NCBI RefSeq assembly: GCF_021568705.1
Contig: NZ_JAKGTH010000006.1
Coordinates: forward strand, 620,001-684,000
Reading direction: 5' to 3'
DNA: 64,000 nucleotides
DNA from: Gillisia lutea
GTDB lineage: Bacteria; Bacteroidota; Bacteroidia; Flavobacteriales; Flavobacteriaceae
Made by a program: the position numbers and the translations under genes. The notes under the pieces are model-generated. The model saw nothing but the letters and a program-made list of their open reading frames with translations. It was not told the origin of the DNA and did not search any database. Shown piece after piece: positions 1-64,000 of the stretch (positions within the stretch are counted from its first letter, which is position 1; each line of letters starts with the position of its first letter).

Positions 1-1
1 T

Positions 2-1441
2 GCTCCAAATTCAGGAACCCGACTTGTAACTTTAGACGATCTTACCCGTAGAGATGCTTCCAGAGATTTTGGAGGGAAGGAAAATGTGCCTACCAAAGCC
101 ATTACCATGGGAATTGGAACCATCTTTAAAGCACGGGAAATTATTTTAATGGCCTGGAGCAAGAAAAAAGCTCCCATTATTAAAAAAGCTGTAGAAGGAG
201 AAATCTCAGGAAATGTTCCTGCAACTTATTTGCAACTTTCTGATAATGTAGAATTCATTCTTGACACTGAAGCGGCTTCAGAACTTACCAGGTTTGATAT
301 TCCATGGTTGGTAAAAGACTGTATCTGGGATGAACAACTCATCAAAAAAGCGGTTATCTGGTTATCTTCAGAAGTAGACAAACCAATATTAAAGCTAACC
401 GATGAAGATTACAACAATCACGGGATGGCGCAATTGGTTACCGAAAAAGGACCTGCTTACAATATAAACATTCAGGTTTTCAATAAATTACAGCACAGTA
501 TTACAGGATGGCCGGGAGGAAAACCTAATTCTGATGACTCTCAACGACCTGAAAGAGCAGAGCCGGCTAAAAAACGCTCTCTCATCTTTTCTCCACATCC
601 CGATGATGATGTAATTTCTATGGGGGGAACTTTTATTCGATTGGTAGATCAGGGACATGATGTACATGTGGCCTATCAAACATCTGGGAACACCGCTGTT
701 TGGGATACCGATGTGCTTAGATATATGGAATTTGCAATAGATTTCGATAAAAGTATTGGAAAAGATACCAAGGAACTCACAGCTATTTATGAGAAAATGA
801 GAGTGTTCCTGGAGAAAAAACAGCCTAACGAGATCGATCTCCCGGAAATTAGAAATGTGAAAGCATTTATCCGAAAATCGGAAGCAATTGCAGGAGCCAG
901 ATATGCCGGACTTCAGGATGAGAATATCCATTTTATGGCGCTTCCATTCTATGAAACGGGGAAAACAGTTAAAAATCCGGTTACAGAAAAAGATGTGCAA
1001 TTAACCATGGAACTGCTTCAGCAAATAAAACCGCATCAAATATTTGCCGCGGGAGATTTTGCCGATCCTCATGGAACTCATATTGTTTGTTTCAGAATAA
1101 TTATTGAAGCCCTTACCAGACTCAGAAAAACCGAAGAATGGACAAAAGACTGCTGGTTATGGATGTATCGCGGAGCATGGCTCGAATTTGAAACTCATGA
1201 AATTGAAATGGCGGTGCCACTTTCTCCACAGGAAGTACAACGCAAGCGAAATGCAATTTTCCAACACCAGTCTCAAAAAGATAGACCAGTATTCCCTGGA
1301 GACGATGAGCGCGAATTCTGGGTAAGAGCGCAGGAAAGAAATCACGAGACTGCGGTGAATTATCACAACCTGGGTATGGCTAATTATGAAGCCATGGAAG
1401 CCTTTGTGCGCTGGAAATTTGATGAAAAAAATACCTTATAA
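2..1441 (+). CDS. nagB: Glucosamine-6-phosphate deaminase fused to PIG-L/LmbE deacetylase domain (5' end outside window)
   Basis: The frame is open from base 2, so this is the C-terminal part (about 480 residues) of a longer protein. The first 100 or so residues match the end of NagB, with the T-MGIGTI-A-E stretch and the VPATYLQLS segment. NagB turns glucosamine-6-phosphate into fructose-6-phosphate plus ammonia in the cytoplasm. A second domain follows, with the zinc-binding HPDDD motif near base 595 and DPHGTH near base 1068, typical of PIG-L/LmbE N-acetylglucosaminyl deacetylases. This fusion, about 640 residues, is usual in Bacteroidota. The NagB catalytic residues lie upstream and cannot be checked. 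The internal GTG at 86 is not the start. NagB completes amino-sugar catabolism started by the neighbouring murein genes. Confidence 0.9.
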   Translation, partial: APNSGTRLVTLDDLTRRDASRDFGGKENVPTKAITMGIGTIFKAREIILMAWSKKKAPIIKKAVEGEISGNVPATYLQLSDNVEFILDTEAASELTRFDIPWLVKDCIWDEQLIKKAVIWLSSEVDKPILKLTDEDYNNHGMAQLVTEKGPAYNINIQVFNKLQHSITGWPGGKPNSDDSQRPERAEPAKKRSLIFSPHPDDDVISMGGTFIRLVDQGHDVHVAYQTSGNTAVWDTDVLRYMEFAIDFDKSIGKDTKELTAIYEKMRVFLEKKQPNEIDLPEIRNVKAFIRKSEAIAGARYAGLQDENIHFMALPFYETGKTVKNPVTEKDVQLTMELLQQIKPHQIFAAGDFADPHGTHIVCFRIIIEALTRLRKTEEWTKDCWLWMYRGAWLEFETHEIEMAVPLSPQEVQRKRNAIFQHQSQKDRPVFPGDDEREFWVRAQERNHETAVNYHNLGMANYEAMEAFVRWKFDEKNTL

Positions 1442-1463
1442 GCTCACTTAATATATACATTAA

Positions 1464-2408
1464 ATGAAACATTTACCAAGTCTGGTTGCGATACTACTGC
1501 TTATTGCTCTTATTGCTTCCTGTTCATCTAATCCTTATTCTAAAACCAATAGGGTCTATAAAAAGCAAGCTAAGGAATACGGAAAACAGTTAAGTAAATT
1601 TCCCATAGAGCATAGTGAGAAAGAGGCTACCTTGAATTTTGGTGAATATGAAGTTGGTACCACCAATTTCAATTTAAGAAAGCCAAATTATGTTGTGATA
1701 CATCATACAGCGCAGGATTCGGTAGCCCAAACCTTGAAAACCTTTACTCTGGTGCGAACACAGGTAAGCTCGCATTATGTAATTGGAGATAATGGAGAGA
1801 TCTATCAAATGCTGAACGATTATTACAGAGCATGGCACGGAGGTTCCGGACAATGGGGAAATAATACCGATCTTAACTCTTCTTCCATAGGAATAGAATT
1901 AGACAACAATGGGTCGGAAGTGTTTTCTGAAGCGCAAATACAGAGTTTAATGCAACTGCTAAAAGTTTTAAAGGAAAAATATAATATCCCGGCAGCCAAT
2001 TTTATTGGACATTCGGATATTGCTCCTACTCGAAAAGTGGATCCTAACAGGAATTTCCCTTGGAAGCAACTTGCTGAAGAGGGCTACGGACTTTGGTATG
2101 ATGATATTCCTTTTGTAAGTGTGGAAGATACCCTTGTAACGGAGAAGGAAATAGTTAAAGAAGTACCGATTTTAGAAGAGCCTACGGTAGAAAATGATAG
2201 TATTTTTGAAGTGAAAGAACAAAAAGTAGTTTCACCGCTAGATGTTAGCCCGGAGATCGCTTTGAAGATCATTGGATACGACACCAGTAATATGGATGCA
2301 GCAATACGAGCCTTCAAACTTCATTTTATACAAACAGAGGTTAATGCCAATCTCACAGACAGTGACCTTAAGATTTTAAATAACTTATATAAGAAGTATT
2401 TGAAATAA
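1464..2408 (+). CDS. N-acetylmuramoyl-L-alanine amidase (Amidase_2), lipoprotein
   Basis: This 314-residue protein has a lipoprotein signal peptide ending in IASC. An Amidase_2/PGRP-like domain follows at about residues 75-205. Visible metal and active-site motifs are IHHTAQDS, HYVIGDNGEIYQM, AWHGG, IGIELDNNG and GHSDIAPTRKVDP, matching AmpD/AmiD-type zinc amidases. These enzymes cut the bond between N-acetylmuramic acid and L-alanine and release stem peptides from glycan strands. A C-terminal extension of about 100 residues, acidic and Val/Glu-rich, resembles nothing I know. The gene lies 22 bp after nagB on the same strand, probably in the same operon. Anchoring in the envelope would let it denude murein for the DigH-like glycosidase encoded at 9940. 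Confidence 0.88.
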   Translation: MKHLPSLVAILLLIALIASCSSNPYSKTNRVYKKQAKEYGKQLSKFPIEHSEKEATLNFGEYEVGTTNFNLRKPNYVVIHHTAQDSVAQTLKTFTLVRTQVSSHYVIGDNGEIYQMLNDYYRAWHGGSGQWGNNTDLNSSSIGIELDNNGSEVFSEAQIQSLMQLLKVLKEKYNIPAANFIGHSDIAPTRKVDPNRNFPWKQLAEEGYGLWYDDIPFVSVEDTLVTEKEIVKEVPILEEPTVENDSIFEVKEQKVVSPLDVSPEIALKIIGYDTSNMDAAIRAFKLHFIQTEVNANLTDSDLKILNNLYKKYLK

Positions 2409-2448
2409 ATCGCTTCACATCTAACCTCAGCTAAAAAAATTAGATATC

Positions 2449-4287
2449 ATGAAAAAACTGTTTTTTTTAAGTTCAATTTTTTATCTGTTCGTTCTAAATG
2501 TCACGCTGGCGCAGGAATTTAAATTTGCATTTGTATCAGATACACATATTGGAACAGAAACCGCTGCTGAAGATTTAGAAAGAACTGTGGTCGATATTAA
2601 TAATCAAAATGATATTGAATTTGTGGTGCTCACAGGGGATATCACCGAAATGGGTACCGATATCGAGCTGGCTGAGGCTAAAAAACTATTAGATAAGCTT
2701 GATGCTCCCTATTACATCGTTCCCGGAAATCACGATACAGGTTGGTCGGAGTCTGGCGGAGTGAGTTTTATCAAAGAGTTTGGGTACGATAAATTTGTGT
2801 TTGAGCACAAAGGCTACAAATTTATTGGATGCGCTTCTGGGCCCTACGTTCGAATGTCGGATGGGCACATTCCAAGAGATGCCGTAGTTTGGTTGGATGA
2901 AGTGCTTAATCAAACTCCTAAAGATCAGCCTATAGTGTTTGTAAACCATTATCCGCTAGACAACAGTCTGGATAATTGGTATGAAGTTATAGACAGACTA
3001 AAAGAATACAATACTCAGTTTGCAATTTGCGGACACGGACATAGAAATAAGGCCATGGATTTTGAAGGAATTCCGGCTACTATGAGCCGATCAAATTTAA
3101 GAGCGAAAGACACAATCGGAGGGTATAATATTGTAGAAGTTACTCCAAAAATAGCCAGCTTTAAGGAAAGGATTCCTGGAAAGGAAACACTGCCTGTTTG
3201 GAGAAGTATAGACTTAGGCAATAGAACATTTTCCAAAAATATTGACTTCGAACGGCCTACTTATGCCGTAAATGACAGTTTTCCAGAGGTTAAAAAAATA
3301 TGGAGCTATCACTCTAATGCCAACGTAATCTCTACTCCTGCCAATACAAAAGACTTGGTTATTTTCGGAAATAGCACCGGGCTTATTGAAGCACTATCAA
3401 TTAAAACCAGTGAAAAAGTATGGAATTATAAAACAGAAGGTGGAATATTCTCATCTCCGTCAATCTATAAGAATACTGTAATTCTGGGATCGGGTGATGG
3501 ATATATCTATTGTTTAAATTCTACCGATGGAAGCTTGGTTTGGAAGACTAAGACCGAAAAATCTGTTCTGGGTTCCCCATTAATTAACAACGGGATTATT
3601 TATATAGGTGGTAGTGATGGAAAATTTAGAGCTTTAGATGCCAATACAGGAAAAGAAATCTGGAATTTTAGTGAATTGAATGGACCTGTAGTGAGCACTC
3701 CCCTTATCCATAACGGGAAAGTGATTTTTGGAGCTTGGGATAAAAACCTTTACGCCTTATACCTTGAAGATGGGAGTTTGGCTTGGAAATGGTCGAATGG
3801 CTCTGCTAATAGAATGTTCTCCCCTGCCATGGTAATTCCAGTGGCATTTGATGATGTGATTTATATTGTAGCTCCAGACAGATATATTTCTGCAATTAAT
3901 GCTACTTCCGGAGAAACGCTATGGAGAAGCAATGAAGCTACTGTGCGAGAATCTATCGGTATTTCCGAAGATAATAGCCTTATTTATGGAAAAACCATGA
4001 ACGATGAGATAGTTGCTTTTAAAACCGGTAAAAATAAAGCAGAACTTGCCTGGAGAAAGGATTTTGGTTTTGGATATGAACATGTACCTTCTATGCTGAT
4101 AGAAAAAGGGAAGTCACTTTATTTCGGCACTAAAAATGGGGTTGTTTACAGTATAGATCCTACCACCCAAACCCACAATTGGTCATATAAAATAGATAAT
4201 TCTATGGTAAACACCGTTAATGTTCTGGATGAGCATCAACTGGTGGCTGCAACTATGGATGGTAAAATCGTAATGCTTTCCTGGTAA
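2449..4287 (+). CDS. Metallophosphoesterase with C-terminal PQQ-type beta-propeller, secreted
   Basis: The 612-residue protein has a Sec signal peptide (cleavage after LAQ near residue 22). A calcineurin-like phosphoesterase domain follows with all metal motifs: SDTH (30-33), GD (63-64), GNHD (93-96), NHYP near 166 and GHGH near 195. From about residue 285 to the end, repeats of the type G-Y-L-A/D-TG--W are typical of PQQ/BamB-like propeller blades. It lies 40 bp after the amidase on the same strand, so co-transcription is likely. The natural substrate is unknown; an extracytoplasmic phosphodiesterase whose propeller binds a polymer or partner protein fits. I cannot say whether it acts on murein, teichoic acid or nucleotides. 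A strong terminator follows it. Confidence 0.82.
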   Translation: MKKLFFLSSIFYLFVLNVTLAQEFKFAFVSDTHIGTETAAEDLERTVVDINNQNDIEFVVLTGDITEMGTDIELAEAKKLLDKLDAPYYIVPGNHDTGWSESGGVSFIKEFGYDKFVFEHKGYKFIGCASGPYVRMSDGHIPRDAVVWLDEVLNQTPKDQPIVFVNHYPLDNSLDNWYEVIDRLKEYNTQFAICGHGHRNKAMDFEGIPATMSRSNLRAKDTIGGYNIVEVTPKIASFKERIPGKETLPVWRSIDLGNRTFSKNIDFERPTYAVNDSFPEVKKIWSYHSNANVISTPANTKDLVIFGNSTGLIEALSIKTSEKVWNYKTEGGIFSSPSIYKNTVILGSGDGYIYCLNSTDGSLVWKTKTEKSVLGSPLINNGIIYIGGSDGKFRALDANTGKEIWNFSELNGPVVSTPLIHNGKVIFGAWDKNLYALYLEDGSLAWKWSNGSANRMFSPAMVIPVAFDDVIYIVAPDRYISAINATSGETLWRSNEATVRESIGISEDNSLIYGKTMNDEIVAFKTGKNKAELAWRKDFGFGYEHVPSMLIEKGKSLYFGTKNGVVYSIDPTTQTHNWSYKIDNSMVNTVNVLDEHQLVAATMDGKIVMLSW

Positions 4288-4310
4288 CTAAAATTTTGAA
4301 TAAGCCTTAA

Positions 4311-4342
4311 AAAAAAGCCCTCTTGAGTTAAGAGGGCTTTTT
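4311..4342. terminator. Bidirectional rho-independent terminator
   Basis: A 12-bp stem (AAAAGCCCTCTT pairing with AAGAGGGCTTTT) around a GAGTT loop has A-runs and T-runs on both sides. It lies between the convergent metallophosphoesterase and NlpC/P60 genes and can stop transcription from both, closing the long - strand operon. Confidence 0.9.
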
Positions 4343-4370
4343 AATTGTTAATCTTAAAACTTAATACTTA

Positions 4371-5597
4371 TTACATCTTGATTTTAGTAGTATCTACCGG
4401 ACTCGTAAAAATATCTTTTTTAGCAAGATATATTAAGCCTTTATCATTGGTATTTAAAACTCGCTTACTACGTAAATATCTATTATAGTTATATTCATCA
4501 AAATCGGCTGCTGTGGTGTCCATAGTACTTATATGTACATTCCCCATAGAGTGGATGAATTTGTTATCACCAATCCACATCCCAACGTGTATCACTCTTT
4601 CTGAAGTAGAATCGGTAGCCGGTCTTCCGAAGAAAAGAAGATCTCCCGCAACAAGATTTTCGAAATTCTTAGTAGAATCTACTTCGGTTCCGGTGTGAAT
4701 TTGTTGAGAAGCATCTCTGGGAATCACCATTCCATTAAGGAAGTAAACTGTCTTTGTAAATCCGCTACAATCCACTCCTTTAGGAGAAGTTCCACCCCAT
4801 AAATAAGGAAGTCCCATGAGTTGTTTAGAAGTTTTCACTAGATCTTCCCCAGATTCCTTTAAAGAAGCTACCCATTTCTTATATGGAAAAGCATCAGCCT
4901 TCGCTACATAAGCTTTTTTACCGTCAGGGTATTTCACCTCGTAAAATCCAATCTGGTCGCTTACAAGCTCTAAAATGTCCCCGGCAACAAGATCTGAAAC
5001 CAACTGAGCATCTTTTGAAGTGCTTTCATAAGAACCACCAAAAGGATTAAGATAGATCAGTTTTTCTGCCGATTTCCATTCAGCAAATTCTTCTTCAGAA
5101 AAATTCTGAATTCCACCATAATCCACCCAGGCAATGTACCCGTCTGGAGTTTGTATTAAAAACCAACCATCCTGCTTCTTCAAAACATTTACTGGAGTAC
5201 CCAAGGTTGCTTGAGTCACCAGCTCAGCCGAATGTGTTGGGTTACCACGTAAGTTAGCCACAGAGATCTTGATAACCCCTTGATTCTTGCCTTCTAAGCC
5301 TGCAGGTAATAATTGAATGCTATCTGTGAACTTAATGCTTTTAGACTCTAATTTTTCCTTCAAGGCATTTACAGCTTCCGGAATATTAGATTCTCCTTTA
5401 AGCGTGTAAACCTCATCATGCGCAATCGCTTCTACATCAAAAAGAGCGACTCTTTTATCTGGAGCATATTCATCTTTAACTTCAGAGATCACCTCTGTAG
5501 CCTCATTTTCCTGTTCTTCTTTCTGCGCCCCTTCTTCTTTACATGAAGTAAAGATCAAGAGCGTAAGAAGTGCTAAGTAATTCAGTTTTTTGACCAT
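4371..5597 (-). CDS. NlpC/P60 cysteine endopeptidase with SH3-like domains, lipoprotein
   Basis: This 408-residue lipoprotein (lipobox IFTSC, Cys19) has two SH3-like regions at about residues 100-165 and 195-235 and a C-terminal NlpC/P60 domain. The catalytic Cys277 is in VDCSGF, His337 in IHVGMW and a third polar residue near His349. This layout matches the YkfC/dipeptidyl-peptidase VI type, which cuts the gamma-D-Glu-diamino acid bond in stem peptides that have a free N-terminal L-Ala. Such an enzyme would release L-Ala-D-Glu, the substrate of the epimerase encoded 12 bp upstream in the same transcript. B. subtilis YkfB/YkfC form the same pair. It is the last gene of the - strand cluster. 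Confidence 0.88.
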   Translation of the reverse strand: MVKKLNYLALLTLLIFTSCKEEGAQKEEQENEATEVISEVKDEYAPDKRVALFDVEAIAHDEVYTLKGESNIPEAVNALKEKLESKSIKFTDSIQLLPAGLEGKNQGVIKISVANLRGNPTHSAELVTQATLGTPVNVLKKQDGWFLIQTPDGYIAWVDYGGIQNFSEEEFAEWKSAEKLIYLNPFGGSYESTSKDAQLVSDLVAGDILELVSDQIGFYEVKYPDGKKAYVAKADAFPYKKWVASLKESGEDLVKTSKQLMGLPYLWGGTSPKGVDCSGFTKTVYFLNGMVIPRDASQQIHTGTEVDSTKNFENLVAGDLLFFGRPATDSTSERVIHVGMWIGDNKFIHSMGNVHISTMDTTAADFDEYNYNRYLRSKRVLNTNDKGLIYLAKKDIFTSPVDTTKIKM

Positions 5598-5609
5598 ATT
5601 CCTACTATT

Positions 5610-6656
5610 TTAAATTGAATGTTCTTTATATAATTGAGCTCCCGTTCCATTTCTATCAGGGAAATGAACTTTTTCATCGTAGATTTTCACGCCATCAGCA
5701 ATATCCGATTTTAATAGTAGCGGGCCGTCCATATCTACATAATCTAAAAGAGGTAAAAGTTGCGCTATTGCTGAGACTCCCACGGTAGATTCTGTCATAC
5801 AGCCTACCATCACTTTTAAACCTAATCTTCTAGCTTCTTCTACCATCCTTTTGCCGGGTGTTAGTCCGCCGCATTTGGTTAATTTAATATTTACACCATG
5901 GTAATAGGCTGCACACTTTTTAACATCACTCTCCACAATACAACTCTCATCTGCAATCAAAGGTAATACGGAATTCTTATACAAGAGTTTCATTCCTTCA
6001 ATATCATTTACCGCTAAAGGTTGCTCAATGAATTCTACATTTAAATCTTTAAGCTGATTGGCATTTTCTATCGCTTGCTCTGCAGTCCAGGCGGCATTTG
6101 CGTCTACTCTAAATACTGCATTGGTATGTTTTCTAAGCTCTTTTACAATTTTTACATCTTCATTAGTGCCTAATTTGATCTTATACAAAGGCCAAGGAAA
6201 TTCGCTTATCTTCTGAATCATCTTCTCCACCGTATCAATGCCTATGGTGTAATTTGTAAGAGGAATCTTATCCAGAGTGAGTCCCCACATCTTATAGAGC
6301 GGCAACCCGTTCCTTTTACCATGAAGATCGTGCATGGCAATATCTAAGGCACACTGTGCAAATGGGTTTTCCTTTAAATGTGGAGACGTAAGTTCCCAAA
6401 GCTCTTCGGGTGTGCTATCTATATTCTTCTGAACAAGTGGTTCCACCTTTTTCAAGGCAGCGATCATATTTTCAACAGTAACTCCATAATAGGAAGTGGC
6501 AGCAGCTTCGCCATAGCCTGTAAAATCTCCCTGAGTTAATGCCACGATAAGAGTAGGCTGAAAATCCCGAGAACCATAACTTATGGTAAAGGTGTTCTTT
6601 AATTCCAGGTTAAAAGTAAAGGTCTCTAACTTCATTTTATTGTTATTTGAAATCAT
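5610..6656 (-). CDS. L-Ala-D/L-Glu dipeptide epimerase (enolase superfamily)
   Basis: The protein has 348 residues, no signal peptide, and is therefore cytoplasmic. Enolase-superfamily residues are in place: KIK (Lys159, Lys161), metal ligands Asp185 (RVDAN), Glu211 (EQPL) and Asp236 (ADES), and the opposite-face lysine in KLTK (258-261). The C-terminal DMD motif (308-310) is the DxD signature that holds the amino group of dipeptides in known Ala-Glu epimerases, a strong sign of substrate. It converts L-Ala-D-Glu from murein into L-Ala-L-Glu, which ordinary dipeptidases can cut. The start overlaps the GH9 stop codon as ATGA, suggesting translational coupling. An in-frame ATG at 6635 (residue 8) is an equally good start. 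Confidence 0.9.
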   Translation of the reverse strand: MISNNNKMKLETFTFNLELKNTFTISYGSRDFQPTLIVALTQGDFTGYGEAAATSYYGVTVENMIAALKKVEPLVQKNIDSTPEELWELTSPHLKENPFAQCALDIAMHDLHGKRNGLPLYKMWGLTLDKIPLTNYTIGIDTVEKMIQKISEFPWPLYKIKLGTNEDVKIVKELRKHTNAVFRVDANAAWTAEQAIENANQLKDLNVEFIEQPLAVNDIEGMKLLYKNSVLPLIADESCIVESDVKKCAAYYHGVNIKLTKCGGLTPGKRMVEEARRLGLKVMVGCMTESTVGVSAIAQLLPLLDYVDMDGPLLLKSDIADGVKIYDEKVHFPDRNGTGAQLYKEHSI

Positions 6657-8467
6657 TTCTTCGCTTCATTTTGTGCAAAATATGCCATCATAAAAATAGC
6701 ATCTGCTGTTCCATCCATCGTAGGTTCGTTGGTAGAGTAATCTCCAAAATCATCGTGATACACCACATAATCATTTTGAAATTGAGCAAATTCATCAGCC
6801 TCCTTTAAATTGATCCCTTTAAGATCGTTATAGACCGAAGCATATACCGGTCCATCTACCAATCCACCAGGCACTTCCTCTCGGGTTAAGAACCACACAC
6901 TGGTATGTACATCTTGAGGATACTCGCCATTTCTAGGGATATTGGTAAACATTGAAGTTCCCCACGGATTTCTGCCTAAAAGCCAGTCTCTTTGTGCCAG
7001 CATAAAATCATGATACTCATTTGTTCCCGTCATTTCCTCTAGCAATAAGATTTGAGTGATCAAATTCACAGAGAGATTATTGGAACACCAGATAAACGGC
7101 ACTCCAACCTTGAAAGGATTTTGACTTCCCATGGCCAGACATTCATCAATTCCTTTTCTATAATATCCTGCAAGTTCCTTTTTCAGATCCTCGTTCACAA
7201 AAGGATACAGCACATAATGCCCAATATTAAAAAACGGGTAATAACGATAATGCTCGGCTGTTGACTTTCCCATCCAGGAAACTGAATTAGCCATTTTTGC
7301 ATAGGCGATGGCATCATTAAGGTAGTTAGGATCTTTAGTATTTGCATATAATTCAGCTGCCCCCCATTCCATATCATCTGCCCAGGTATCTTCATTATAT
7401 CTATAAGGAGCCCCGTAAGAATTTCCCTGTTGGAAACCTTCCTGCTCTTTTCCCATTTTATAAAGCTCGTTTGCGGCAAGGGCACATTTTTGTGCAAAAA
7501 CCGGATCATTCAGATCATGTTTCCAAATTCTGGCGGCAATTGCCATAGCTGCTGCCGATCTTCCGGCAAGATTTGCTATTCCTGTAGCTTTACTTTTGAA
7601 TTCTCTCAAGCCCTGAGGCTTTCCTGTAGCGAAATAAGCTACTCTATAAGAATTTGGTCCCCATCCGTAATCTGATGAATCTTTATCAGGCCATTTCATA
7701 CCCAAATGGTCTCTGTCATCGGCCACCTGATGAAATAATTCATTCTTACCACTATGCATTTTGTGTATCCAATCTAATCCCCATTTAGCTTCATCCAAAA
7801 CATCGGGAATACCGTTGGGTTTTAAATGTCCCAAAGCATCTACCTTATCAACAAATTTTTCAGGAGCCAGTTCATAGGCCTTCAGCATTCTGGCGGTTGC
7901 ATTGCTGGAAGTGATGAGGTATTTGAGCTGATCGCCGGCATCATGCCACCCGCCACTAACATCTATATAAGTAGAATCGGGCATTGGTCCATACATGCTT
8001 CTCCCATCCCGCTGGTGACATACCATATCCAGAAAGGGATTGTATCCACAGCGCTGCTGCCTCATAAACCCGATGAGGTCTTCGTGATAATTTTTATAGG
8101 AATACGCTTCTCCTATTCCGAAGTTGGAAGAAATTGCATCTTGTTTTTCAATTTTCAGATAATAGCTCCCTTTTATCTCCAAATCTGAAAAATCTAACTC
8201 ATAATAATACTTAAAATTCCCCCATCCCTTCATCTTCACAGGGTGAATATTTCCCTTGAATACGGGTTTATGGGAGGCAACTGAATATACTCTGAATTTG
8301 TCTTTTATTGGCGTTTCAGAAAAAGCTATTGCTACCTTTGTATCGGCTGAAAGATATCCCACCTGATTGAGTCTAATATAAACTTCATTTTCCTGTGCCT
8401 GCGTAAAATTACAGAAGTGTAAAAGCAGCAACAGCAATATTTGAAAAGATGGAAATGTAGACTTCAT
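6653..8467 (-). CDS. Glycoside hydrolase family 9, secreted
   Basis: This 604-residue protein has a signal peptide ending FTQAQ. An N-terminal Ig-like CelD_N domain (about 27-118) precedes an (alpha/alpha)6 GH9 barrel. The nucleophile-side motif GGWHDAGD is at 172-179 and the acid Glu (NEPTMDG) is near 581. GH9 is mostly cellulase, but the family also holds exo-beta-glucosaminidases. No cellulose-binding module is present, and every neighbour deals with murein or amino sugars. I infer an exo-acting enzyme on GlcNAc/GlcN-containing or modified murein glycan; activity on a beta-glucan cannot be excluded. It lies between the symporter (11 bp upstream) and the epimerase (4-nt overlap). Confidence 0.85.
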   Translation of the reverse strand: MKSTFPSFQILLLLLLHFCNFTQAQENEVYIRLNQVGYLSADTKVAIAFSETPIKDKFRVYSVASHKPVFKGNIHPVKMKGWGNFKYYYELDFSDLEIKGSYYLKIEKQDAISSNFGIGEAYSYKNYHEDLIGFMRQQRCGYNPFLDMVCHQRDGRSMYGPMPDSTYIDVSGGWHDAGDQLKYLITSSNATARMLKAYELAPEKFVDKVDALGHLKPNGIPDVLDEAKWGLDWIHKMHSGKNELFHQVADDRDHLGMKWPDKDSSDYGWGPNSYRVAYFATGKPQGLREFKSKATGIANLAGRSAAAMAIAARIWKHDLNDPVFAQKCALAANELYKMGKEQEGFQQGNSYGAPYRYNEDTWADDMEWGAAELYANTKDPNYLNDAIAYAKMANSVSWMGKSTAEHYRYYPFFNIGHYVLYPFVNEDLKKELAGYYRKGIDECLAMGSQNPFKVGVPFIWCSNNLSVNLITQILLLEEMTGTNEYHDFMLAQRDWLLGRNPWGTSMFTNIPRNGEYPQDVHTSVWFLTREEVPGGLVDGPVYASVYNDLKGINLKEADEFAQFQNDYVVYHDDFGDYSTNEPTMDGTADAIFMMAYFAQNEAKK

Positions 8468-8478
8468 ACTATTTCATT

Positions 8479-9927
8479 TTAAAGAAAACCCGGTTTACGT
8501 ATATAAAGAGTCCAAAGCCCAAAAAAGGTAATGGCCGCATTTACAAGTAAAATTTCAAATCCGAATTTATAACCATAGAACCAGGTAACAGAATTCTGAT
8601 CTAGAATAACTGAAAGTATAGGAGCAATTATGCACACTACAGGAACCCATTTATCTTTTACTGTTCTTTTAGTCATTAATCCGAATGCGAAAACTCCTAA
8701 TAGAGGTCCGTAGGTGAATCCTGCTACCTTAAAAACTGCACTTACCACGCTAGAATCGTTTATAGCATTGAAGATAACGATAACCAAAAACATGATTAGC
8801 GTAAACCCAATGTGCACCCAAAGGCGAATATTTTTCTGGTTTTTCTCTTTCTTCTGAATATCAAGAATATCTACACAAAAAGAAGTTGTAAGCGCTGTAA
8901 GAGCAGAATCGGCACTGGAGAAGGCCGCGGCTATAATCCCTAATAAGAATACAATTCCTGCAAATATTCCAAATTGATTTAAAGCCAGAAAAGGATAAAG
9001 ATCGTCACTGCGTTCGGGAATAGGAATATTTTGATCTAAAGCATATTTATACAATAACACTCCTAAAGCCAGGAACAATAAGGTTGAAAAGAAAAAAGTG
9101 ATGGAAAACCAAAAGATATTCTTTTGGGCATCTTTCTGATTTTTACAGGTTAGATTCTTCTGCATTACATTTTGATCAAGCCCATTCATGGCGATAGTTA
9201 TAAACACCCCTGCGAGAAATGTCTTAAAAAAGTTTCGGTTAGAGCGCCAGTCCCAATCAAAGATCTTAGACATCTTACTTTCAGAAATCACGCTAAAGAC
9301 TTCAGAAGTTTTTAGATCCATGTGATTTATAATAACCCCAATACTTATAATTACGGCTAAGAGTAAAAAAGTGGTCTGTAAAGTATCTGTCCACACAATT
9401 GTTTTAATTCCTCCTCTAAAAGTGTATAACCAGATAAGAAATATGGTTGTAAGAACAGTCACGTAGAAAGGGATTCCGAAGGCATCAAAAAAAGCGATCT
9501 GCAACACCACTGCCGCAAGAAAAAGCCTAAAAGAAGCCCCTATGGTTTGGGAGATTAGGAAAAATGAAGCACCAGCATAATAGGAATTCTGCCCAAATCT
9601 ATCTTTTAGGTATTCATAAATAGAAACCAACTTCAGCTTATAAAAAAGGGGAATGAGCACTAAAGCTATAATGGCGTAACCCACCATATTCCCCATTACA
9701 AATTGCAGATAGGTCCATGCCGTGTTTCCAACTTCTCCAGGAACCGAGATAAAAGTTACTCCGGAAAGTGAAGCTCCCACCATACCATATGCCACCAGGA
9801 ACCATGGCGACTGCCGGTTGGCTGTAAAAAAGGTAGTATTATCGGAAGTTTTAGAGGTGAAATGGCTAATCCCCATCAAGAGAAGGAAATATCCGGCAAT
9901 GACACTAAATACTAAAATGGGGCTCAT
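8479..9927 (-). CDS. Sodium:solute symporter (SSS family)
   Basis: The 482-residue polytopic inner-membrane protein has about 13 hydrophobic segments. The family hallmarks are the GASLSGVTFISVPG segment in the first helices and the FSSADSALTALTTSF stretch that forms part of the sodium site. SSS proteins use the sodium gradient to import sugars, sialic acid, amino acids or vitamins. Sitting 12 bp after the DigH-like gene and 11 bp before GH9, it most likely imports a product of the locus such as MurNAc, GlcNAc-MurNAc or a stem dipeptide. The substrate cannot be read from sequence. The locus also encodes a separate MFS sugar carrier, implying at least two imported products. Confidence 0.85.
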   Translation of the reverse strand: MSPILVFSVIAGYFLLLMGISHFTSKTSDNTTFFTANRQSPWFLVAYGMVGASLSGVTFISVPGEVGNTAWTYLQFVMGNMVGYAIIALVLIPLFYKLKLVSIYEYLKDRFGQNSYYAGASFFLISQTIGASFRLFLAAVVLQIAFFDAFGIPFYVTVLTTIFLIWLYTFRGGIKTIVWTDTLQTTFLLLAVIISIGVIINHMDLKTSEVFSVISESKMSKIFDWDWRSNRNFFKTFLAGVFITIAMNGLDQNVMQKNLTCKNQKDAQKNIFWFSITFFFSTLLFLALGVLLYKYALDQNIPIPERSDDLYPFLALNQFGIFAGIVFLLGIIAAAFSSADSALTALTTSFCVDILDIQKKEKNQKNIRLWVHIGFTLIMFLVIVIFNAINDSSVVSAVFKVAGFTYGPLLGVFAFGLMTKRTVKDKWVPVVCIIAPILSVILDQNSVTWFYGYKFGFEILLVNAAITFFGLWTLYIRKPGFL

Positions 9928-9939
9928 AGTAGCTATTGT

Positions 9940-11535
9940 TTATTTTAAAATAATTTCTTTGAATTCACTTTGCACACCATTTCGGTCTACAGCTGTAACG
10001 CCAATTTTACTTAACTTTTTCTTTTTCTCTCCAACTACATATTGCAGTTCTAAAGACATTTGAGAAGCATTCAGTATTTTGTAATCCCAAGCGCCATCGG
10101 CATATTTAAAGTATAATACCCATTTTGAGATTTCATCGGTATTTACATGAGTCCATGCAATTCTAAGTCGTTCTCCAAAAACTGAAGACCCAACAACAGG
10201 CGGTGTGGGTTGTTCTTTACTTAACCAAGGACTTGCGGGTACTAGGGCTTTCTTTTTATACGGCCCCTCTAAAAGTGCTTTCGATAAATTAGGGTTATTA
10301 ACAAGAGGGCCTATACTCCAGTGGATAGTACCTTTACTCTCGGGTAACATACCTCGGGTTATCATAATTTGATTAAGTGTTTCATCGGTATTTTGATCGT
10401 CTCCGCCAAGACCTACATTAATTCCCGGCCATAAATGACGATTCTTGGTATTCTCGCTCTCCCACCATCCCAATAATACCGGGAAACTCTGATTGAGCTG
10501 ATTGATCTTCCAATAAAGTTGCGGAGTAAAATAATCTACCCAGCCCTTGTTAAGCCAGAGTTTAGCATCGGCATACAACTCACTGTATTGATCCATCCCT
10601 GAAATAGACTCTGGATACCCCGGGCGCCATATTCCAAATGGACTTAAACCAAATTTCACAAATGGTTTTTCAGCTTTTATCTCTTTATAGATACGCTCAA
10701 TGAAAGTATTCACGCTTTCTCTACGCCAATCGCCTTTAGAAAGCTTTCCTCCTTTAGAAGTATATGCTGAATAGCTTTTAGCGTCAGGAAAATCTTCATT
10801 ATTATTATAAGAAGCATATGGGTAGAAATAATCATCGAAATGAACTCCGTCGATATCATATCGCTTCACAATATCCATTACTACTTCGGAAGTATGATCT
10901 TGAGTTCCTTTTTGAGAAGGATCCAGCCACCACATTCCATTTTTCAATTTAAATGCAAGCTCAGGATGGGTTTTAATAATTGATTGTTCGCTAATTTCTC
11001 CCCCAGTAGTATGATACGCACGATACGGATTTAACCATACATGCAATTCCAGTCCACGCTTATGAGCTGCTTCTGTCCAGAATTCTAAAGGGTCGTATAA
11101 CGGATTAGGGGCTGTACCCTGCTTTCCTGTTAGAAAATGTGACCATGGCTCCAAATCGCTATTGTAAAGCGCATCTGCTTGTGGTCGAACCTGGAAGATA
11201 ACCGCATTGAAATTATGAGCTTCCAAATAGTCTAAAAGCTTGATCGCTTCTTTTTGTTGCTCGGCAACTGGTAATCCCGATTTGCTGGGCCAGTTAATAT
11301 TAGCAACCGTAGCTACCCATGCCGCACGAAATTCTTCAATTTTAAGAGGGGCGTTTTCCTTAAATTCTTTTTCCTCTGGAACTGGTTTCTCTTCTTCTTT
11401 TGGGGATTCTACCTCAACTTCTACTTCTTTAGGAGAAACAGGTTTTTCCTCAACGGATGGTTTAGCTGTTTTACAAGAGTTGAATGTTAAAGCACATAGC
11501 ATTAACACCAAAATAGATTTTATTTTTAGCGACAT
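9940..11535 (-). CDS. DigH/YddW-like glycoside hydrolase (GHL10, DUF187), lipoprotein
   Basis: The 531-residue lipoprotein (lipobox FNSC, Cys21) has a Glu/Pro/Lys-rich linker at about 25-64. A GHL10 TIM-barrel domain follows at about 66-400 (motifs RAAWVATVANINWPS, FQVRPQADALY, HVWLNPYRAY and DGVHFDDYFYPY), then a C-terminal fibronectin-III-like domain from about 430. E. coli DigH (YddW), of this family, is reported to cut glycan strands already stripped of peptides. That fits the amidase at 1464, which makes such denuded strands. The gene lies 148 bp after susD and heads a tight block with the symporter, GH9, epimerase and endopeptidase. Confidence 0.82.
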   Translation of the reverse strand: MSLKIKSILVLMLCALTFNSCKTAKPSVEEKPVSPKEVEVEVESPKEEEKPVPEEKEFKENAPLKIEEFRAAWVATVANINWPSKSGLPVAEQQKEAIKLLDYLEAHNFNAVIFQVRPQADALYNSDLEPWSHFLTGKQGTAPNPLYDPLEFWTEAAHKRGLELHVWLNPYRAYHTTGGEISEQSIIKTHPELAFKLKNGMWWLDPSQKGTQDHTSEVVMDIVKRYDIDGVHFDDYFYPYASYNNNEDFPDAKSYSAYTSKGGKLSKGDWRRESVNTFIERIYKEIKAEKPFVKFGLSPFGIWRPGYPESISGMDQYSELYADAKLWLNKGWVDYFTPQLYWKINQLNQSFPVLLGWWESENTKNRHLWPGINVGLGGDDQNTDETLNQIMITRGMLPESKGTIHWSIGPLVNNPNLSKALLEGPYKKKALVPASPWLSKEQPTPPVVGSSVFGERLRIAWTHVNTDEISKWVLYFKYADGAWDYKILNASQMSLELQYVVGEKKKKLSKIGVTAVDRNGVQSEFKEIILK

Positions 11536-11562
11536 ATATGTATGGATAAAGCTTATAAAAAA

Positions 11563-11663
11563 GGATATCTAAACCTCATTAGAACTATCTTAGATCATTG
11601 CATTTAAATGCTTTATACACAAAATCTTAATATGATATTTCTAATGCTTATTTTTAGATATCC
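11563..11663. repeat. 11-bp inverted repeat with 79-bp spacer
   Basis: GGATATCTAAA (11563-11573) is matched by its exact reverse complement TTTAGATATCC (11653-11663). The pair spans most of the gap between SusD and the DigH-like gene. It could be a regulator operator, an RNA structure that tunes downstream expression, or chance in AT-rich DNA. Confidence 0.35.
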
Positions 11664-11683
11664 CTTAAACTGTTTTTATTCAA

Positions 11684-13183
11684 TTAATCGGCTACATTCC
11701 ACCAAAGTGGTGTAGTTAATCGAATGTATGGATCGTTATTCGGCATATTTTCATAGTTTCTGTCCTCTTCATTATATTCATACATCATTGCCTGAATCCA
11801 ATCATTGTCATTAGGAAAAATACTAAGATTCACATTTTCCGGGCGTTTTAATCCGGGATAGATATCAGAACTATAATCCATTCTTCTCATATCTACCCAA
11901 GTTTCAGGATTTAAAACATTAGCTATATATTTTTGAATCATTATTTCTGATAGGCCAAAATTCGATTCTCCGATTGTGGCATCAATTTTCTGAATATAAG
12001 CATTGATCTCGTCAGAGCCTACCCCTAGTTTTTCCATATCTGCACGAATTCCAATTTTATAATCGGCATAAGCTCCAGACTTATCTCCACTTCTAAATTT
12101 GGCTTCAGCTTCAATAAACTTCACTTCGCTGAAGGTCATCATATAAGTAGAAGAATTAGGTTGGGTGTAAAAACCTCCATTACCAAGCGAAAAATCGTCT
12201 CCAGATTCTCCGTTCAAACCGCGGCCTGTTACTACTCCATGGTATCCTCCATTTACAGCTTCAGGAACTATGATCGTTAAACGTGGGTCTTCATACGGAG
12301 TTTCCAAATCCAAGGAATTCTTCAATAGCTCCACGAAGAAATCTGAAAAATAATCGAATCTTGAAGAACCATATCCACTCTCACTAAAAGGCTGATTATC
12401 ATTTTCCATTTCACCGCCACCATACTGTATCAATGCATTTAAATCGTTAGAACTAATCCCTTTTTCCGCAGCTTCTATAATTGCTTGAGGATTGTATGCT
12501 AACTCCCCTGAGGATTTTTTATTTAAATGGTTCAAGTATCTGGCTTTTATAGAATACGCAAATTTTTTCCACTTCTCATGATCTCCGCCATATAACACAT
12601 CTCCACCTTCATCGTTAAGTCCAATTGGGCTGGCCTCATCTAGCTGTACGATAGCTTCATCAAGCAACTGAATTATGCGGCTATAAACCTCTTGCTGTGT
12701 TTGGAATTTAGGAGTAATATTTAAAGATGATTCACTGTCGTATGTTTCATCTAAAACAATATCTCCATATTGATCGGTGGTCATTCCAAGGATATAGGCT
12801 CTTAAAATTTTACCTACAGCTTCATAGTTAGGAGCATTATACTGTTTTCCCAGATAAATTAAATCGGCTGTATTTGGTAATGCGTATACATAGGCATTTT
12901 GCCATAAGAAATAACTCCCCGTAGTTAAGAACGTGTTCCAAGATTCAGAATAATACGCTGCTGTATTCTGCGAACCGTATTGAACCACTCCCAGTACTTC
13001 TCTCGCTCCTCTATATTGTGCCGTAGCAACCGTATTTTCTATTGCACCCTGAATACGATATTGGGGTGCTAATGAGGTTGTAGTTGGTGCGGTTACCGAT
13101 CCGTTTACATCAAAATAATCTTCACTACACGATGTTGTAAAGGCAATGATGCTTATTGCAAATAAATATTTATATAACTTCAT
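11684..13183 (-). CDS. SusD/RagB-family outer-membrane lipoprotein (pair 2)
   Basis: The protein has 499 residues with lipobox FTTSC (Cys19), followed by the SEDYFDVNGSVTAPT opening typical of the SusD-like_2 subgroup. TPR-like helices run through the rest, with the usual YSIKARYLNHL and TYMMTFSEVKFIEAEA segments. It is a surface substrate-binding lid for the SusC channel encoded 5 bp upstream. Members of this subgroup often serve peptide as well as glycan uptake, so muropeptides are a reasonable cargo. The ligand is an inference from context. Confidence 0.9.
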   Translation of the reverse strand: MKLYKYLFAISIIAFTTSCSEDYFDVNGSVTAPTTTSLAPQYRIQGAIENTVATAQYRGAREVLGVVQYGSQNTAAYYSESWNTFLTTGSYFLWQNAYVYALPNTADLIYLGKQYNAPNYEAVGKILRAYILGMTTDQYGDIVLDETYDSESSLNITPKFQTQQEVYSRIIQLLDEAIVQLDEASPIGLNDEGGDVLYGGDHEKWKKFAYSIKARYLNHLNKKSSGELAYNPQAIIEAAEKGISSNDLNALIQYGGGEMENDNQPFSESGYGSSRFDYFSDFFVELLKNSLDLETPYEDPRLTIIVPEAVNGGYHGVVTGRGLNGESGDDFSLGNGGFYTQPNSSTYMMTFSEVKFIEAEAKFRSGDKSGAYADYKIGIRADMEKLGVGSDEINAYIQKIDATIGESNFGLSEIMIQKYIANVLNPETWVDMRRMDYSSDIYPGLKRPENVNLSIFPNDNDWIQAMMYEYNEEDRNYENMPNNDPYIRLTTPLWWNVAD

Positions 13184-13188
13184 GTCTC

Positions 13189-16100
13189 TTAAAATTTAAA
13201 TTTTAATCCTAAATCAAATCCTTTAGTGTTAGGAGTTCCTAAATTATCAATTCCAACAGATCCTGCTCCGGCAATCCCTGCACCATAGGTATTTACTTCA
13301 GGGTCTACTCCACTATAATCTGTAATTGTAAATAAGTTTCTACCAGTGGCATATAGTTGCGCCGACTTAATTGAAAGCTTTTCCATTAAAGTAGAAGGAA
13401 GATTGTATGTAAGGGTTATATATCTTAATCTCATAAATGACCCATCTTCAATGAAATTCTCTGCATTTTCGGAATAGTAATTCTGATAGTATTCCTGATC
13501 TTTTGCAATTTGTATGGTATTTGGATTACCTTCAGCATCAACCCCATCTATCACAATAGTTTCTCCTCTATCAAGTGTATTGCTGCTTAAGCCATAATAT
13601 GCAAGTGCAGATTCTGTTGCATTGTATACTTCATTACCTTGCACAATATCAAATAAGAAAGAAAGATTGAAGTTCTGGTAACTCAACGAGTTTGTGATGC
13701 CTAATGTCCAGTCTGGCAATCTATTTACATCATCAAAAATTGCAGCTTCTAGACTTGGCAAACCGCTAGAATTCACAACGATATCTCCATTGTCATTCCT
13801 TTTTGGGCGGTACCCTCTTAACCCGAATAAAGATCCATCGAGTATAGCTGCCCCTGCGGCAGTATTGTTAAAGGTCCAGGAATCTGACAAGTATACCTCA
13901 TTTAACTGTCCTGGAAGATCCTGTACCTCACTTCGGTTCAACCCAAAGTTATAATCCATATTCCATTGTAAACTGGACGATTTCGGTAAAACTTTAACTG
14001 TAAGGAGCGCCTCAATACCTTTATTAATAATTGATCCTCCGTTTAAAGTTGCATAAAATGTTCCCGCAGATGGTGGAACTCTAATATCTCTTAAAATTTG
14101 ATTATCCGATTCGCTATAGTATACACTAAAATCAAGACCTACTCTACTTTCAAAGAATCTAGAATCTATACCAAATTCATAACTATCTGTAAATTCAGGT
14201 TCAAGATTTGGATTACCAACATCTACCCCATTATAGGTATAAGCTGAACTTGCCAGTCCGTTAATGTTAGTACCTAAAGAACTTTCTAAAGCACCAATTG
14301 GAGCATCTTTACCAACCTTAGCCCATGTAGTTCTAAACTTTAAATAAGTTAATCCTTTAGATGATGTAATATCATTACCGGCATTTTTGAAAAGGTCGGT
14401 TATGATAGCCGATCCCCCTATAGAAGGATAGAAAAACGATCTCTTATTTTCAGGTAAAGTTGAAGACCAGTCATTTCTACCGGTTGCATTTAAGAACAGA
14501 GCATTTTTCCAAGATAGTTTAAGCTCACCAAAAACTCCTACCGTTCTTTTCCGCGTAAGCAACTCTGATATTGACTGATTTACCTGTAGTACATTCCCGA
14601 TACTATAAATTCCCGGAGCTTGAAAACCTCTTCCGTAATTATAAACTGTATGAATTCTTAAATCTTCAACAGTATTACCAACTAACGCACTCACATTGAA
14701 ATCTTCATTGATATCTTTATCAAAACTCAGAAGAAAATTTGATGTGGTTTTCCTGTGCTCTCTTTCAAATTGACTTATATAACCATCTTGACGATTCTCT
14801 ATTAAAGAACCATCTCCTGTAATTCTTTTGGCAAATTGCGTATAATAATCGGTACCTAATTTATAGGAGATATTAAAGTAATCTAAGAAATCATAACTGG
14901 CACTCGCTATACCAATAAGTCTATGAACTTTATCTGTATTTGGACTATTGGCTAAACTCCAGTAAGGGTTGTCAAACATTTGATCTTGATAGATCATCTT
15001 TTGAGAACCGTCTTCATTCAAGTAATCGTGAATATCCACATTAACAGGGTAAGATAACAAACTACTGTAACTACTTCCTGCAGCATTTCCCTGTTTAGTA
15101 CTATTGGTTTCAGTAACAATATAATTCGCCGAAGCTCCTACGGTTAAAGCATCTGAAAACTTGGAAGTAGAGTTTATCTTAAAGGAAGTTTTATCGTAAC
15201 TGGTTCCATCTACTACTCCCTCCTGAGAAATATCACCAACGGAAGCATAAATCTGACTTTTTTCTGATCCTGCTGAATAGCTCAGATTATGATTTTGGGT
15301 TACAGCTGTAGTGTAAAAATCCTTAAAATGATCGAAGGTTTGTGTTCCGGAACTTAATTGTTCTCCCCATGAAAATTGTGAATCGGGATCGTATGTAATA
15401 ACTCCCGGTTCTGGTTCTAACTGCTTACCTTGACCAAATTTGTTTTGAATGCTTGGTGTTCCCAATACTTCATCAAGTGATAAGGAACCTGAATAAGATA
15501 TAGTGCTTACACCAGCTTTTCCTTTTTTAGTAGTAATAATAACTGCACCTTCTGCAGCCTGAATTCCATATAAGGCTGCAGCAGCGGGACCTTTAAGAAC
15601 AGATATACTTTCTATATCTTCTGGATTAATATCAGAAGCTCTGTTAGTACTTGCCACCTCTAAACTTGAACTGGTAGAGTTATCAATAGGAATACCATCC
15701 ACTACAAATAAAGGTTGGTTATTTCCTGTAATGGAAGACCCACCTCTAATCATTATTACTGCCGAAGAACCGGGAGCACCCCCAGAGTTAGCAATTGTAA
15801 CTCCCGAAACCTTTCCTTGAAGTCCACTTACCAAGTTAGTTTTATTACCTTCCATAAGTTTATCGGAATTAACCGCCTGCACGGCATATCCTAAAGCTTT
15901 TTTCTCTCTCTTAATACCCAGTGCAGTTACAACTACCTCATCTAGACCTTCGGTATCTGTTTTCATGGTAATATTAAAAGTTTTTCTATCCCCAATAATA
16001 ATTTCCTGGGTAGTGAAACCTAAAGAAGAAAATACTAAGGTCGTTCCACTATCATCGGGAATACTGAAAGTGAATTTCCCGTCAAAATCCGTCACAGTAC

Positions 16101-16254
16101 CAGTGTTTGTGTTCTTAACAAAAACAGAAACTCCCGGCAACGGAATTCTGTCTTCATCAATTACTTCACCAGATACTTCTCGCTCTTGTGCCCACATTTG
16201 TAAAGAAAAGAGGCACACCACAATTAAAAGTAGCTTTCTTAATCGTTTTTCCAT
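13189..16254 (-). CDS. SusC/RagA-family TonB-linked outer-membrane transporter (pair 2)
   Basis: The 1021-residue protein has a signal peptide (WAQ). A carboxypeptidase-regulatory-like domain (about 24-100) is followed by the TonB-box region LDEVVVTALGIKREKKALGY, a plug domain (about 115-230) and a 22-strand barrel ending in an aromatic residue (LGLKFKF). It imports oligomers through the outer membrane using TonB energy, with the SusD at 11684. It is a paralogue of the SusC at 18958: the signal region, N-terminal domain and TonB box are nearly parallel. The 45-50 bases in front of both start codons are also alike. Confidence 0.93.
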   Translation of the reverse strand: MEKRLRKLLLIVVCLFSLQMWAQEREVSGEVIDEDRIPLPGVSVFVKNTNTGTVTDFDGKFTFSIPDDSGTTLVFSSLGFTTQEIIIGDRKTFNITMKTDTEGLDEVVVTALGIKREKKALGYAVQAVNSDKLMEGNKTNLVSGLQGKVSGVTIANSGGAPGSSAVIMIRGGSSITGNNQPLFVVDGIPIDNSTSSSLEVASTNRASDINPEDIESISVLKGPAAAALYGIQAAEGAVIITTKKGKAGVSTISYSGSLSLDEVLGTPSIQNKFGQGKQLEPEPGVITYDPDSQFSWGEQLSSGTQTFDHFKDFYTTAVTQNHNLSYSAGSEKSQIYASVGDISQEGVVDGTSYDKTSFKINSTSKFSDALTVGASANYIVTETNSTKQGNAAGSSYSSLLSYPVNVDIHDYLNEDGSQKMIYQDQMFDNPYWSLANSPNTDKVHRLIGIASASYDFLDYFNISYKLGTDYYTQFAKRITGDGSLIENRQDGYISQFEREHRKTTSNFLLSFDKDINEDFNVSALVGNTVEDLRIHTVYNYGRGFQAPGIYSIGNVLQVNQSISELLTRKRTVGVFGELKLSWKNALFLNATGRNDWSSTLPENKRSFFYPSIGGSAIITDLFKNAGNDITSSKGLTYLKFRTTWAKVGKDAPIGALESSLGTNINGLASSAYTYNGVDVGNPNLEPEFTDSYEFGIDSRFFESRVGLDFSVYYSESDNQILRDIRVPPSAGTFYATLNGGSIINKGIEALLTVKVLPKSSSLQWNMDYNFGLNRSEVQDLPGQLNEVYLSDSWTFNNTAAGAAILDGSLFGLRGYRPKRNDNGDIVVNSSGLPSLEAAIFDDVNRLPDWTLGITNSLSYQNFNLSFLFDIVQGNEVYNATESALAYYGLSSNTLDRGETIVIDGVDAEGNPNTIQIAKDQEYYQNYYSENAENFIEDGSFMRLRYITLTYNLPSTLMEKLSIKSAQLYATGRNLFTITDYSGVDPEVNTYGAGIAGAGSVGIDNLGTPNTKGFDLGLKFKF

Positions 16255-16310
16255 AATTTAAATTGATTTTAAAATCTTAATTCAGTGACATTCATAAAAG
16301 CAAAAATTTA
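16255..16310 (-). promoter_or_regulatory. Conserved 5' leader shared with the other susC gene
   Basis: The bases directly before the start codon of this susC align with 22051-22108 before the other susC. They share AATTTAAATTGATTT, AAAATC and ATTCAGT-ACA (read on the + strand), then AAAAGC. The rest of both intergenic regions does not align by eye. It may be a shared untranslated leader or regulator target, or a remnant of gene duplication. No clear TAnnTTTG box was found here. Confidence 0.5.
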
Positions 16311-16466
16311 AAGTTGAGTAAGTTTTAAATGGTTTACAGTTTTACTCTCTTTAAATTTACATAAACACATGCATTTACAGCTTTAAATATGCATTTTAGC
16401 ACTATGTATTTAGTGTTAAAGTATCAAGAAGTGTAACTTTCGCTTCAACAATCTAATAATAATGGT

Positions 16467-16506
16467 AAAAAAGAAAGAGCCACAAAATGTGTCTCTTTCT
16501 TTTTTA
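16467..16506 (-). terminator. Rho-independent terminator after the DUF4397 gene
   Basis: The hairpin AAAAAAGAAAGAG...CACA, loop AAA, TGTG...CTCTTTCTTTTTT lies 20 bp past the DUF4397 stop codon. It separates the first SusCD block from the second, so the second SusCD pair probably has its own promoter between 16255 and 16466. Confidence 0.75.
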
Positions 16507-16526
16507 TAAGGGTTCCTAATTAAAGC

Positions 16527-17318
16527 TTAGCGTTCCCTCCAGTAATCAATATTCTTTGAGCTTGGAGATTCTGCATACGTTCCCCTAATTTGAGTAGAGT
16601 AAACTCTTCCCTTACTGGCTACATTTACGGTATTTTGAATATATGGTGTAGATGTTTCAGGATCATAATCTGAACCCGATTCAAAAACTTTAAAAGTATA
16701 ATTTCCAGGTTCCAATTCTGTGTAATCTCCTCCTTGTTTAAAGGCAAGACCATTACCAAGCGAGATTACCTGGACCGCCTGCGCTGGAGAATCATCAGTT
16801 TCCGGAACTGCTGCTTTAATTGCATAAACATCTACTGAAAATGGCATATTTGCCATTGTATTCACAAATCTCCAGAAGATTTTTACTCTGTCTGATGGCG
16901 GAAGTTGATCTTCCATTACAAAAACTTCATAGCTATCTGTAGTACCTACGAGATATGCCGAATAATTCTTGTCTGCTGCAAAAGAAGCATTCGTAGAAGC
17001 TATTACATTTCCTTCAAGATCTCTAGCGTTTACATTGAAATCTCCAGAAGGGATTAATGCATACGCGTTTGAAGGAAAAACAGACCCATAAGAATTTCCT
17101 TGAACTTCATCTGCACTAGATGAACCTACTGCACTTACTTTTTGATCGTCAAAATAGAAGTTTACACTAGGTGCATTTTCTACATGAAAGAAGAATTTAA
17201 CATAAGTTGCTTCTTCAGACACCGGCTCTGTAAGCTCAGGAATAGCATTTTCTTCACACGCATTAAAAAGTAGACTTACTGCAAATAATATTAGTATTTT
17301 ATTGAATGTCTTTCTCAT
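16527..17318 (-). CDS. DUF4397-domain lipoprotein of the SusCD operon
   Basis: The protein has 263 residues from the ATG at 17318. A longer reading from 17387 is rejected because it enters the susD gene and buries the signal peptide MRKTFNKILILFAVSLLFNAC. The mature protein has beta-sandwich character with a DUF4397-like region (NVNARDLEGNVIAST, then PGNYTFKVFESGS). It lies 10 bp after susD, where many Sus-type loci carry a surface glycan- or peptide-binding lipoprotein. A role as accessory ligand binder follows from position only. The biochemical function of the family is unknown. Confidence 0.8.
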   Translation of the reverse strand: MRKTFNKILILFAVSLLFNACEENAIPELTEPVSEEATYVKFFFHVENAPSVNFYFDDQKVSAVGSSSADEVQGNSYGSVFPSNAYALIPSGDFNVNARDLEGNVIASTNASFAADKNYSAYLVGTTDSYEVFVMEDQLPPSDRVKIFWRFVNTMANMPFSVDVYAIKAAVPETDDSPAQAVQVISLGNGLAFKQGGDYTELEPGNYTFKVFESGSDYDPETSTPYIQNTVNVASKGRVYSTQIRGTYAESPSSKNIDYWRER

Positions 17319-17328
17319 AATTTTATAG

Positions 17329-18945
17329 TTATTCTGGTTTGCTAAACCAAGTTTCGTAAGTGTGATAATCTTCTTCAAAGGCTCCAAGAACTTCTAAAGC
17401 TTCCTTGTTCCACATATATTCGGAATTATACCTTGGTCTTGCACGGTATGCAGGCTTTTCGTTATTGGTTATGTATAATGGATCTGGTAATTCAAAGCCT
17501 TTATAAACAGGCTCTGCTGCATCGACATCATAGTGATATCTTCTCATATCCGACCAAGTTTCGAAGAATCCCCATCCCCAAGTTGCTATATATTTTTGCA
17601 GCATGATTTTAGACAAGGTTAACTCCTGGGTTGATACCGGAAATAATTCTTCACTGCTTAAATAAGAAGCTCTTCTTGCATCAAACAAAGCAGGATCTGG
17701 TGCAAATTGCTTAGCAAAATCCATGTGTGCATTTACTCCTTCTTGATAAGCTGTAAGTGCAACATCCTTTTTATTTGAGATAAAGGCAGCTTCTGATTTT
17801 ATGAACTGTAATTCAGCATAGGTCATCAAAGGGAATCTAGCATCATTATTAAAGAAATAAATCTGTGGAGATGGTGTACTTCCTGAGTATCCTACTTCGT
17901 TCCAGAAATTCTTAGGAACCAGATCTGCTTCTGCTGAGGACCATTCATTAATTCCAACAACGGGAGAGATCCCTCTATATTTACCATCTGGAGATTGCGC
18001 CATCATGGCGGTTATTCTTGGATCTTTTAAATGCTCTTCACTGTTTTCTGCTAATGGATCTGCACCTATCAGGCTTGGATCAGTAAGCTCTGGGTTTGTT
18101 CCATCAAGTAAACCTATCATAAATTTTGTTTGACGATAACGCCCAATGTTTCCTCTACGTGGTCCGAAGAAATTCGTGTTAGAACTTACTGTGCCTTCAA
18201 AACCGATAGTAGCATCATCTTGATTTCCTGCCAATGCCATGTCAACGTATCCAATAACCTCATCGGCATTGTAAGAACTCTTATTTGTTAATCTGTGTGC
18301 ATTTATTGCAAGTAATCCATATGCAAATTTCTTCCACTTATCACGATCTCCACTATAGATAAGATCTGCTTGGCTTAATCCGGAATCTTCAGGACTTAAT
18401 CCATCAGTTCTTTCCAGATTTTCAATACCTAAAGCTAATAGTCTCTGAATTTCAGCATAAACTGCTGCTTGATCATCATAGTTAAAAACACGCTGATCTG
18501 AATTAAAAGCTTCAGAAACAATTACAGGTCCATGATAATCTGTTAGCATTTGCCATCCGTAAGCTCTTAGAATATATCCAACTCCCACGAAATCGTACTT
18601 TTCATTGATCATACCACTTTCTATCATATCAGATAGATTATAACCCATACTCCAGTAAACAGCTCGCCATAGTTGCGCATAGGAATCTGACAATGGGTTG
18701 TTATGTAAATTCAAAGAATAAGACTCTCCTGAAGAATATGCCCAGTTTTGGGTATAAAACCCGGTGAACCTTCCGTCCCACTGTATTGCCACAGCCAGTT
18801 CAGACTGGATTTGTGGCAGAAATAATTCGGGTTGCAAAAGTGCATCCGGACCATTTGGGTTTGTGTTTACGTCTAGATAATCGTCACAACCTGAAAAGGT
18901 AAGTGTGCCGGCAATCATTAAACATGTATATATTATTTTTTTCAT
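17329..18945 (-). CDS. SusD/RagB-family outer-membrane lipoprotein (pair 1)
   Basis: The 538-residue lipoprotein (lipobox FSGC, Cys20) has the DDYLDVNTNPNGPDAL opening that marks the SusD-like_2 subgroup. It continues with TPR-type helices (GLLAINAHRLTNK and LMTYAELQFIKSEAAF) and the C-terminal KIMLQKYIATWGWGFFETWSDMRR stretch. It captures substrate at the cell surface for the SusC encoded 12 bp upstream. Sequence divergence from the second SusD suggests that the two pairs take different fragments, for instance glycan versus peptide-bearing pieces. The ligand itself is not visible. Confidence 0.9.
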   Translation of the reverse strand: MKKIIYTCLMIAGTLTFSGCDDYLDVNTNPNGPDALLQPELFLPQIQSELAVAIQWDGRFTGFYTQNWAYSSGESYSLNLHNNPLSDSYAQLWRAVYWSMGYNLSDMIESGMINEKYDFVGVGYILRAYGWQMLTDYHGPVIVSEAFNSDQRVFNYDDQAAVYAEIQRLLALGIENLERTDGLSPEDSGLSQADLIYSGDRDKWKKFAYGLLAINAHRLTNKSSYNADEVIGYVDMALAGNQDDATIGFEGTVSSNTNFFGPRRGNIGRYRQTKFMIGLLDGTNPELTDPSLIGADPLAENSEEHLKDPRITAMMAQSPDGKYRGISPVVGINEWSSAEADLVPKNFWNEVGYSGSTPSPQIYFFNNDARFPLMTYAELQFIKSEAAFISNKKDVALTAYQEGVNAHMDFAKQFAPDPALFDARRASYLSSEELFPVSTQELTLSKIMLQKYIATWGWGFFETWSDMRRYHYDVDAAEPVYKGFELPDPLYITNNEKPAYRARPRYNSEYMWNKEALEVLGAFEEDYHTYETWFSKPE

Positions 18946-18957
18946 CGCTCTCTATAT

Positions 18958-21900
18958 TTAAAATCCAACTCTCATTCCAATATTCAATCCTCTAGGCAAA
19001 GGGAAGTTACCATAGTCTAATCCTGCACCTCCGGCTCCACCTACTGCGGCAGAATTTCCATTTGCTACTGGGTCTAGACCAGAATAATTTGTTAACAAAA
19101 ATAGATCAGTACCTGTTACAAATACGCTAGCGGTTCTTAAAAATTTCGTTCTCTCTAAAACGCTTCCCGGGAAGTTATAGCTAAAAGTAACATCTCTTAA
19201 ACGTACCCAGTTAATATCCTTCTCAATGAAACTTTGATGAGGGTAAATTGAAGACCAGTAACTTGAATTACGATACAGGTCAATTGGGATATTGTTATCT
19301 GTTGGAGTTCCTGTGTTTTCGTTTCCGTCTTTTAAAACCCCGGTTACAATTCTAGGAGTTTCTCTATCTAAAGTTCTCTTACTTAAACCTCTTGTAGTTA
19401 AGTAGTGTTCCGTAGCATTGTAAACATCGCCACCTACACGGAAATCTAATAAAAAGTTAAGTGAAAAATCTTTATATCTAAATGTGTTTGTAAGCCCCAT
19501 TGTGAAGTCTGGGTTTCTATCTCCAACTACTATCCACTCACTAGTATCTAGAATAGGTAACCCGTTAGAAGGGTTAATCAATACTTCTCCCTGCTCGTTT
19601 CTTTCGAAATCGTATCCTGTAAAAGTGGTTAGAGACCCTCCAACTCTAGATCCTACACGTACATTTCCATATAACCAAGTATCGGAATTATAGAATTCTG
19701 ATACATCACCTGGAAGGCTTACCAGCTCACTCCAGTTCTTTGTATAGTTAGCCAAAATATCCCAGGAAAAGTTATCGGTTTCTATAGGAGTTGCATTTAA
19801 CTGAAGTTCTATTCCTTCATTTTGAATTTCACCGGCGTTAAACGTCATAAGAACAAATCCTGTAGCGTAGCTAAGTCTAAGATTCTGGACAATTTGATCT
19901 ACAGATTTCTTATTAAAATAAGTAGCATCTATACCTAACCTATTTTTAAATAACTTAAGTTCTATTCCATACTCATAAGAAGTTGTCATTTCAGGCTTCA
20001 AATCTAAACTCGGTCCGGTAAATCCGTATCTAAATCCACCACCTGTAGTAAGTGAATTGGTATAGAACGGGCGAATGCTGTATGGTCTTGCATCTTTTCC
20101 AACTTGTGCTACAGAGGCTCTTAACTTTCCATAAGATAATACATCTTTAATTCCTTTAAGAGCTTCTAATTCTGTGAAGATAAAGCTTAGACCTGCAGAT
20201 GGATAAAAGAAAGAATTATTCTTTTTAGGCAAGGTAGAACTCCAGTCATTTCTACCTGTTAAAGTAAGGTAAAGCATATTATCATAACTAGCATTTAAAC
20301 TAGCGAAAGCTCCAACCAGACGACGTTCGGTTAAATTGTTGAAAGCTCTATGTGTAGCTAAGTCGGTGTTATTGATTGACCATAGATCTGGTGCTTGAAA
20401 GTCTTGCCCCCCAGCGGCTGCACTAAAAGTGTTGTAATCGTAAACAGCACTACCAATTTTTATATCTGTTGTAATCTTATCATTAAAAAGTTTTGGAGGA
20501 GTGATCTGGGTATAGTACTGAAACGTAAGGTTTCTTGTAGTTACCAATGCCTGATCAAATATTCCACCGTAATCTTTTCCAGTGTTAGATTCAGGGTGTC
20601 TTACAATAGTATTTTTAGTTGTGAAATAATCTACACCCACTTGTCCTACAAATTTCAACCATTTTAATGGAGAAGCTGTAAGTTGTGTATTCAGTTTATA
20701 TCTATCAGTTAAAGAGTTGAAGATATTCTTATTTACATTAAAGAAAGGATTTTCTACAGCATTCGAATAGTCTGCATAATCTCTTCTCGTCCCCCCAGGA
20801 GTCAAATAATTACTGGCATCATCAGTAGAAGGCCAAAGCAATAGGTGTAGCAATGGTCCTCCAGAACCTCTGAAGGTCTGATCATTATCTGAACGGGTAT
20901 AATCGAAAGTTACATCAGCCGAAAGAAAGTCGTTAAACTCTGCTGTTATTGCAGAAGAGAGATTCAACTTTTCCAATCCTGTTGTTGGAACAAACCCTTC
21001 AGCATCTGTGTGAGATGCAGAAATTCTATACTGGCTCTTTTCACTACCTCCAGAAAATGAGATATTATGCTTTTGAGTATATGCATCTTGAAAGAAATTC
21101 TTTACGTTATCGTAAAACTGGGTTCCTTCAGCATAAGGCTCTCCAAAATAATACAATTCCTCATTTCCTTCGTTGGTATAGCCATTTGCTCCTCTATCAT
21201 AGGTTTGTTGAATATCTGGATATTCAACAATTCTATCTACTCTAAAGCTATTGCTATAATCTATACGGGCTTTACCCGCTTTTCCTCTTTTAGTTGTTAT
21301 AACCACTGCTCCAGATGCTGCTTCAATACCATATAATGCTGCTGCTTCCGGCCCTTTTAAAATAGTTACAGACTCAATATCCTCTGGGTTAATATCTGCT
21401 GCTCTGTTTGTGAAATCTACTCCTCTATTTTCGAAAGAAGTACCACTTACAGAAGATGCGAATATTGAAGTTGAAGTTGTGCTGTTGCTAATTGGCAAAC
21501 CATCTACAACAAATAAAGGTTGGTTACTACCGCTTAATGAACTTATCCCTCTAATTACTATAGAAGAAGATGCTCCAGGAAGTCCAGAAGTACTATTCAC
21601 TTCTACTCCCGCAACTCTACCCGCTAATCCATTCACAAAGTTTTCACGTTGTGTTTCTGCAATAGCAGCACCTTTTACCTCTGTAACAGAATATCCAAGT
21701 GCTTTTTTCTCTCTTTTAATACCAAGTGCAGTTACTACCACTTCATCTAATCCCTCTAAATTCTCTACCAGAGTTACATTAAAAGTGTTCTTGGTACCTA
21801 AGGTGAGTTCCTGAGTATCGAACCCTAAAGAGGAAATCACTAATATTGCCTCGCTATTGTCTGGTGCATTCAGAGCAAATTTACCATCCATGTCGGTCAC

Positions 21901-22050
21901 AGTACCTTTATTGGTGTTTTTGATATACACAGAAACCCCGGCAACCGGTATCCCTTCCTTATCTATGACCTTTCCAGTCACCATCCGCTCTTGTGCAAAT
22001 GCTTGCATCCCCAAAAAGCAGAGTAAAATTAAGAGTAGTCTTTTTTTCAT
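18958..22050 (-). CDS. SusC/RagA-family TonB-linked outer-membrane transporter (pair 1)
   Basis: The protein has 1030 residues and a signal peptide (AFAQ). A carboxypeptidase-regulatory-like domain (MVTGKVIDKEGIPVAGVSVY) is followed by the TonB-box region ending ALGIKREKKALGYSV, the plug with SGLPGASSSIVIRG, and a beta-barrel ending in GMRVGF. It forms the channel for the SusD/DUF4397 pair downstream. It stands 174 bp after murQ with no clear terminator between, so it may be read from the upstream transporter-hexosaminidase-murQ block as well as from its own leader. Confidence 0.93.
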   Translation of the reverse strand: MKKRLLLILLCFLGMQAFAQERMVTGKVIDKEGIPVAGVSVYIKNTNKGTVTDMDGKFALNAPDNSEAILVISSLGFDTQELTLGTKNTFNVTLVENLEGLDEVVVTALGIKREKKALGYSVTEVKGAAIAETQRENFVNGLAGRVAGVEVNSTSGLPGASSSIVIRGISSLSGSNQPLFVVDGLPISNSTTSTSIFASSVSGTSFENRGVDFTNRAADINPEDIESVTILKGPEAAALYGIEAASGAVVITTKRGKAGKARIDYSNSFRVDRIVEYPDIQQTYDRGANGYTNEGNEELYYFGEPYAEGTQFYDNVKNFFQDAYTQKHNISFSGGSEKSQYRISASHTDAEGFVPTTGLEKLNLSSAITAEFNDFLSADVTFDYTRSDNDQTFRGSGGPLLHLLLWPSTDDASNYLTPGGTRRDYADYSNAVENPFFNVNKNIFNSLTDRYKLNTQLTASPLKWLKFVGQVGVDYFTTKNTIVRHPESNTGKDYGGIFDQALVTTRNLTFQYYTQITPPKLFNDKITTDIKIGSAVYDYNTFSAAAGGQDFQAPDLWSINNTDLATHRAFNNLTERRLVGAFASLNASYDNMLYLTLTGRNDWSSTLPKKNNSFFYPSAGLSFIFTELEALKGIKDVLSYGKLRASVAQVGKDARPYSIRPFYTNSLTTGGGFRYGFTGPSLDLKPEMTTSYEYGIELKLFKNRLGIDATYFNKKSVDQIVQNLRLSYATGFVLMTFNAGEIQNEGIELQLNATPIETDNFSWDILANYTKNWSELVSLPGDVSEFYNSDTWLYGNVRVGSRVGGSLTTFTGYDFERNEQGEVLINPSNGLPILDTSEWIVVGDRNPDFTMGLTNTFRYKDFSLNFLLDFRVGGDVYNATEHYLTTRGLSKRTLDRETPRIVTGVLKDGNENTGTPTDNNIPIDLYRNSSYWSSIYPHQSFIEKDINWVRLRDVTFSYNFPGSVLERTKFLRTASVFVTGTDLFLLTNYSGLDPVANGNSAAVGGAGGAGLDYGNFPLPRGLNIGMRVGF

Positions 22051-22108
22051 AATTTAAATTGATTTAAAATCCTGATTCAGTAACAGTCTTGAAAAGCGAA
22101 ATCTAAAA
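22051..22108 (-). promoter_or_regulatory. Conserved 5' leader shared with the other susC gene
   Basis: This is the partner of the leader at 16255-16310. Aligned bases run from the start codon outward through AATTTAAATTGATTT and ATTCAGT-ACA to AAAAGC. The match outside coding sequence suggests either a selected leader or a recent enough duplication of susC. Confidence 0.5.
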
Positions 22109-22224
22109 TTCTTATTATTGATGGGCAGTTACGCTATTTTATTCCTTCAAAAAATTCAAATTTAAATTCCATAAACCTTATCAGACTTCTTTTAAACATT
22201 GGCTTTAATTGTGGTTTTAGTTAG

Positions 22225-23037
22225 TTAATCTTTATATTTTAATAATACAGTTCGCACGCTTTTATGTTCTTCTAATAATTTTGAAGCTAGTTTTTGATCT
22301 ACGTTCAACTCATCCATGATCATCTTTACACCCCGTTCTACCAGCTTTATATTTGAAAGTTGCATGTCTACCATTTTATTTCCCTTCACTCTTCCTAGCT
22401 TTATCATTACAGCTGTTGAGATCATGTTTAGAACTAATTTTTGAGCAGTCCCAGATTTCATCCTGGTACTTCCAGTAACAAACTCAGGACCTACTACTAC
22501 TTCTATAGGGTGTTCTACTGCCTGAGCTAATGGCGAATCAGGGTTGTTGGTTATACATCCTGTTGCAAGACCCATTTCTCTGGCTTTTTTAACTCCTCCA
22601 ATTGCATAGGGAGTAGTTCCCGATGCCGCAATACCAATTACCACATCATTAGAATTGATGTCGAATTTCTTCAAATCTTCCCATGCTTGTAGTGTGTCAT
22701 CTTCGGCATTTTCCACGGCCTTTCTTAGGGCAACATCTCCTCCGGCAATAACACCAATAACCACATCATCTGTAACACCAAAGGTCGGCGGGCATTCTGA
22801 AGCATCCAAAACACCCAACCTTCCACTGGTTCCTGCACCTATATAAAACAACCTACCATTATGAAACTTAATTTTTGAAACTATTACATCAACCAGTTCT
22901 TCAATATTTGGAATAACCTTACTGATAGCTTCCGGCACCTTTTTGTCTTCGTTGTTCATGTTAGACAACAACTCCTGGGTGCTCATCTTTTCAAGATCAG
23001 TATATAGAGAACTTTGTTCTGTGACTTTTTTAGACAT
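22225..23037 (-). CDS. murQ: N-acetylmuramic acid 6-phosphate etherase MurQ
   Basis: The 270-residue cytoplasmic SIS-domain protein carries the family signature GAGTSGRLGVLDASECPPTF (residues 67-86) and IAASGTTPYAIGG (136-148). Glu81 and Glu112 match the two catalytic glutamates of E. coli MurQ. It splits the lactyl ether of MurNAc-6-phosphate to give GlcNAc-6-phosphate and D-lactate, the step unique to murein sugars. It is a little shorter than the usual 300 residues. No MurNAc kinase is seen in the window, so phosphorylation must be encoded elsewhere. Its place between GH20 and susC is the strongest single argument for peptidoglycan as the substrate. Confidence 0.95.
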   Translation of the reverse strand: MSKKVTEQSSLYTDLEKMSTQELLSNMNNEDKKVPEAISKVIPNIEELVDVIVSKIKFHNGRLFYIGAGTSGRLGVLDASECPPTFGVTDDVVIGVIAGGDVALRKAVENAEDDTLQAWEDLKKFDINSNDVVIGIAASGTTPYAIGGVKKAREMGLATGCITNNPDSPLAQAVEHPIEVVVGPEFVTGSTRMKSGTAQKLVLNMISTAVMIKLGRVKGNKMVDMQLSNIKLVERGVKMIMDELNVDQKLASKLLEEHKSVRTVLLKYKD

Positions 23038-23087
23038 TTTATATTAAATCAATATTATTTAAAGGTTTAAAACCTTTTTAAACACTC

Positions 23088-24653
23088 TTATTTAGAGGAA
23101 ATCTCATCATTTTCTTTCCATTCAAGTTCGGGGCTGGCAAAATAATTTATGCCCATTGCTTTCAATCTTGCTTCATGAGTTTTCAATCTTTTTGTAAATT
23201 CCAGAAAATCTCGCTTAGTATCTGACCAAGAAATTTCGGCTACGGCAATAGTTCTAGGCCAAAACCTATTATCCAGCATAGCCTCTGTAGTTACCAGTTC
23301 TGTCCACACCGGAGCTTCAAAACCAAGGACATTTGTATCTTCAGAAATGAAAGAATAGACCTCCTCTAGAGAGACTCCAGTTTTTTTACACCAGTTATTG
23401 GTATTTGGCTGCCCAGTTACATTTCCATGATCAAAATAAAAACTGGAACAAATAGATTCAATTACTTTAATGCTTGTTTTTGAAGTTGTTTTGCCATTCC
23501 ATCGTTGCCCGATAAATGAATTTGAGATATCTGCTTTGGTAGCTTCTTCCCAACCAATGGCAATTTTTCCATTTTGATTTACAATAGCTTCAGCTTTTTT
23601 AATAAACTCCTCATATAATGGATCCTTAATTTCATCGCCGCCAATGTGTAGCCAGGGGCCTTTAGTGAGTGTAGCTAGTTCGCCAAGAATTTCTGAAACA
23701 AATTCATATACTTCAGGCTTATCAAGACAAAGTTTGCTCCAACCCACTTTATATTTTGAATATAGTTGCGGAGGAGTGGCAACTTCGGTATTTATGTTGG
23801 TAAGATCTTCACAATTCAATTCAGGGTAGGCTACAAGGGCCGTATAAATATGTCCTGGCATATCAATCTCAGGAATGACAACAATATTTCTGGCCAAGGC
23901 ATATTCCTGGATCTCTATATATTCTTGCTGAGTTATAAAACCGGATTGCGCATTTACTACCGAGCTCTTCCCTCCTATTTCACTTAACCTTGGTTTTGAT
24001 TTAAGTTCAATTCTCCAGCCTTGATCATCGGTAAGGTGGAGGTGTAATCTATTCAATTTATATAAAGCCATTCTATCTATGTGCTTCAGTATATATTCTT
24101 TTCCAAAGAAACTTCTCGCCACATCTATCATACTTCCTCTCCATGAATATTTAGGAGCATCTTCAATATGAAGTTGTGGTAGAGCGATCCTTCCCGAGAT
24201 TAGTTGCTCACTTTCAATTTCTGAAGGCAACAATTGTCTTATAGATTGAATTCCGTAAAAAAGACCGGCGGTGCCTGCACTCTTAATATTAACGCCTTTT
24301 GAAGTAATATCCAGAATATAACCTTCTTCCCCTAGTTGAGACATTAACTCTTTATCGACCGATAAATTCCAATTACCACAACCGGTTACATTCTTAATTT
24401 CTGAATGCAGTTGCGCAGCCTCTAAAATCTGTTGTAACCAAGGTGCTGAAGAAGCAGCTTCAGAATTATAACAAATGCTGTTTTTTCTTGGAAGCTTATA
24501 CATTCCTCCGGTTACATTCAAATTAGCAGGCTTCGGAATTATATTAATTGATGTATCGGTTTGCTTGGCACCAGATGTTGCGCGTTTATACCCGGAACAG
24601 CCCACCAAGGTGAGAAAACTTAAGATCACTATGTTATAAAACGTGTGTTTCAC
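23088..24653 (-). CDS. Beta-N-acetylhexosaminidase, GH20, lipoprotein
   Basis: The 521-residue protein has lipobox LVGC (Cys19). The N-terminal GH20b domain spans about 35-165 and the catalytic barrel follows. The barrel shows RGSMIDVARSFF, HLHLTDDQGWRIE, IPEIDMPGH and the catalytic Asp340-Glu341 pair in HIGGDE, the residues of substrate-assisted catalysis. It removes terminal GlcNAc from oligosaccharides in the periplasm or at the surface. In this locus it would release GlcNAc from GlcNAc-MurNAc fragments, the job NagZ does in other bacteria; chito-oligosaccharides are an alternative. It lies 14 bp after the MFS gene and 50 bp before murQ. Confidence 0.92.
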   Translation of the reverse strand: MKHTFYNIVILSFLTLVGCSGYKRATSGAKQTDTSINIIPKPANLNVTGGMYKLPRKNSICYNSEAASSAPWLQQILEAAQLHSEIKNVTGCGNWNLSVDKELMSQLGEEGYILDITSKGVNIKSAGTAGLFYGIQSIRQLLPSEIESEQLISGRIALPQLHIEDAPKYSWRGSMIDVARSFFGKEYILKHIDRMALYKLNRLHLHLTDDQGWRIELKSKPRLSEIGGKSSVVNAQSGFITQQEYIEIQEYALARNIVVIPEIDMPGHIYTALVAYPELNCEDLTNINTEVATPPQLYSKYKVGWSKLCLDKPEVYEFVSEILGELATLTKGPWLHIGGDEIKDPLYEEFIKKAEAIVNQNGKIAIGWEEATKADISNSFIGQRWNGKTTSKTSIKVIESICSSFYFDHGNVTGQPNTNNWCKKTGVSLEEVYSFISEDTNVLGFEAPVWTELVTTEAMLDNRFWPRTIAVAEISWSDTKRDFLEFTKRLKTHEARLKAMGINYFASPELEWKENDEISSK

Positions 24654-24667
24654 AGTTCCTATACTTA

Positions 24668-25954
24668 TTATTTAGATTTTATTTTATGACCCTTAGCAGC
24701 AAAAAACAGCATATAAGCATATACAGGTATAATAATCCAATAAGCTTGCTGCGGGTTAAACATATCTGCCAGATACCCATATACCGGTGGTAAAATAGCT
24801 CCTCCTGCAATTGCCATTATTAATAGAGATGATCCTGTTTTTGTAAATTTTCCCAATCCTGCTATAGAAAGTGGCCATATTGCCGGCCAAACCAGCGCAT
24901 TTGCGAGACCTAAAAGGGAAATGAATAATACCGACACAAAACCTTCTGTAAAAATTGCTCCTAACCCTAAAACTATCCCCACTATTGCCGAGATGCTCAA
25001 GGCTTTTTCTTGTGATATATATTTTGGGATGGTAAAAATTCCAACTACATAACCTACTATCATGGCTATTAAAGTATAAGTAGTAAAGAATTTTGCAGTT
25101 GCAAAAGATATTCCCTGAGAAGCACCATAGCTAATTACAGTATCTCCTGCAATAACTTCTACCCCTACATATAAGAACAAGGCTAATACACCCAATAATA
25201 AATGAGGGAACTGAAAAATGCTCTTTTTATGTATGTTAGATTTTGCTACTTCTTCGTCTTCTGAATCGGTATCCACTTCCGGAAGGGATGAAAAATAAAT
25301 AAGTACAGCTAATATCACTAACACAGCCATCATAATTAAATATGGCACTATCACTCTTTCGGAAAGTGCATTTAGCGCTGCGACTTTATCGTTTTCGCTC
25401 ATCACTTTAAGGTTTTCTACCAGACTGTCTACATTCTTAAGGGCAATTGCACCAAGAACAATAGGAGCTAACGCTCCAGCAATCTTGTTACAAATTCCCA
25501 TGATGCTAATTCTTTTAGCAGCACTTTCTATAGGGCCTAAAATGGTAATGTACGGATTGGAAGCAGTTTGTAGAATTGCTAATCCTGTTCCTTGCACAAA
25601 TAAACCTATAAGAAAAAACTCGTAAGTTCGGGTAAAGGCGGCTGGCACAAATATCAACGCCCCAATGGCCATTACTAATAAGCCTAAAGACATCCCTTTT
25701 TTAAAACCGGTTACTTTTAATACCCAGGCAGAGGGCAATGCCATTACTAAATAAGAAATATAAAAAGCGAAGGTTACTAAATAAGACTCAAAGTTATTTA
25801 GCTCACAGGCAATTTTTAAATAAGGAATCAATACCGAATTTAGCCACGTAACAAATCCGAAGATAAAGAATAAGGCACCTATAATTATAATAGATCTGTT
25901 GGTTCCTGATTTTTGAACCTTAGCTGTAGAATTTGCTTCCAATTGACTTTCCAT
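24668..25954 (-). CDS. MFS sugar transporter, FucP/NagP-like
   Basis: This 428-residue inner-membrane protein has 12 predicted helices. The FucP-type opening (GALFFIFGFVTWLNSVLIPYLK) is followed by helix-loop motifs such as GLFVQGTGLAILQTASNPY. FucP relatives in Bacteroidota import fucose, glucose/galactose or, as NagP, N-acetylglucosamine with protons. Preceding GH20 and murQ by a few bases, it most likely takes in GlcNAc or MurNAc. It is the first gene of the - strand run and is preceded by a TAnnTTTG box at 26030-26037, giving a leader of about 70 bases. No regulator gene accompanies it. Confidence 0.85.
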   Translation of the reverse strand: MESQLEANSTAKVQKSGTNRSIIIIGALFFIFGFVTWLNSVLIPYLKIACELNNFESYLVTFAFYISYLVMALPSAWVLKVTGFKKGMSLGLLVMAIGALIFVPAAFTRTYEFFLIGLFVQGTGLAILQTASNPYITILGPIESAAKRISIMGICNKIAGALAPIVLGAIALKNVDSLVENLKVMSENDKVAALNALSERVIVPYLIMMAVLVILAVLIYFSSLPEVDTDSEDEEVAKSNIHKKSIFQFPHLLLGVLALFLYVGVEVIAGDTVISYGASQGISFATAKFFTTYTLIAMIVGYVVGIFTIPKYISQEKALSISAIVGIVLGLGAIFTEGFVSVLFISLLGLANALVWPAIWPLSIAGLGKFTKTGSSLLIMAIAGGAILPPVYGYLADMFNPQQAYWIIIPVYAYMLFFAAKGHKIKSK

Positions 25955-26029
25955 AGGGGGTCGCCTTAAAATTTAAATTTCAACTTAAAATTTCCAGCAG
26001 ATCTTTGGAAAGCTCGTGGAGCTAAAAAC

Positions 26030-26037
26030 CAAATATA
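26030..26037 (-). promoter_or_regulatory. TAnnTTTG -7 element, MFS/GH20/murQ operon
   Basis: TATATTTG on the - strand matches the Bacteroidota -7 consensus. It is about 75 bp before the transporter start codon. No clear TTG element was seen 17-23 bp upstream, so this is a single-box prediction. Confidence 0.5.
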
Positions 26038-26418
26038 GAATCGGAAGTAAATTTTAAGAATATGTTAAAAAAACTCTTTTATGCTCAATAAAATATTTCA
26101 ATACTCTCATAGCTTCATAGGCAATCAAAAAGCATAAATGCATGATTTTGGCCTAATTTTAACTTTCTCCTACACAAAGAAGCCATCTTTTTTTAGAATA
26201 TGCAAATACTTTTATAATTTTTTTTATAATTAAACAATAGATAGCTTATTTTTTTAAAATGAGTATTCCATTTATTTTCTCTTAAATATTGCTTAAAAAC
26301 TTATTTATAGGGAAATTCATTTTTTATCCTGCCAATTCATTAATGATATTCTTTTAAATGAAAAAACGGCACTTTTTTACTCTATAAGAATATTCTCTAA
26401 AAAGCCTTCTAAAAAAAC

Positions 26419-26426
26419 TATATTTG
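26419..26426 (+). promoter_or_regulatory. TAnnTTTG -7 element, lepA
   Basis: TATATTTG matches the Bacteroidota -7 consensus, 53 bp before the lepA start codon. No clear -33 TTG is visible. Confidence 0.55.
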
Positions 26427-26479
26427 TATCCTTAAAATAAGATGAATCCATAAAGGGTTCTATACTTTGAAATTGACAC

Positions 26480-28276
26480 ATGAAGAACATACGTAACTTT
26501 TGTATTATAGCTCACATTGACCACGGGAAAAGTACCCTGGCAGACAGACTGCTGGATTTTACCGGCTCGGTAACCGATCGTGAGAAGCAAGAGCAACTAT
26601 TGGATAGTATGGATTTGGAAAGAGAACGTGGTATTACTATTAAGAGTCACGCTATCCAGATGGATTATGAATACAAGGGAGAAAAATATATTCTTAATTT
26701 AATAGACACCCCGGGACACGTAGATTTCTCTTACGAAGTTTCCAGATCTATTGCTGCCTGTGAAGGTGCTTTGCTAATTGTAGATGCTGCACAGAGCATA
26801 CAGGCACAAACTATTTCCAATCTTTATCTTGCCTTAGAAAATGATTTGGAAATTATTCCTGTACTTAACAAGGTAGATCTTCCTAGTGCAAACCCGGAAG
26901 TAGTGACCGATGATATCGTTGAACTTTTGGGTTGTGATCCTTCTGATGTAATCCCCGCAAGTGCTAAAACAGGACTTGGAATTGAAGAGATATTAACTGC
27001 CATTATTGAGCGTATACCTGCTCCGCAAGGAAAAGAAGATGCGCCTTTACGAGCTCTTATTTTTGATTCTGTTTATAATCCCTTTAGAGGAGTGGAAACC
27101 TATTTTAGGGTTATTAATGGTTCTATTAAAAAAGGCCAGAACATAAAATTCGTTGCTACCAATAAGACTTATTTCGCTGATGAAGTAGGAACCTTACGTT
27201 TAAAACAATATCCACGTCAGGAGATCAAGACTGGAGATGTAGGATATCTTATTACCGGAATAAAGGATGCCCGCGAAGTTAAAGTGGGGGATACCATTAC
27301 CGATGCCAAAAACCCTACTACCGAAGCGGTGGCAGGATTCGAAGATGTGAAACCTATGGTTTTTGCTGGTATCTATCCTGTTGATACCGAAGAATATGAA
27401 GACTTGAGATCTTCCATGGAAAAATTGCAGTTAAATGATGCTTCACTGGTCTTTGTACCGGAAAGCTCGGCTGCATTGGGATTTGGATTTAGATGTGGAT
27501 TCTTAGGAATGTTGCACCTGGAGATCATTCAGGAAAGACTGGAACGAGAATTCAATATGACCGTTATAACCACGGTTCCCAACGTTTCTTATCACGCCTA
27601 TACTCATAAAAATCCGGATGAGGTGATTCTGGTTAATAACCCATCCGATCTTCCAGAGCCTTCAAAACTGGAGCGCGTGGAAGAACCTTTTATTAAGGCG
27701 AGTATCATAACAAAATCTGATTTTGTTGGACAGGTAATGTCTTTATGTATTGAGAAACGTGGACAGATTACTAATCAAACCTATTTAACGCCCGAAAGAG
27801 TGGAATTGAATTTCGATATGCCGTTGGCCGAGATCGTATTCGATTTCTATGACAGGCTTAAAACCGTTTCTAAAGGCTACGCTTCTTTTGATTATTCACC
27901 AATAGGAATGCGGGCCTCAAAACTTGTTAAAGTTGATGTCCTGCTTAATGGAAGTGTTGTAGATGCTTTGTCGGCTTTACTTCACGTAGATAATGCTTAC
28001 GATATAGGAAAACGTATTTGTGAAAAATTGAAAGAATTGATTCCCAGACAACAATTTGATATTCCAATTCAGGCTGCTATTGGTGCAAAGGTAATTGCCA
28101 GAGAAACCGTAAAAGCACTAAGAAAAGATGTGACTGCTAAATGTTATGGGGGAGATATTTCTCGTAAACGAAAACTTTTAGAAAAGCAGAAAAAAGGGAA
28201 AAAACGTATGAGACAGGTAGGAAATGTTGAAATTCCACAGGAAGCATTTATGGCAGTTCTGAAATTAAACGACTAA
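26480..28276 (+). CDS. lepA: Elongation factor 4 (LepA), ribosome back-translocase GTPase
   Basis: The 598-residue cytoplasmic GTPase has the expected length and domain order: GTPase (1-185), domain II, EF-G-like III and V domains, and the LepA-specific C-terminal domain. G motifs are AHIDHGKST (11-19), DTPGHVDF and NKVD. The C-terminus is basic ([17 protein letters not shown]) as in the family. It acts on stalled or mistranslocated ribosomes. It stands alone on the + strand with its own promoter box and terminator. Confidence 0.97.
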
Positions 28277-28298
28277 AAATCCTTATCTATTAATTTAT

Positions 28299-28328
28299 AA
28301 AAGGGATCGTATAAATACGGTCCCTTTT
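28299..28328. terminator. Bidirectional terminator between lepA and antiporter
   Basis: A 13-bp stem (AAAAGGGATCGTA with TACGGTCCCTTTT, one G-T pair) encloses a TAAA loop, with T-rich ends on both strands, between convergent genes. Confidence 0.88.
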
Positions 28329-28337
28329 ATGTTTCTC

Positions 28338-30362
28338 TTAGGTATAAGCCACAATTTTAGTACCTCTGCTTCTGCTATTTTGCAATTCCTGATAAATTTG
28401 CTTTAAATCTAAATGATAATTTAACGTGCTGTTTCTGGATATTACCAGCATTACAAGGTCTTCAGGATTTAATTCATCGTAATAAGTTTTGTCGCTATTA
28501 GAAGTATTTACAATAAAACTTATTTCTGCAGATAAATTAAGTGCCCTCAGTTTAGATTTTACAGCCTCTTTAACTAACGAATTGCATACCATTACAACCG
28601 GAACGCTCAATTCTCGTGAGAGTTTTTGCATCTTCTTAATCCATAGCTCAAAACCAGTATCATTTTCAGCTTCCGTAGCTACCTTTATCAAAAGTCTGGA
28701 ATGAGTAGACCAAGGTTTTACAGCATCGCATATAAGCACGGTTTTATTCGTCCTTTTAATTATGCTATTTATCTTTTCATCTTCCGTATTTCCTGACTGA
28801 TGTTGAAGGCTGGGCCAACCAAGAATGAGCATATCAGCAAGCAATTCTTTTGATTTTAAGGCAATTCCTGTTGCTATATTGGTATTGATGATAGAGGTAA
28901 TGTCTACTTTGGTCTCGGTCGAATTTCCTATTGTCACATATTCCTCCAGCTTTTGCCTTCCGGATGCGATATTCAGTTCGGCCTGCTCATCATTAGGAAC
29001 TACATAAAGAATAGAAATTGGCAAATGAGAAGCCTTATCTTTTATAAGTATTGCAAACTCCAGCAATCTATCAAAATTCTGAATATTAGCCAGCGGCAAT
29101 AAAATACTTTCTTCTTTAAACGATGAAAGTTTTTCCGGGAATTCATTATTCAAAGTATCTGGTAAATTTATTAGCTTATTAGCGGCATTCTCTGTGGTTA
29201 TACTAGCTATTATTGAGGTAATCAGCACTAAAATAATCGTTCCGTTCAAAATATTCACATCGATGATCCCGGCGTTATAGCCTACTAAAATTACCGCTAA
29301 AGTAGCTGCAGCATGCCCGGTACTAAGTCCGAAGATCAATTTACGTTGCAAAGAGCTGTAATGGAATATACGCTGCGTGGCGAAAGCAGCAAGCCATTTT
29401 CCTGTGACAGCCACCACACACAAACATAGAGCAATAAATAACGCCGAATAGCCGCTAAATATCAGCCTTATATCAACGAGCATTCCTACACTTATCAAAA
29501 AAAAGGGAATAAACAGCGAGTTTCCCATAAATTCGATTCTATTCATTAAAGCAGAGGTATGAGGTATTAACCTGTTCAATGCTAGGCCAGCTAAAAATGC
29601 TCCAATGATATCTTCTACTCCTGCCAGTTCAGCTAAAAAAGCGGCCAGAAACACTACTGTTAATACAAATATATAATGTGAGTGCTTTTCCTTTTCCATA
29701 TTTGTAAAGAACCATTTGGCAATCTTGGGTACCAGCAGGAACATGATACCTCCAAAAACTATTAAAGAGATCAATAATTTCGCCCAGAAAAACAGGGTTA
29801 GACCGCCTTGAGCATTTCCCATTATTACCGCAAGCAGTATAAGCACTGTGGTATCGGTGAGTATGGTGCCACCAACTGTAATGGCTACCGCCTCGTTTTT
29901 TGATATTCCTAATTTGCTAACAATAGGGTAGGCAAGCAGGGTATGTGTAGCAAACATACTGGCTGTTAAAAGACTTGCGTTAAAATTATAAGCTAAGACA
30001 TAATAGCAAACAGGAAAACCTATTGTAAGAGGTAAGATAAAAGTTAAAAAACCAAACATATAACTCTTATGCCTGTTCGCTTTAAACTGATTGATATCCA
30101 AATCCAGGCCGGCAATAAACATAATATAGAGCAACCCAATTTTAGAGAAAAGTACTATGGCGGCATTTTTTTCAAGAATTCCCAAACCAAAAGGGCCTAT
30201 AACAATTCCGGAGATTATAAGCACCACAATTCCAGGCACTTTTAAGCGCCTGAAAATTATGGGAGACAAAAGAATAATGAGTAAAATTAATGAAAAAACA
30301 AGCACCGGATTTTCAAAAGGCAACTTGAATTCATGGACAATATCTTGAAAATAATCCCCCAT
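28338..30362 (-). CDS. CPA2-family cation:proton antiporter with C-terminal soluble domain
   Basis: The 674-residue protein has about 12 transmembrane helices in residues 15-385 and motifs of the Kef/NapA group (RLKVPGIVVLIISGIVIGPFG, then LAELAGVEDIIGAFLAGLALNR). A cytoplasmic region follows at 400-674 with two Usp-like halves (ILILPLANIQNFDRLLEFA-type opening, then LLIKVATEAENDTGFELW). It exchanges Na+ or K+ for H+ across the inner membrane. There is no TrkA-N nucleotide-binding domain here, unlike the next gene. Ion choice cannot be read. Confidence 0.85.
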   Translation of the reverse strand: MGDYFQDIVHEFKLPFENPVLVFSLILLIILLSPIIFRRLKVPGIVVLIISGIVIGPFGLGILEKNAAIVLFSKIGLLYIMFIAGLDLDINQFKANRHKSYMFGFLTFILPLTIGFPVCYYVLAYNFNASLLTASMFATHTLLAYPIVSKLGISKNEAVAITVGGTILTDTTVLILLAVIMGNAQGGLTLFFWAKLLISLIVFGGIMFLLVPKIAKWFFTNMEKEKHSHYIFVLTVVFLAAFLAELAGVEDIIGAFLAGLALNRLIPHTSALMNRIEFMGNSLFIPFFLISVGMLVDIRLIFSGYSALFIALCLCVVAVTGKWLAAFATQRIFHYSSLQRKLIFGLSTGHAAATLAVILVGYNAGIIDVNILNGTIILVLITSIIASITTENAANKLINLPDTLNNEFPEKLSSFKEESILLPLANIQNFDRLLEFAILIKDKASHLPISILYVVPNDEQAELNIASGRQKLEEYVTIGNSTETKVDITSIINTNIATGIALKSKELLADMLILGWPSLQHQSGNTEDEKINSIIKRTNKTVLICDAVKPWSTHSRLLIKVATEAENDTGFELWIKKMQKLSRELSVPVVMVCNSLVKEAVKSKLRALNLSAEISFIVNTSNSDKTYYDELNPEDLVMLVISRNSTLNYHLDLKQIYQELQNSRSRGTKIVAYT

Positions 30363-30561
30363 CGTTGAAGCTAGCTATATTTATTAAATTAGGGTTTTAA
30401 TTTTCCTAATACATCTCCAAAGAAAGCACATTTTTTAATTGCTTTTTCAGCTGCTCTCAAGATTTTTTTAGTTTCTAACTAGCACTAAAATAGGTGCTTA
30501 TTAGCTATATGCAGAAATAAGTATCGGCCAAACAGCCCTTGGTTTATATAAGTGTTATCTA

Positions 30562-32433
30562 TTAATCTTCATCAACTGCATCTTCATAATTATCATTCTC
30601 TGCCTGGTCTTCTTCTTTCTGAATTTGTTTCCCCAGATATACCAGCAAATATCCTTCTTCAATTTCCACTTCTGAACTATGTGAAGGGATTATTTTTAGA
30701 TCTCCCTCCACATCTTTCACAAATAAAGGAACGATCTCGGCATCGGTCTTGGATATTTCTATTAGACCTTCATAGTGTTCCTGGCTATTTAAAAGTATTT
30801 CATGAATGGTTGGATACCTTCTGGCAACCTCTGTAAGCTTAATATAGTCGTCTGTATGCGAGAACAAACCTTCTTCAGGGTTTCTTTCGGGATCGTTCAT
30901 TTCATCGGCAGATATTACTCTAAAAGATCCTCTTTCTCCAAACTGTTTTTTGAATTTTGAAATAGCAGTTTTATTTATATCACTGTTTCCAGTAATTGCC
31001 ATTAAATATCCTATATCATTCAATTCAATATTATTTAAAAGATCATCGGCATAGACACTTCCTTCAATAGCATCTATTCCTAAGGCTCTTGCTTTCCTTA
31101 CATTATCGCCGTTATTATCTACTAACACAACGTGTCGTTTATTATCATGAAGGTATTTCGCAATAATTCTAGAAATAGAAGATGCGCCAATAATTAAGAT
31201 TCCTTCAGAATTTTTAATGAACACTCCCACCAGTTTAGCAAATAACCTGGCAGTTGTAGCATTTAATAACACCGAGCAAAGTACTATCATAAATACCAGT
31301 GGCGTAATATACTCCGCTCCTTCAATACCTTCCTGTACCAACTTTAAACCAAATAGAGATGCAATACCGGCTGCTACTATCCCTCGTGGGCCAACCCAGC
31401 TTACAAATGCTACTTCATTTATTTTCAACCCTGAACCAATCGAGCTTAATATCACTCCTATTGGTCTTACCACAAGCACTACTATTCCAAATAGAATTAG
31501 AGATTTCCAGTTAAAAATAAGAAGCAATTCTTCCAGTTCAATATTAGCTGATAGTAGGATAAAAAGAATAGAGATTAAAAGTACACTTAAAGATTCTTTG
31601 AAGTATAAAAGCTCTTTTAGGTTAGGTAGTTTTTTATTTCCCATTACCATTCCCATTACCACAACGGCTAAAAGTCCGCTTTCATGGGCAAACTGATCTG
31701 CCAGCACAAATACTCCCAATACGGTAGCTAACGTAAATACATTCAGTAAATAGTGAGGAATTATATGTTTTTTTATTAGAAAAGCTAAAATGTTGGCAAA
31801 AGTGAATCCGAAGGTGAATCCAAAAAGAAGGATCTTTCCAAATTCTATTAATGCGGTTTGTGTAAAATCCTGTCCACCTTCAACACGAATAAACTCATAA
31901 ACCAATACGGCTATAAGGGCTCCAATAGGATCTATTAATATTCCTTCCCATTTAAGGATGGACGAAATATGTTTCTTTAAAGGAATATTTCTTAGAATAG
32001 GGGAGATTACGGTAGGTCCCGTTACTATTATCAATGAAGAAAACAAGAAGGAGATCTGCCAGCTAAAGCCATATATGAGATGTGCCGCCAGGCCGGCTCC
32101 AAAAAATGTCACTATTACTCCAACACTAATCAATTTCAAAATCACGGGACCCACATTTCCAATTTCACTTTTTCTAAGAGTAAGTCCACCTTCAAAAAGA
32201 ATGATAGAAATAGAGAGTGAAACAAAGTAGAAAAGACTTTCCCCAGGAAACAGTCCTTCAGTACCATTCCAAATGGGCTCCATCCACTTGGTTCCATCTT
32301 CTGAAATAAGTGTAGAAATAGGACCAACAAAAAGACCAATTAAAATTAGCGGAAGAATTGCCGGTGTTTTGGTTTTCCAAGCTACCCATTGTGCTAATAT
32401 TCCTAATATTATTAAGCCTGCTAACTCTAACAT
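30562..32433 (-). CDS. CPA1-family Na+(K+)/H+ antiporter with RCK (TrkA-N) domain
   Basis: This 623-residue protein has 12-13 transmembrane helices (5-390) with NhaP-type motifs (LFEGGLTLRKSEIG, TGPTVISPIL, WEGILIDPIGAL, GPRGIVAAGIASL). A Rossmann RCK/TrkA-N domain (about 395-510) begins ILIIGASSISRIIAKYL. A TrkA-C-like segment and a strongly acidic tail end the protein. The RCK domain suggests gating by NAD(H) or another nucleotide. It sits 199 bp upstream of the CPA2 antiporter on the same strand. A shared role in salt and pH homeostasis is likely in a marine bacterium. Confidence 0.87.
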   Translation of the reverse strand: MLELAGLIILGILAQWVAWKTKTPAILPLILIGLFVGPISTLISEDGTKWMEPIWNGTEGLFPGESLFYFVSLSISIILFEGGLTLRKSEIGNVGPVILKLISVGVIVTFFGAGLAAHLIYGFSWQISFLFSSLIIVTGPTVISPILRNIPLKKHISSILKWEGILIDPIGALIAVLVYEFIRVEGGQDFTQTALIEFGKILLFGFTFGFTFANILAFLIKKHIIPHYLLNVFTLATVLGVFVLADQFAHESGLLAVVVMGMVMGNKKLPNLKELLYFKESLSVLLISILFILLSANIELEELLLIFNWKSLILFGIVVLVVRPIGVILSSIGSGLKINEVAFVSWVGPRGIVAAGIASLFGLKLVQEGIEGAEYITPLVFMIVLCSVLLNATTARLFAKLVGVFIKNSEGILIIGASSISRIIAKYLHDNKRHVVLVDNNGDNVRKARALGIDAIEGSVYADDLLNNIELNDIGYLMAITGNSDINKTAISKFKKQFGERGSFRVISADEMNDPERNPEEGLFSHTDDYIKLTEVARRYPTIHEILLNSQEHYEGLIEISKTDAEIVPLFVKDVEGDLKIIPSHSSEVEIEEGYLLVYLGKQIQKEEDQAENDNYEDAVDED

Positions 32434-32714
32434 TCTGTATTATTTTAATTTATGTTTTGAAACTATATATGCCGGTATGGCTTTAAAAATAGTGTTAATT
32501 ATTTAACTACGCCTAATTCCACCAAAAATGAAGTTATTTCTTAAGATAAATTTCATTTTAAGCAGGCGTTTTTTTAGAATTGGCTAAGTACTTAAAAAAA
32601 ATGATTGCCATTTCAGGACAATAATCAAATCTTTGTTAAAAAGATGAAAATAAAAAGCAGAGAATTTAAGCATGTTTTGAGGTTTTAGTACTTTGCAGTT
32701 CAAATTGCACGATT

Positions 32715-33578
32715 ATGAAATTATACCCAATAGAGGCGGGAAATTTCAAACTGGATGGTGGCGCTATGTTTGGCGTGGTACCAAAATCCCTTTGGAATAG
32801 AACAAATCCTGCCGATCAAAATAACATGATTGATATTGCTGCGCGCTGTTTGTTAATTGAAGATGGTGATCGTCTTACTTTAATCGACACAGGAATGGGA
32901 GATAAGCAAAGTGAAAAATTCTTTGGATATTATTATCCTTGGGGAGAGCATTCCCTTGACAGATCTCTTAAGCAACATGGATTTCACAGAGATGATATTA
33001 CCGATGTATTTATGACGCATCTACATTTCGACCATTGCGGGGGAAGCATCCAGTGGAATAAGGACAGGACAGGTTATGAACCGGCCTTTAAAAACGCTAA
33101 ATTCTGGAGCAATAAAGATCACTGGTTGTGGGCCACCCAGCCAAACGCAAGAGAAAAGGCCTCTTTTTTAGAAGAAAACATCCTTCCTATAGAACAAAGT
33201 GGTCAGCTGAATTTTATAGATAGAAAACCTTCTCAAAAATTCTTAAAGTCTGAAGAGATGGATTTTGGAGTACTTTTTGTAGATGGACATACCGATAAAC
33301 AAATGATCCCTCATATTGAATATAAAGGGAAAACCCTGGTTTTTATGGCCGATTTACTGGCTACAGCCGGTCATGTCCCTCTTCCATATGTTATGGGGTT
33401 CGATACAAGACCCTTGCTTACATTAGATGAGAAGGAAGCGTTTTTAAATACCGCTGCCGATAAGGAATATTATTTATTCCTGGAGCACGATGCACATAAT
33501 GAGATTATTACCGTTCAACACACCGAAAAAGGGGTGCGTTTGGACAAGACTTTTACTTTTAACGAACTTTTTAATTAA
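32715..33578 (+). CDS. MBL-fold metallo-hydrolase
   Basis: The 287-residue cytoplasmic protein carries THLHFDHCGG (101-110), giving His102, His104, Asp106 and His107 as the HxHxDH zinc site. FVDGHTDKQ and LEHDAH supply the later ligands. This resembles the AttM/N-acyl homoserine lactonase-like subgroup, but many members hydrolyse other esters, lactones or phosphate compounds, so no substrate is named. It starts an operon with the S8 protease (7 bp) and the M1 peptidase (3 bp). A near-consensus TACTTTG lies about 20 bp before the start codon. Confidence 0.85.
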   Translation: MKLYPIEAGNFKLDGGAMFGVVPKSLWNRTNPADQNNMIDIAARCLLIEDGDRLTLIDTGMGDKQSEKFFGYYYPWGEHSLDRSLKQHGFHRDDITDVFMTHLHFDHCGGSIQWNKDRTGYEPAFKNAKFWSNKDHWLWATQPNAREKASFLEENILPIEQSGQLNFIDRKPSQKFLKSEEMDFGVLFVDGHTDKQMIPHIEYKGKTLVFMADLLATAGHVPLPYVMGFDTRPLLTLDEKEAFLNTAADKEYYLFLEHDAHNEIITVQHTEKGVRLDKTFTFNELFN

Positions 33579-33585
33579 AATTTAA

Positions 33586-35265
33586 ATGAAAATACCAGTT
33601 TTCAAGCCCCTATTAATAGCTGGCTTAACCCTTACAATTGCCGGATGTAGCAGTACTTCACCTGCATTAGTTTCTACTCCTATTGAAAATATAGACCAAC
33701 TTCCTTTAAAAGTGATGCCTCTTACCGATGCACAACTTAAAGACTGGAATGAGGCCGATTTACTTTTAGACACTATTCCGGGAATGAGTGTAAAAAGAGC
33801 TTATAATGAGATCATCAAAACCCGCAAAGGTGCAACTGTTATTGTAGGAGTTGTTGATAGTGGGGTAGATATCACGCATGAAGACTTAAGAAGTGTTGTT
33901 TGGATCAACAAAAATGAAATTCCCAACAATGGCAAAGATGATGACAACAATGGGTATATAGATGATATTCATGGATGGAATTTCTTAGGGGATGCCGTAG
34001 AAGAAAACTTAGAATATGTTAGAATCTACCGCGATCTTAAACCTAAATATGAAGGGAAATCCTCTAGTTCTGTTAGTACTGCAAATGGGGAAGAATTTGC
34101 TCTTTATCAAAAAGTGAAAGCTGAATTTGAAAAGGAGTTTACAGAATCTGAGCAAACCAAAGTTCAGTATACAAGTATAAAAGCGCAGCTTACAGAAGCA
34201 CATGAAGCAGTTTCTAAAAAACTGGGAAAAGAGGATTATACCAAAGAAGAGTTGGCAAAAATGGAAGTTTCAGATAACATCATGGGCCAGTATAAAGTTA
34301 TGCTGACACAAATTCAGCAAAATGTAGATGAAAACATTCCTGAGGCTTTAAAGCAATTAGACGGTGCTATCGAGTATTTTGATAACAGGTTGAAATACAA
34401 TTTCAATACCGAACTTAATGCCCGAGCCATAGTAGGAGATAACCCAGACGATATTACCGATACTAAATATGGTAACAACGATGTAACCGGACCTACCGAA
34501 GACAAAGAAGATATTAAGCATGGAACTCACGTTGCCGGTATTATTGCTGCAAAACGCAATAATAACATAGGTTTAAACGGGGTTGCTAACAATGTTGAAA
34601 TCATGGCTCTTAGAGCTGTCCCAGATGGAGATGAATATGATAAAGATATCGCCTTGGCAATACGCTATGCAGTAGACAATGGGGCAAAGGTTATAAACAC
34701 CAGCTTCGGGAAATATTATTCTACCCATCCGGAATGGGTGATAGATGCTATTAAATATGCAGCTAAAAAAGATGTTCTTATTGTAAATGCAGCCGGAAAT
34801 GAAAGTTTGGATCTGGAAACAAACCAGGTATATCCTAACGACCAGTCATCAGAAGCACCTTTAGAAGTTGCCGATAACTTTTTAACCGTAGGAGCCTTGA
34901 ATTATAGTTATGGTTCAGGATTAGTGGCAAGCTTTTCAAACTACGGAAAGACCAATGTAGATGTTTTTGCACCGGGAACTAAAATCTGGTCTACAACACC
35001 TAACAATACTTACGAATATTTACAGGGAACTTCTATGGCTTCTCCGGAAGTTGCAGGAATTGCAGCCATGATTAGATCGTTCTATCCAAAACTTTCAGCT
35101 AAAGAAGTAAAGCAAATTATTATGGATAGTGGTCTTTCTACAACAGCATCAGTAGTAGTGGGAGAAGAAAAAGCTACCAAAAAATTTACCGACCTTTCGG
35201 TATCAGGAAAAATGGCAAACTTGTACAACGCCCTTATTTTAGCCGATAAAGTTTCTAAAAGATAA
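33586..35265 (+). CDS. S8 subtilisin-like serine protease, lipoprotein
   Basis: The 559-residue protein has lipobox TIAGC (Cys21). The catalytic triad is Asp91 (VGVVDSGVD), His312 (HGTHVAGI) and Ser483 (GTSMASPEVAG). Asp and His are 221 residues apart, compared with a few tens in classical subtilisins. The insertion (about 125-290) is rich in Glu, Lys and Gln and looks largely helical or coiled coil. It degrades proteins in the envelope or at the surface. It is translated 7 bp after the MBL gene and 3 bp before the M1 peptidase, suggesting joint protein turnover. Confidence 0.92.
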   Translation: MKIPVFKPLLIAGLTLTIAGCSSTSPALVSTPIENIDQLPLKVMPLTDAQLKDWNEADLLLDTIPGMSVKRAYNEIIKTRKGATVIVGVVDSGVDITHEDLRSVVWINKNEIPNNGKDDDNNGYIDDIHGWNFLGDAVEENLEYVRIYRDLKPKYEGKSSSSVSTANGEEFALYQKVKAEFEKEFTESEQTKVQYTSIKAQLTEAHEAVSKKLGKEDYTKEELAKMEVSDNIMGQYKVMLTQIQQNVDENIPEALKQLDGAIEYFDNRLKYNFNTELNARAIVGDNPDDITDTKYGNNDVTGPTEDKEDIKHGTHVAGIIAAKRNNNIGLNGVANNVEIMALRAVPDGDEYDKDIALAIRYAVDNGAKVINTSFGKYYSTHPEWVIDAIKYAAKKDVLIVNAAGNESLDLETNQVYPNDQSSEAPLEVADNFLTVGALNYSYGSGLVASFSNYGKTNVDVFAPGTKIWSTTPNNTYEYLQGTSMASPEVAGIAAMIRSFYPKLSAKEVKQIIMDSGLSTTASVVVGEEKATKKFTDLSVSGKMANLYNALILADKVSKR

Positions 35266-35268
35266 ATT

Positions 35269-37155
35269 ATGAAGAAAATACTATTAAGCCTTTCAATACT
35301 TACCAGCTTTTGGGCAAGTGCTCAAAATAATACTACTTACTGGCAACAGCATGTAGATTATAAGATGGATATTAACATGAATGTTGATAACTTTCAATAT
35401 ACTGGAAATCAAGAATTAAAGTACACAAATAATTCACCTGATACCCTAAATCAAGTATTTTATCATATGTTCTTCAATGCTTTTCAACCGGGAAGCGAGA
35501 TGGATATGCGTTTGCAAAGCATTGCCGATCCTGATGGTAGAATGGTAAATAATCTTGGTACCAAAGAAGAGCCTAAATATGAGAGTAGAATAAGCAAACT
35601 TCAACCTAATGAAATTGGATATTTACGTGTTTCAACTTTAACTCAGGACGGACAAGAAGTTCAGTTTAAAGAAGAAGGAACAGTTTTACACGTAAGTTTA
35701 GCTGAACCTTTAGCTCCAGGGAAATCGACTACGTTAAAAATGGAATTCAAAGGACAAGTGCCAGTTCAAATCCGTCGTTCAGGAAGAAATAATGCTGATG
35801 GAGTTGCGCTTTCCATGACCCAATGGTATCCTAAATTAGCTGAATATGACTTTGAAGGTTGGCATGCCGACCCGTATATAGCCAGAGAATTTTTCGGTGT
35901 TTGGGGAAATTTCGATGTGAATATCACTATCGATAAAGATTATATCATTGGAGGAACCGGAGTATTGCAAAATGCCGATGAGATTGGGTATGGGTATGAA
36001 AAAGAAGGAACCAAGGTAAAACGTAAGAAAGGAAAGACCCTTACATGGAATTTCAAAGCCAATAATGTTCACGATTTTGCATGGGCTGCCGATCCTGAAT
36101 ATATTCACGATTCTATGGAAACTGCCAGCGGTGTAACCCTACATTTCTTATATAAAAATGACCCTAAGGTTAAAGAAAACTGGAAAAAGATCCAGCCGGA
36201 AACTGCTAAAGTCTTAGAGTATTTCAACACCCATATTGGACAATATCCATGGAAACAATATTCTATTATTCAAGGTGGAGATGGTGGAATGGAATATGCT
36301 AATTGTACCTTAATTACCGGAGGAGAAGATTTTAATAGCTTGATGGGAACTACAGTTCACGAATTTGCACATTCATGGTTCCAACAGTTATTAGGTACTA
36401 ACGAATCTCAATATCCTTGGATGGATGAAGGCTTTACAAGTTATATATCAGGAATGGCCCGTGAGAGTTTAGCAGGAAAAGAAAGTGTAAATCCATTTGC
36501 GGGGAGCTATAGAGGTTATAATTATTTGGTACAATCTGGAAAAGAACAGCCAATGTCTACTCATGGAGATAGATATGAGTATAATATGGCATATTCTATT
36601 GCCTCTTATACGAAAGGAAGTATTTTTCTTTCTCAGTTAGGTTACATCATTGGAAAAGAGAATTTACAAAAGACCTTAAATCGTTATTATGATGAATGGA
36701 AGTTTAAACATCCGGCACCAAACGATTTTATTAGAGTAGCTGAAAAGGTTTCGGGAGCAGAGCTTAGCTGGTATTTAAACGATTGGACAAATACTACCAA
36801 CACTATCGATTATGCTATTAAAGAAGTAGCTGAAAAAGATGCTTCAACGGAAGTTACTTTAGAGCGTATTGGACTAATGCCAATGCCTTTGGAGATCACA
36901 GTAAGTTATACCGATGGTAGCGAAGAGAATATTTACATTCCTCTAAAAATGATGCTATGGGAAAAACCTACTGCAGAAAATGAGGCTAGAACCGTCGCTA
37001 AGGACTGGGCTTGGGCCAGTAAGAACTACAAATTAACACTTAATAAACCTAAGGCTGATATCTCTAAAATAGAAATAGACAACACTGGGTTAATGGCAGA
37101 TATTAACCGAGAAAATAACGTTTTTAAAGCTACAACTACTGCTGAAGGTGAGTAG
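35269..37155 (+). CDS. M1-family zinc aminopeptidase, secreted
   Basis: The 628-residue protein has a signal peptide (WASAQ). A beta-rich N-terminal domain and a gluzincin domain follow. The zinc site is HEFAH (364-368) with Glu387 in WMDEGF, and GGMEY stands in for the GAMEN motif that holds the peptide amino end. A C-terminal beta-sandwich follows. It removes N-terminal residues from peptides and would act on products of the S8 protease encoded just upstream. The gene ends the operon; a strong terminator follows at 37190. Confidence 0.93.
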   Translation: MKKILLSLSILTSFWASAQNNTTYWQQHVDYKMDINMNVDNFQYTGNQELKYTNNSPDTLNQVFYHMFFNAFQPGSEMDMRLQSIADPDGRMVNNLGTKEEPKYESRISKLQPNEIGYLRVSTLTQDGQEVQFKEEGTVLHVSLAEPLAPGKSTTLKMEFKGQVPVQIRRSGRNNADGVALSMTQWYPKLAEYDFEGWHADPYIAREFFGVWGNFDVNITIDKDYIIGGTGVLQNADEIGYGYEKEGTKVKRKKGKTLTWNFKANNVHDFAWAADPEYIHDSMETASGVTLHFLYKNDPKVKENWKKIQPETAKVLEYFNTHIGQYPWKQYSIIQGGDGGMEYANCTLITGGEDFNSLMGTTVHEFAHSWFQQLLGTNESQYPWMDEGFTSYISGMARESLAGKESVNPFAGSYRGYNYLVQSGKEQPMSTHGDRYEYNMAYSIASYTKGSIFLSQLGYIIGKENLQKTLNRYYDEWKFKHPAPNDFIRVAEKVSGAELSWYLNDWTNTTNTIDYAIKEVAEKDASTEVTLERIGLMPMPLEITVSYTDGSEENIYIPLKMMLWEKPTAENEARTVAKDWAWASKNYKLTLNKPKADISKIEIDNTGLMADINRENNVFKATTTAEGE

Positions 37156-37189
37156 ATCTTCTTAGTAATTGTATTCTTTTAAAGAAAAG

Positions 37190-37226
37190 AAAATCCGTTT
37201 TGGGACTTCCCGAAGCGGATTTTTTT
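37190..37226 (+). terminator. Rho-independent terminator after the peptidase operon
   Basis: A long hairpin, AAAATCCGTTTTGGGA with TCCCGAAGCGGATTTT around a CT loop, is followed by a T-run. Two G-T pairs occur within a 16-bp stem. Confidence 0.88.
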
Positions 37227-37251
37227 AATTTAGCCACTTCAATAATAAATA

Positions 37252-37644
37252 ATGAGTGAAAAATTTCCTTCTTCAGAAAAACTGAAAAGTAAGATCTTGA
37301 TTGATGCCCTGTTTACAGAAGGAAAAAGCATTAAGAACTTTCCCATCAAGCTGGTATATCTTCCTATAAAAGATCTCCCGGTCACTTCATTTAAGACAGG
37401 TTTTTCGGTTCCTAAGAGAAACTTCAAGCATGCGGTTGATAGAAATTTATTGAAACGATTAATGCGGGAAGCCTTTAGAAAAAATAAGTATCTTGTAGAG
37501 AGCAACTTTCAGGATAAATATGCGTTCATGTTTATTTATACCGGAAGGAAAAAAATAGCGTATTCTGAAATTACCACTTGTATTAAAAAGCTCTTAGAAA
37601 CTTTTATTGAAAGGCACTCAACTCATGAAAACTTCCATACTTAA
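37252..37644 (+). CDS. rnpA: Ribonuclease P protein component
   Basis: This 130-residue basic protein has the RNase P signature (SVPKRNFKHAVDRNLLKRLMREAFR), whose RN--KR--RE core contacts the RNase P RNA. It helps mature the 5' ends of tRNAs. It is not next to rpmH here. Its 3' end overlaps the start of the S41 protease gene by 20 bases, so the two are probably translated from one message. In many bacteria rnpA lies near the replication origin; see the candidate origin 3 kb downstream. Confidence 0.93.
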   Translation: MSEKFPSSEKLKSKILIDALFTEGKSIKNFPIKLVYLPIKDLPVTSFKTGFSVPKRNFKHAVDRNLLKRLMREAFRKNKYLVESNFQDKYAFMFIYTGRKKIAYSEITTCIKKLLETFIERHSTHENFHT

Positions 37645-39259
37645 AAAAATTACCATAGTTACTTTGAGCCTGGGACTCTTCCTGGGAATGTCTAGTTTTA
37701 AAGCCGATTTTTTTGAAATTGCAAAACAACTGGAAATCTTCACTACCTTCTTCAAAGAACTCAACATGAATTATGTTGATGAGACCAATCCTGCCGAATT
37801 AATGGATACGGCTATTAAAGCAATGCTAACAGATCTTGACCCTTATACCAATTATTGGAATGAACAGGATGTAGAAGCAGCAAGAATGAATACTGCCGGA
37901 GAATATCAGGGAATTGGAGCTGCAGTGCGTATACAGAATGAAAAATTTACAATTTTAGAAACATATAAAGGCTTTGCTGCCGATAAAGCCGGTTTAAAGG
38001 CCGGAGATGAAATTATAAAAGTAGGAGGACTAGATGTTTCAAATTATAAAGAAGATGCAGGAGAATTGCTTAATGGGGCTCCAAATTCTGAGATCAGTTT
38101 AACCTATATTCGTCAAGGGAAAACACATACAACTACGTTAAAAAGAGGGACGGTAGCATTAAAGGCTGTTTCGTTTTATAAACTTTTAGAAGACCAGACC
38201 GGTTATATTGTACTTTCAAGATTTAATGAGAAAGCTTCAGAAGAAACCATTAAAGCTTTAAAAGATTTAGAAAGTCAGGGTGCTAATAAAATCATTCTGG
38301 ATTTGCGTGGGAATCCAGGGGGCTTGCTAAGCGAAGCTATTTTAGTAAGCAATATTTTTATTGATAAAGGTCAAACTATTACCACCACTAAGTCGATTAT
38401 CGAAAAATACAATCAGCAATATACAACTCCTAAGGAGCCTATAAATACCAAAATTCCCTTAGCCGTACTTATTAACGGAAGAAGCGCTTCAGCCAGTGAG
38501 ATAGTTGCAGGAGCAATTCAGGATTTGGATAGAGGTGTAGTTGTAGGAGCGAGAAGCTTTGGAAAAGGTTTGGTACAAAGACCTAAAGAACTGGCTTATG
38601 GTACACAGTTAAAAATTACAATTTCCAGATACTATACTCCCAGTGGAAGGTGTATACAAGCACTTAACTATAGGGAAAGGGATAAAGATGGAAATGCGGT
38701 TAGAACAAAAACGGAAGATTATAATGAATTCAAGACCAAAAACGGAAGAAGTGTTTTTGATGGTGGAGGAATTTTACCAGATGTACAATTGGAAACTTCT
38801 GAATACAGCGCTATTACCAATGCTTTGTTAGCGTATGGTGCTATCTTCGATTTCGCTACTGAATATTATTACAATCATGAAATCGATAATTTAGCTGAAT
38901 TTAAATTTACCGATCAGGATTATTCTAATTTTAAAAGCTTCTTACAAAAGAAGAATTTCAGTTATCAAACCCGTACAGAAGCAGATTTAATGGAAGCAAT
39001 GAATACGGCTAAGAAAGAAGCTTTTAAACCAGAAATAATTCAGCATTATAAAAATATTCTTAAAGAAATTGAAGTATCGAAAACGGCAGATCTCGATACT
39101 AAATCTCCGGAAATAAAAAGTTTGCTTACCGATGAAATTATAAAGCGTTATTTCTATCAGGAGGGATTATATCAATATTATTTAGATAATAACCCAGAAA
39201 TTCTAGAAGCAAGAAAGATCCTTAACAATAAACAAAAGTATCTGGATATTTTAAAATAA
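37625..39259 (+). CDS. S41 C-terminal processing protease (CtpA-like)
   Basis: The protein has 544 residues from the ATG at 37625. The earlier TTG at 37607 lies deeper in rnpA and would spoil the signal sequence MKTSILKKITIVTLSLGLFL. A PDZ domain (about 85-165; GFAADKAGLKAGDEI) precedes the S41 core with the serine in GRSASASEIVAG and the lysine in FGKGLVQ. Such proteases act in the periplasm on C-termini of envelope proteins. The C-terminal 150 residues form a helical extension of unknown role. It ends one base before the convergent acetyltransferase gene, with no terminator between. Confidence 0.92.
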   Translation: MKTSILKKITIVTLSLGLFLGMSSFKADFFEIAKQLEIFTTFFKELNMNYVDETNPAELMDTAIKAMLTDLDPYTNYWNEQDVEAARMNTAGEYQGIGAAVRIQNEKFTILETYKGFAADKAGLKAGDEIIKVGGLDVSNYKEDAGELLNGAPNSEISLTYIRQGKTHTTTLKRGTVALKAVSFYKLLEDQTGYIVLSRFNEKASEETIKALKDLESQGANKIILDLRGNPGGLLSEAILVSNIFIDKGQTITTTKSIIEKYNQQYTTPKEPINTKIPLAVLINGRSASASEIVAGAIQDLDRGVVVGARSFGKGLVQRPKELAYGTQLKITISRYYTPSGRCIQALNYRERDKDGNAVRTKTEDYNEFKTKNGRSVFDGGGILPDVQLETSEYSAITNALLAYGAIFDFATEYYYNHEIDNLAEFKFTDQDYSNFKSFLQKKNFSYQTRTEADLMEAMNTAKKEAFKPEIIQHYKNILKEIEVSKTADLDTKSPEIKSLLTDEIIKRYFYQEGLYQYYLDNNPEILEARKILNNKQKYLDILK

Positions 39260-39700
39260 TCAGGATTTAAGCATTGCTATATGCGGGATACCATCTTCCA
39301 AATAGCCTTTACCTACTTGATTAAAACCATGACTTTCATAGAATTTGGTTAAGTATTGCTGGGCAGATAGTTTGATAGTAGTTGTATAGAAAGTCTTTTC
39401 TATTTGATCTATAGATTCCTTTAATAGGTCATGGCCATATCCATATTTACGCTCTTTGGCATCAACCACAACCCTTCCAATAGAGGCTTCTTTAAAATAG
39501 TCACCGGGTTTAAAACAACGAGTATAAGCTATCACTTCGCTATTTTTAATCCCTAATACATGTAATGCCTTCTTATCTTTATTATCTATATCCTGATATA
39601 CACAATCCTGTTCTACTACAAATACTTCGGCACGTAATCGCAAAATTTGATACAATTCTTCAATTGTAAGATCTTCAAAGGTTTTAGCTATTATTTTCAT
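39260..39700 (-). CDS. ElaA-type GNAT acetyltransferase
   Basis: The 146-residue protein has the ElaA opening (LTIEELYQILRLRAEVFVVEQDC-YQDID) and the acetyl-CoA-binding segment IGRVVVDAKERKYGYGHDLL. ElaA-like proteins are N-acetyltransferases of unknown physiological substrate. The gene is convergent with, and directly abuts, the S41 protease gene. Confidence 0.88.
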   Translation of the reverse strand: MKIIAKTFEDLTIEELYQILRLRAEVFVVEQDCVYQDIDNKDKKALHVLGIKNSEVIAYTRCFKPGDYFKEASIGRVVVDAKERKYGYGHDLLKESIDQIEKTFYTTTIKLSAQQYLTKFYESHGFNQVGKGYLEDGIPHIAMLKS

Positions 39701-39776
39701 TTAGTTGAATATAGGGGTCGAATAACTGGAACAAGAATTTTTGTTCAAATAAATCTTTAAAACATTGAGTAATTAA

Positions 39777-40208
39777 TTACTTGGCAGCAATCTTATTTAC
39801 CCTGGTTTGATGGCGACCTCCTTCAAAAGCAGTGCTTAAAAAGGTCTCTACCATATCTATAGCTTGAGTTTGAGATACAAATCTTGCTGGGATACTAAGT
39901 ATATTAGCATCATTATGCTGTCTTGCAAGCTTCGCTATTTCATTAGACCAACATAATGCACAACGCACTCCTTGGTGCTTATTAGCCGTCATAGAAGCGC
40001 CATTTCCACTTCCGCAGATAATTATACCCAAATCGACTTTTTTGTTTTCTACATCAGTAGCTACAGGATGTACAAAATCAGGATAATCTACACTATCTTC
40101 AGAATTGGTACCATAATTCGTTACTACGATACCTTTAGATTCAAGATAAGCTACTACCGCATACTTGTACTCGGTTCCAGCATGATCGTTTCCAATTGAA
40201 ATATTCAT
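39777..40208 (-). CDS. rpiB: Ribose-5-phosphate isomerase B
   Basis: The protein has 143 residues from the ATG at 40208. RpiB motifs are GNDHAGTEYK near the N-terminus and the catalytic-cysteine loop ICGSGNGASM, with HQGVRCALCW following. It interconverts ribose-5-phosphate and ribulose-5-phosphate in the pentose phosphate pathway. A longer reading from the TTG at 40235 is rejected because that codon is the end of the TACCTTTG promoter box at 40233-40240. It is the last gene before a 1.1-kb gap. Confidence 0.93.
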   Translation of the reverse strand: MNISIGNDHAGTEYKYAVVAYLESKGIVVTNYGTNSEDSVDYPDFVHPVATDVENKKVDLGIIICGSGNGASMTANKHQGVRCALCWSNEIAKLARQHNDANILSIPARFVSQTQAIDMVETFLSTAFEGGRHQTRVNKIAAK

Positions 40209-40232
40209 AAACTCTTGTTTTTTTAGGTTAAA

Positions 40233-40240
40233 CAAAGGTA
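40233..40240 (-). promoter_or_regulatory. TAnnTTTG -7 element, rpiB
   Basis: TACCTTTG on the - strand lies 24 bp before the rpiB ATG and contains the spurious upstream TTG start. Confidence 0.65.
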
Positions 40241-40328
40241 AAAAATGGGTTGTTAACTGGAATATTTTTCATTGTTAATTCATATTTATATTTCCCTTGT
40301 TTTAAAGTACTTAACAAGTGGGATAAAT

Positions 40329-40337
40329 TGTGAATAA
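40329..40337 (-). other. DnaA-box-like site TTATTCACA
   Basis: The - strand reads TTATTCACA, a full match to TTATNCACA. It is one member of the repeat cluster in the candidate origin. Confidence 0.5.
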
Positions 40338-40680
40338 CAAATGATGAAAATCTAACAACCAAATTTGGAAATATGAAATAATTTTGGAATAGAGAAAAAA
40401 TTATGAGCTTATGAAATTATAACTATGGAATTTTTGGAGAAGTTATTAGCATCAAAAAATGGGTTGTGAACATCAATTTTAAAATAGATTTTCAACGAAA
40501 GCTTTTAACAATATGAAAATCCCTATTGTTAACTAAATCTTAAATTAATAAGAGTATCAATCACTTACCGAAATATAGTCTTGTTAATAACTCAACATCA
40601 AATGTTGGTATTATAAAATCCAATTTTTTCTCAAAAAAGTTATGCTACAAATTAACAAGCTATAATAACCATCAGTTTTA

Positions 40681-40725
40681 ATTTTTTAAAAAGAAGAAAA
40701 GAAAATATAATATTATATATGTTAA
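40681..40725. other. AT-only stretch, possible DNA unwinding element
   Basis: About 45 bases with only a few G/C include TATAATATTATATAT, directly before the last GTTAAC repeat of the cluster. It would melt easily, as expected beside an array of DnaA sites. Confidence 0.35.
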
Positions 40726-40946
40726 CAACTACTATTGAATTCTAAACTTATAAAGATGACTTACCTGCCTATAGCTGTCTTTGTGTTTTTAAAAAAATGA
40801 TTGGGCTAAAAATTTAAAGAGCTATTAGCTGTAATTTTTAAAGTATTGATTTAGAGTGTTTTGAGTTAGTATAATATGGATTAATAAAATTGAGGAAAAG
40901 CTATAACTCTGATTCACAGTACTTGATGGAAGAAGCAAATAAAAAA

Positions 40947-41108
40947 TTAATTGTTGGTATCAATTTTAAAAGCTACTAAAGTTTGAGGCGTAGAAATTTC
41001 AATAAAACTGTGTTTATTAAGACTTTTGTTTACATATGTTACAACGCTCAATATCCCTAATAGAAAAATCAAGAAGAAAAGTATCGATATCTTAGTTGCT
41101 TTAGTCAT
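40947..41108 (-). CDS. Small membrane protein, 53 residues (candidate)
   Basis: An ATG at 41108 opens a 53-codon frame ending at TAA 40947-40949. The product begins MTKATKISILFFLIFLLGIL, followed by SVVTYVNKSL: a short basic N-terminus, one hydrophobic helix of about 18 residues and a polar C-terminal tail ending FKIDTNN. The charge pattern (positive in, helix, polar out) is that of real small membrane proteins rather than random translation. I see no TAnnTTTG box upstream and do not recognise the family. It lies in the gap between rpiB and rnr. Confidence 0.45.
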   Translation of the reverse strand: MTKATKISILFFLIFLLGILSVVTYVNKSLNKHSFIEISTPQTLVAFKIDTNN

Positions 41109-41347
41109 AACAATCTCTAATTAAGTCTAAGATCAGGGGAAATTGTCAGGTAGGGATTACTATAAAATTAAGAAAACTTTAAGAAATAAAATAATTTTTC
41201 TTAATTTTTTTATTCATAAAGTTTTGGCTATCAACGATAAAGGATAAGCTAAACTAAGCCTATATTTAAAATAGGCTTAACAAAACTTTAGTCGCAGAAT
41301 AATTTAAAGTCACTTTTTAGCTGTAATTTTATGCTTTAATATAATTT

Positions 41348-43543
41348 ATGAAGAAAAAGAATAATAGATCTGGAGAAAAAGGAAATCTGTCAAAATCAAT
41401 TTTAGATATCTTAAGAAAAGCTCCTGATAAAACTTTCAATTACAAACAAATTGCAGAAAAACTTGGCGTTAATGATGCCGGTTCACGTAATAAGATTATA
41501 CGAAAGTTGGCACAACTTGCTGCCGGAAAACAAATTGTAGAACAGGATCGAGGGAAATTTAAAATTGTTGCCAATTTAGATTATTATACCGGGGTGTTGG
41601 ATATGACAACCAAAGGTTTTGGTTATGTGGTTGTTGAAGAATTGGAAGACGATATATTCATTCCTGCAAATGCTTTAAATAAAGCTTTGAATGGTGATGA
41701 AGTAGAAATATATGTTTATAACAAACGAAGAAAGAGAAAGTCGGAGGGCGAAGTCGTTAAAATTTTAAAACGTAAACGAACCGATTTTGTTGGAATTTTA
41801 CAACTTCAGAAAAATTTTGGCTTTGTAGCGATTCAAGATCCAAAAATGTATACCGATGTTTTTGTTCAAAAGAACAAAATGTTAGATGCCCAGGATGGCG
41901 ATAAAGTGGTGGTAACTATTGAAGAATGGCCTGAAAAAGCTGATTCTCCGTTTGGAAAGATAAAACAGGTTCTTGGAAAACCGGGTGAACATCAAACCGA
42001 AATACATGCCATTCTCGCTCAATATGGATTGCCACATGAATTTCCAATAGAAATAGAAGATTTTGCTAATAAAATTGATACTTCTATTCAAGCTTCAGAA
42101 ATCAAGAAAAGGAGAGATCTGCGCGAGGTGTTAACCTTTACTATCGATCCTAAAGATGCGAAGGATTTTGATGATGCTCTTAGTTTTCAAACTTTAGAAA
42201 ATGGAAACTACGAAATAGGAATTCATATTGCCGATGTTTCACACTACTTGCAACCTGGAACTATTCTCGATGAAGAGGCTTATCAAAGAGCAACTTCCGT
42301 TTATTTGGTAGATAGGGTAGTACCTATGTTACCGGAAATTCTTTCAAATAACGCCTGTTCTTTACGTCCAAATGAAGAAAAATATACGTTTTCAGCAATT
42401 TTTGAAATTGACAAGAAAGGTCACGTAATTGAACAATGGTTTGGAAGAACTGTAACTTTATCTGACGAACGTTTTTCTTATGAAGAAGCACAGCATATTA
42501 TTGAAACCAATGAAGGAACAATCCCGGAAGAAGTTTCTATACGAGATGCCGCATATTCGGTAAGTGAAGATGTTGTTTTTGCTGTTACTACTTTAAATGA
42601 GCTTGCTAAGAAAATGAGAACCCGACGTTTAAATGAAGGTGCTATCTCATTCGATAAAGTGGAAGTGAAATTCCAGTTAAATGAAGAAAATGAACCTACC
42701 GGTGTGTTCTTCAAAACTTCAAAGGAGGCTAATAAGCTTATTGAGGAATTTATGTTGCTTGCTAATAAAAAAGTGGCCCAATTTATTGGAAAACAAACTC
42801 CTAAAAAAACATTTATCTATAGATGTCATGATGAGCCGGATGAATCAAAATTGAATTCCCTGCAAACCGTGGTGGCTAAGTTTGGTTACAAACTAAATTT
42901 AAAGGATAGAAAATCTGTTACTTCTTCTTTGAATACGCTTTTAAGTGATGTGCAAGGAACCAAGGAGCAGAATATGGTAGATACCCTTACTATTAGAACT
43001 ATGAGTAAGGCTTATTACAGTACCAAGAATATTGGGCACTATGGTCTGGCGTTCGATTATTATTCTCATTTTACCTCACCAATTAGAAGATATCCTGATG
43101 TAATGACACATAGATTATTACAGGAATATCTAGATCAGAAACCTTCTGCAAAAGAAGAGGAATACGAAGAAAAATGCCATCACAGTAGTGAAATGGAAAG
43201 TCTTGCGACTAATGCCGAGAGAGATTCTATCAAATTCATGCAGGTGAAGTTCATGATAGATCACAAAGATGAGCAGTTCTTGGGAGTTATTTCAGGGGTT
43301 ACCGAATGGGGTATCTATGTGGAAATAATAGATAATAAATGTGAAGGGATGGTACGTTTGAAAGATATTACCAACGATCACTACGAATTTAACGAAGAGC
43401 AATATGCTATTGTGGGTAGAAAAACCGGTAATACATACCAGCTTGGAGATGAAGTATATGTTGATGTTAAAAATGCCGATCTCTTAAAAAGACATCTGGA
43501 TTTTAATTTAATAGGAAGTAAAGAAGAAGTTGAAAATAATTAA
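41348..43543 (+). CDS. rnr: Ribonuclease R
   Basis: The 731-residue 3'-5' exoribonuclease has an N-terminal winged-helix region (about 12-70), two cold-shock RNA-binding domains (about 75-215), the RNB catalytic domain and an S1 domain (about 640-720; FLGVISGVTEWGIYVEI). The RNB domain carries the acidic DPKDAKDFDDAL motif near 272 and the HFTSPIRRYPDVMTHR motif. It degrades structured RNA and helps in RNA quality control. It is followed by its own terminator. Confidence 0.96.
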   Translation: MKKKNNRSGEKGNLSKSILDILRKAPDKTFNYKQIAEKLGVNDAGSRNKIIRKLAQLAAGKQIVEQDRGKFKIVANLDYYTGVLDMTTKGFGYVVVEELEDDIFIPANALNKALNGDEVEIYVYNKRRKRKSEGEVVKILKRKRTDFVGILQLQKNFGFVAIQDPKMYTDVFVQKNKMLDAQDGDKVVVTIEEWPEKADSPFGKIKQVLGKPGEHQTEIHAILAQYGLPHEFPIEIEDFANKIDTSIQASEIKKRRDLREVLTFTIDPKDAKDFDDALSFQTLENGNYEIGIHIADVSHYLQPGTILDEEAYQRATSVYLVDRVVPMLPEILSNNACSLRPNEEKYTFSAIFEIDKKGHVIEQWFGRTVTLSDERFSYEEAQHIIETNEGTIPEEVSIRDAAYSVSEDVVFAVTTLNELAKKMRTRRLNEGAISFDKVEVKFQLNEENEPTGVFFKTSKEANKLIEEFMLLANKKVAQFIGKQTPKKTFIYRCHDEPDESKLNSLQTVVAKFGYKLNLKDRKSVTSSLNTLLSDVQGTKEQNMVDTLTIRTMSKAYYSTKNIGHYGLAFDYYSHFTSPIRRYPDVMTHRLLQEYLDQKPSAKEEEYEEKCHHSSEMESLATNAERDSIKFMQVKFMIDHKDEQFLGVISGVTEWGIYVEIIDNKCEGMVRLKDITNDHYEFNEEQYAIVGRKTGNTYQLGDEVYVDVKNADLLKRHLDFNLIGSKEEVENN

Positions 43544-43569
43544 AGCAACATCTTTTACGTTTGAGTTAA

Positions 43570-43597
43570 TATTCCCCTTTTTAAAGGGGGATTTTTT
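43570..43597 (+). terminator. Rho-independent terminator after rnr
   Basis: CCCCTTT with AAAGGGG around a TT loop is followed by GATTTTTT, 26 bp past the rnr stop codon. Confidence 0.85.
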
Positions 43598-43638
43598 ATT
43601 AATGTAATAGCTGTAGCAATCAATAAAAATTAATTAAA

Positions 43639-44310
43639 ATGAAAAAGATACTATTTAGCATGTTTATAATTCTTGGCGTGCAATTGCATGCTCAGGAAAT
43701 AACCATGGATTTGGAAAATTTCTCCCAGGCTGAAGTAACCAACGGACTTAAAGTGGAATTAATTCACGGAGAAGTAAATAAAGCCGTTATAACTGGTCTT
43801 AGTAGAGATAAGGTGGATGTAAAGGTAGATAAGGGTGTTCTTAGCGTTAAAATGGCTTTAAATAACATTTGGAAGGAAGATAATACCCTTGTGCAAATTA
43901 CCTATAAGCAACTTCATAGAATTGAGGCCAGGCAGGGATCGGATGTAGAAGTGAAAAATAATATGAAACAATCTATTCTAGAATTACGTGCTCAGGAAGG
44001 TTCAGACATTAAAGCACAGCTGGAAATAGATAATTTAGTAGCCAGTTCGGTTACAGGTGCCAGCATAAAAGTAATGGGTACGGCAACTAATCAAGAAATA
44101 GAAGTAAAGGCTGCAGGCGATTTTCAAGGTGAAAACCTAATTGGAAAGGATGTAGATATCAATATTTTAGGAGGAGGAACCGCCAATATCTATTCTAATA
44201 GCTATGTAAACGCAAATATCAAGGCGGGAGGAAATATTTATATTTATGGAGCTCCTAAGAATATAGATGAAAAAACAACTTTTGGAGGTACAATCAAAAA
44301 GATAAACTAA
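43639..44310 (+). CDS. DUF2807 (head GIN domain) secreted protein
   Basis: The 223-residue protein has a signal peptide ending LHAQ. It consists of short beta repeats of the DUF2807 auto-transporter adhesin-like head: NGLKVELIHGE, then ARQGSDVEVKNNM, AQEGSDIKAQLE and INILGGGTANIYSNS. This is consistent with a right-handed beta-solenoid. DUF2807 proteins are common, often in several copies, in Bacteroidota envelopes. Their role is unknown. Confidence 0.85.
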   Translation: MKKILFSMFIILGVQLHAQEITMDLENFSQAEVTNGLKVELIHGEVNKAVITGLSRDKVDVKVDKGVLSVKMALNNIWKEDNTLVQITYKQLHRIEARQGSDVEVKNNMKQSILELRAQEGSDIKAQLEIDNLVASSVTGASIKVMGTATNQEIEVKAAGDFQGENLIGKDVDINILGGGTANIYSNSYVNANIKAGGNIYIYGAPKNIDEKTTFGGTIKKIN

Positions 44311-44315
44311 TAGCT

Positions 44316-44323
44316 TACCTTTG
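44316..44323 (+). promoter_or_regulatory. TAnnTTTG -7 element, LysE-family gene
   Basis: TACCTTTG lies 18 bp before the start codon at 44342. Confidence 0.6.
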
Positions 44324-44341
44324 TGAAAATCACATTTTTGT

Positions 44342-45067
44342 ATGTTTCAAGATGTTCTGGCTGCAATACCCCTGGGATTTTTTTTAGCGTTCCTTTTAGG
44401 TCCGGTGTTTTTCGTATTACTGGAAACAGCTGCTATTAAAGGCTTTCGTGCCGCAATTTCTTTCGATTTAGGGGTTATTTTTGCAGATGTTGTTTTTCTG
44501 TTGATAGCTTATTTAAGTACTTCAAAATTACTTGCTAGTTTAAAAGATGATCCCGCACTTTTTATATTTGGAGGGATGATTCTGGCTACTTATGGATTGA
44601 TGTCATTTATTCAAACAAAAAGGTCTATTTCGGTTGAAGAAGAGACTCCGGAGGTTAGAAAATTATACAGACGAGATTATTTTGGTCTGGCGGCTAAAGG
44701 GTTTTTACTAAACTTTATTAATATTGGTGTGTTAGGCTTCTGGTTGGGACTTATCATTGTTTTTGGGCCCTCCCTTAATATGGAAACCAATAGGATTGTA
44801 GTATTTTTTAGTACGGTACTAGGTACTTACCTGGTATGTGATGTTTTTAAAATTTTATTAGCTAAAAAATTGAATAGTAAACTTACTCCCGATCGCATCT
44901 ATAAGATGAAGAAAAGTATTAGCATTATTATGGTAGTATTTGGCGGAATCTTAATAAGCAGAGGTGTATTTCCTAAAAGAATGGAGCGTTTACAAGATCA
45001 AATAGAAATTATTCAACCTGAAAATGTAGTTTTTGATCTAGATAAAAAAGAGGACCTAAAGAGCTAA
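44342..45067 (+). CDS. LysE-family exporter
   Basis: The 241-residue inner-membrane protein has six predicted helices and the LysE/RhtB opening (IPLGFFLAFLLGPVFFVLLETAAIKGFRAAISFDLG). A basic loop lies in the middle (TKRSISVEEETPEVRKLYRRD) and a charged C-terminal tail follows the last helix. Members export amino acids or small metabolites; the substrate is not evident here. It is monocistronic, between its own promoter box and a terminator. Confidence 0.87.
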   Translation: MFQDVLAAIPLGFFLAFLLGPVFFVLLETAAIKGFRAAISFDLGVIFADVVFLLIAYLSTSKLLASLKDDPALFIFGGMILATYGLMSFIQTKRSISVEEETPEVRKLYRRDYFGLAAKGFLLNFINIGVLGFWLGLIIVFGPSLNMETNRIVVFFSTVLGTYLVCDVFKILLAKKLNSKLTPDRIYKMKKSISIIMVVFGGILISRGVFPKRMERLQDQIEIIQPENVVFDLDKKEDLKS

Positions 45068-45138
45068 GTTCTAAAATTATATAGATAATTACTCATCTAT
45101 GCCTTCAATTTACTCTAAGTTAGAAGATTATAATAAAT

Positions 45139-45169
45139 AAAAAAAGCTTCCATTTGGAAGCTTTTTTTT
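45139..45169. terminator. Bidirectional terminator between LysE gene and tRNA-Cys
   Basis: A perfect AGCTTCCA/TGGAAGCT stem with TT loop is extended by A-runs and T-runs on both sides. It serves the + strand LysE gene and the - strand tRNA. Confidence 0.9.
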
Positions 45170-45171
45170 GA

Positions 45172-45241
45172 GGCATCGAGCGGATTCGAACCGCTGTACG
45201 AGCTTTTGCAGAGCTCTGCCTAGCCACTCGGCCACGATGCC
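45172..45241 (-). tRNA. tRNA-Cys (GCA anticodon)
   Basis: On the - strand a full cloverleaf folds. The acceptor is GGCATCG with CGATGCC, the anticodon stem GAGCT/AGCTC encloses loop CTGCAAA (anticodon GCA), and the T arm AGCGG-TTCGAAT-CCGCT. It is 70 nt long, and the CCA end is not encoded. It is followed by a terminator. Confidence 0.95.
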
Positions 45242-45294
45242 ATTATTTTGGGTTGGCAAATGTAATAAAATATTTCAGTAAAGAAACAAAAAAT

Positions 45295-45651
45295 CTAACG
45301 GGATTTACTTCTGCACACAGTTACCATTCCAACATCTCCGCCAATTGGCGGATTTATTTTAGAAACTTCAACTTCAACTTTTTGAACCATAATAATTTCT
45401 AACAGCACTCTATTCAAGATACGTTCTGCTACCGTTTCCAATAATTTAGAACGTATAGCCATTTCTTCTTTTACAATTTTATTGAGATGAACATAATCTA
45501 TAGTATCGCTCAGTGCATCTGTATTTGCAGAGTGTGAGAGATCACCTTTTACGCACAGGTCTACTCTGTAATCGCTTCCTATTTTACCTTCTTCAGCTAA
45601 ACATCCATGATATGCAAAAACCTTGATGTTTCTTAATTTGATTTTTCCCAC
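45295..45651 (-). CDS. folB: Dihydroneopterin aldolase
   Basis: The protein has 118 residues from a GTG at 45651. Family features are KIKLRNIKVFAYHGCLAEEGKIG at the start, a middle DTIDYVHL stretch and KINPPIGGDVGMV near the end. It converts dihydroneopterin to 6-hydroxymethyl-dihydropterin in folate synthesis. An earlier TTG at 45669 is rejected because it is the last codon-like triplet of the promoter box TACCTTTG at 45667-45674. The gene is alone, near the tRNA-Cys gene. Confidence 0.92.
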   Translation of the reverse strand: MGKIKLRNIKVFAYHGCLAEEGKIGSDYRVDLCVKGDLSHSANTDALSDTIDYVHLNKIVKEEMAIRSKLLETVAERILNRVLLEIIMVQKVEVEVSKINPPIGGDVGMVTVCRSKSR

Positions 45652-45666
45652 AATAATAAGTTTTAA

Positions 45667-45674
45667 CAAAGGTA
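45667..45674 (-). promoter_or_regulatory. TAnnTTTG -7 element, folB
   Basis: TACCTTTG on the - strand lies 15 bp before the GTG start. It decides the start codon because the longer frame would begin inside it. Confidence 0.65.
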
Positions 45675-45699
45675 AAACCCATATTATAAATAAGGAATA

Positions 45700-46413
45700 T
45701 TAAATCAGTTTTTCTCCAATTATACCAATTAGAAACCCAAGATTAGCTCCAAGGGCTGGAAGCCAGTTTTGCTTGATTGGAACTTTAGGCGCTATATCCT
45801 GAAATATCAAATAAAGAATACCTCCGCTTGCAAACATCATTAAGCCGGAGGTAATACTCGGAAAATCTGTTAAGAGATAATAGCCTCCTAAGGCACCTGC
45901 AATTCCAGAAAAGCTAAGCAGAAATAAAATGAATAGAGATCTATTACTCGTCATGCCACTATCTATAAGGTCTTGATAAGAATTGAATGATTCAGGCAAA
46001 TTTTGCAATCCTATAAATACCGCTAGTAATGTGCCAGTTTTAGGATCGGTGGCAAAAACTGCTCCTAATACAATGGCCTCCGGAATAAAATCCATTAACA
46101 TCGCTAATAGCTGGCCGGCTTTACCTCCTTTTTTAGCAATAAATCTATCTATAATAAAGAAACTTATCGCACCCCCTAAAAACAAAAAGATGATGAAACT
46201 TAATTTTAAATTTTCCATTCCCTCCGGGACCAGCACTAAGGCTAAGGCCGATAATATGATTCCTGCTCCAAAGGCTGTAATACTGTGAAAAATGGCAGTT
46301 TTATATCTATTAGAATTTAATTTATGATGTAGATATTTAGATAGAACTCCACCCAGAAAAACCGTTATTCCCGAAAAGGAGGATAATAAGATTACTTTCA
46401 ATACTGCAGACAT
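45700..46413 (-). CDS. ZIP-family metal transporter
   Basis: This 237-residue inner-membrane protein has about eight helices and the ZIP-type metal-site helices FIPEAIVLGAVFA and FIGLQNLPESFNSY. A short loop after the third helix lacks the long His-rich stretch of many ZIPs. It probably imports zinc or another divalent cation. It sits 48 bp upstream of folB on the same strand, but folB has its own promoter box. Confidence 0.82.
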   Translation of the reverse strand: MSAVLKVILLSSFSGITVFLGGVLSKYLHHKLNSNRYKTAIFHSITAFGAGIILSALALVLVPEGMENLKLSFIIFLFLGGAISFFIIDRFIAKKGGKAGQLLAMLMDFIPEAIVLGAVFATDPKTGTLLAVFIGLQNLPESFNSYQDLIDSGMTSNRSLFILFLLSFSGIAGALGGYYLLTDFPSITSGLMMFASGGILYLIFQDIAPKVPIKQNWLPALGANLGFLIGIIGEKLI

Positions 46414-46491
46414 CGATTTGTTTATTGATTTGAGATATTAAATTTATGCATTCTTATGTGTTGTATTTATACTTACCGAGTGAATTTTCTA

Positions 46492-46499
46492 TAACTTTG
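46492..46499 (+). promoter_or_regulatory. TAnnTTTG -7 element, glnS
   Basis: TAACTTTG lies 22 bp before the glnS ATG. Confidence 0.6.
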
Positions 46500-46521
46500 C
46501 AGACTATTTTGATTTAAAATT

Positions 46522-48198
46522 ATGATTGAAGAAAAGAAATCACTCAATTTTATTGAGCAAATTATAGAAGAAGATTTAAAATCTACACATAAAAAGGATG
46601 ACCTAAAATTTAGGTTTCCCCCAGAACCTAATGGGTATTTACATATTGGTCATGCTTCCTCCATTTGTTTGAATTTTGGATTGGGAGAGCGTTATAATGC
46701 CCCTGTAAACTTAAGGTTTGATGATACAAATCCAATTAAAGAAGAACAGGAGTTTGTAGATGCTATTAAAGAGGATGTGCTTTGGCTTGGTTTTAAATGG
46801 GCTAAAGAATGTTATGCTTCCGATTATTTTCAGCAATTATACGATTGGGCTGTAAAAATGATTAAAGATGGCGATGCTTATGTAGACAGCCAGGATTCAG
46901 CTGCAATTGCAGAGCAGAAAGGAACCCCTATCAAACCGGGTGTTGCAAGTCCGTATAGAGAAAGGTCCGTAGAAGAAAATCTGGAGCTGTTTGAAAAGAT
47001 GAAGAACGGGGAGACTTCTGAAGGTGCCCATGTTTTAAGAGCTAAAATAGATATGGCTTCTTCCAATATGCTTATGCGTGATCCAATTATGTATAGAAGC
47101 CTTCATAAAAAACATCATAGAACAGGGAATAATTGGATGATCTACCCGATGTATGATTGGGCTCATGGAGAAAGTGATTTCATTGAGAGCATATCTCATT
47201 CCTTTTGCACTTTAGAATTCTTGCCTCATAGAGAACTATATAACTGGTTCGTTAAAAAAGTTAGTAAAGAAGGAGATTTTATACCTAAGCAGCGCGAATT
47301 TGCACGCCGTAATTTAAGTCATACAGTAGTAAGCAAACGAAAGCTGCTGCAATTAGTAGAAAAAGGAATTGTAAGTGCTTGGGATGACCCTAGAATGCCA
47401 ACTATTTCAGGTTTAAGAAGAAGAGGTTACACTCCTATGTCTATCAGGAAATTTGCAGATACCATTGGGATTGCCAAAAGAGAAAATATTATAGATGCTT
47501 CCTTATTAGAATTCTGTATTAGAGAAGATCTTAATAAAACTGCACCTCGTGTAATGGGAGTGCTTGATCCTGTAAAATTGGTAATAACCAATTATGAAGA
47601 AGGGAAAGAAGAGTGGCTGGAGACAGAAAATAATCCTGAAGATGAGAAAGCTGGTACAAGAAAGATTCCGTTTTCTAAAGAGCTTTATATTGAAAGGGAA
47701 GATTTTAAGGAAGAAGCAAATAGAAAATTTTTCAGACTTAGCCTTGGAAAGGAAGTACGTTTGAAAAGTGCATATATCATTAAAGGAGAAAGCGTTGTAA
47801 AAGATGAAAACGGAGAAATCACCGAAATTCATTGCACGTACGATCCTAAAAGTAAAAGTGGAAGTGGAAGTGAAGAATCTTTAAGAAAAGTGAAAGGAAC
47901 CCTTCATTGGGTGTCTGTTCCCCATGCAATAGAAGCTGAAATAAGACTTTATGATAGGTTGTTCAATGTAGAATCTCCAGATTCAGATAAGGAAAAAGAT
48001 TTCTTGGAATTTGTAAATCCTGATTCTTTGAAAGTCATAAATGGCTTTGTAGAGCCCAGCTTGGAAGGAGCCGGAGTTGCTGAGAAGTTTCAATTTCAAC
48101 GAATGGGATATTTTTGTGTTGATAAGGAAAGTTCGAAAGGTAATTTAGTATTTAACCGTACTGTTGCGCTTAGAGATTCTTGGGCTAAACAGAAGTAA
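46522..48198 (+). CDS. glnS: Glutaminyl-tRNA synthetase
   Basis: The 558-residue class I synthetase has FPPEPNGYLHIGHASS (HIGH motif) near residue 38 and the KMSKS-type motif VVSKRKL near 271. The C-terminal half carries the anticodon-binding beta-barrel. Specificity for glutamine rather than glutamate is shown by the FRFPPEPNGYLHIGH opening and the YPMYDWAHGESDFIE segment. A separate glutamyl-tRNA synthetase lies at 51150. The length matches bacterial GlnRS. Confidence 0.96.
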   Translation: MIEEKKSLNFIEQIIEEDLKSTHKKDDLKFRFPPEPNGYLHIGHASSICLNFGLGERYNAPVNLRFDDTNPIKEEQEFVDAIKEDVLWLGFKWAKECYASDYFQQLYDWAVKMIKDGDAYVDSQDSAAIAEQKGTPIKPGVASPYRERSVEENLELFEKMKNGETSEGAHVLRAKIDMASSNMLMRDPIMYRSLHKKHHRTGNNWMIYPMYDWAHGESDFIESISHSFCTLEFLPHRELYNWFVKKVSKEGDFIPKQREFARRNLSHTVVSKRKLLQLVEKGIVSAWDDPRMPTISGLRRRGYTPMSIRKFADTIGIAKRENIIDASLLEFCIREDLNKTAPRVMGVLDPVKLVITNYEEGKEEWLETENNPEDEKAGTRKIPFSKELYIEREDFKEEANRKFFRLSLGKEVRLKSAYIIKGESVVKDENGEITEIHCTYDPKSKSGSGSEESLRKVKGTLHWVSVPHAIEAEIRLYDRLFNVESPDSDKEKDFLEFVNPDSLKVINGFVEPSLEGAGVAEKFQFQRMGYFCVDKESSKGNLVFNRTVALRDSWAKQK

Positions 48199-48291
48199 AC
48201 GAATATTTTAAATAGTTCTTTTTAAGAATACTTTAAGACTGCAGTTTTACATATTAACCGGTTATTAACAGCAAGAACCTAATCATTACGT

Positions 48292-48299
48292 TAAATTTG
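48292..48299 (+). promoter_or_regulatory. TAnnTTTG -7 element, ytxH trio
   Basis: TAAATTTG lies 32 bp before the start of the YtxH gene, with an AT-rich leader. Confidence 0.6.
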
Positions 48300-48331
48300 T
48301 GCTTATATTTAACTAAAAAATACAGAAAATC

Positions 48332-48697
48332 ATGGCAAATACAGGAAGTACGCTTTTAGCATTGGTAACTGGAGCAGCAATTGGTGCAGCAGCAGGTCTT
48401 TTATACGCTCCAGATAGCGGTGAAAAAACTAGAAAGAAATTGAATAAAGATGCTAAAAAAGCACAAGAAAAATTCAATAAAAAATATCAGGAAACTACTT
48501 CAAATTTAAGTTCTAAAGCTAAACAAGCTAAGGTTGATTTTGAAAAAAGACTAGAAGAGACTTTATCTTCTGCGAGTTATAAAGCAGATGAAATTCTTTC
48601 TGCTATGGAATCTAAATTAGAAGATCTAAGAAAGCAAAATTCTAAATTACAGAAGGATAGCAAAGATACATCAGCACCAAATAAAGCAGTAGTATAA
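48332..48697 (+). CDS. YtxH-domain protein
   Basis: The 121-residue protein has an N-terminal Ala/Gly-rich transmembrane helix (LLALVTGAAIGAAAGLLYAP) followed by the YtxH signature DSGEKTRKKL and a long, highly charged coiled coil to the end. YtxH proteins are linked to general stress in Bacillus, with no known enzyme activity. The next two genes follow with gaps of 4 and 8 bp, forming a trio often seen together in flavobacteria. Confidence 0.85.
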   Translation: MANTGSTLLALVTGAAIGAAAGLLYAPDSGEKTRKKLNKDAKKAQEKFNKKYQETTSNLSSKAKQAKVDFEKRLEETLSSASYKADEILSAMESKLEDLRKQNSKLQKDSKDTSAPNKAVV

Positions 48698-48701
48698 GCC
48701 T

Positions 48702-49052
48702 ATGGCATTTGAAAAACTAACCAACAGTATTCATGATCTTGATGAGAATATTCGCGCTTTTGTAACTAGTAGTGCCGAGTATTATAAGTTAGATCTTTAT
48801 AAAAAGATTATCAAAGGAGCAATTTCCTTGGTTAATATGATGTTGATTGGTTTTGTAGCGCTTATCGCCTTATTTTTCCTTTCTATTGCAGTTGCTCTGA
48901 GTATAGGTCAAGCAATGGGGCAGGCGAGTGCAGGCTTTTATATAGTTGGAGGCTTCTACATTGTGATATTTGCTTTAATCTGGATCTTTGGAAAGAAATA
49001 TGTAGAAAAGATCATTATTTTAAAATCTTCCAGAACTTTCTTTAACGATTAA
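48702..49052 (+). CDS. Phage-holin-family (holin superfamily III-like) membrane protein
   Basis: The 116-residue protein has a charged, probably amphipathic N-terminus (40 residues), two transmembrane helices (about 45-70 and 78-98) and a short basic tail. The pattern matches the family named phage holin, PF07332-like, which is chromosomal and not linked to lysis here. There are no phage genes nearby. The role may be in envelope stress together with YtxH. Confidence 0.75.
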   Translation: MAFEKLTNSIHDLDENIRAFVTSSAEYYKLDLYKKIIKGAISLVNMMLIGFVALIALFFLSIAVALSIGQAMGQASAGFYIVGGFYIVIFALIWIFGKKYVEKIIILKSSRTFFND

Positions 49053-49060
49053 AACTTGCT

Positions 49061-49288
49061 ATGAAAGAATATACTTCATTTGAAGAAATAGACCGAGATC
49101 TTAAGATTTTAAGACTACAAACTCAAATTGATAAAGAGGAAATAAAGCTTAGTTACAATCATTTAAAAGAGGGACTATCACCCGTAAGTATGATTAGTAA
49201 TATGCTGGGGTCCATAGCTCAAAAAGCATTGGTACTTAAAGCTGTATCAAAGATATTTGGAGTGAAAAGAGTAGTTACTTCCGATTAG
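49061..49288 (+). CDS. DUF6327-like small protein
   Basis: The 75-residue protein has a coiled-coil-like N-terminal half (FEEIDRDLKILRLQTQIDKEEIKLSYNHL) and a C-terminal half that may be membrane-associated (VSMISNMLGSIAQKALVLKAV). It is the third member of the YtxH-holin trio and is followed by a perfect terminator. I know of no function. The family name is from memory. Confidence 0.7.
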   Translation: MKEYTSFEEIDRDLKILRLQTQIDKEEIKLSYNHLKEGLSPVSMISNMLGSIAQKALVLKAVSKIFGVKRVVTSD

Positions 49289-49304
49289 AGATTATATAAT
49301 TATA

Positions 49305-49334
49305 AAAAGCCCGATGTATATACATCGGGCTTTT
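49305..49334. terminator. Bidirectional terminator after the YtxH trio
   Basis: A perfect 14-bp palindromic stem AAAAGCCCGATGTA with its complement and a TA loop lies between the YtxH trio and the convergent SPFH gene. Confidence 0.92.
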
Positions 49335-49362
49335 CTATTTTGAACTTTTCCTAATCCTGTGA

Positions 49363-50343
49363 TTATATGGAATCGTCAGAGCCTGGAGGATTATCTTTAT
49401 TCTTCTTTTTTGGTGGGTTCATAGTCAAACTGTTTTGAGCTTTCATAGCTTCACCTATCTGATTAGAAGCCGTAAATGACGCTATCATATTATTCAACAT
49501 ATCACTACCGGCCTGAGGAGAATTAGGAAGCAAGATAAGGTTGCTGTTTGTTTGCTCACCAATAGATTGTAACGTATCATAGTGCTGGGTAACAACAATT
49601 AAAGCGGAAGCTTCCTGAGAATTGATTCCCACATTATTAAGCACATCTACACTTTCTTCAAGACCTCTTGCAATCTCTCTACGCTGATCTGCAATACCTT
49701 GCCCTTGTAAACGTTTACTTTCTGCTTCTGCACGTGCCTTAGCCACAATTTTTATACGTTCAGCCTCCGCAACATATTCGGCAGCTACTTTCTCTCTTTC
49801 GGCAGCATTTATTCGGTTCATGGCCGATTTTACCTGTGCATCGGGATCGATATCGGTAACCAGAGTTTTTATAATGTCGTAACCGTAATCCTGCATAGCC
49901 TGATTCAATTCTCTCTTTACAGCAATAGCGATATCATCTTTTCTTTCAAAAACATCGTCCAGCTTCATTTTAGGCACTTCAGCGCGCACAACATCAAAAA
50001 CGTATGATGTTATTTGATCATGCGGACTTTCGAGCTTATAAAAAGCATCGTAAACGTTGGTTTTAATTACCTGGAATTGAACAGAGATCTTAAGTTTAAC
50101 AAATACATCATCTTTGGTTTTAGTTTCAACTAATACATCCAATTGCTGAACTTTTAAGTTTATTCTACCGGCTATTTGATCTATAATTGGAATTTTAAAG
50201 TGCAAGCCACTACTTCTAGTGCCTAAAAATTTTCCGAAGCGTTCTAATACGACGGAGGTTTGTTGTTTTACTATAAATATCCCTGAAAAAAGGATAATCA
50301 ATGCTAAAACAACCAGAATTGGGATAATAATCATTGTTGACAT
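49363..50343 (-). CDS. SPFH/Band 7 (stomatin-like) membrane protein
   Basis: The 326-residue protein has one N-terminal transmembrane helix (IIIPILVVLALIILFSGIFIV) and a Band 7 domain (about 28-200; VVLERFGKFLGTRSSGLHFKIPIID). A long helical segment rich in Ala, Glu and Arg follows (AAEREKVAAEYVAEAERIKI). The C-terminal tail is Pro/Lys-rich and is probably disordered. It forms oligomeric membrane scaffolds. No NfeD partner is adjacent, so its client is unclear. Confidence 0.9.
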   Translation of the reverse strand: MSTMIIIPILVVLALIILFSGIFIVKQQTSVVLERFGKFLGTRSSGLHFKIPIIDQIAGRINLKVQQLDVLVETKTKDDVFVKLKISVQFQVIKTNVYDAFYKLESPHDQITSYVFDVVRAEVPKMKLDDVFERKDDIAIAVKRELNQAMQDYGYDIIKTLVTDIDPDAQVKSAMNRINAAEREKVAAEYVAEAERIKIVAKARAEAESKRLQGQGIADQRREIARGLEESVDVLNNVGINSQEASALIVVTQHYDTLQSIGEQTNSNLILLPNSPQAGSDMLNNMIASFTASNQIGEAMKAQNSLTMNPPKKKNKDNPPGSDDSI

Positions 50344-50420
50344 AAATTTGGTTGAAATGGTTTGAAGAGTAAGATACTAATAATTAGGTTACATTTACGG
50401 TCTTAATTTTATAATTCAAA

Positions 50421-51092
50421 ATGAAAAATACCACCTTTTTATTGCTGGTACTATTTTTAATGTTATCAGTAAGCCTGCATGCGCAGCGTAGAATTAGTAG
50501 CAGTTACAATAGATTGGGTATTCAGGCAGCAGTTACCTACGGAGGTATAGAAACAAGTAATTTCTCGACACAGTCAAAGATTGGCTATTTGGCCGGTCTA
50601 ACGACGAGGGCTAATGTTTACAATAATTTCACTATTATTTATGGTGTAAATTTCTTTGAATCTCGCACGGGAATCAATTTGCAAAGAGAAACAGGACAGA
50701 TTTATCACGAAATCGATTTTAAGACCACTGGAGCGCAGCTAAATCTTTTTTTAGGGCACAAGCTAATTGGCGAGCATTTAAGCTTTGAGGCGGGACCTAT
50801 TTTACAAGTAAATAGTAAATGGTCTACCAGTGATGAGTATAAGAATTATTATGTTGAAGATTATAACTTGCAGGCTAAGGACCTTGAGGATATTTCTAAG
50901 ATACACCTAAATGTTGCAGCAAATATCTCTACGGGTTTTAAAAGTTTCAAATTTTGGTTCCAATATCAATACGGAGTGACAAATATGTTTAAAAAATTAA
51001 ATACTGTTGAATTGCAACAACAGGAACCAAAGGCGGTTAATTTAGAAGGGCATATGGGAATGGCCCTTGCAGGAATAGTAGTTTACCTTTAA
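50421..51092 (+). CDS. Outer-membrane beta-barrel protein (PorT-like or similar)
   Basis: This 223-residue protein has a signal peptide ending LHAQ. It has alternating hydrophobic and polar strands with Gly/Asn/Tyr-rich turns (AAVTYGGIETSNFS, then FTIIYGVNFFESRTG and FKFWFQYQYGVTNMF), typical of 8-10-stranded outer-membrane barrels. The C-terminus MGMALAGIVVYL has the barrel-end pattern. Function is unknown; the specific family cannot be settled by eye. Confidence 0.7.
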   Translation: MKNTTFLLLVLFLMLSVSLHAQRRISSSYNRLGIQAAVTYGGIETSNFSTQSKIGYLAGLTTRANVYNNFTIIYGVNFFESRTGINLQRETGQIYHEIDFKTTGAQLNLFLGHKLIGEHLSFEAGPILQVNSKWSTSDEYKNYYVEDYNLQAKDLEDISKIHLNVAANISTGFKSFKFWFQYQYGVTNMFKKLNTVELQQQEPKAVNLEGHMGMALAGIVVYL

Positions 51093-51101
51093 CTAATAAA
51101 T

Positions 51102-51131
51102 AAAAAAGACCCCAATAGTGGGATCTTTTTT
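51102..51131. terminator. Terminator between barrel protein and gltX
   Basis: AAAAAGA-CCCA, loop, TGGG-TCTTTTT with one internal mismatch lies between convergent genes. Confidence 0.8.
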
Positions 51132-51149
51132 ATGAGGTAAATGTTTAAT

Positions 51150-52664
51150 CTATAAGTTTTCCAAAGCGAATTTCATTCGCTTCAAAGTTTCTTCTTTTCC
51201 GATTTTTGATGCAATTTCAAAAACATCAGGCCCTTGCATAGCACCAACCAAGGCTAATCGTAAAGGTTGCATAACTTTTCCAAATCCAATTTCATTGGAA
51301 GTGATCCATGATTTAATCGCCTCTTGTAAATTGGCTGCGGTGAATGTTGAAACAGAAGAAGTGATTTCTATAAGTTTCTTCATAATTTCCGGAGTATCTT
51401 CTTTCCAGGCTTTTTTAGCAGCTTTTTGATCAAATTCTGAAGGTGCAACAAAGAAATAACTTCCTAGCTCCCAGAAATCATCTACAAAGACAGCACGTTC
51501 TTTTAGAAGTGAAATTACCTCTGAAGTATATTCTTTATCGGCTTTTATTCCTTTAGTCTCAAGAATTTTTATGAACTGATCGGCAAGTTTATCGCTAGGT
51601 TCTAATTGTAAGTAGTGCTGCTGGAACCATTTTGTTTTCTCCGGATCGAATTTCGCACCCGATTTGTGTACTCTCGAAATATCAAAAGCAGCGATCAATT
51701 CTTCTAAATTGAAGAATTCCTGTTCTGTTCCAGGATTCCATCCTAAAAAGCTCAACATATTTATCATTGCTGCAGGAAGATAATTTTCTTCTCTGTATCC
51801 TGAAGAAATTTCACCTGTTTTAGGATCTTTCCATTCTAATGGGAATACGGGGAATCCCATTTTATCACCATCTCTTTTACTTAATTTACCTTTTCCTTGT
51901 GGTTTAAGTATAAGCGGTAAGTGAGAGAATTTTGGTGCTTCCCAGCCAAAAGCCCTGTATAAAAGTACGTGCAGTGCTAAAGAAGGCAACCATTCTTCTC
52001 CACGAATAACATGGGTAATTCCCATTAAATGATCGTCTACGATATTTGCCAGATGATAGGTGGGTAGCCCATCACTTTTAAAAAGCACTTTATCGTCCAA
52101 TATACTTGTATCGATCTCCATTTTTCCTCTAATCTCATCTTCTAAAGGTAAAATTTCAGCTTCTGGAGATTTAAATCTTATTACATATGCTTCGTTAGCA
52201 TCTAATTTAGCCTTAATCTCTTCTGAAGAAAGGGAAAGAGAGTTATTGAGCTTTAATCGATTATGCCAGTTGTAAATAAAGGTCTTACCTTTTTCTTCAT
52301 GATCTTTTCTGTGAGCATCCAATTCTTCGGCAGTATCGAAAGCATAATATGCATCTCCACTGGCTATAAGCTTGTCGGCATATTCTCTATACAAATAGGC
52401 ACGTTCACTTTGGCGGTAAGGTCCGCAATCTCCTTCTTTACCTGGTCCCTCATCATATGGAATTCCACACCAGTTTAAGGCATCTATAATGTATTGTTCT
52501 GCTCCTTCTACAAAACGATTTTGGTCGGTATCTTCTATTCTAAGTAGGAAATCTCCCTGATGCTTTTTAGCGAAAAGATAATTATATAAGGCGGTTCTTA
52601 CCCCTCCAATATGCAAAGGGCCGGTAGGACTTGGCGCAAAACGTACACGTACTTTAGCTGACAT
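51150..52664 (-). CDS. gltX: Glutamyl-tRNA synthetase
   Basis: The 504-residue class I synthetase starts from the ATG at 52664. It has RFAPSPTGPLHIGGVRTALY (HIGH-type motif) at the N-terminus and GKLSKRDGDK (KMSKS-type) in the middle, plus the all-helical anticodon-binding region typical of bacterial GluRS. An upstream TTG at 52685 is rejected: it is part of the promoter box TACCTTTG at 52683-52690, and the conserved protein begins at MSAKVRVRFAPSPTG. It charges tRNA-Glu. Confidence 0.95.
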   Translation of the reverse strand: MSAKVRVRFAPSPTGPLHIGGVRTALYNYLFAKKHQGDFLLRIEDTDQNRFVEGAEQYIIDALNWCGIPYDEGPGKEGDCGPYRQSERAYLYREYADKLIASGDAYYAFDTAEELDAHRKDHEEKGKTFIYNWHNRLKLNNSLSLSSEEIKAKLDANEAYVIRFKSPEAEILPLEDEIRGKMEIDTSILDDKVLFKSDGLPTYHLANIVDDHLMGITHVIRGEEWLPSLALHVLLYRAFGWEAPKFSHLPLILKPQGKGKLSKRDGDKMGFPVFPLEWKDPKTGEISSGYREENYLPAAMINMLSFLGWNPGTEQEFFNLEELIAAFDISRVHKSGAKFDPEKTKWFQQHYLQLEPSDKLADQFIKILETKGIKADKEYTSEVISLLKERAVFVDDFWELGSYFFVAPSEFDQKAAKKAWKEDTPEIMKKLIEITSSVSTFTAANLQEAIKSWITSNEIGFGKVMQPLRLALVGAMQGPDVFEIASKIGKEETLKRMKFALENL

Positions 52665-52682
52665 ATTTTTGTAATTTAAGGG

Positions 52683-52690
52683 CAAAGGTA
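52683..52690 (-). promoter_or_regulatory. TAnnTTTG -7 element, gltX
   Basis: TACCTTTG on the - strand lies 18 bp before the gltX ATG and contains a spurious in-frame TTG. Confidence 0.65.
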
Positions 52691-52837
52691 AGGGATTCTG
52701 TATGTATTTACCAGTTTATAAGGCTCCACAAAATTTAATTTTATTTGTGTTATTTGCTTAATTCAATACAAGTAGTATATAGGGCTTAATAGAAAAGATA
52801 TTCGTAGTTTTAAACAGGTTTGTGGCAGCGGGTAACA

Positions 52838-55800
52838 ATGAGCGATTTTGACAACATAAAAAGAAAGTTAGCAATTTTTATAAAGAGGTTCTATTTAAAT
52901 GAACTTCTAAAAGGAGCTATTCTATTTGTTAGCATTTGGTTAGTATACTTTTTATTAGTTTTAGCAATAGAGTACTTTTTTTGGCTTTCACCAGTTAACC
53001 GAAGTATTTTATTCGGGAGCCTTATATTAATTTCTTCCGGGTTGCTAACCAAGTTTATTGTAATTCCCGTTTTACAATTGTTTAAGCTCTCAAAAGGCTT
53101 AGATTTCACCGAGGCTTCAAAAATTATAGGAATATATTTTCCAGAGGTAAACGATAAACTTTTAAACGTACTTCAACTTCAGGAATCTTCACATCAATCA
53201 GATCTACTTCTTGCCAGTATAGCTCAAAAGTCAAAAGAGTTACAACCTATTCCTTTTAAACTGGCCATAGATTACAGGAAAAGTTTAAGATTATTTAAGT
53301 ATGCCGTATTCCCGATTACGTTCATTTTACTAATATTTTTTACAGGAAATTCTACGTTCTTTTCAGATTCCTATACTCGGGTGATACATTATAAAACTCA
53401 ATTTGAACCACCTGCGCTTTTTTCATTTTTAATTGAAACTGATTCTTTAAAAATAGAAGAGGGGAAGGAGTTTGAGTTAAAAGTTAACACTCATGGGAAA
53501 GTAGTGCCCGAAAATGTGAGTATCCATTATAATGGAGAGACATATTATATGAAATCTGATGGTATTGGCAGTTTTAGTTATATTTTTCCTGCGCTCTCAA
53601 AGAATACTGAATTCTATTTTTCTTCAAATGAGGTACGTTCTCAAATTTACTCCCTCGCTGTAATTGACGTACCCCAATTATTAAATTTTGAGGTATTGGC
53701 CAATTATCCGGCTTATACAGGAATGCTACCTGAAACTTTTAGGGGTAGTGGTAATATTACGATTCCTGAGGGTAGTAAAGTTACATGGAAATTGGGGACC
53801 AAATCTACTAATAAAGTAAGTTTCGAAACAGGTAATAGCTCTGATATTTTCAATAGAGACGGGGATAATTTTAGCTTATCTAAAGTTATGTTTAACGACA
53901 TGCAGTATTCTATTCATACTTCTAATACTCAAATTTCAAATTATGAAAATTTAAATTATAATATCTCTGTAGTTAAAGATGAGGCTCCTACAATAGAAGT
54001 TATATCTAAGCTGGATAGTGTAGATCTTGAAACACTCTATTTTAGAGGTAAGTTAGCAGATGATTACGGAGTGTCTAAATTGAATTTGGTGTATTATATT
54101 GAAGATGAGATAGTTAATAAGCGTTCGGTTTCTATCCCTTTTCAAAAGACTAATATTTCTGATTTTCTGTATGTTTTTCCAGGAGATATTCCGGTAGATG
54201 CTGGTTCAAAGTATCACATTTACTTTGAGGTTTATGATAACGATGGCATTCATGGGTCGAAAACCGGTAGAAGTGAAATTTTCACTTATAGGGGCCGGAC
54301 TAAAGAGGAGGTTGAGGATAGCAAATTGACACAACAAGGCGAATCCATTCAAAACCTATCTAAGAGTTTAAATACCCTAGAATTTTCTGAAAGTGAGCTT
54401 GACGATTTAAGCCAACAACAAAGGCAGAAATCCAACCTTAGTTTTACTGATAGGAAAAAGCTTTCCGAATTTTTAAAAAGACAGCAGCAACAATCGGAGA
54501 TGATGAAAAAGTATTCTGATGAATTGAGGAATAATCTGCCTCATAAAAACGAAGGAGAAAATGATGAATTTAAAGAAGAATTGAAACAACGACTGGAACG
54601 TTCAGAAGAAAGGGCGAAAAGTAATGAAGAACTTTTAAAGGAATTGCAGGAAATTTCAGACAAAATTAATAAAGAAGACCTACTTGATAAACTTGATAAG
54701 CTTGCCAAAAATAATAGTTCAGATAAGCGAAATTTGGAACAACTGTTGGAGTTAACTAAACAATATTACGTTCAGGAAAAAACTCAGAAATTAGCTAGAG
54801 ATTTAGATAAGCTGGCTCAAGATCAAGAGGAATTATCGAAAGCCGATAGCAGTTATTCTAAGGAAGCGCAGGAGTTAGTAAGTGATACATTCCAGGAATT
54901 TAAAAAGGAAATGGATTCTTTAGAACTGGACAATAAGAAACTTAATAAACCTACAGATATAAAAAGGGATAAAGTTGGAGAAAATATAGTGGAGGAAGAG
55001 CAAAAAAATGCTGAGAATCACCTTGGAAGTAATAATAACGAGGCCAGATCTTCTCAGGAAAAGGCGGCTAAAAAGATGAAAGAGTTAGCTAAGAAACTTG
55101 AGAATTCTCAAAGTTTGTCTTCCGGTGCGCAACTACTCCAAAATATTGAGGGTATGCGACAAGTTCTGGATAACCTAATGGTTTTTTCTTTTGAACAGGA
55201 AAGTAGTTTGGAAAGCTTTAAAAACATCCGCATAAATAATCCATCTTATGCTGGGGAACTTCGCAATCAACAAATTTTAAAGGAGCATTTTCAACATATA
55301 GATGATAGTTTGTTTTCCCTTGCGCTGAGTAACCCCATGATTAATGAGAAGATAACCAGCAAGATTGTAGATATTCAGTTTAATATAGATAAAGCCCTTG
55401 AGCGCTTGTCACAAAATGAGCTATCTCTAGGAACTTCCAGTCAACAATATGTTATGACTACTACCAATGAGCTTGCTTATTTATTGGATAATATATTAGA
55501 GAATATGGAGTCTAAAGCCAACTTACAAATGAGCCCCGGTGCAGGGCCAGGTGGTATACAATTAAAGGATATTATCCAGAAGCAAGAAGAGATTGGTAAG
55601 GCTATTGAAAAAGGAGTGGAGAAAGATCAGGAAAGTGGCATTTCAAAATCTGGGAATGAAGGTGAAGACATGAATGGTAAGATTTTTGAGATTTATAAAA
55701 GGCAAAATGAATTACGGGAAAGTTTAAAAAGGGCTATCGATGATAATAATTTAGGTGAAGGCGATGATAGGAACGTTCTTACAGATTTAGAGCTGTTAGA

Positions 55801-56083
55801 AAAGGAAATTCTTGATAAAGGTTTTAACAAAGAAAGTTTAAAAAGGATAAGCAATATTCAGCATAAATTAATGGATTTGGAAAAGGCGGTTAAAGAACAA
55901 GAAGAAGAGTCGGCTCGAACTTCCCAATCCAATTTAAATGAATTTAATAAGTCAACTCAGGATCAAATTATTAAGGCGAAAGAATATTTGCCAAGCATTG
56001 AAATTTTAAACAGACAAGTCTTACCTTTGCGCCAAATTTATAAAGCTAAAGTCAGAGCGTATTTTAATGGGATCAAAGATTAA
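52838..56083 (+). CDS. DUF4175-family membrane protein with long coiled coil
   Basis: The 1081-residue protein starts from the ATG at 52838; a TTG at 52820 is less likely. Membrane helices lie at about residues 28-48, 58-80 and 145-165. A beta-rich region (about 180-490) follows, then Glu/Gln/Lys-rich coiled coil for most of the remaining 580 residues. It resembles DUF4175 proteins, often encoded upstream of ybeY-mnmG in flavobacteria. The function is unknown; its size and coiled coils suggest an envelope scaffold. It overlaps ybeY by 17 nt, so translation is probably coupled. Confidence 0.82.
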   Translation: MSDFDNIKRKLAIFIKRFYLNELLKGAILFVSIWLVYFLLVLAIEYFFWLSPVNRSILFGSLILISSGLLTKFIVIPVLQLFKLSKGLDFTEASKIIGIYFPEVNDKLLNVLQLQESSHQSDLLLASIAQKSKELQPIPFKLAIDYRKSLRLFKYAVFPITFILLIFFTGNSTFFSDSYTRVIHYKTQFEPPALFSFLIETDSLKIEEGKEFELKVNTHGKVVPENVSIHYNGETYYMKSDGIGSFSYIFPALSKNTEFYFSSNEVRSQIYSLAVIDVPQLLNFEVLANYPAYTGMLPETFRGSGNITIPEGSKVTWKLGTKSTNKVSFETGNSSDIFNRDGDNFSLSKVMFNDMQYSIHTSNTQISNYENLNYNISVVKDEAPTIEVISKLDSVDLETLYFRGKLADDYGVSKLNLVYYIEDEIVNKRSVSIPFQKTNISDFLYVFPGDIPVDAGSKYHIYFEVYDNDGIHGSKTGRSEIFTYRGRTKEEVEDSKLTQQGESIQNLSKSLNTLEFSESELDDLSQQQRQKSNLSFTDRKKLSEFLKRQQQQSEMMKKYSDELRNNLPHKNEGENDEFKEELKQRLERSEERAKSNEELLKELQEISDKINKEDLLDKLDKLAKNNSSDKRNLEQLLELTKQYYVQEKTQKLARDLDKLAQDQEELSKADSSYSKEAQELVSDTFQEFKKEMDSLELDNKKLNKPTDIKRDKVGENIVEEEQKNAENHLGSNNNEARSSQEKAAKKMKELAKKLENSQSLSSGAQLLQNIEGMRQVLDNLMVFSFEQESSLESFKNIRINNPSYAGELRNQQILKEHFQHIDDSLFSLALSNPMINEKITSKIVDIQFNIDKALERLSQNELSLGTSSQQYVMTTTNELAYLLDNILENMESKANLQMSPGAGPGGIQLKDIIQKQEEIGKAIEKGVEKDQESGISKSGNEGEDMNGKIFEIYKRQNELRESLKRAIDDNNLGEGDDRNVLTDLELLEKEILDKGFNKESLKRISNIQHKLMDLEKAVKEQEEESARTSQSNLNEFNKSTQDQIIKAKEYLPSIEILNRQVLPLRQIYKAKVRAYFNGIKD

Positions 56084-56495
56084 TTTTTATTCAGAGAACC
56101 AGTTCCAATTGAAAAATTCCCAGGCCCATCTTCAATGGATTGAACGGGTAATGGAGTCGGAAGGGAAACGGTGGGAGGAACTAAGTTATATATTTTGTGA
56201 TGATGAGTATCTATTGAATATTAATATGCAATATTTAGATCATGACACCTACACCGATATTATAACATTTGATTATACTATTGGAAATGCGTTACAAGGT
56301 GAGATCTATATTAGTACCGAACGCGTAGTTGAGAATGCTTTAAAATACAACGTTAATTTTGAAGATGAGTTACGTCGAGTATTAGTTCATGGTATCCTGC
56401 ATTTGTGCGGATATAAGGACAAAACTGAGGATGACGCGAAATTAATGCGTCAAAAAGAAGAGGAAAAAATGCAATTGTTCCACGTGGAACAATAA
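56067..56495 (+). CDS. ybeY: rRNA maturation endoribonuclease YbeY
   Basis: This 142-residue protein has the UPF0054 signature HGILHLCGYKDKT at 108-120. The usual zinc motif is H-x3-H-x5-H; here His108 and His112 are present, but the third position (118) is Asp. The same GYKDKT form seems usual in Bacteroidota, so this is a lineage variant rather than a dead copy. The TDIITFDY motif earlier is also typical. YbeY is needed for 16S rRNA 3'-end maturation. A parS site overlaps its last codons (56476-56491). Confidence 0.9.
   Translation: MGSKINFYSENQFQLKNSQAHLQWIERVMESEGKRWEELSYIFCDDEYLLNINMQYLDHDTYTDIITFDYTIGNALQGEIYISTERVVENALKYNVNFEDELRRVLVHGILHLCGYKDKTEDDAKLMRQKEEEKMQLFHVEQ
56476..56491. 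other. parS site 1 (ParB binding site)
   Basis: TGTTCCACGTGGAACA is a perfect 16-bp palindrome fitting the parS consensus TGTTnCACGTGnAACA. It overlaps the last codons of ybeY and the junction with mnmG. ParB binds such sites, which lie close to the origin in most chromosomes. Confidence 0.85.
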
Positions 56496-56512
56496 CAAAG
56501 AAAGATTGATTT

Positions 56513-58384
56513 ATGTTTGATAAAGAGTATGATGTTATAGTTGTTGGTGCTGGACATGCAGGTAGTGAAGCTGCCGCTGCTTCGGCTAATTTAGGTGCTT
56601 CGACCTTACTGGTAACGATGAATCTTCAGAATATTGCTCAAATGAGTTGTAATCCTGCTATGGGTGGGATTGCCAAAGGGCAGATCGTAAGGGAGATTGA
56701 TGCCTTGGGCGGTTATAGTGGTTTGGTAAGTGACACTAGTGCTATTCAATTTAAAATGCTTAATAAATCCAAGGGGCCCGCAATGTGGAGTCCGAGAGTG
56801 CAGAGTGATAGGATGATGTTTGCAGAACATTGGAGATTACGCTTGGAGCAAACTCCAAATCTGGATTTTTATCAGGAAATGGTCGCAGGTTTAATTGTAG
56901 AAGGAGGACGTGTAGCAGGGGTGAGAACTTCTTTAGGTTTAGAAATTCGATCTAAATCGGTGGTGCTTACTAATGGTACATTTTTAAATGGACTCATTCA
57001 CATAGGCGATAAGAATTTTGGTGGAGGACGATCTGGAGAAAGAGCTGCAACTGGAATTACAGAAGAATTGTTAGACCTAGGTTTTGAAGCCGGGAGGATG
57101 AAGACAGGAACTCCACCAAGAGTAGATGGTAGATCTTTAGATTATTCTAAGATGGTGGAGCAACCTGGTGATGAGGTTCCTTCAAAATTCTCTTATTTAG
57201 ATGAAACAAAACCATTATCAAAACAACGTTCTTGTTATATGACATACACCTCTAATGAGGTACATGAAATCTTGAAAGAAGGGTTTGATAGATCTCCAAT
57301 GTTCAACGGGAGAATTAAAAGTTTAGGGCCTAGATATTGTCCGTCTATTGAAGATAAAATTAATCGTTTTGCAGATAAAGATCGTCATCAGTTATTTGTT
57401 GAGCCCGAAGGTTGGAACACGGTAGAAGTGTATGTGAATGGATTTTCGACCTCGCTCCCTGAAGATGTTCAATTTAAAGCATTGCGATCTGTTTCGGGAT
57501 TTGAAAATGTGAAGTTCTTCAGACCGGGTTATGCTATAGAATATGATTATTTTCCACCAACACAGTTGAAACATACTTTGGAAACGAAGTTGGTTGAAGG
57601 TTTATATTTTGCTGGACAGATTAACGGTACGACTGGTTATGAAGAAGCCGCATCTCAAGGTTTGATGGCCGGGATGAACGCTGCTTTAAAAGTGCAGGAG
57701 AAAGATGCTTTTACTTTAAAAAGAGATGAGGCTTATATAGGTGTTTTAGTAGACGATCTTATTACGAAAGGTACAGAAGAGCCATATAGAATGTTTACTT
57801 CTAGAGCGGAGTATAGAACTTTATTGAGACAAGATAATGCAGATTTTCGACTTACTGAAAAATCTTTTAAACTGGGCTTGGCCAGTGAAAAGAGAATGAG
57901 GAAGATGGAGGAGAAGAAGGAGAAATCTCTAAATTTTGTGGAATTTTTGAAAGATACAAGCGTATCTCATGAAGAGGCAAATCCTATTTTAGAGGCTAAA
58001 AATTCTTCTTTAATGAAGCAAAATGATAAGATCTTTAAGATTTTTTCCAGGCCAAATATTACCATGGAAGACGTTAAAGGCTTTTCTGGAGTAGAAGAAT
58101 ATATCGCAGAGAACGGTTTGAATGTAGAGATGTTAGAACAAACAGAAATACAGATCAAATATTCAGGTTATATAGACAAGGAGAAAAACAATGCAGATAA
58201 ACTGCATCGATTAGAGGATATTAAAATCCCTAAGAACTTCAATTATTCTAATATTAAATCCATGTCTTTTGAAGCTCGCGAAAAATTAAATAAAATTCAA
58301 CCTGTAACTGTATCTCAAGCATCGCGTATAAGTGGGGTAAGCCCAAGTGATATTTCAGTGCTATTAGTATATATGGGAAGGTAA
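56513..58384 (+). CDS. mnmG: tRNA uridine-5-carboxymethylaminomethyl synthesis enzyme MnmG (GidA)
   Basis: The 623-residue FAD enzyme has the dinucleotide-binding YDVIVVGAGHAGSEAAAAS motif at 6-24 and the GidA signatures GGIAKGQIVREIDALGG and YEEAASQGLMAGMNAA. The C-terminal helical domain is present in full. With MnmE it installs the cmnm5 group at the wobble uridine of several tRNAs. It is an established neighbour of the replication origin in many bacteria, and here two parS sites flank it, 22 bp before its start and directly after its stop codon. Confidence 0.96.
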   Translation: MFDKEYDVIVVGAGHAGSEAAAASANLGASTLLVTMNLQNIAQMSCNPAMGGIAKGQIVREIDALGGYSGLVSDTSAIQFKMLNKSKGPAMWSPRVQSDRMMFAEHWRLRLEQTPNLDFYQEMVAGLIVEGGRVAGVRTSLGLEIRSKSVVLTNGTFLNGLIHIGDKNFGGGRSGERAATGITEELLDLGFEAGRMKTGTPPRVDGRSLDYSKMVEQPGDEVPSKFSYLDETKPLSKQRSCYMTYTSNEVHEILKEGFDRSPMFNGRIKSLGPRYCPSIEDKINRFADKDRHQLFVEPEGWNTVEVYVNGFSTSLPEDVQFKALRSVSGFENVKFFRPGYAIEYDYFPPTQLKHTLETKLVEGLYFAGQINGTTGYEEAASQGLMAGMNAALKVQEKDAFTLKRDEAYIGVLVDDLITKGTEEPYRMFTSRAEYRTLLRQDNADFRLTEKSFKLGLASEKRMRKMEEKKEKSLNFVEFLKDTSVSHEEANPILEAKNSSLMKQNDKIFKIFSRPNITMEDVKGFSGVEEYIAENGLNVEMLEQTEIQIKYSGYIDKEKNNADKLHRLEDIKIPKNFNYSNIKSMSFEAREKLNKIQPVTVSQASRISGVSPSDISVLLVYMGR

Positions 58385-58400
58385 TGTTCCACGTGAAACA
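58385..58400. other. parS site 2 (ParB binding site)
   Basis: TGTTCCACGTGAAACA fits the parS consensus TGTTnCACGTGnAACA and starts at the base after the mnmG stop codon. It differs from site 1 at one position. Confidence 0.85.
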
Positions 58401-58456
58401 TTTTTACTTTTTTATCTATTTCAAATTCCAATTCTGAATAAAATTTAAGTTATTAC

Positions 58457-59314
58457 GTGAAAGAATCTGTAATTAATACCCAAAAAACTCACTTTCTAAC
58501 GTGTCGGGATTTTACTGTTTCTGGTGAAAAATTTGATCTATTGTTAGATGTTGAAAAGGAAATGTTGGTTACATCTCCTAAGCCAGATTTAGAAAAGCTT
58601 CCTGAATACTATAGGAGTGAATCTTATATTTCTCATACCGATTCTAAAAGTTCATTTACAGATAAGTTATATCATCTTGTAAAGGAAAGAATGCTCTTAA
58701 AAAAATTGAAATGGATCAATAAAAAAAATCCAGAGAAGGGAAGCTTATTGGATATTGGAGCGGGAACCGGGGATTTTTTAAAAGTCGCCCAAGCGAATGG
58801 TTGGGAAGTTGAAGGAGTAGAGCCAGAAGAAACCGCACGAAAAAAAGCAAAGGAGAAAGGTGTTATCTTGAAATCAAGCTTAAAGGAATTTAAATCTGAT
58901 AAATTTGATGTTATTAGTATGTGGCATGTTTTAGAACATGTACCGGATTTAAAAACTCAGATTCTCGAACTAGAGCAACTATTAAAAAAAGACGGCTTGT
59001 TGGTAATTGCTGTTCCTAATTATAAGAGCTACGATGCAGAGTATTATAAAGAATTTTGGGCCGCTTTTGATGTACCTCGACATTTATGGCATTTCTCCCA
59101 AGGAAGTTTTAAATATTTGTTTAAAGATAAATTTAGGCAGATTGATTCAAAAGGATTGATTTTCGATTCCTTTTATGTGAGTCTGCTTTCCGAAAAATAT
59201 AAAACAGGACATAGCAATTTACTAAAAGCAGCCTACGTTGGCTTAAAATCCAATTTGAAGGCAAAATCTTCTTCCGAGTACTCTTCTATTTGTTATTTCT
59301 TCCGAAAACGGTAG
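58457..59314 (+). CDS. Class I SAM-dependent methyltransferase
   Basis: The protein has 285 residues starting at a GTG. The SAM-binding motif LLDIGAGTGDFLKVAQ lies near 97-112 and post-motifs are VEGVEPEETARKKA, FDVISMWHVLEHVPD and GLLVIAVPNY. The N-terminal 80 residues, with CRDFTVSGEKFDLL, resemble the cap of Methyltransf_23-type enzymes. The methyl acceptor cannot be told. It is preceded by parS site 2 and follows mnmG by 72 bp. Confidence 0.88.
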   Translation: MKESVINTQKTHFLTCRDFTVSGEKFDLLLDVEKEMLVTSPKPDLEKLPEYYRSESYISHTDSKSSFTDKLYHLVKERMLLKKLKWINKKNPEKGSLLDIGAGTGDFLKVAQANGWEVEGVEPEETARKKAKEKGVILKSSLKEFKSDKFDVISMWHVLEHVPDLKTQILELEQLLKKDGLLVIAVPNYKSYDAEYYKEFWAAFDVPRHLWHFSQGSFKYLFKDKFRQIDSKGLIFDSFYVSLLSEKYKTGHSNLLKAAYVGLKSNLKAKSSSEYSSICYFFRKR

Positions 59315-59515
59315 AATAACTTATTTTAATGTGATTTAAGACCTTTTTGAACCCTAAATAATGAAATCTATAGGCTCTTTATTGATAACGGTCTTAAAAC
59401 GCAGAAAATAAACCGGTTTTTAATTGTGATAATTTATAGTTTATACTTTTACTATAATTAATTATTATAGGTGCAGTGGAGTGAAATAAATTATTTTTTT
59501 CCTCTCTTACTTTAT

Positions 59516-59523
59516 TACTTTTG
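59516..59523 (+). promoter_or_regulatory. TAnnTTTG -7 element, ompH-like gene
   Basis: TACTTTTG lies 23 bp before the ATG at 59546. A start at 59471, upstream of this box, would place the promoter inside the gene, so it is rejected. Confidence 0.6.
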
Positions 59524-59545
59524 CTTCAAATTAAAATCAAAAATC

Positions 59546-60061
59546 ATGAAAAAATTATTGTTGGTTGTTTTGGTGGCAGCCGGTCTTACAAGTTGTAATG
59601 AACAAAAAACAGCTTATGTAGACACCACTAAGTTAATACAAGAGTATAAGGAGATGAAGGATGTAGAAGCAGAATTCACTTCTAAATCCGATAAAATTAA
59701 AGGAGAGTTAGATTCTTTAGCTCAAAGTTTCCAAGTAGAGGTGCAGGCTTATCAAGAAAGTATGGGCAGCATGTCTACTTCAGCAAGACAGGAAAAAGAG
59801 CAGGAATTAATGCGTAAGCAACAAACTATTCAACAACAACAGCAAATGATGGGAACTCAATTGCGTCAGGAAAGTGACCAGGTAATTGACTCTATCGTAG
59901 GAAAGGTAAAGGAGTACGTGAAAGATTATGGTAAAGACAATGGCTATACCTATATCTTTGGTTCTAACGAGTCGGCAAACATCATGTATGCAAAAGATGG
60001 TTTGGATATCACTGAGGAGATCCTTGAGAAGTTAAATGGAACTTACGAAACAAAGGAGTAA
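59546..60061 (+). CDS. OmpH/Skp-like periplasmic chaperone, lipoprotein
   Basis: The protein has 171 residues from the ATG at 59546, with lipobox GLTSC (Cys18). The OmpH pattern opens with a short beta segment (TAYVDTTKLIQEYKEMKDVE), then a long Gln-rich coiled coil (about 40-130), then a closing strand region (GYTYIFGSNESANIMY). The Skp family holds unfolded outer-membrane proteins in the periplasm. Here the lipid anchor is unusual compared with soluble Skp but occurs in Bacteroidota. Confidence 0.88.
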   Translation: MKKLLLVVLVAAGLTSCNEQKTAYVDTTKLIQEYKEMKDVEAEFTSKSDKIKGELDSLAQSFQVEVQAYQESMGSMSTSARQEKEQELMRKQQTIQQQQQMMGTQLRQESDQVIDSIVGKVKEYVKDYGKDNGYTYIFGSNESANIMYAKDGLDITEEILEKLNGTYETKE

Positions 60062-60080
60062 CCAAACTTTTTAGTAAATT

Positions 60081-60116
60081 AAAAAAGCCGCAATGGAAAC
60101 TCCATTACGGCTTTTT
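60081..60116. terminator. Bidirectional terminator between ompH-like and doxX genes
   Basis: AAAAAGCCG-AATGGA, loop AAC, TCCATT-CGGCTTTTT, with one C-A mismatch, lies between convergent genes. Confidence 0.85.
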
Positions 60117-60133
60117 AAGTTTATACAACTTTG

Positions 60134-60529
60134 TTAGGAGAAGATATACACCCCTAATATTACTACCACAAAATACCCTGTAATGGTAAAAGCTCCCGGA
60201 TAATCTTTTGCTACACGTTGGCCAAATAACAGCATTAATAAAGTGATAGCTCCCAGAACACAGGCATACCAGCCTATTTCCAGGTTAGCCGAACTTATTA
60301 TTTGGATCACACCAATAACGGCTAAAACACCTGTTAAAAGCTCTAATAGCAACACAATAGCAAGCATTAATGGAACCTGTCGTGCAAGAAATGTTTTAGA
60401 GAAGTGCTCTTTTAACCACCCTATATTCCCCTTCCAATCCATTATTTTATCGACTCCAGATTGTAAAAAGGTTATAATTATAAATAAAAGAATTAGAATT
60501 TCTGTGATGTACGACTGAATATTGGACAT
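60134..60529 (-). CDS. DoxX-family membrane protein
   Basis: The 131-residue protein has four transmembrane helices. The DoxX-type first helix and loop (ILILLFIIITFLQSGVDKIMDW) lead into FSKTFLARQVPLMLAIVLLLELLTG and a short charged loop. The family is of unknown or varied function, in some cases linked to terminal oxidases. It lies 13 bp downstream of holB on the same strand and may be co-transcribed. Confidence 0.8.
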   Translation of the reverse strand: MSNIQSYITEILILLFIIITFLQSGVDKIMDWKGNIGWLKEHFSKTFLARQVPLMLAIVLLLELLTGVLAVIGVIQIISSANLEIGWYACVLGAITLLMLLFGQRVAKDYPGAFTITGYFVVVILGVYIFS

Positions 60530-60542
60530 ATAAAAAGAAGTG

Positions 60543-61697
60543 TTAAGCTGCTTTCTTATGAAGCAGGCGGGTTAGTTTTATAGAAAGATCGGTAAGTATG
60601 ATTTTTGCATTTCCATTACGCTCAATATGATAGATAGCATCTTCAATCTCCTTTGTAATTGCAGGAATATTACCTCCATGTATAAAGGGAGCAAATTTCT
60701 CTAGTTTGAAATTAGCCGATTTAGGTTGCATGTAAACAAGTCCTTCCGCATTATAATTAAATAATAAGGCTTGTCTAAAAAAGTCTAAACAAAACAAGAG
60801 AAAGCTCTTCTGGGTTTCTCTTCCTATTCCAGCAATTTCGTCACTCCAATTTACAAGTTCTAAAACAGCAGCTTTATTCCCCTTGGCTTTAAAAGCAGTT
60901 CTTACCCAATTTACAAACCAGGTTTCAAATTGTTCGTCTCCAGCATCATTATTAAGAATATGCAATGCTTGAGCATAGCAGCCATTTGCCTGAACAGCTA
61001 TTTTTTTGGCGGTATTCTCTTCTGTTTTATAGGAGGAAATAAGTCTTTGCGTGATCACATCTTCCGAAAGAGGAGGGAATCTTAATATCTGACACCGGGA
61101 ACGGATGGTTTGTATTATCTGCTCCTCATCTTCGGCAATTAAAATAAATAAGGTTTTCTCTGGCGGCTCTTCAATAAGCTTAAGTAATTTATTAGAGGCT
61201 GCAGTATTCAACTTATCGGCCATCCAAATAAGCATGATCTTATACCCACCTTCATAAGCTTTAAGAGAAAGAGATTTCACTACTTCCTGGGCTTCATCAA
61301 CTCCAATTTGCCCTTGTTTCTTCTCAACACCAATCTTTTGATACCAGTCAAATAAACTTCCATATGGATTCCCCTGAACAAATTCCCGCCAGGAATCCAT
61401 GAAATTATTTGAAACTGGATGTGATTTGATTTTATCGTTGGTAGCCACCGGAAAGGCAAAATGAAGATCTGGATGCGCCAACTTCTTGAACCTTGCATTG
61501 CAGGCTGTGTTTTCTGAAGTATTCTCAGAGTTGCTATTATTACATAGAATATATTGCGCGTAGGCTATCGCCATTGGCAAGGTGCCGCTGCCGTGCCTTC
61601 CCACAAAGAGTTGAGCATGAGGAATTCGGCCTCTATCTGCCGTAGTGGTCAGATGATTTTTAATATGGGGTAAGCCTAAAACTTCAGAAAAAAGCAT
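60543..61697 (-). CDS. holB: DNA polymerase III subunit delta' (HolB)
   Basis: The protein has 384 residues from the ATG at 61697, the third codon of the longer frame. It has the DnaX/HolB-type AAA+ start ([36 protein letters not shown]) with a degenerate P-loop. A Cys cluster helps zinc binding, and sensor residues follow ([31 protein letters not shown]). It is part of the clamp loader that places the sliding clamp on DNA. Its promoter box at 61701-61708 ends only four bases before the start codon. Confidence 0.9.
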
Positions 61698-61700
61698 AAG

Positions 61701-61708
61701 CAAAGATA
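61701..61708 (-). promoter_or_regulatory. TAnnTTTG -7 element, holB
   Basis: TATCTTTG on the - strand ends 3 bp before the holB ATG, so the message would have almost no leader. Confidence 0.55.
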
Positions 61709-61742
61709 AAATTTATCTTCACTTTATATCTTCAGAAAAAAT

Positions 61743-61750
61743 TATATTTG
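61743..61750 (+). promoter_or_regulatory. TAnnTTTG -7 element, pgk
   Basis: TATATTTG lies 17 bp before the pgk ATG at 61768. The GTG at 61750 that would extend the frame begins at the last base of this box. Confidence 0.65.
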
Positions 61751-61767
61751 TGATATATACAGTACTT

Positions 61768-62955
61768 ATGAAAACAATAGACGATTATAATTTTAAGAAT
61801 AAGAGAGCTTTAATACGTGTAGATTTTAATGTACCGATTGATGAGAACGGAAAGGTAAATGATACTACTCGAATTGAAGCGGCAAAACCAACCATTACTA
61901 AAATTCTTGAAGATGGAGGTAGTGTGGTTTTAATGTCACATTTAGGTAGACCGGAAAACAACGAATCCAAATTCTCTCTGCAGCAAATAGTAAGCACTGT
62001 TTCTGAAATCTTAGGAGTAGAAACCAAATTCGTAAATAATTGTGTGGGTGAAGTGGCAGAGAATGCTGCAGAAAACTTGCAGAATGGGGAAGTACTTTTA
62101 TTAGAAAACTTAAGATTTCATAAAGAGGAAACTGCAGGAGATACCGATTTTGCTAAAAAACTAGCCAAGCTGGGAGATATCTATGTTAATGACGCCTTTG
62201 GAACGGCTCACCGTGCTCATGCTTCTACTACGGTAGTCGCAAAATACTTTTTAGACAAGTGTTTCGGATATTTATTAGCTCAGGAGATAGAAAGTCTTAA
62301 TAAAGTTTTGAATGAGGCCGTTAAACCGGTTACTGCTATTTTAGGCGGAGCAAAAGTATCTTCCAAGATCACTATTATTGAAAACATCTTAGATAAAGTA
62401 GACCATCTTATTATTGGTGGAGGGATGGCTTTTACCTTCATTAAAGCGAAAGGCGGAAAGATTGGGAGTTCTTTAGTAGAGGATGATAAACAGGAATTGG
62501 CACTACAAATTCTTAAAAACGCAGAAAAGAAAGGGGTAGAGATACATTTACCTATAGACTCTGTTATTGCCGATAGTTTCTCAGAAATGGCCAATACCGA
62601 TGTCACTCCCACAGATAACATTCCAGATGGTTGGATGGGGTTAGATGCCGGACCAAAAACCATTGATAGTTTTGCTGATGTGATTTTAAAATCTAAGACC
62701 ATACTTTGGAACGGACCCGTTGGCGTATTTGAAATGGATGCTTTTGCAAATGGAACCATTAAGGTGGGAGAAGCTATTAGTAAAGCCACTAAAAATGGAG
62801 CATTCTCCCTCGTTGGCGGAGGAGATTCTGTTTCTGCGGTTAAAAAATTCAATCTTGAAGGTAAGATGAGCTATGTATCTACCGGTGGTGGGGCTATGCT
62901 GGAAATGCTTGAAGGAAAATCTTTACCTGGAATTAAAGCTATTTCAGAAAATTAG
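61768..62955 (+). CDS. pgk: Phosphoglycerate kinase
   Basis: The protein has 395 residues from the ATG at 61768. Signatures are [18 protein letters not shown] at the N-terminus, [13 protein letters not shown], the ENLRFHKEE loop and the C-terminal nucleotide-binding [18 protein letters not shown]. It makes ATP and 3-phosphoglycerate from 1,3-bisphosphoglycerate in glycolysis, the pathway that NagB-derived fructose-6-phosphate enters. The start is set by the promoter box at 61743-61750. Confidence 0.97.
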
Positions 62956-63002
62956 GCACGAAAAGTGACGTATGTCCGTTTTTGTTTAATAACATCTTTA
63001 TT

Positions 63003-64000
63003 ATGAAAAAATCCATTTCTTTCTTGATGTTGTTTGCAGTTTTGGGTGCTATGGCTCAAACCCCGAAGAAGCAAACAAACGATAAGGCAAATGCAAAGGC
63101 TGAGAAAGCAAATTTCAGGGTACAGGTTTTTAAGAAACCTGATAGTACTTCAATAAAATTAGTAAAACCCGACCCTGAATTCAAAAATAGATTACCCATT
63201 TCGGCAAAGATAAAATCTGGTGTGGCTGTAGATCTTAAAGACCTTCCTAAAGCAGCAGTAATAGACTCAGCTTGGAAATCGGAGTTAATGAATTCTGATC
63301 TTTTTGAGAGCATGCAGAATGAGATCCTGAAGCAGGACTATTCTGAAGTTGTGTATAAAGAATTACCAACCGATACTTTAAAAGCCAGGTTAGCCAAGCT
63401 TAATGCCAGAACACCCTTCAATGTAGAGTACAACCCTATTCTTGAAAGTGTAATTAAATCTTACTTAAAGCGCAATAAGAAATCTATGGAGCGCCTTATG
63501 GCGTTAAGTGAATATTACTTTCCAATGTTCGAACAGCAACTGGATAGGTATGATGTGCCTTTGGAAATTAAATACCTTGCTATAGTAGAATCTGCATTAA
63601 ATCCGCGAGCTAAATCGAGAGTGGGTGCTACAGGTTTATGGCAATTTATGTTTACAACGGGTAAAATGCATGGCTTAGATGTGAGTTCTTATGTAGATGA
63701 GCGTATGGACCCAATTCTTGCTACAGAAGCAGCAGTGCAGTATTTAGCTAGCTTATATAGAACTTTTGGAGATTGGGATTTGGTGCTGGCATCGTATAAT
63801 TCTGGTCCAGGTAACGTTTCTAAAGCCATTCGTAGAAGTGGAGGTTCCACGAATTATTGGAATTTAAGATCTCATTTACCTAGAGAAACTGCCGGGTATG
63901 TGCCTGCTTTTCTTGCAACATTGTATTTATTCGAATATGCAAAGGAGCACGATTTCCAACCTAACAGGCCCGATGTAGCATTTTTTGATACAGATACGTT
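63003..64000 (+). CDS. MltD-type lytic transglycosylase (3' end outside window)
   Basis: An ATG at 63003 opens a frame that runs off the window end (332 codons seen). It encodes a signal peptide ending GAMAQ, a Lys-rich linker, then an SLT domain from about residue 170. The catalytic Glu is in AIVESALNP, followed by GATGLWQFM, AAVQYLASLYRTFGDW and LASYNSGPGNVSKAIR. MltD proteins usually have C-terminal LysM repeats, which would lie beyond the window. It cuts the MurNAc-GlcNAc bond in murein to 1,6-anhydro ends. It is far from the murein locus at 1-26 kb and is more likely a cell-wall remodelling enzyme. Confidence 0.9.
   Translation, partial: MKKSISFLMLFAVLGAMAQTPKKQTNDKANAKAEKANFRVQVFKKPDSTSIKLVKPDPEFKNRLPISAKIKSGVAVDLKDLPKAAVIDSAWKSELMNSDLFESMQNEILKQDYSEVVYKELPTDTLKARLAKLNARTPFNVEYNPILESVIKSYLKRNKKSMERLMALSEYYFPMFEQQLDRYDVPLEIKYLAIVESALNPRAKSRVGATGLWQFMFTTGKMHGLDVSSYVDERMDPILATEAAVQYLASLYRTFGDWDLVLASYNSGPGNVSKAIRRSGGSTNYWNLRSHLPRETAGYVPAFLATLYLFEYAKEHDFQPNRPDVAFFDTDT

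What the first reader, a model, noticed from the sequence alone, without database searches (positions are those of the whole stretch)
2..25954. Candidate peptidoglycan-utilization locus with two SusCD pairs
Thirteen consecutive - strand genes plus three convergent + strand genes combine two SusC/SusD uptake systems with enzymes for each murein bond class. Amidase cuts MurNAc-L-Ala, NlpC/P60 cuts gamma-D-Glu-diamino acid, a DigH-like enzyme cuts denuded glycan, GH20 cuts GlcNAc ends, MurQ removes the lactyl ether, and NagB and the Ala-Glu epimerase feed products inward. Two permeases complete it. Polysaccharide utilization loci are normally tied to plant or algal glycans; one aimed at bacterial cell walls would let the cell feed on dead bacteria. 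Gene identities come from sequence; joint function is inference.
Basis: partly seen in the sequence, partly recalled or inferred. Interest (0 to 1): 0.82.

Follow-up and report, generated by a model that had tools for sequence, protein, structure and literature searches.

The report
Murein-salvage locus with swappable uptake genes
A flavobacterium carries a gene cluster that probably imports and digests pieces of bacterial cell wall; such clusters have been reported before, but here two different import systems sit side by side, and a supposed cellulase and a fused sugar enzyme look like further wall-digesting parts.

Summary
In detail: 13 minus-strand and 3 convergent plus-strand genes with two SusC/SusD pairs. 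The locus runs past the left edge: ROK regulator, NagX-like protein, NagZ-type GH3/beta-lactamase. A peptidoglycan role is well supported: MurQ, epimerase, YkfC-type peptidase, AmiD/AmpDh2-type amidase, Cwp19-type glycanase, no GH18 match in the genome. Feeding on dead bacteria is not shown. In 13 loci at the same LepA site the place after murQ holds no SusCD in 5, pair 1 in 3, pair 2 in 2, a divergent SusC in 2, and both pairs only here; other parts of the core vary too. A two-SusCD murein locus is published (PMC10199937), so this is a variant of a known kind. Further points: no NagA passes its cut-off, while NagB is fused to a PIG-L deacetylase (101 of 125 genomes with the fusion have no NagA over the cut-off); the GH9 belongs to a subfamily fused or adjacent to a polysaccharide deacetylase in 34 of 44 loci, which suggests amino-sugar glycan rather than cellulose, though this window's GH9 has no such neighbour.

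The parts
2..1441 (+). 3' part of a 645-aa NagB (glucosamine-6-phosphate deaminase) fused to a PIG-L deacetylase domain; start lies 496 nt left of the window
   Evidence: NF002557 797 bits, PF02585 60 bits; full frame; HPDD and DPHxTH motifs invariant in 5 sequences
1464..2408 (+). Amidase_2 lipoprotein, AmiD/AmpDh2 type
   Evidence: PF01510 119.5 bits; nearest solved AmpDh2 7e-29, AmiD 1e-25; lipobox with no acidic residue right after the Cys in window and 4 relatives
2449..4287 (+). calcineurin-like phosphoesterase + PQQ-type beta-propeller, exported
   Evidence: PF00149, PF13360; 2 of 149 family genomes at 1e-60, own included; in one gene row with murQ in 4 Sphingobacterium loci and in L189 and L199
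4371..5597 (-). SH3 + NlpC/P60 lipoprotein, YkfC type
   Evidence: PF00877, PF08239; nearest solved 3npf/3pvq, named dipeptidyl-peptidase VI, 4.6e-80
5610..6656 (-). L-Ala-D/L-Glu (dipeptide) epimerase
   Evidence: DgcA and L-Ala-D/L-Glu epimerase models, all below their cut-offs; nearest solved 3iji (deposited as muconate cycloisomerase) 1.7e-62, then named dipeptide epimerases
6653..8467 (-). exported GH9 of a subfamily coupled to CE4 polysaccharide deacetylases elsewhere
   Evidence: PF00759 251 bits
8479..9927 (-). sodium:solute symporter (SSS), candidate importer of MurNAc or another breakdown product
   Evidence: PF00474 100 bits; SSS gene in the flank of 25 of 80 MurQ loci
9940..11535 (-). 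GHL10 lipoprotein (DUF187), Cwp19/DigH-like glycanase
   Evidence: PF02638 211 bits; only solved match at E<=0.001 Cwp19, 7.2e-71
11684..13183 (-). SusD of pair 1
   Evidence: PF12771 186 bits; 69-70% identical to SusD in G085, L037, L046
13189..16254 (-). SusC of pair 1
   Evidence: TIGR04056 669 bits; 71-73% identical to SusC in G085, L037, L046
16527..17387 (-). DUF4397 lipoprotein, travels with pair 2; probable surface binding protein (inferred)
   Evidence: PF14344 59 bits; same place in G096 and G028; acidic residues after the lipobox Cys in all three
17329..18945 (-). SusD of pair 2
   Evidence: PF12771 135 bits; 75% identical in G028, 90% in G096
18958..22050 (-). SusC of pair 2
   Evidence: TIGR04056 669 bits; 80% identical in G028, 91% in G096
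22225..23037 (-). [quoted passage not shown]
   Evidence: TIGR00274 323 bits, cut-off 302; the only match over the NF003915 cut-off in the genome
23088..24653 (-). GH20 beta-N-acetylhexosaminidase, exported
   Evidence: PF00728 267 bits; nearest solved 4c7d hexosaminidase 3.1e-88. A lipobox-like LVGC is seen by eye; the script's pattern did not take it and most relatives show other starts
24668..25954 (-). NagP-like MFS permease (GlcNAc)
   Evidence: NF046060 405 bits, below its cut-off 625; TIGR01272 gluP 310 bits, over its cut-off 202.55
26204..26230 (-). 27-nt motif upstream of nagP, shared with the ROK gene's promoter region about 1950 nt left of the window; candidate operator
   Evidence: motif built from nine hand-picked sites of other genomes: 29.2 here, 23.8 at the ROK gene, next best 9.5 in 84 kb; partial on cross-training

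Best explanation
A murein-salvage locus. SusC/D pairs 1 and 2 (with DUF4397) bind and import peptidoglycan fragments, each probably a different fragment class. In the periplasm GHL10 cuts glycan, the Amidase_2 lipoprotein removes stem peptides, and GH20, NagZ-type GH3 and GH9 trim the ends: GH20 and GH3 take GlcNAc, GH9 takes N-deacetylated residues. The YkfC-type NlpC/P60 protein releases L-Ala-D-Glu, which the epimerase converts in the cytoplasm. NagP brings in GlcNAc and the SSS symporter MurNAc. A kinase (BadF type or AnmK) makes the 6-phosphates, MurQ removes D-lactate, and the NagB-PIG-L fusion does both deacetylation and deamination, since no NagA was found. A ROK regulator controls at least the nagP unit and the ROK-nagB-amidase unit. 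Shown: gene families, neighbourhood conservation, no NagA or GH18 match at the stated thresholds. Inferred: every substrate, direction of transport, GH9 and PIG-L activities, regulator target.
For: Family and nearest-structure matches. nagP-murQ at the LepA site in 13 loci, followed by GHL10 and the epimerase in the 12 whose stretch reaches that far. Each SusCD pair is found alone after murQ in other genomes, so both belong to the locus; they are only 38.6% (SusC) and 26.6% (SusD) alike, so not a recent duplication. No GH18 match. AnmK, NamZ and a weak BadF-type kinase present. NagA best match 35.7 bits against a cut-off of 225.65; in 296 phylum genomes 24 of 125 with the fusion have NagA over the cut-off, against 17 of 27 with what looks like unfused NagB. 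GH9-CE4 coupling in 34 of 44 loci. Motif shared by two promoter regions.
Against: 5 of 13 loci have no SusCD after murQ. The amidase-NagB-ROK block is not in the stretch held for L034/G006 (40 kb) or L033, and SSS is missing in L033, L034 and G085, so the core itself varies. No cross-link endopeptidase recognised. GH9 is closest by sequence and by model to endoglucanases, its model has poor active-site loops, and neither this window's GH9 nor its relatives L166-L168 has a CE4 beside it. Over all 296 genomes NagA is not rarer with the fusion (24 of 125 against 20 of 171). No motif site among the top 15 lies before susC1, susC2 or GHL10, and one of 200 random sets reached 24.2, above the ROK site. 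The kinase match is 31.4 bits, 31.9 with its neighbours, at a cut-off of 31.5. No expression or binding data exist here.
Confidence: 0.62

Rival explanations
1. Own-wall recycling. The core recovers fragments shed from the cell's own murein; the SusCD pairs only recapture what leaks out.
For: No SusCD after murQ in 5 of 13 loci at this site; AnmK present; MurQ-type matches in 147 of 149 family genomes at E<=0.001, a count that includes weak SIS-domain matches.
Against: Two intact, distinct SusC/D pairs are kept in the window; SusCs of at least three kinds occupy the slot in different genomes.
Confidence: 0.22
2. Chitin or chitosan locus: GH20, NagP, NagB, two SusCD pairs and GH9 take up chito-oligosaccharides.
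For: GH20, NagP-like permease, NagB; the GH9 subfamily is coupled to deacetylases and once lies near a GH2 with an exo-glucosaminidase Ig domain (L174). Recalled: chitin loci of flavobacteria have a similar transporter set.
Against: No GH18 match in the genome (GH19 not tested). Amidase, YkfC-type peptidase, epimerase and MurQ have no use on chitin.
Confidence: 0.08
3. Two unrelated neighbouring systems: murein recycling genes plus SusCD and GH9 for a plant- or algal-type beta-glucan.
For: GH9 nearest to endoglucanases; gaps of 174, 272 and 148 nt split the minus strand into possible separate units (coordinates); no shared motif before susC1 or susC2.
Against: Each SusCD pair recurs after murQ beside the same murein genes; this GH9 subfamily is in one gene row with murQ in G028, L036, G012, L040, L048, L069, L189 and L199. 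All but G028, G012, L189 and L199 of these were found through MurQ.
Confidence: 0.08

Closest known systems
Two-SusCD murein locus of the Urechidicola mussel symbiont (PMC10199937, section 17 with the Fig. 5 legend read)
   Same: Two susCD pairs with murQ, nagB, amidase, Ala-Glu epimerase, a sodium co-transporter, an MFS permease and a GH3; [quoted passage not shown]
   Different: That one has DacA, GH18, GH171, an AmpG-annotated permease and a DeoR regulator; here ROK, GH20, GH9, GHL10, NlpC/P60, DUF4397 and metallophosphoesterase-PQQ. The paper lists 'GH10'; whether that means GHL10 was not checked
Tannerella forsythia murTKQ (PMC5790795, passages seen)
   Same: Sodium-symporter-family MurNAc transporter, kinase and MurQ for external MurNAc
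   Different: No kinase gene in this locus; no SusCD in the operon in the passages seen; that organism needs external MurNAc
Vibrio-type GH9 exo-glucosaminidases VC0615 and PBPRA0520 (PMC6096475, outline and passages seen)
   Same: GH9 enzyme in an amino-sugar operon
   Different: Window GH9 is outside that subgroup (66.9 bits for 6gdt against 194.6 for 3x17 with the subfamily profile)
YkfC/epimerase murein-peptide pathway (recalled; nearest structures)
   Same: NlpC/P60 with SH3 domains next to a dipeptide epimerase
   Different: Here embedded in a SusCD locus

Membership tests
Polysaccharide utilization locus (PUL) | adjacent susC and susD pair | tested here: met
   two pairs
Polysaccharide utilization locus (PUL) | co-located degradative enzymes | tested here: met
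   GH20, GH9, GHL10, amidase, NlpC/P60
Polysaccharide utilization locus (PUL) | linked regulator and coordinated expression | tested here: inconclusive
   ROK gene linked; shared motif at two promoter regions but not before susC1, susC2 or GHL10
Polysaccharide utilization locus (PUL) | induction by and growth on the glycan | not testable with these tools
   needs culture
MurQ-dependent MurNAc catabolism | MurQ etherase | tested here: met
   TIGR00274 over cut-off
MurQ-dependent MurNAc catabolism | source of MurNAc-6-phosphate (MurK or AnmK) | tested here: met
   AnmK 224.7 bits on another contig; a MurK is unproven: BadF-type 31.9 bits at cut-off 31.5
MurQ-dependent MurNAc catabolism | NagA for GlcNAc-6-phosphate | tested here: not met
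   best 35.7 bits against cut-off 225.65; PIG-L proposed as substitute, untested
Chitin PUL | GH18 chitinase | tested here: not met
   no PF00704 match in the genome at E<=0.001; GH19 not tested
GH9 exo-glucosaminidase (Vibrio subgroup) | membership of the subgroup by sequence or fold | tested here: not met
   endoglucanases rank above
GH9 exo-glucosaminidase (Vibrio subgroup) | loops closing the -2 subsite | tested here: inconclusive
   active-site loops of the model below pLDDT 50

The most novel reading that the evidence does not exclude
Bacteroidota have an undescribed branch of murein digestion. A GH9 subfamily, usually fused or adjacent to a PdaA-like deacetylase, clears N-deacetylated (lysozyme-resistant type) wall glycan that GH20 and NagZ cannot cut, and a NagB-PIG-L fusion replaces NagA so that GlcNAc-6-phosphate goes to fructose-6-phosphate on one polypeptide. 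The SusCD pairs are exchangeable import cassettes dropped into a recycling core, turning recycling into feeding.
Probability: 0.35. Interest if true: 0.68.

Novelty: new variant of a known kind. Interest (0 to 1): 0.5.

Why it matters
Wall debris is a nitrogen-rich food source, yet a PUL survey found the lysozyme-type murein families GH23, GH24, GH25 and GH73 under-represented in PULs, though present in some (PMC6499787, passages seen). Loci at the same site with no, one or two uptake pairs give a natural series for asking how recycling becomes feeding. The NagA gap and the GH9-deacetylase pairing would affect how GlcNAc pathways and 'cellulases' are annotated across the phylum.

Tried and rejected
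AlphaFold of the NagB-PIG-L fusion gave pLDDT 49.7 and was not used. The GH9 model (70.5) and its fold search do not settle exo or endo action. A simple Bacteroidota promoter pattern gave one match, in the ROK-NagX gap; not used. The motif trained on ROK sites alone ranks the nagP site only joint second, tied with a place at 28276; trained on nagP sites alone, the ROK site is not in the top five, so the operator claim is moderate. In loci G006 and G109 no site above 13 was seen and in L033 only 14.2. NlpC/P60 surface export was considered from the residues after the lipobox, but relatives vary: left open. Fisher test: the unfused group was set by hand as matches below the cut-off with E<=1e-60 (27 genomes), by score and not by looking at each gene; genomes are not independent; at most 6 or 3 first-look candidates per genome were scored. 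With a laxer NagA line of 150 bits the counts are 30 of 125 and 18 of 27.

Literature: ten searches, open-licence papers only. I saw listings, plus passages of PMC6499787, PMC4829426, PMC10199937, PMC6987092, PMC5790795, PMC5583593, PMC6096475, PMC11382707, PMC10877868 and PMC11345257, and section 17 of PMC10199937; no paper was read whole. Of the nine papers listed I opened three; PMC10199937 was the only one of them with a murQ-SusCD locus. None of the six and none of the four (GH9 with deacetylase terms) was opened; their titles and abstract openings do not bear on this. One search (NagB with PIG-L terms) found no paper.
Full report
OBSERVATION. The gene list holds. The window is G000:C6:620001-684000 of a 3.18-Mb genome, 99.99% complete. 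A relative in the same family group, G006, is the contig of Salinimicrobium catena (L034, same place), so the family is that of Salinimicrobium, the Flavobacteriaceae (recalled). The 20 kb to the left (L113) show that the locus continues: the NagB-PIG-L gene starts 496 nt left of the window; before it on the same strand is a ROK regulator (-1813 to -539), and on the minus strand a NagX-like protein with the HGSNAT domain (-3244 to -2117) and a 982-aa GH3-beta-lactamase protein (-6228 to -3280). Its GH3 part matches solved N-acetylglucosaminidases, 6k5j and YbbD/NagZ among them.

ENZYMES. NlpC/P60 is nearest to 3npf/3pvq (4.6e-80), the epimerase to 3iji (1.7e-62, deposited as muconate cycloisomerase, then to named dipeptide epimerases), GHL10 to Cwp19 (7.2e-71, its only match), the amidase to AmpDh2 and AmiD, GH20 to hexosaminidase 4c7d (3.1e-88). 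That 3npf-type enzymes need a free L-Ala end, that 3iji acts on L-Ala-D-Glu and that Cwp19 is a lytic transglycosylase is recalled. The genome has no GH18 match at E<=0.001, one NamZ, one AnmK and a borderline BadF-type kinase, all on other contigs.

A SWAPPABLE UPTAKE SLOT. I annotated relatives by my own ORF calls and phmmer against the window proteins. Thirteen loci lie at the same LepA-nagP-murQ site: the window, G096, G028, G085 and named L033 (Gillisia hiemivivida), L034 (Salinimicrobium catena), L036, L037, L039, L042, L046 (Salegentibacter), L041, L049 (Christiangramia). After murQ: no SusCD in 5 (L033, L034, L036, L039, L042; L036 has a ROK-like gene and a second GH20 there); pair 1 in 3 (G085, L037, L046; L046 also has a further SusC-like gene, 29% identical, and its stretch ends before GHL10); pair 2 in 2 (G096, G028, with DUF4397); a SusC of 25-27% identity in 2 (L041, L049); both pairs only in the window. 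G085 has one more distant SusC-like gene (53 bits) beyond NlpC/P60. The window's SusCs are 38.6% identical and its SusDs 26.6%. So both pairs belong here, and uptake looks like an add-on.

The rest is not fixed either (n is the number of the 13 loci whose stretch reaches the gene's place, window counted): nagP and murQ 13 of 13; GHL10 and epimerase 12 of 12; GH20 10 of 13 (not G096, L033, L034); SSS 9 of 12 (not G085, L033, L034); GH9 3 of 12 (window, G028, L036); the metallophosphoesterase-PQQ gene in the window alone. The amidase-NagB-ROK block is seen in the window, G096, G028, G085 and L039, is absent from the 40 kb of G006/L034, where GH3 follows NlpC/P60, and L033 looks the same. Five of the loci are Salegentibacter and two Christiangramia, so they are not independent. 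Over all 80 named MurQ loci, 17 have a SusC of 100 bits or more in the flank held, 25 an SSS gene, and 42 none of the linked genes at my thresholds; flanks are at most 10 kb and some contigs end sooner.

NAGB WITHOUT NAGA. The own genome's best NagA match is 35.7 bits against a cut-off of 225.65, with all 14 candidates scored. In 296 phylum genomes NagA is over the cut-off in 44 and the NagB-PIG-L fusion in 125; both in 24, so 101 of 125 have no NagA over the cut-off. Among 27 genomes that by score have unfused NagB (my threshold) 17 have NagA; Fisher p=1.4e-5, not corrected for kinship. Against: over all genomes NagA is not rarer with the fusion (24 of 125, 20 of 171), and 24 have both. The PIG-L motifs HPDD and DPHxTH are invariant in five sequences; the domain's only solved matches at E<=0.001 are diacetylchitobiose deacetylases and PH0499, over about 50 residues (1.2e-4 and 6.1e-4). 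The residue before GH in the NagB motif is T in the window and two relatives and N in the other two; what that means for activity was not tested.

GH9 IS PROBABLY NOT A CELLULASE. In 149 family genomes 8 have this GH9 at 1e-60; murQ lies within about 10 kb in 3 (own, G028, G012; the own gene is 14 kb from murQ; places). In 392 phylum genomes 46 have it at 1e-80. I fetched 39 of its 49 hit places: 6 weak ones (3.7e-84 to 9.9e-81) and the window were left out, 3 were already held. With these 3 and two more family loci, of 44 GH9 genes 25 are fused to a CE4 domain, 9 have CE4 in the next gene, 10 neither (one CE4 reference, E<=1e-6). Not in that count: window, G028 and L036 without CE4 beside GH9, and G012, L040, L048, L069 fused. 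Pfam confirms PF01522 in six fusions and six separate genes. The deacetylase half is nearest to 2j13 (named polysaccharide deacetylase) and PdaA, with PgdA-type peptidoglycan deacetylases and a predicted chitin deacetylase further down. In L189 and L199, of one genus, the order is SusC-SusD-MetalloPQQ-GH9-CE4-MurQ-SSS, with DUF4623 and GHL10 also in L189; three Sphingobacterium loci have MetalloPQQ-GH9-MurQ-SSS and a fourth lacks GH9. L198 has GHL10, GH9 and NagA in a row; L176 has GH9, CE4, a NagX-like and an amidohydrolase gene. By chance murQ would fall in a 20-kb window about 0.5% of the time (my arithmetic). Against: nearest solved structures are endoglucanases, and the window's own GH9 and its relatives L166-L168 have no CE4 neighbour. 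Exo-acting GH9 glucosaminidases are known in Vibrio (PMC6096475), but this is not that subgroup.

REGULATION. A 27-nt motif built from nine sites that I picked by eye in other genomes (six nagP, three ROK promoter regions) hits two places in the window plus 20 kb: upstream of nagP (29.2) and of the ROK gene (23.8); next best 9.5. In 200 random sets of 1,423 bp with the composition of the intergenic stretches the best score had a median of 8.8, a 95% point of 15.9 and a maximum of 24.2, just above the ROK site. Cross-training is only partly convincing. None of the top 15 places lies before either susC or GHL10.

KNOWN AND NEW. The 2023 Urechidicola locus (PMC10199937) already joins two SusCD pairs with murein genes; T. 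forsythia MurTKQ imports MurNAc (PMC5790795). I found no paper on the following in the searches named in Tried and rejected, which cover only open-licence papers: NagB-PIG-L in place of NagA and a GH9-deacetylase pairing with MurQ. For the optional SusCD slot no search of its own was made.

Noticed in passing
L120:4527-7442: FAD-linked oxidase with 4Fe-4S domains in a second kind of MurQ locus (G109; same-sized gene in G021); could oxidise the D-lactate that MurQ releases.
   Followed up: partly
L119:16930-19224: DUF6259 protein between the SSS gene and murQ in G109; a similar-sized gene at that place in G021.
   Followed up: partly
L040, L048, L069, L101: Sphingobacterium loci with a metallophosphoesterase-PQQ gene directly before GH9 or murQ; a role in removing wall teichoic acid is a guess.
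   Followed up: partly
L174:5087-7723: GH2 with an exo-glucosaminidase Ig domain near a GH9, NagP-like and ROK genes; a NagA over the cut-off lies in the same 20 kb.
   Followed up: no
L079: Contig labelled Bifidobacterium breve MAG carries a MurQ 69% identical to the window's, with neighbours like those in Flavobacterium loci; probably contamination.
   Followed up: no
window 32715-33578: YtnP-like lactonase family match (178 bits, below cut-off 425).
   Followed up: no
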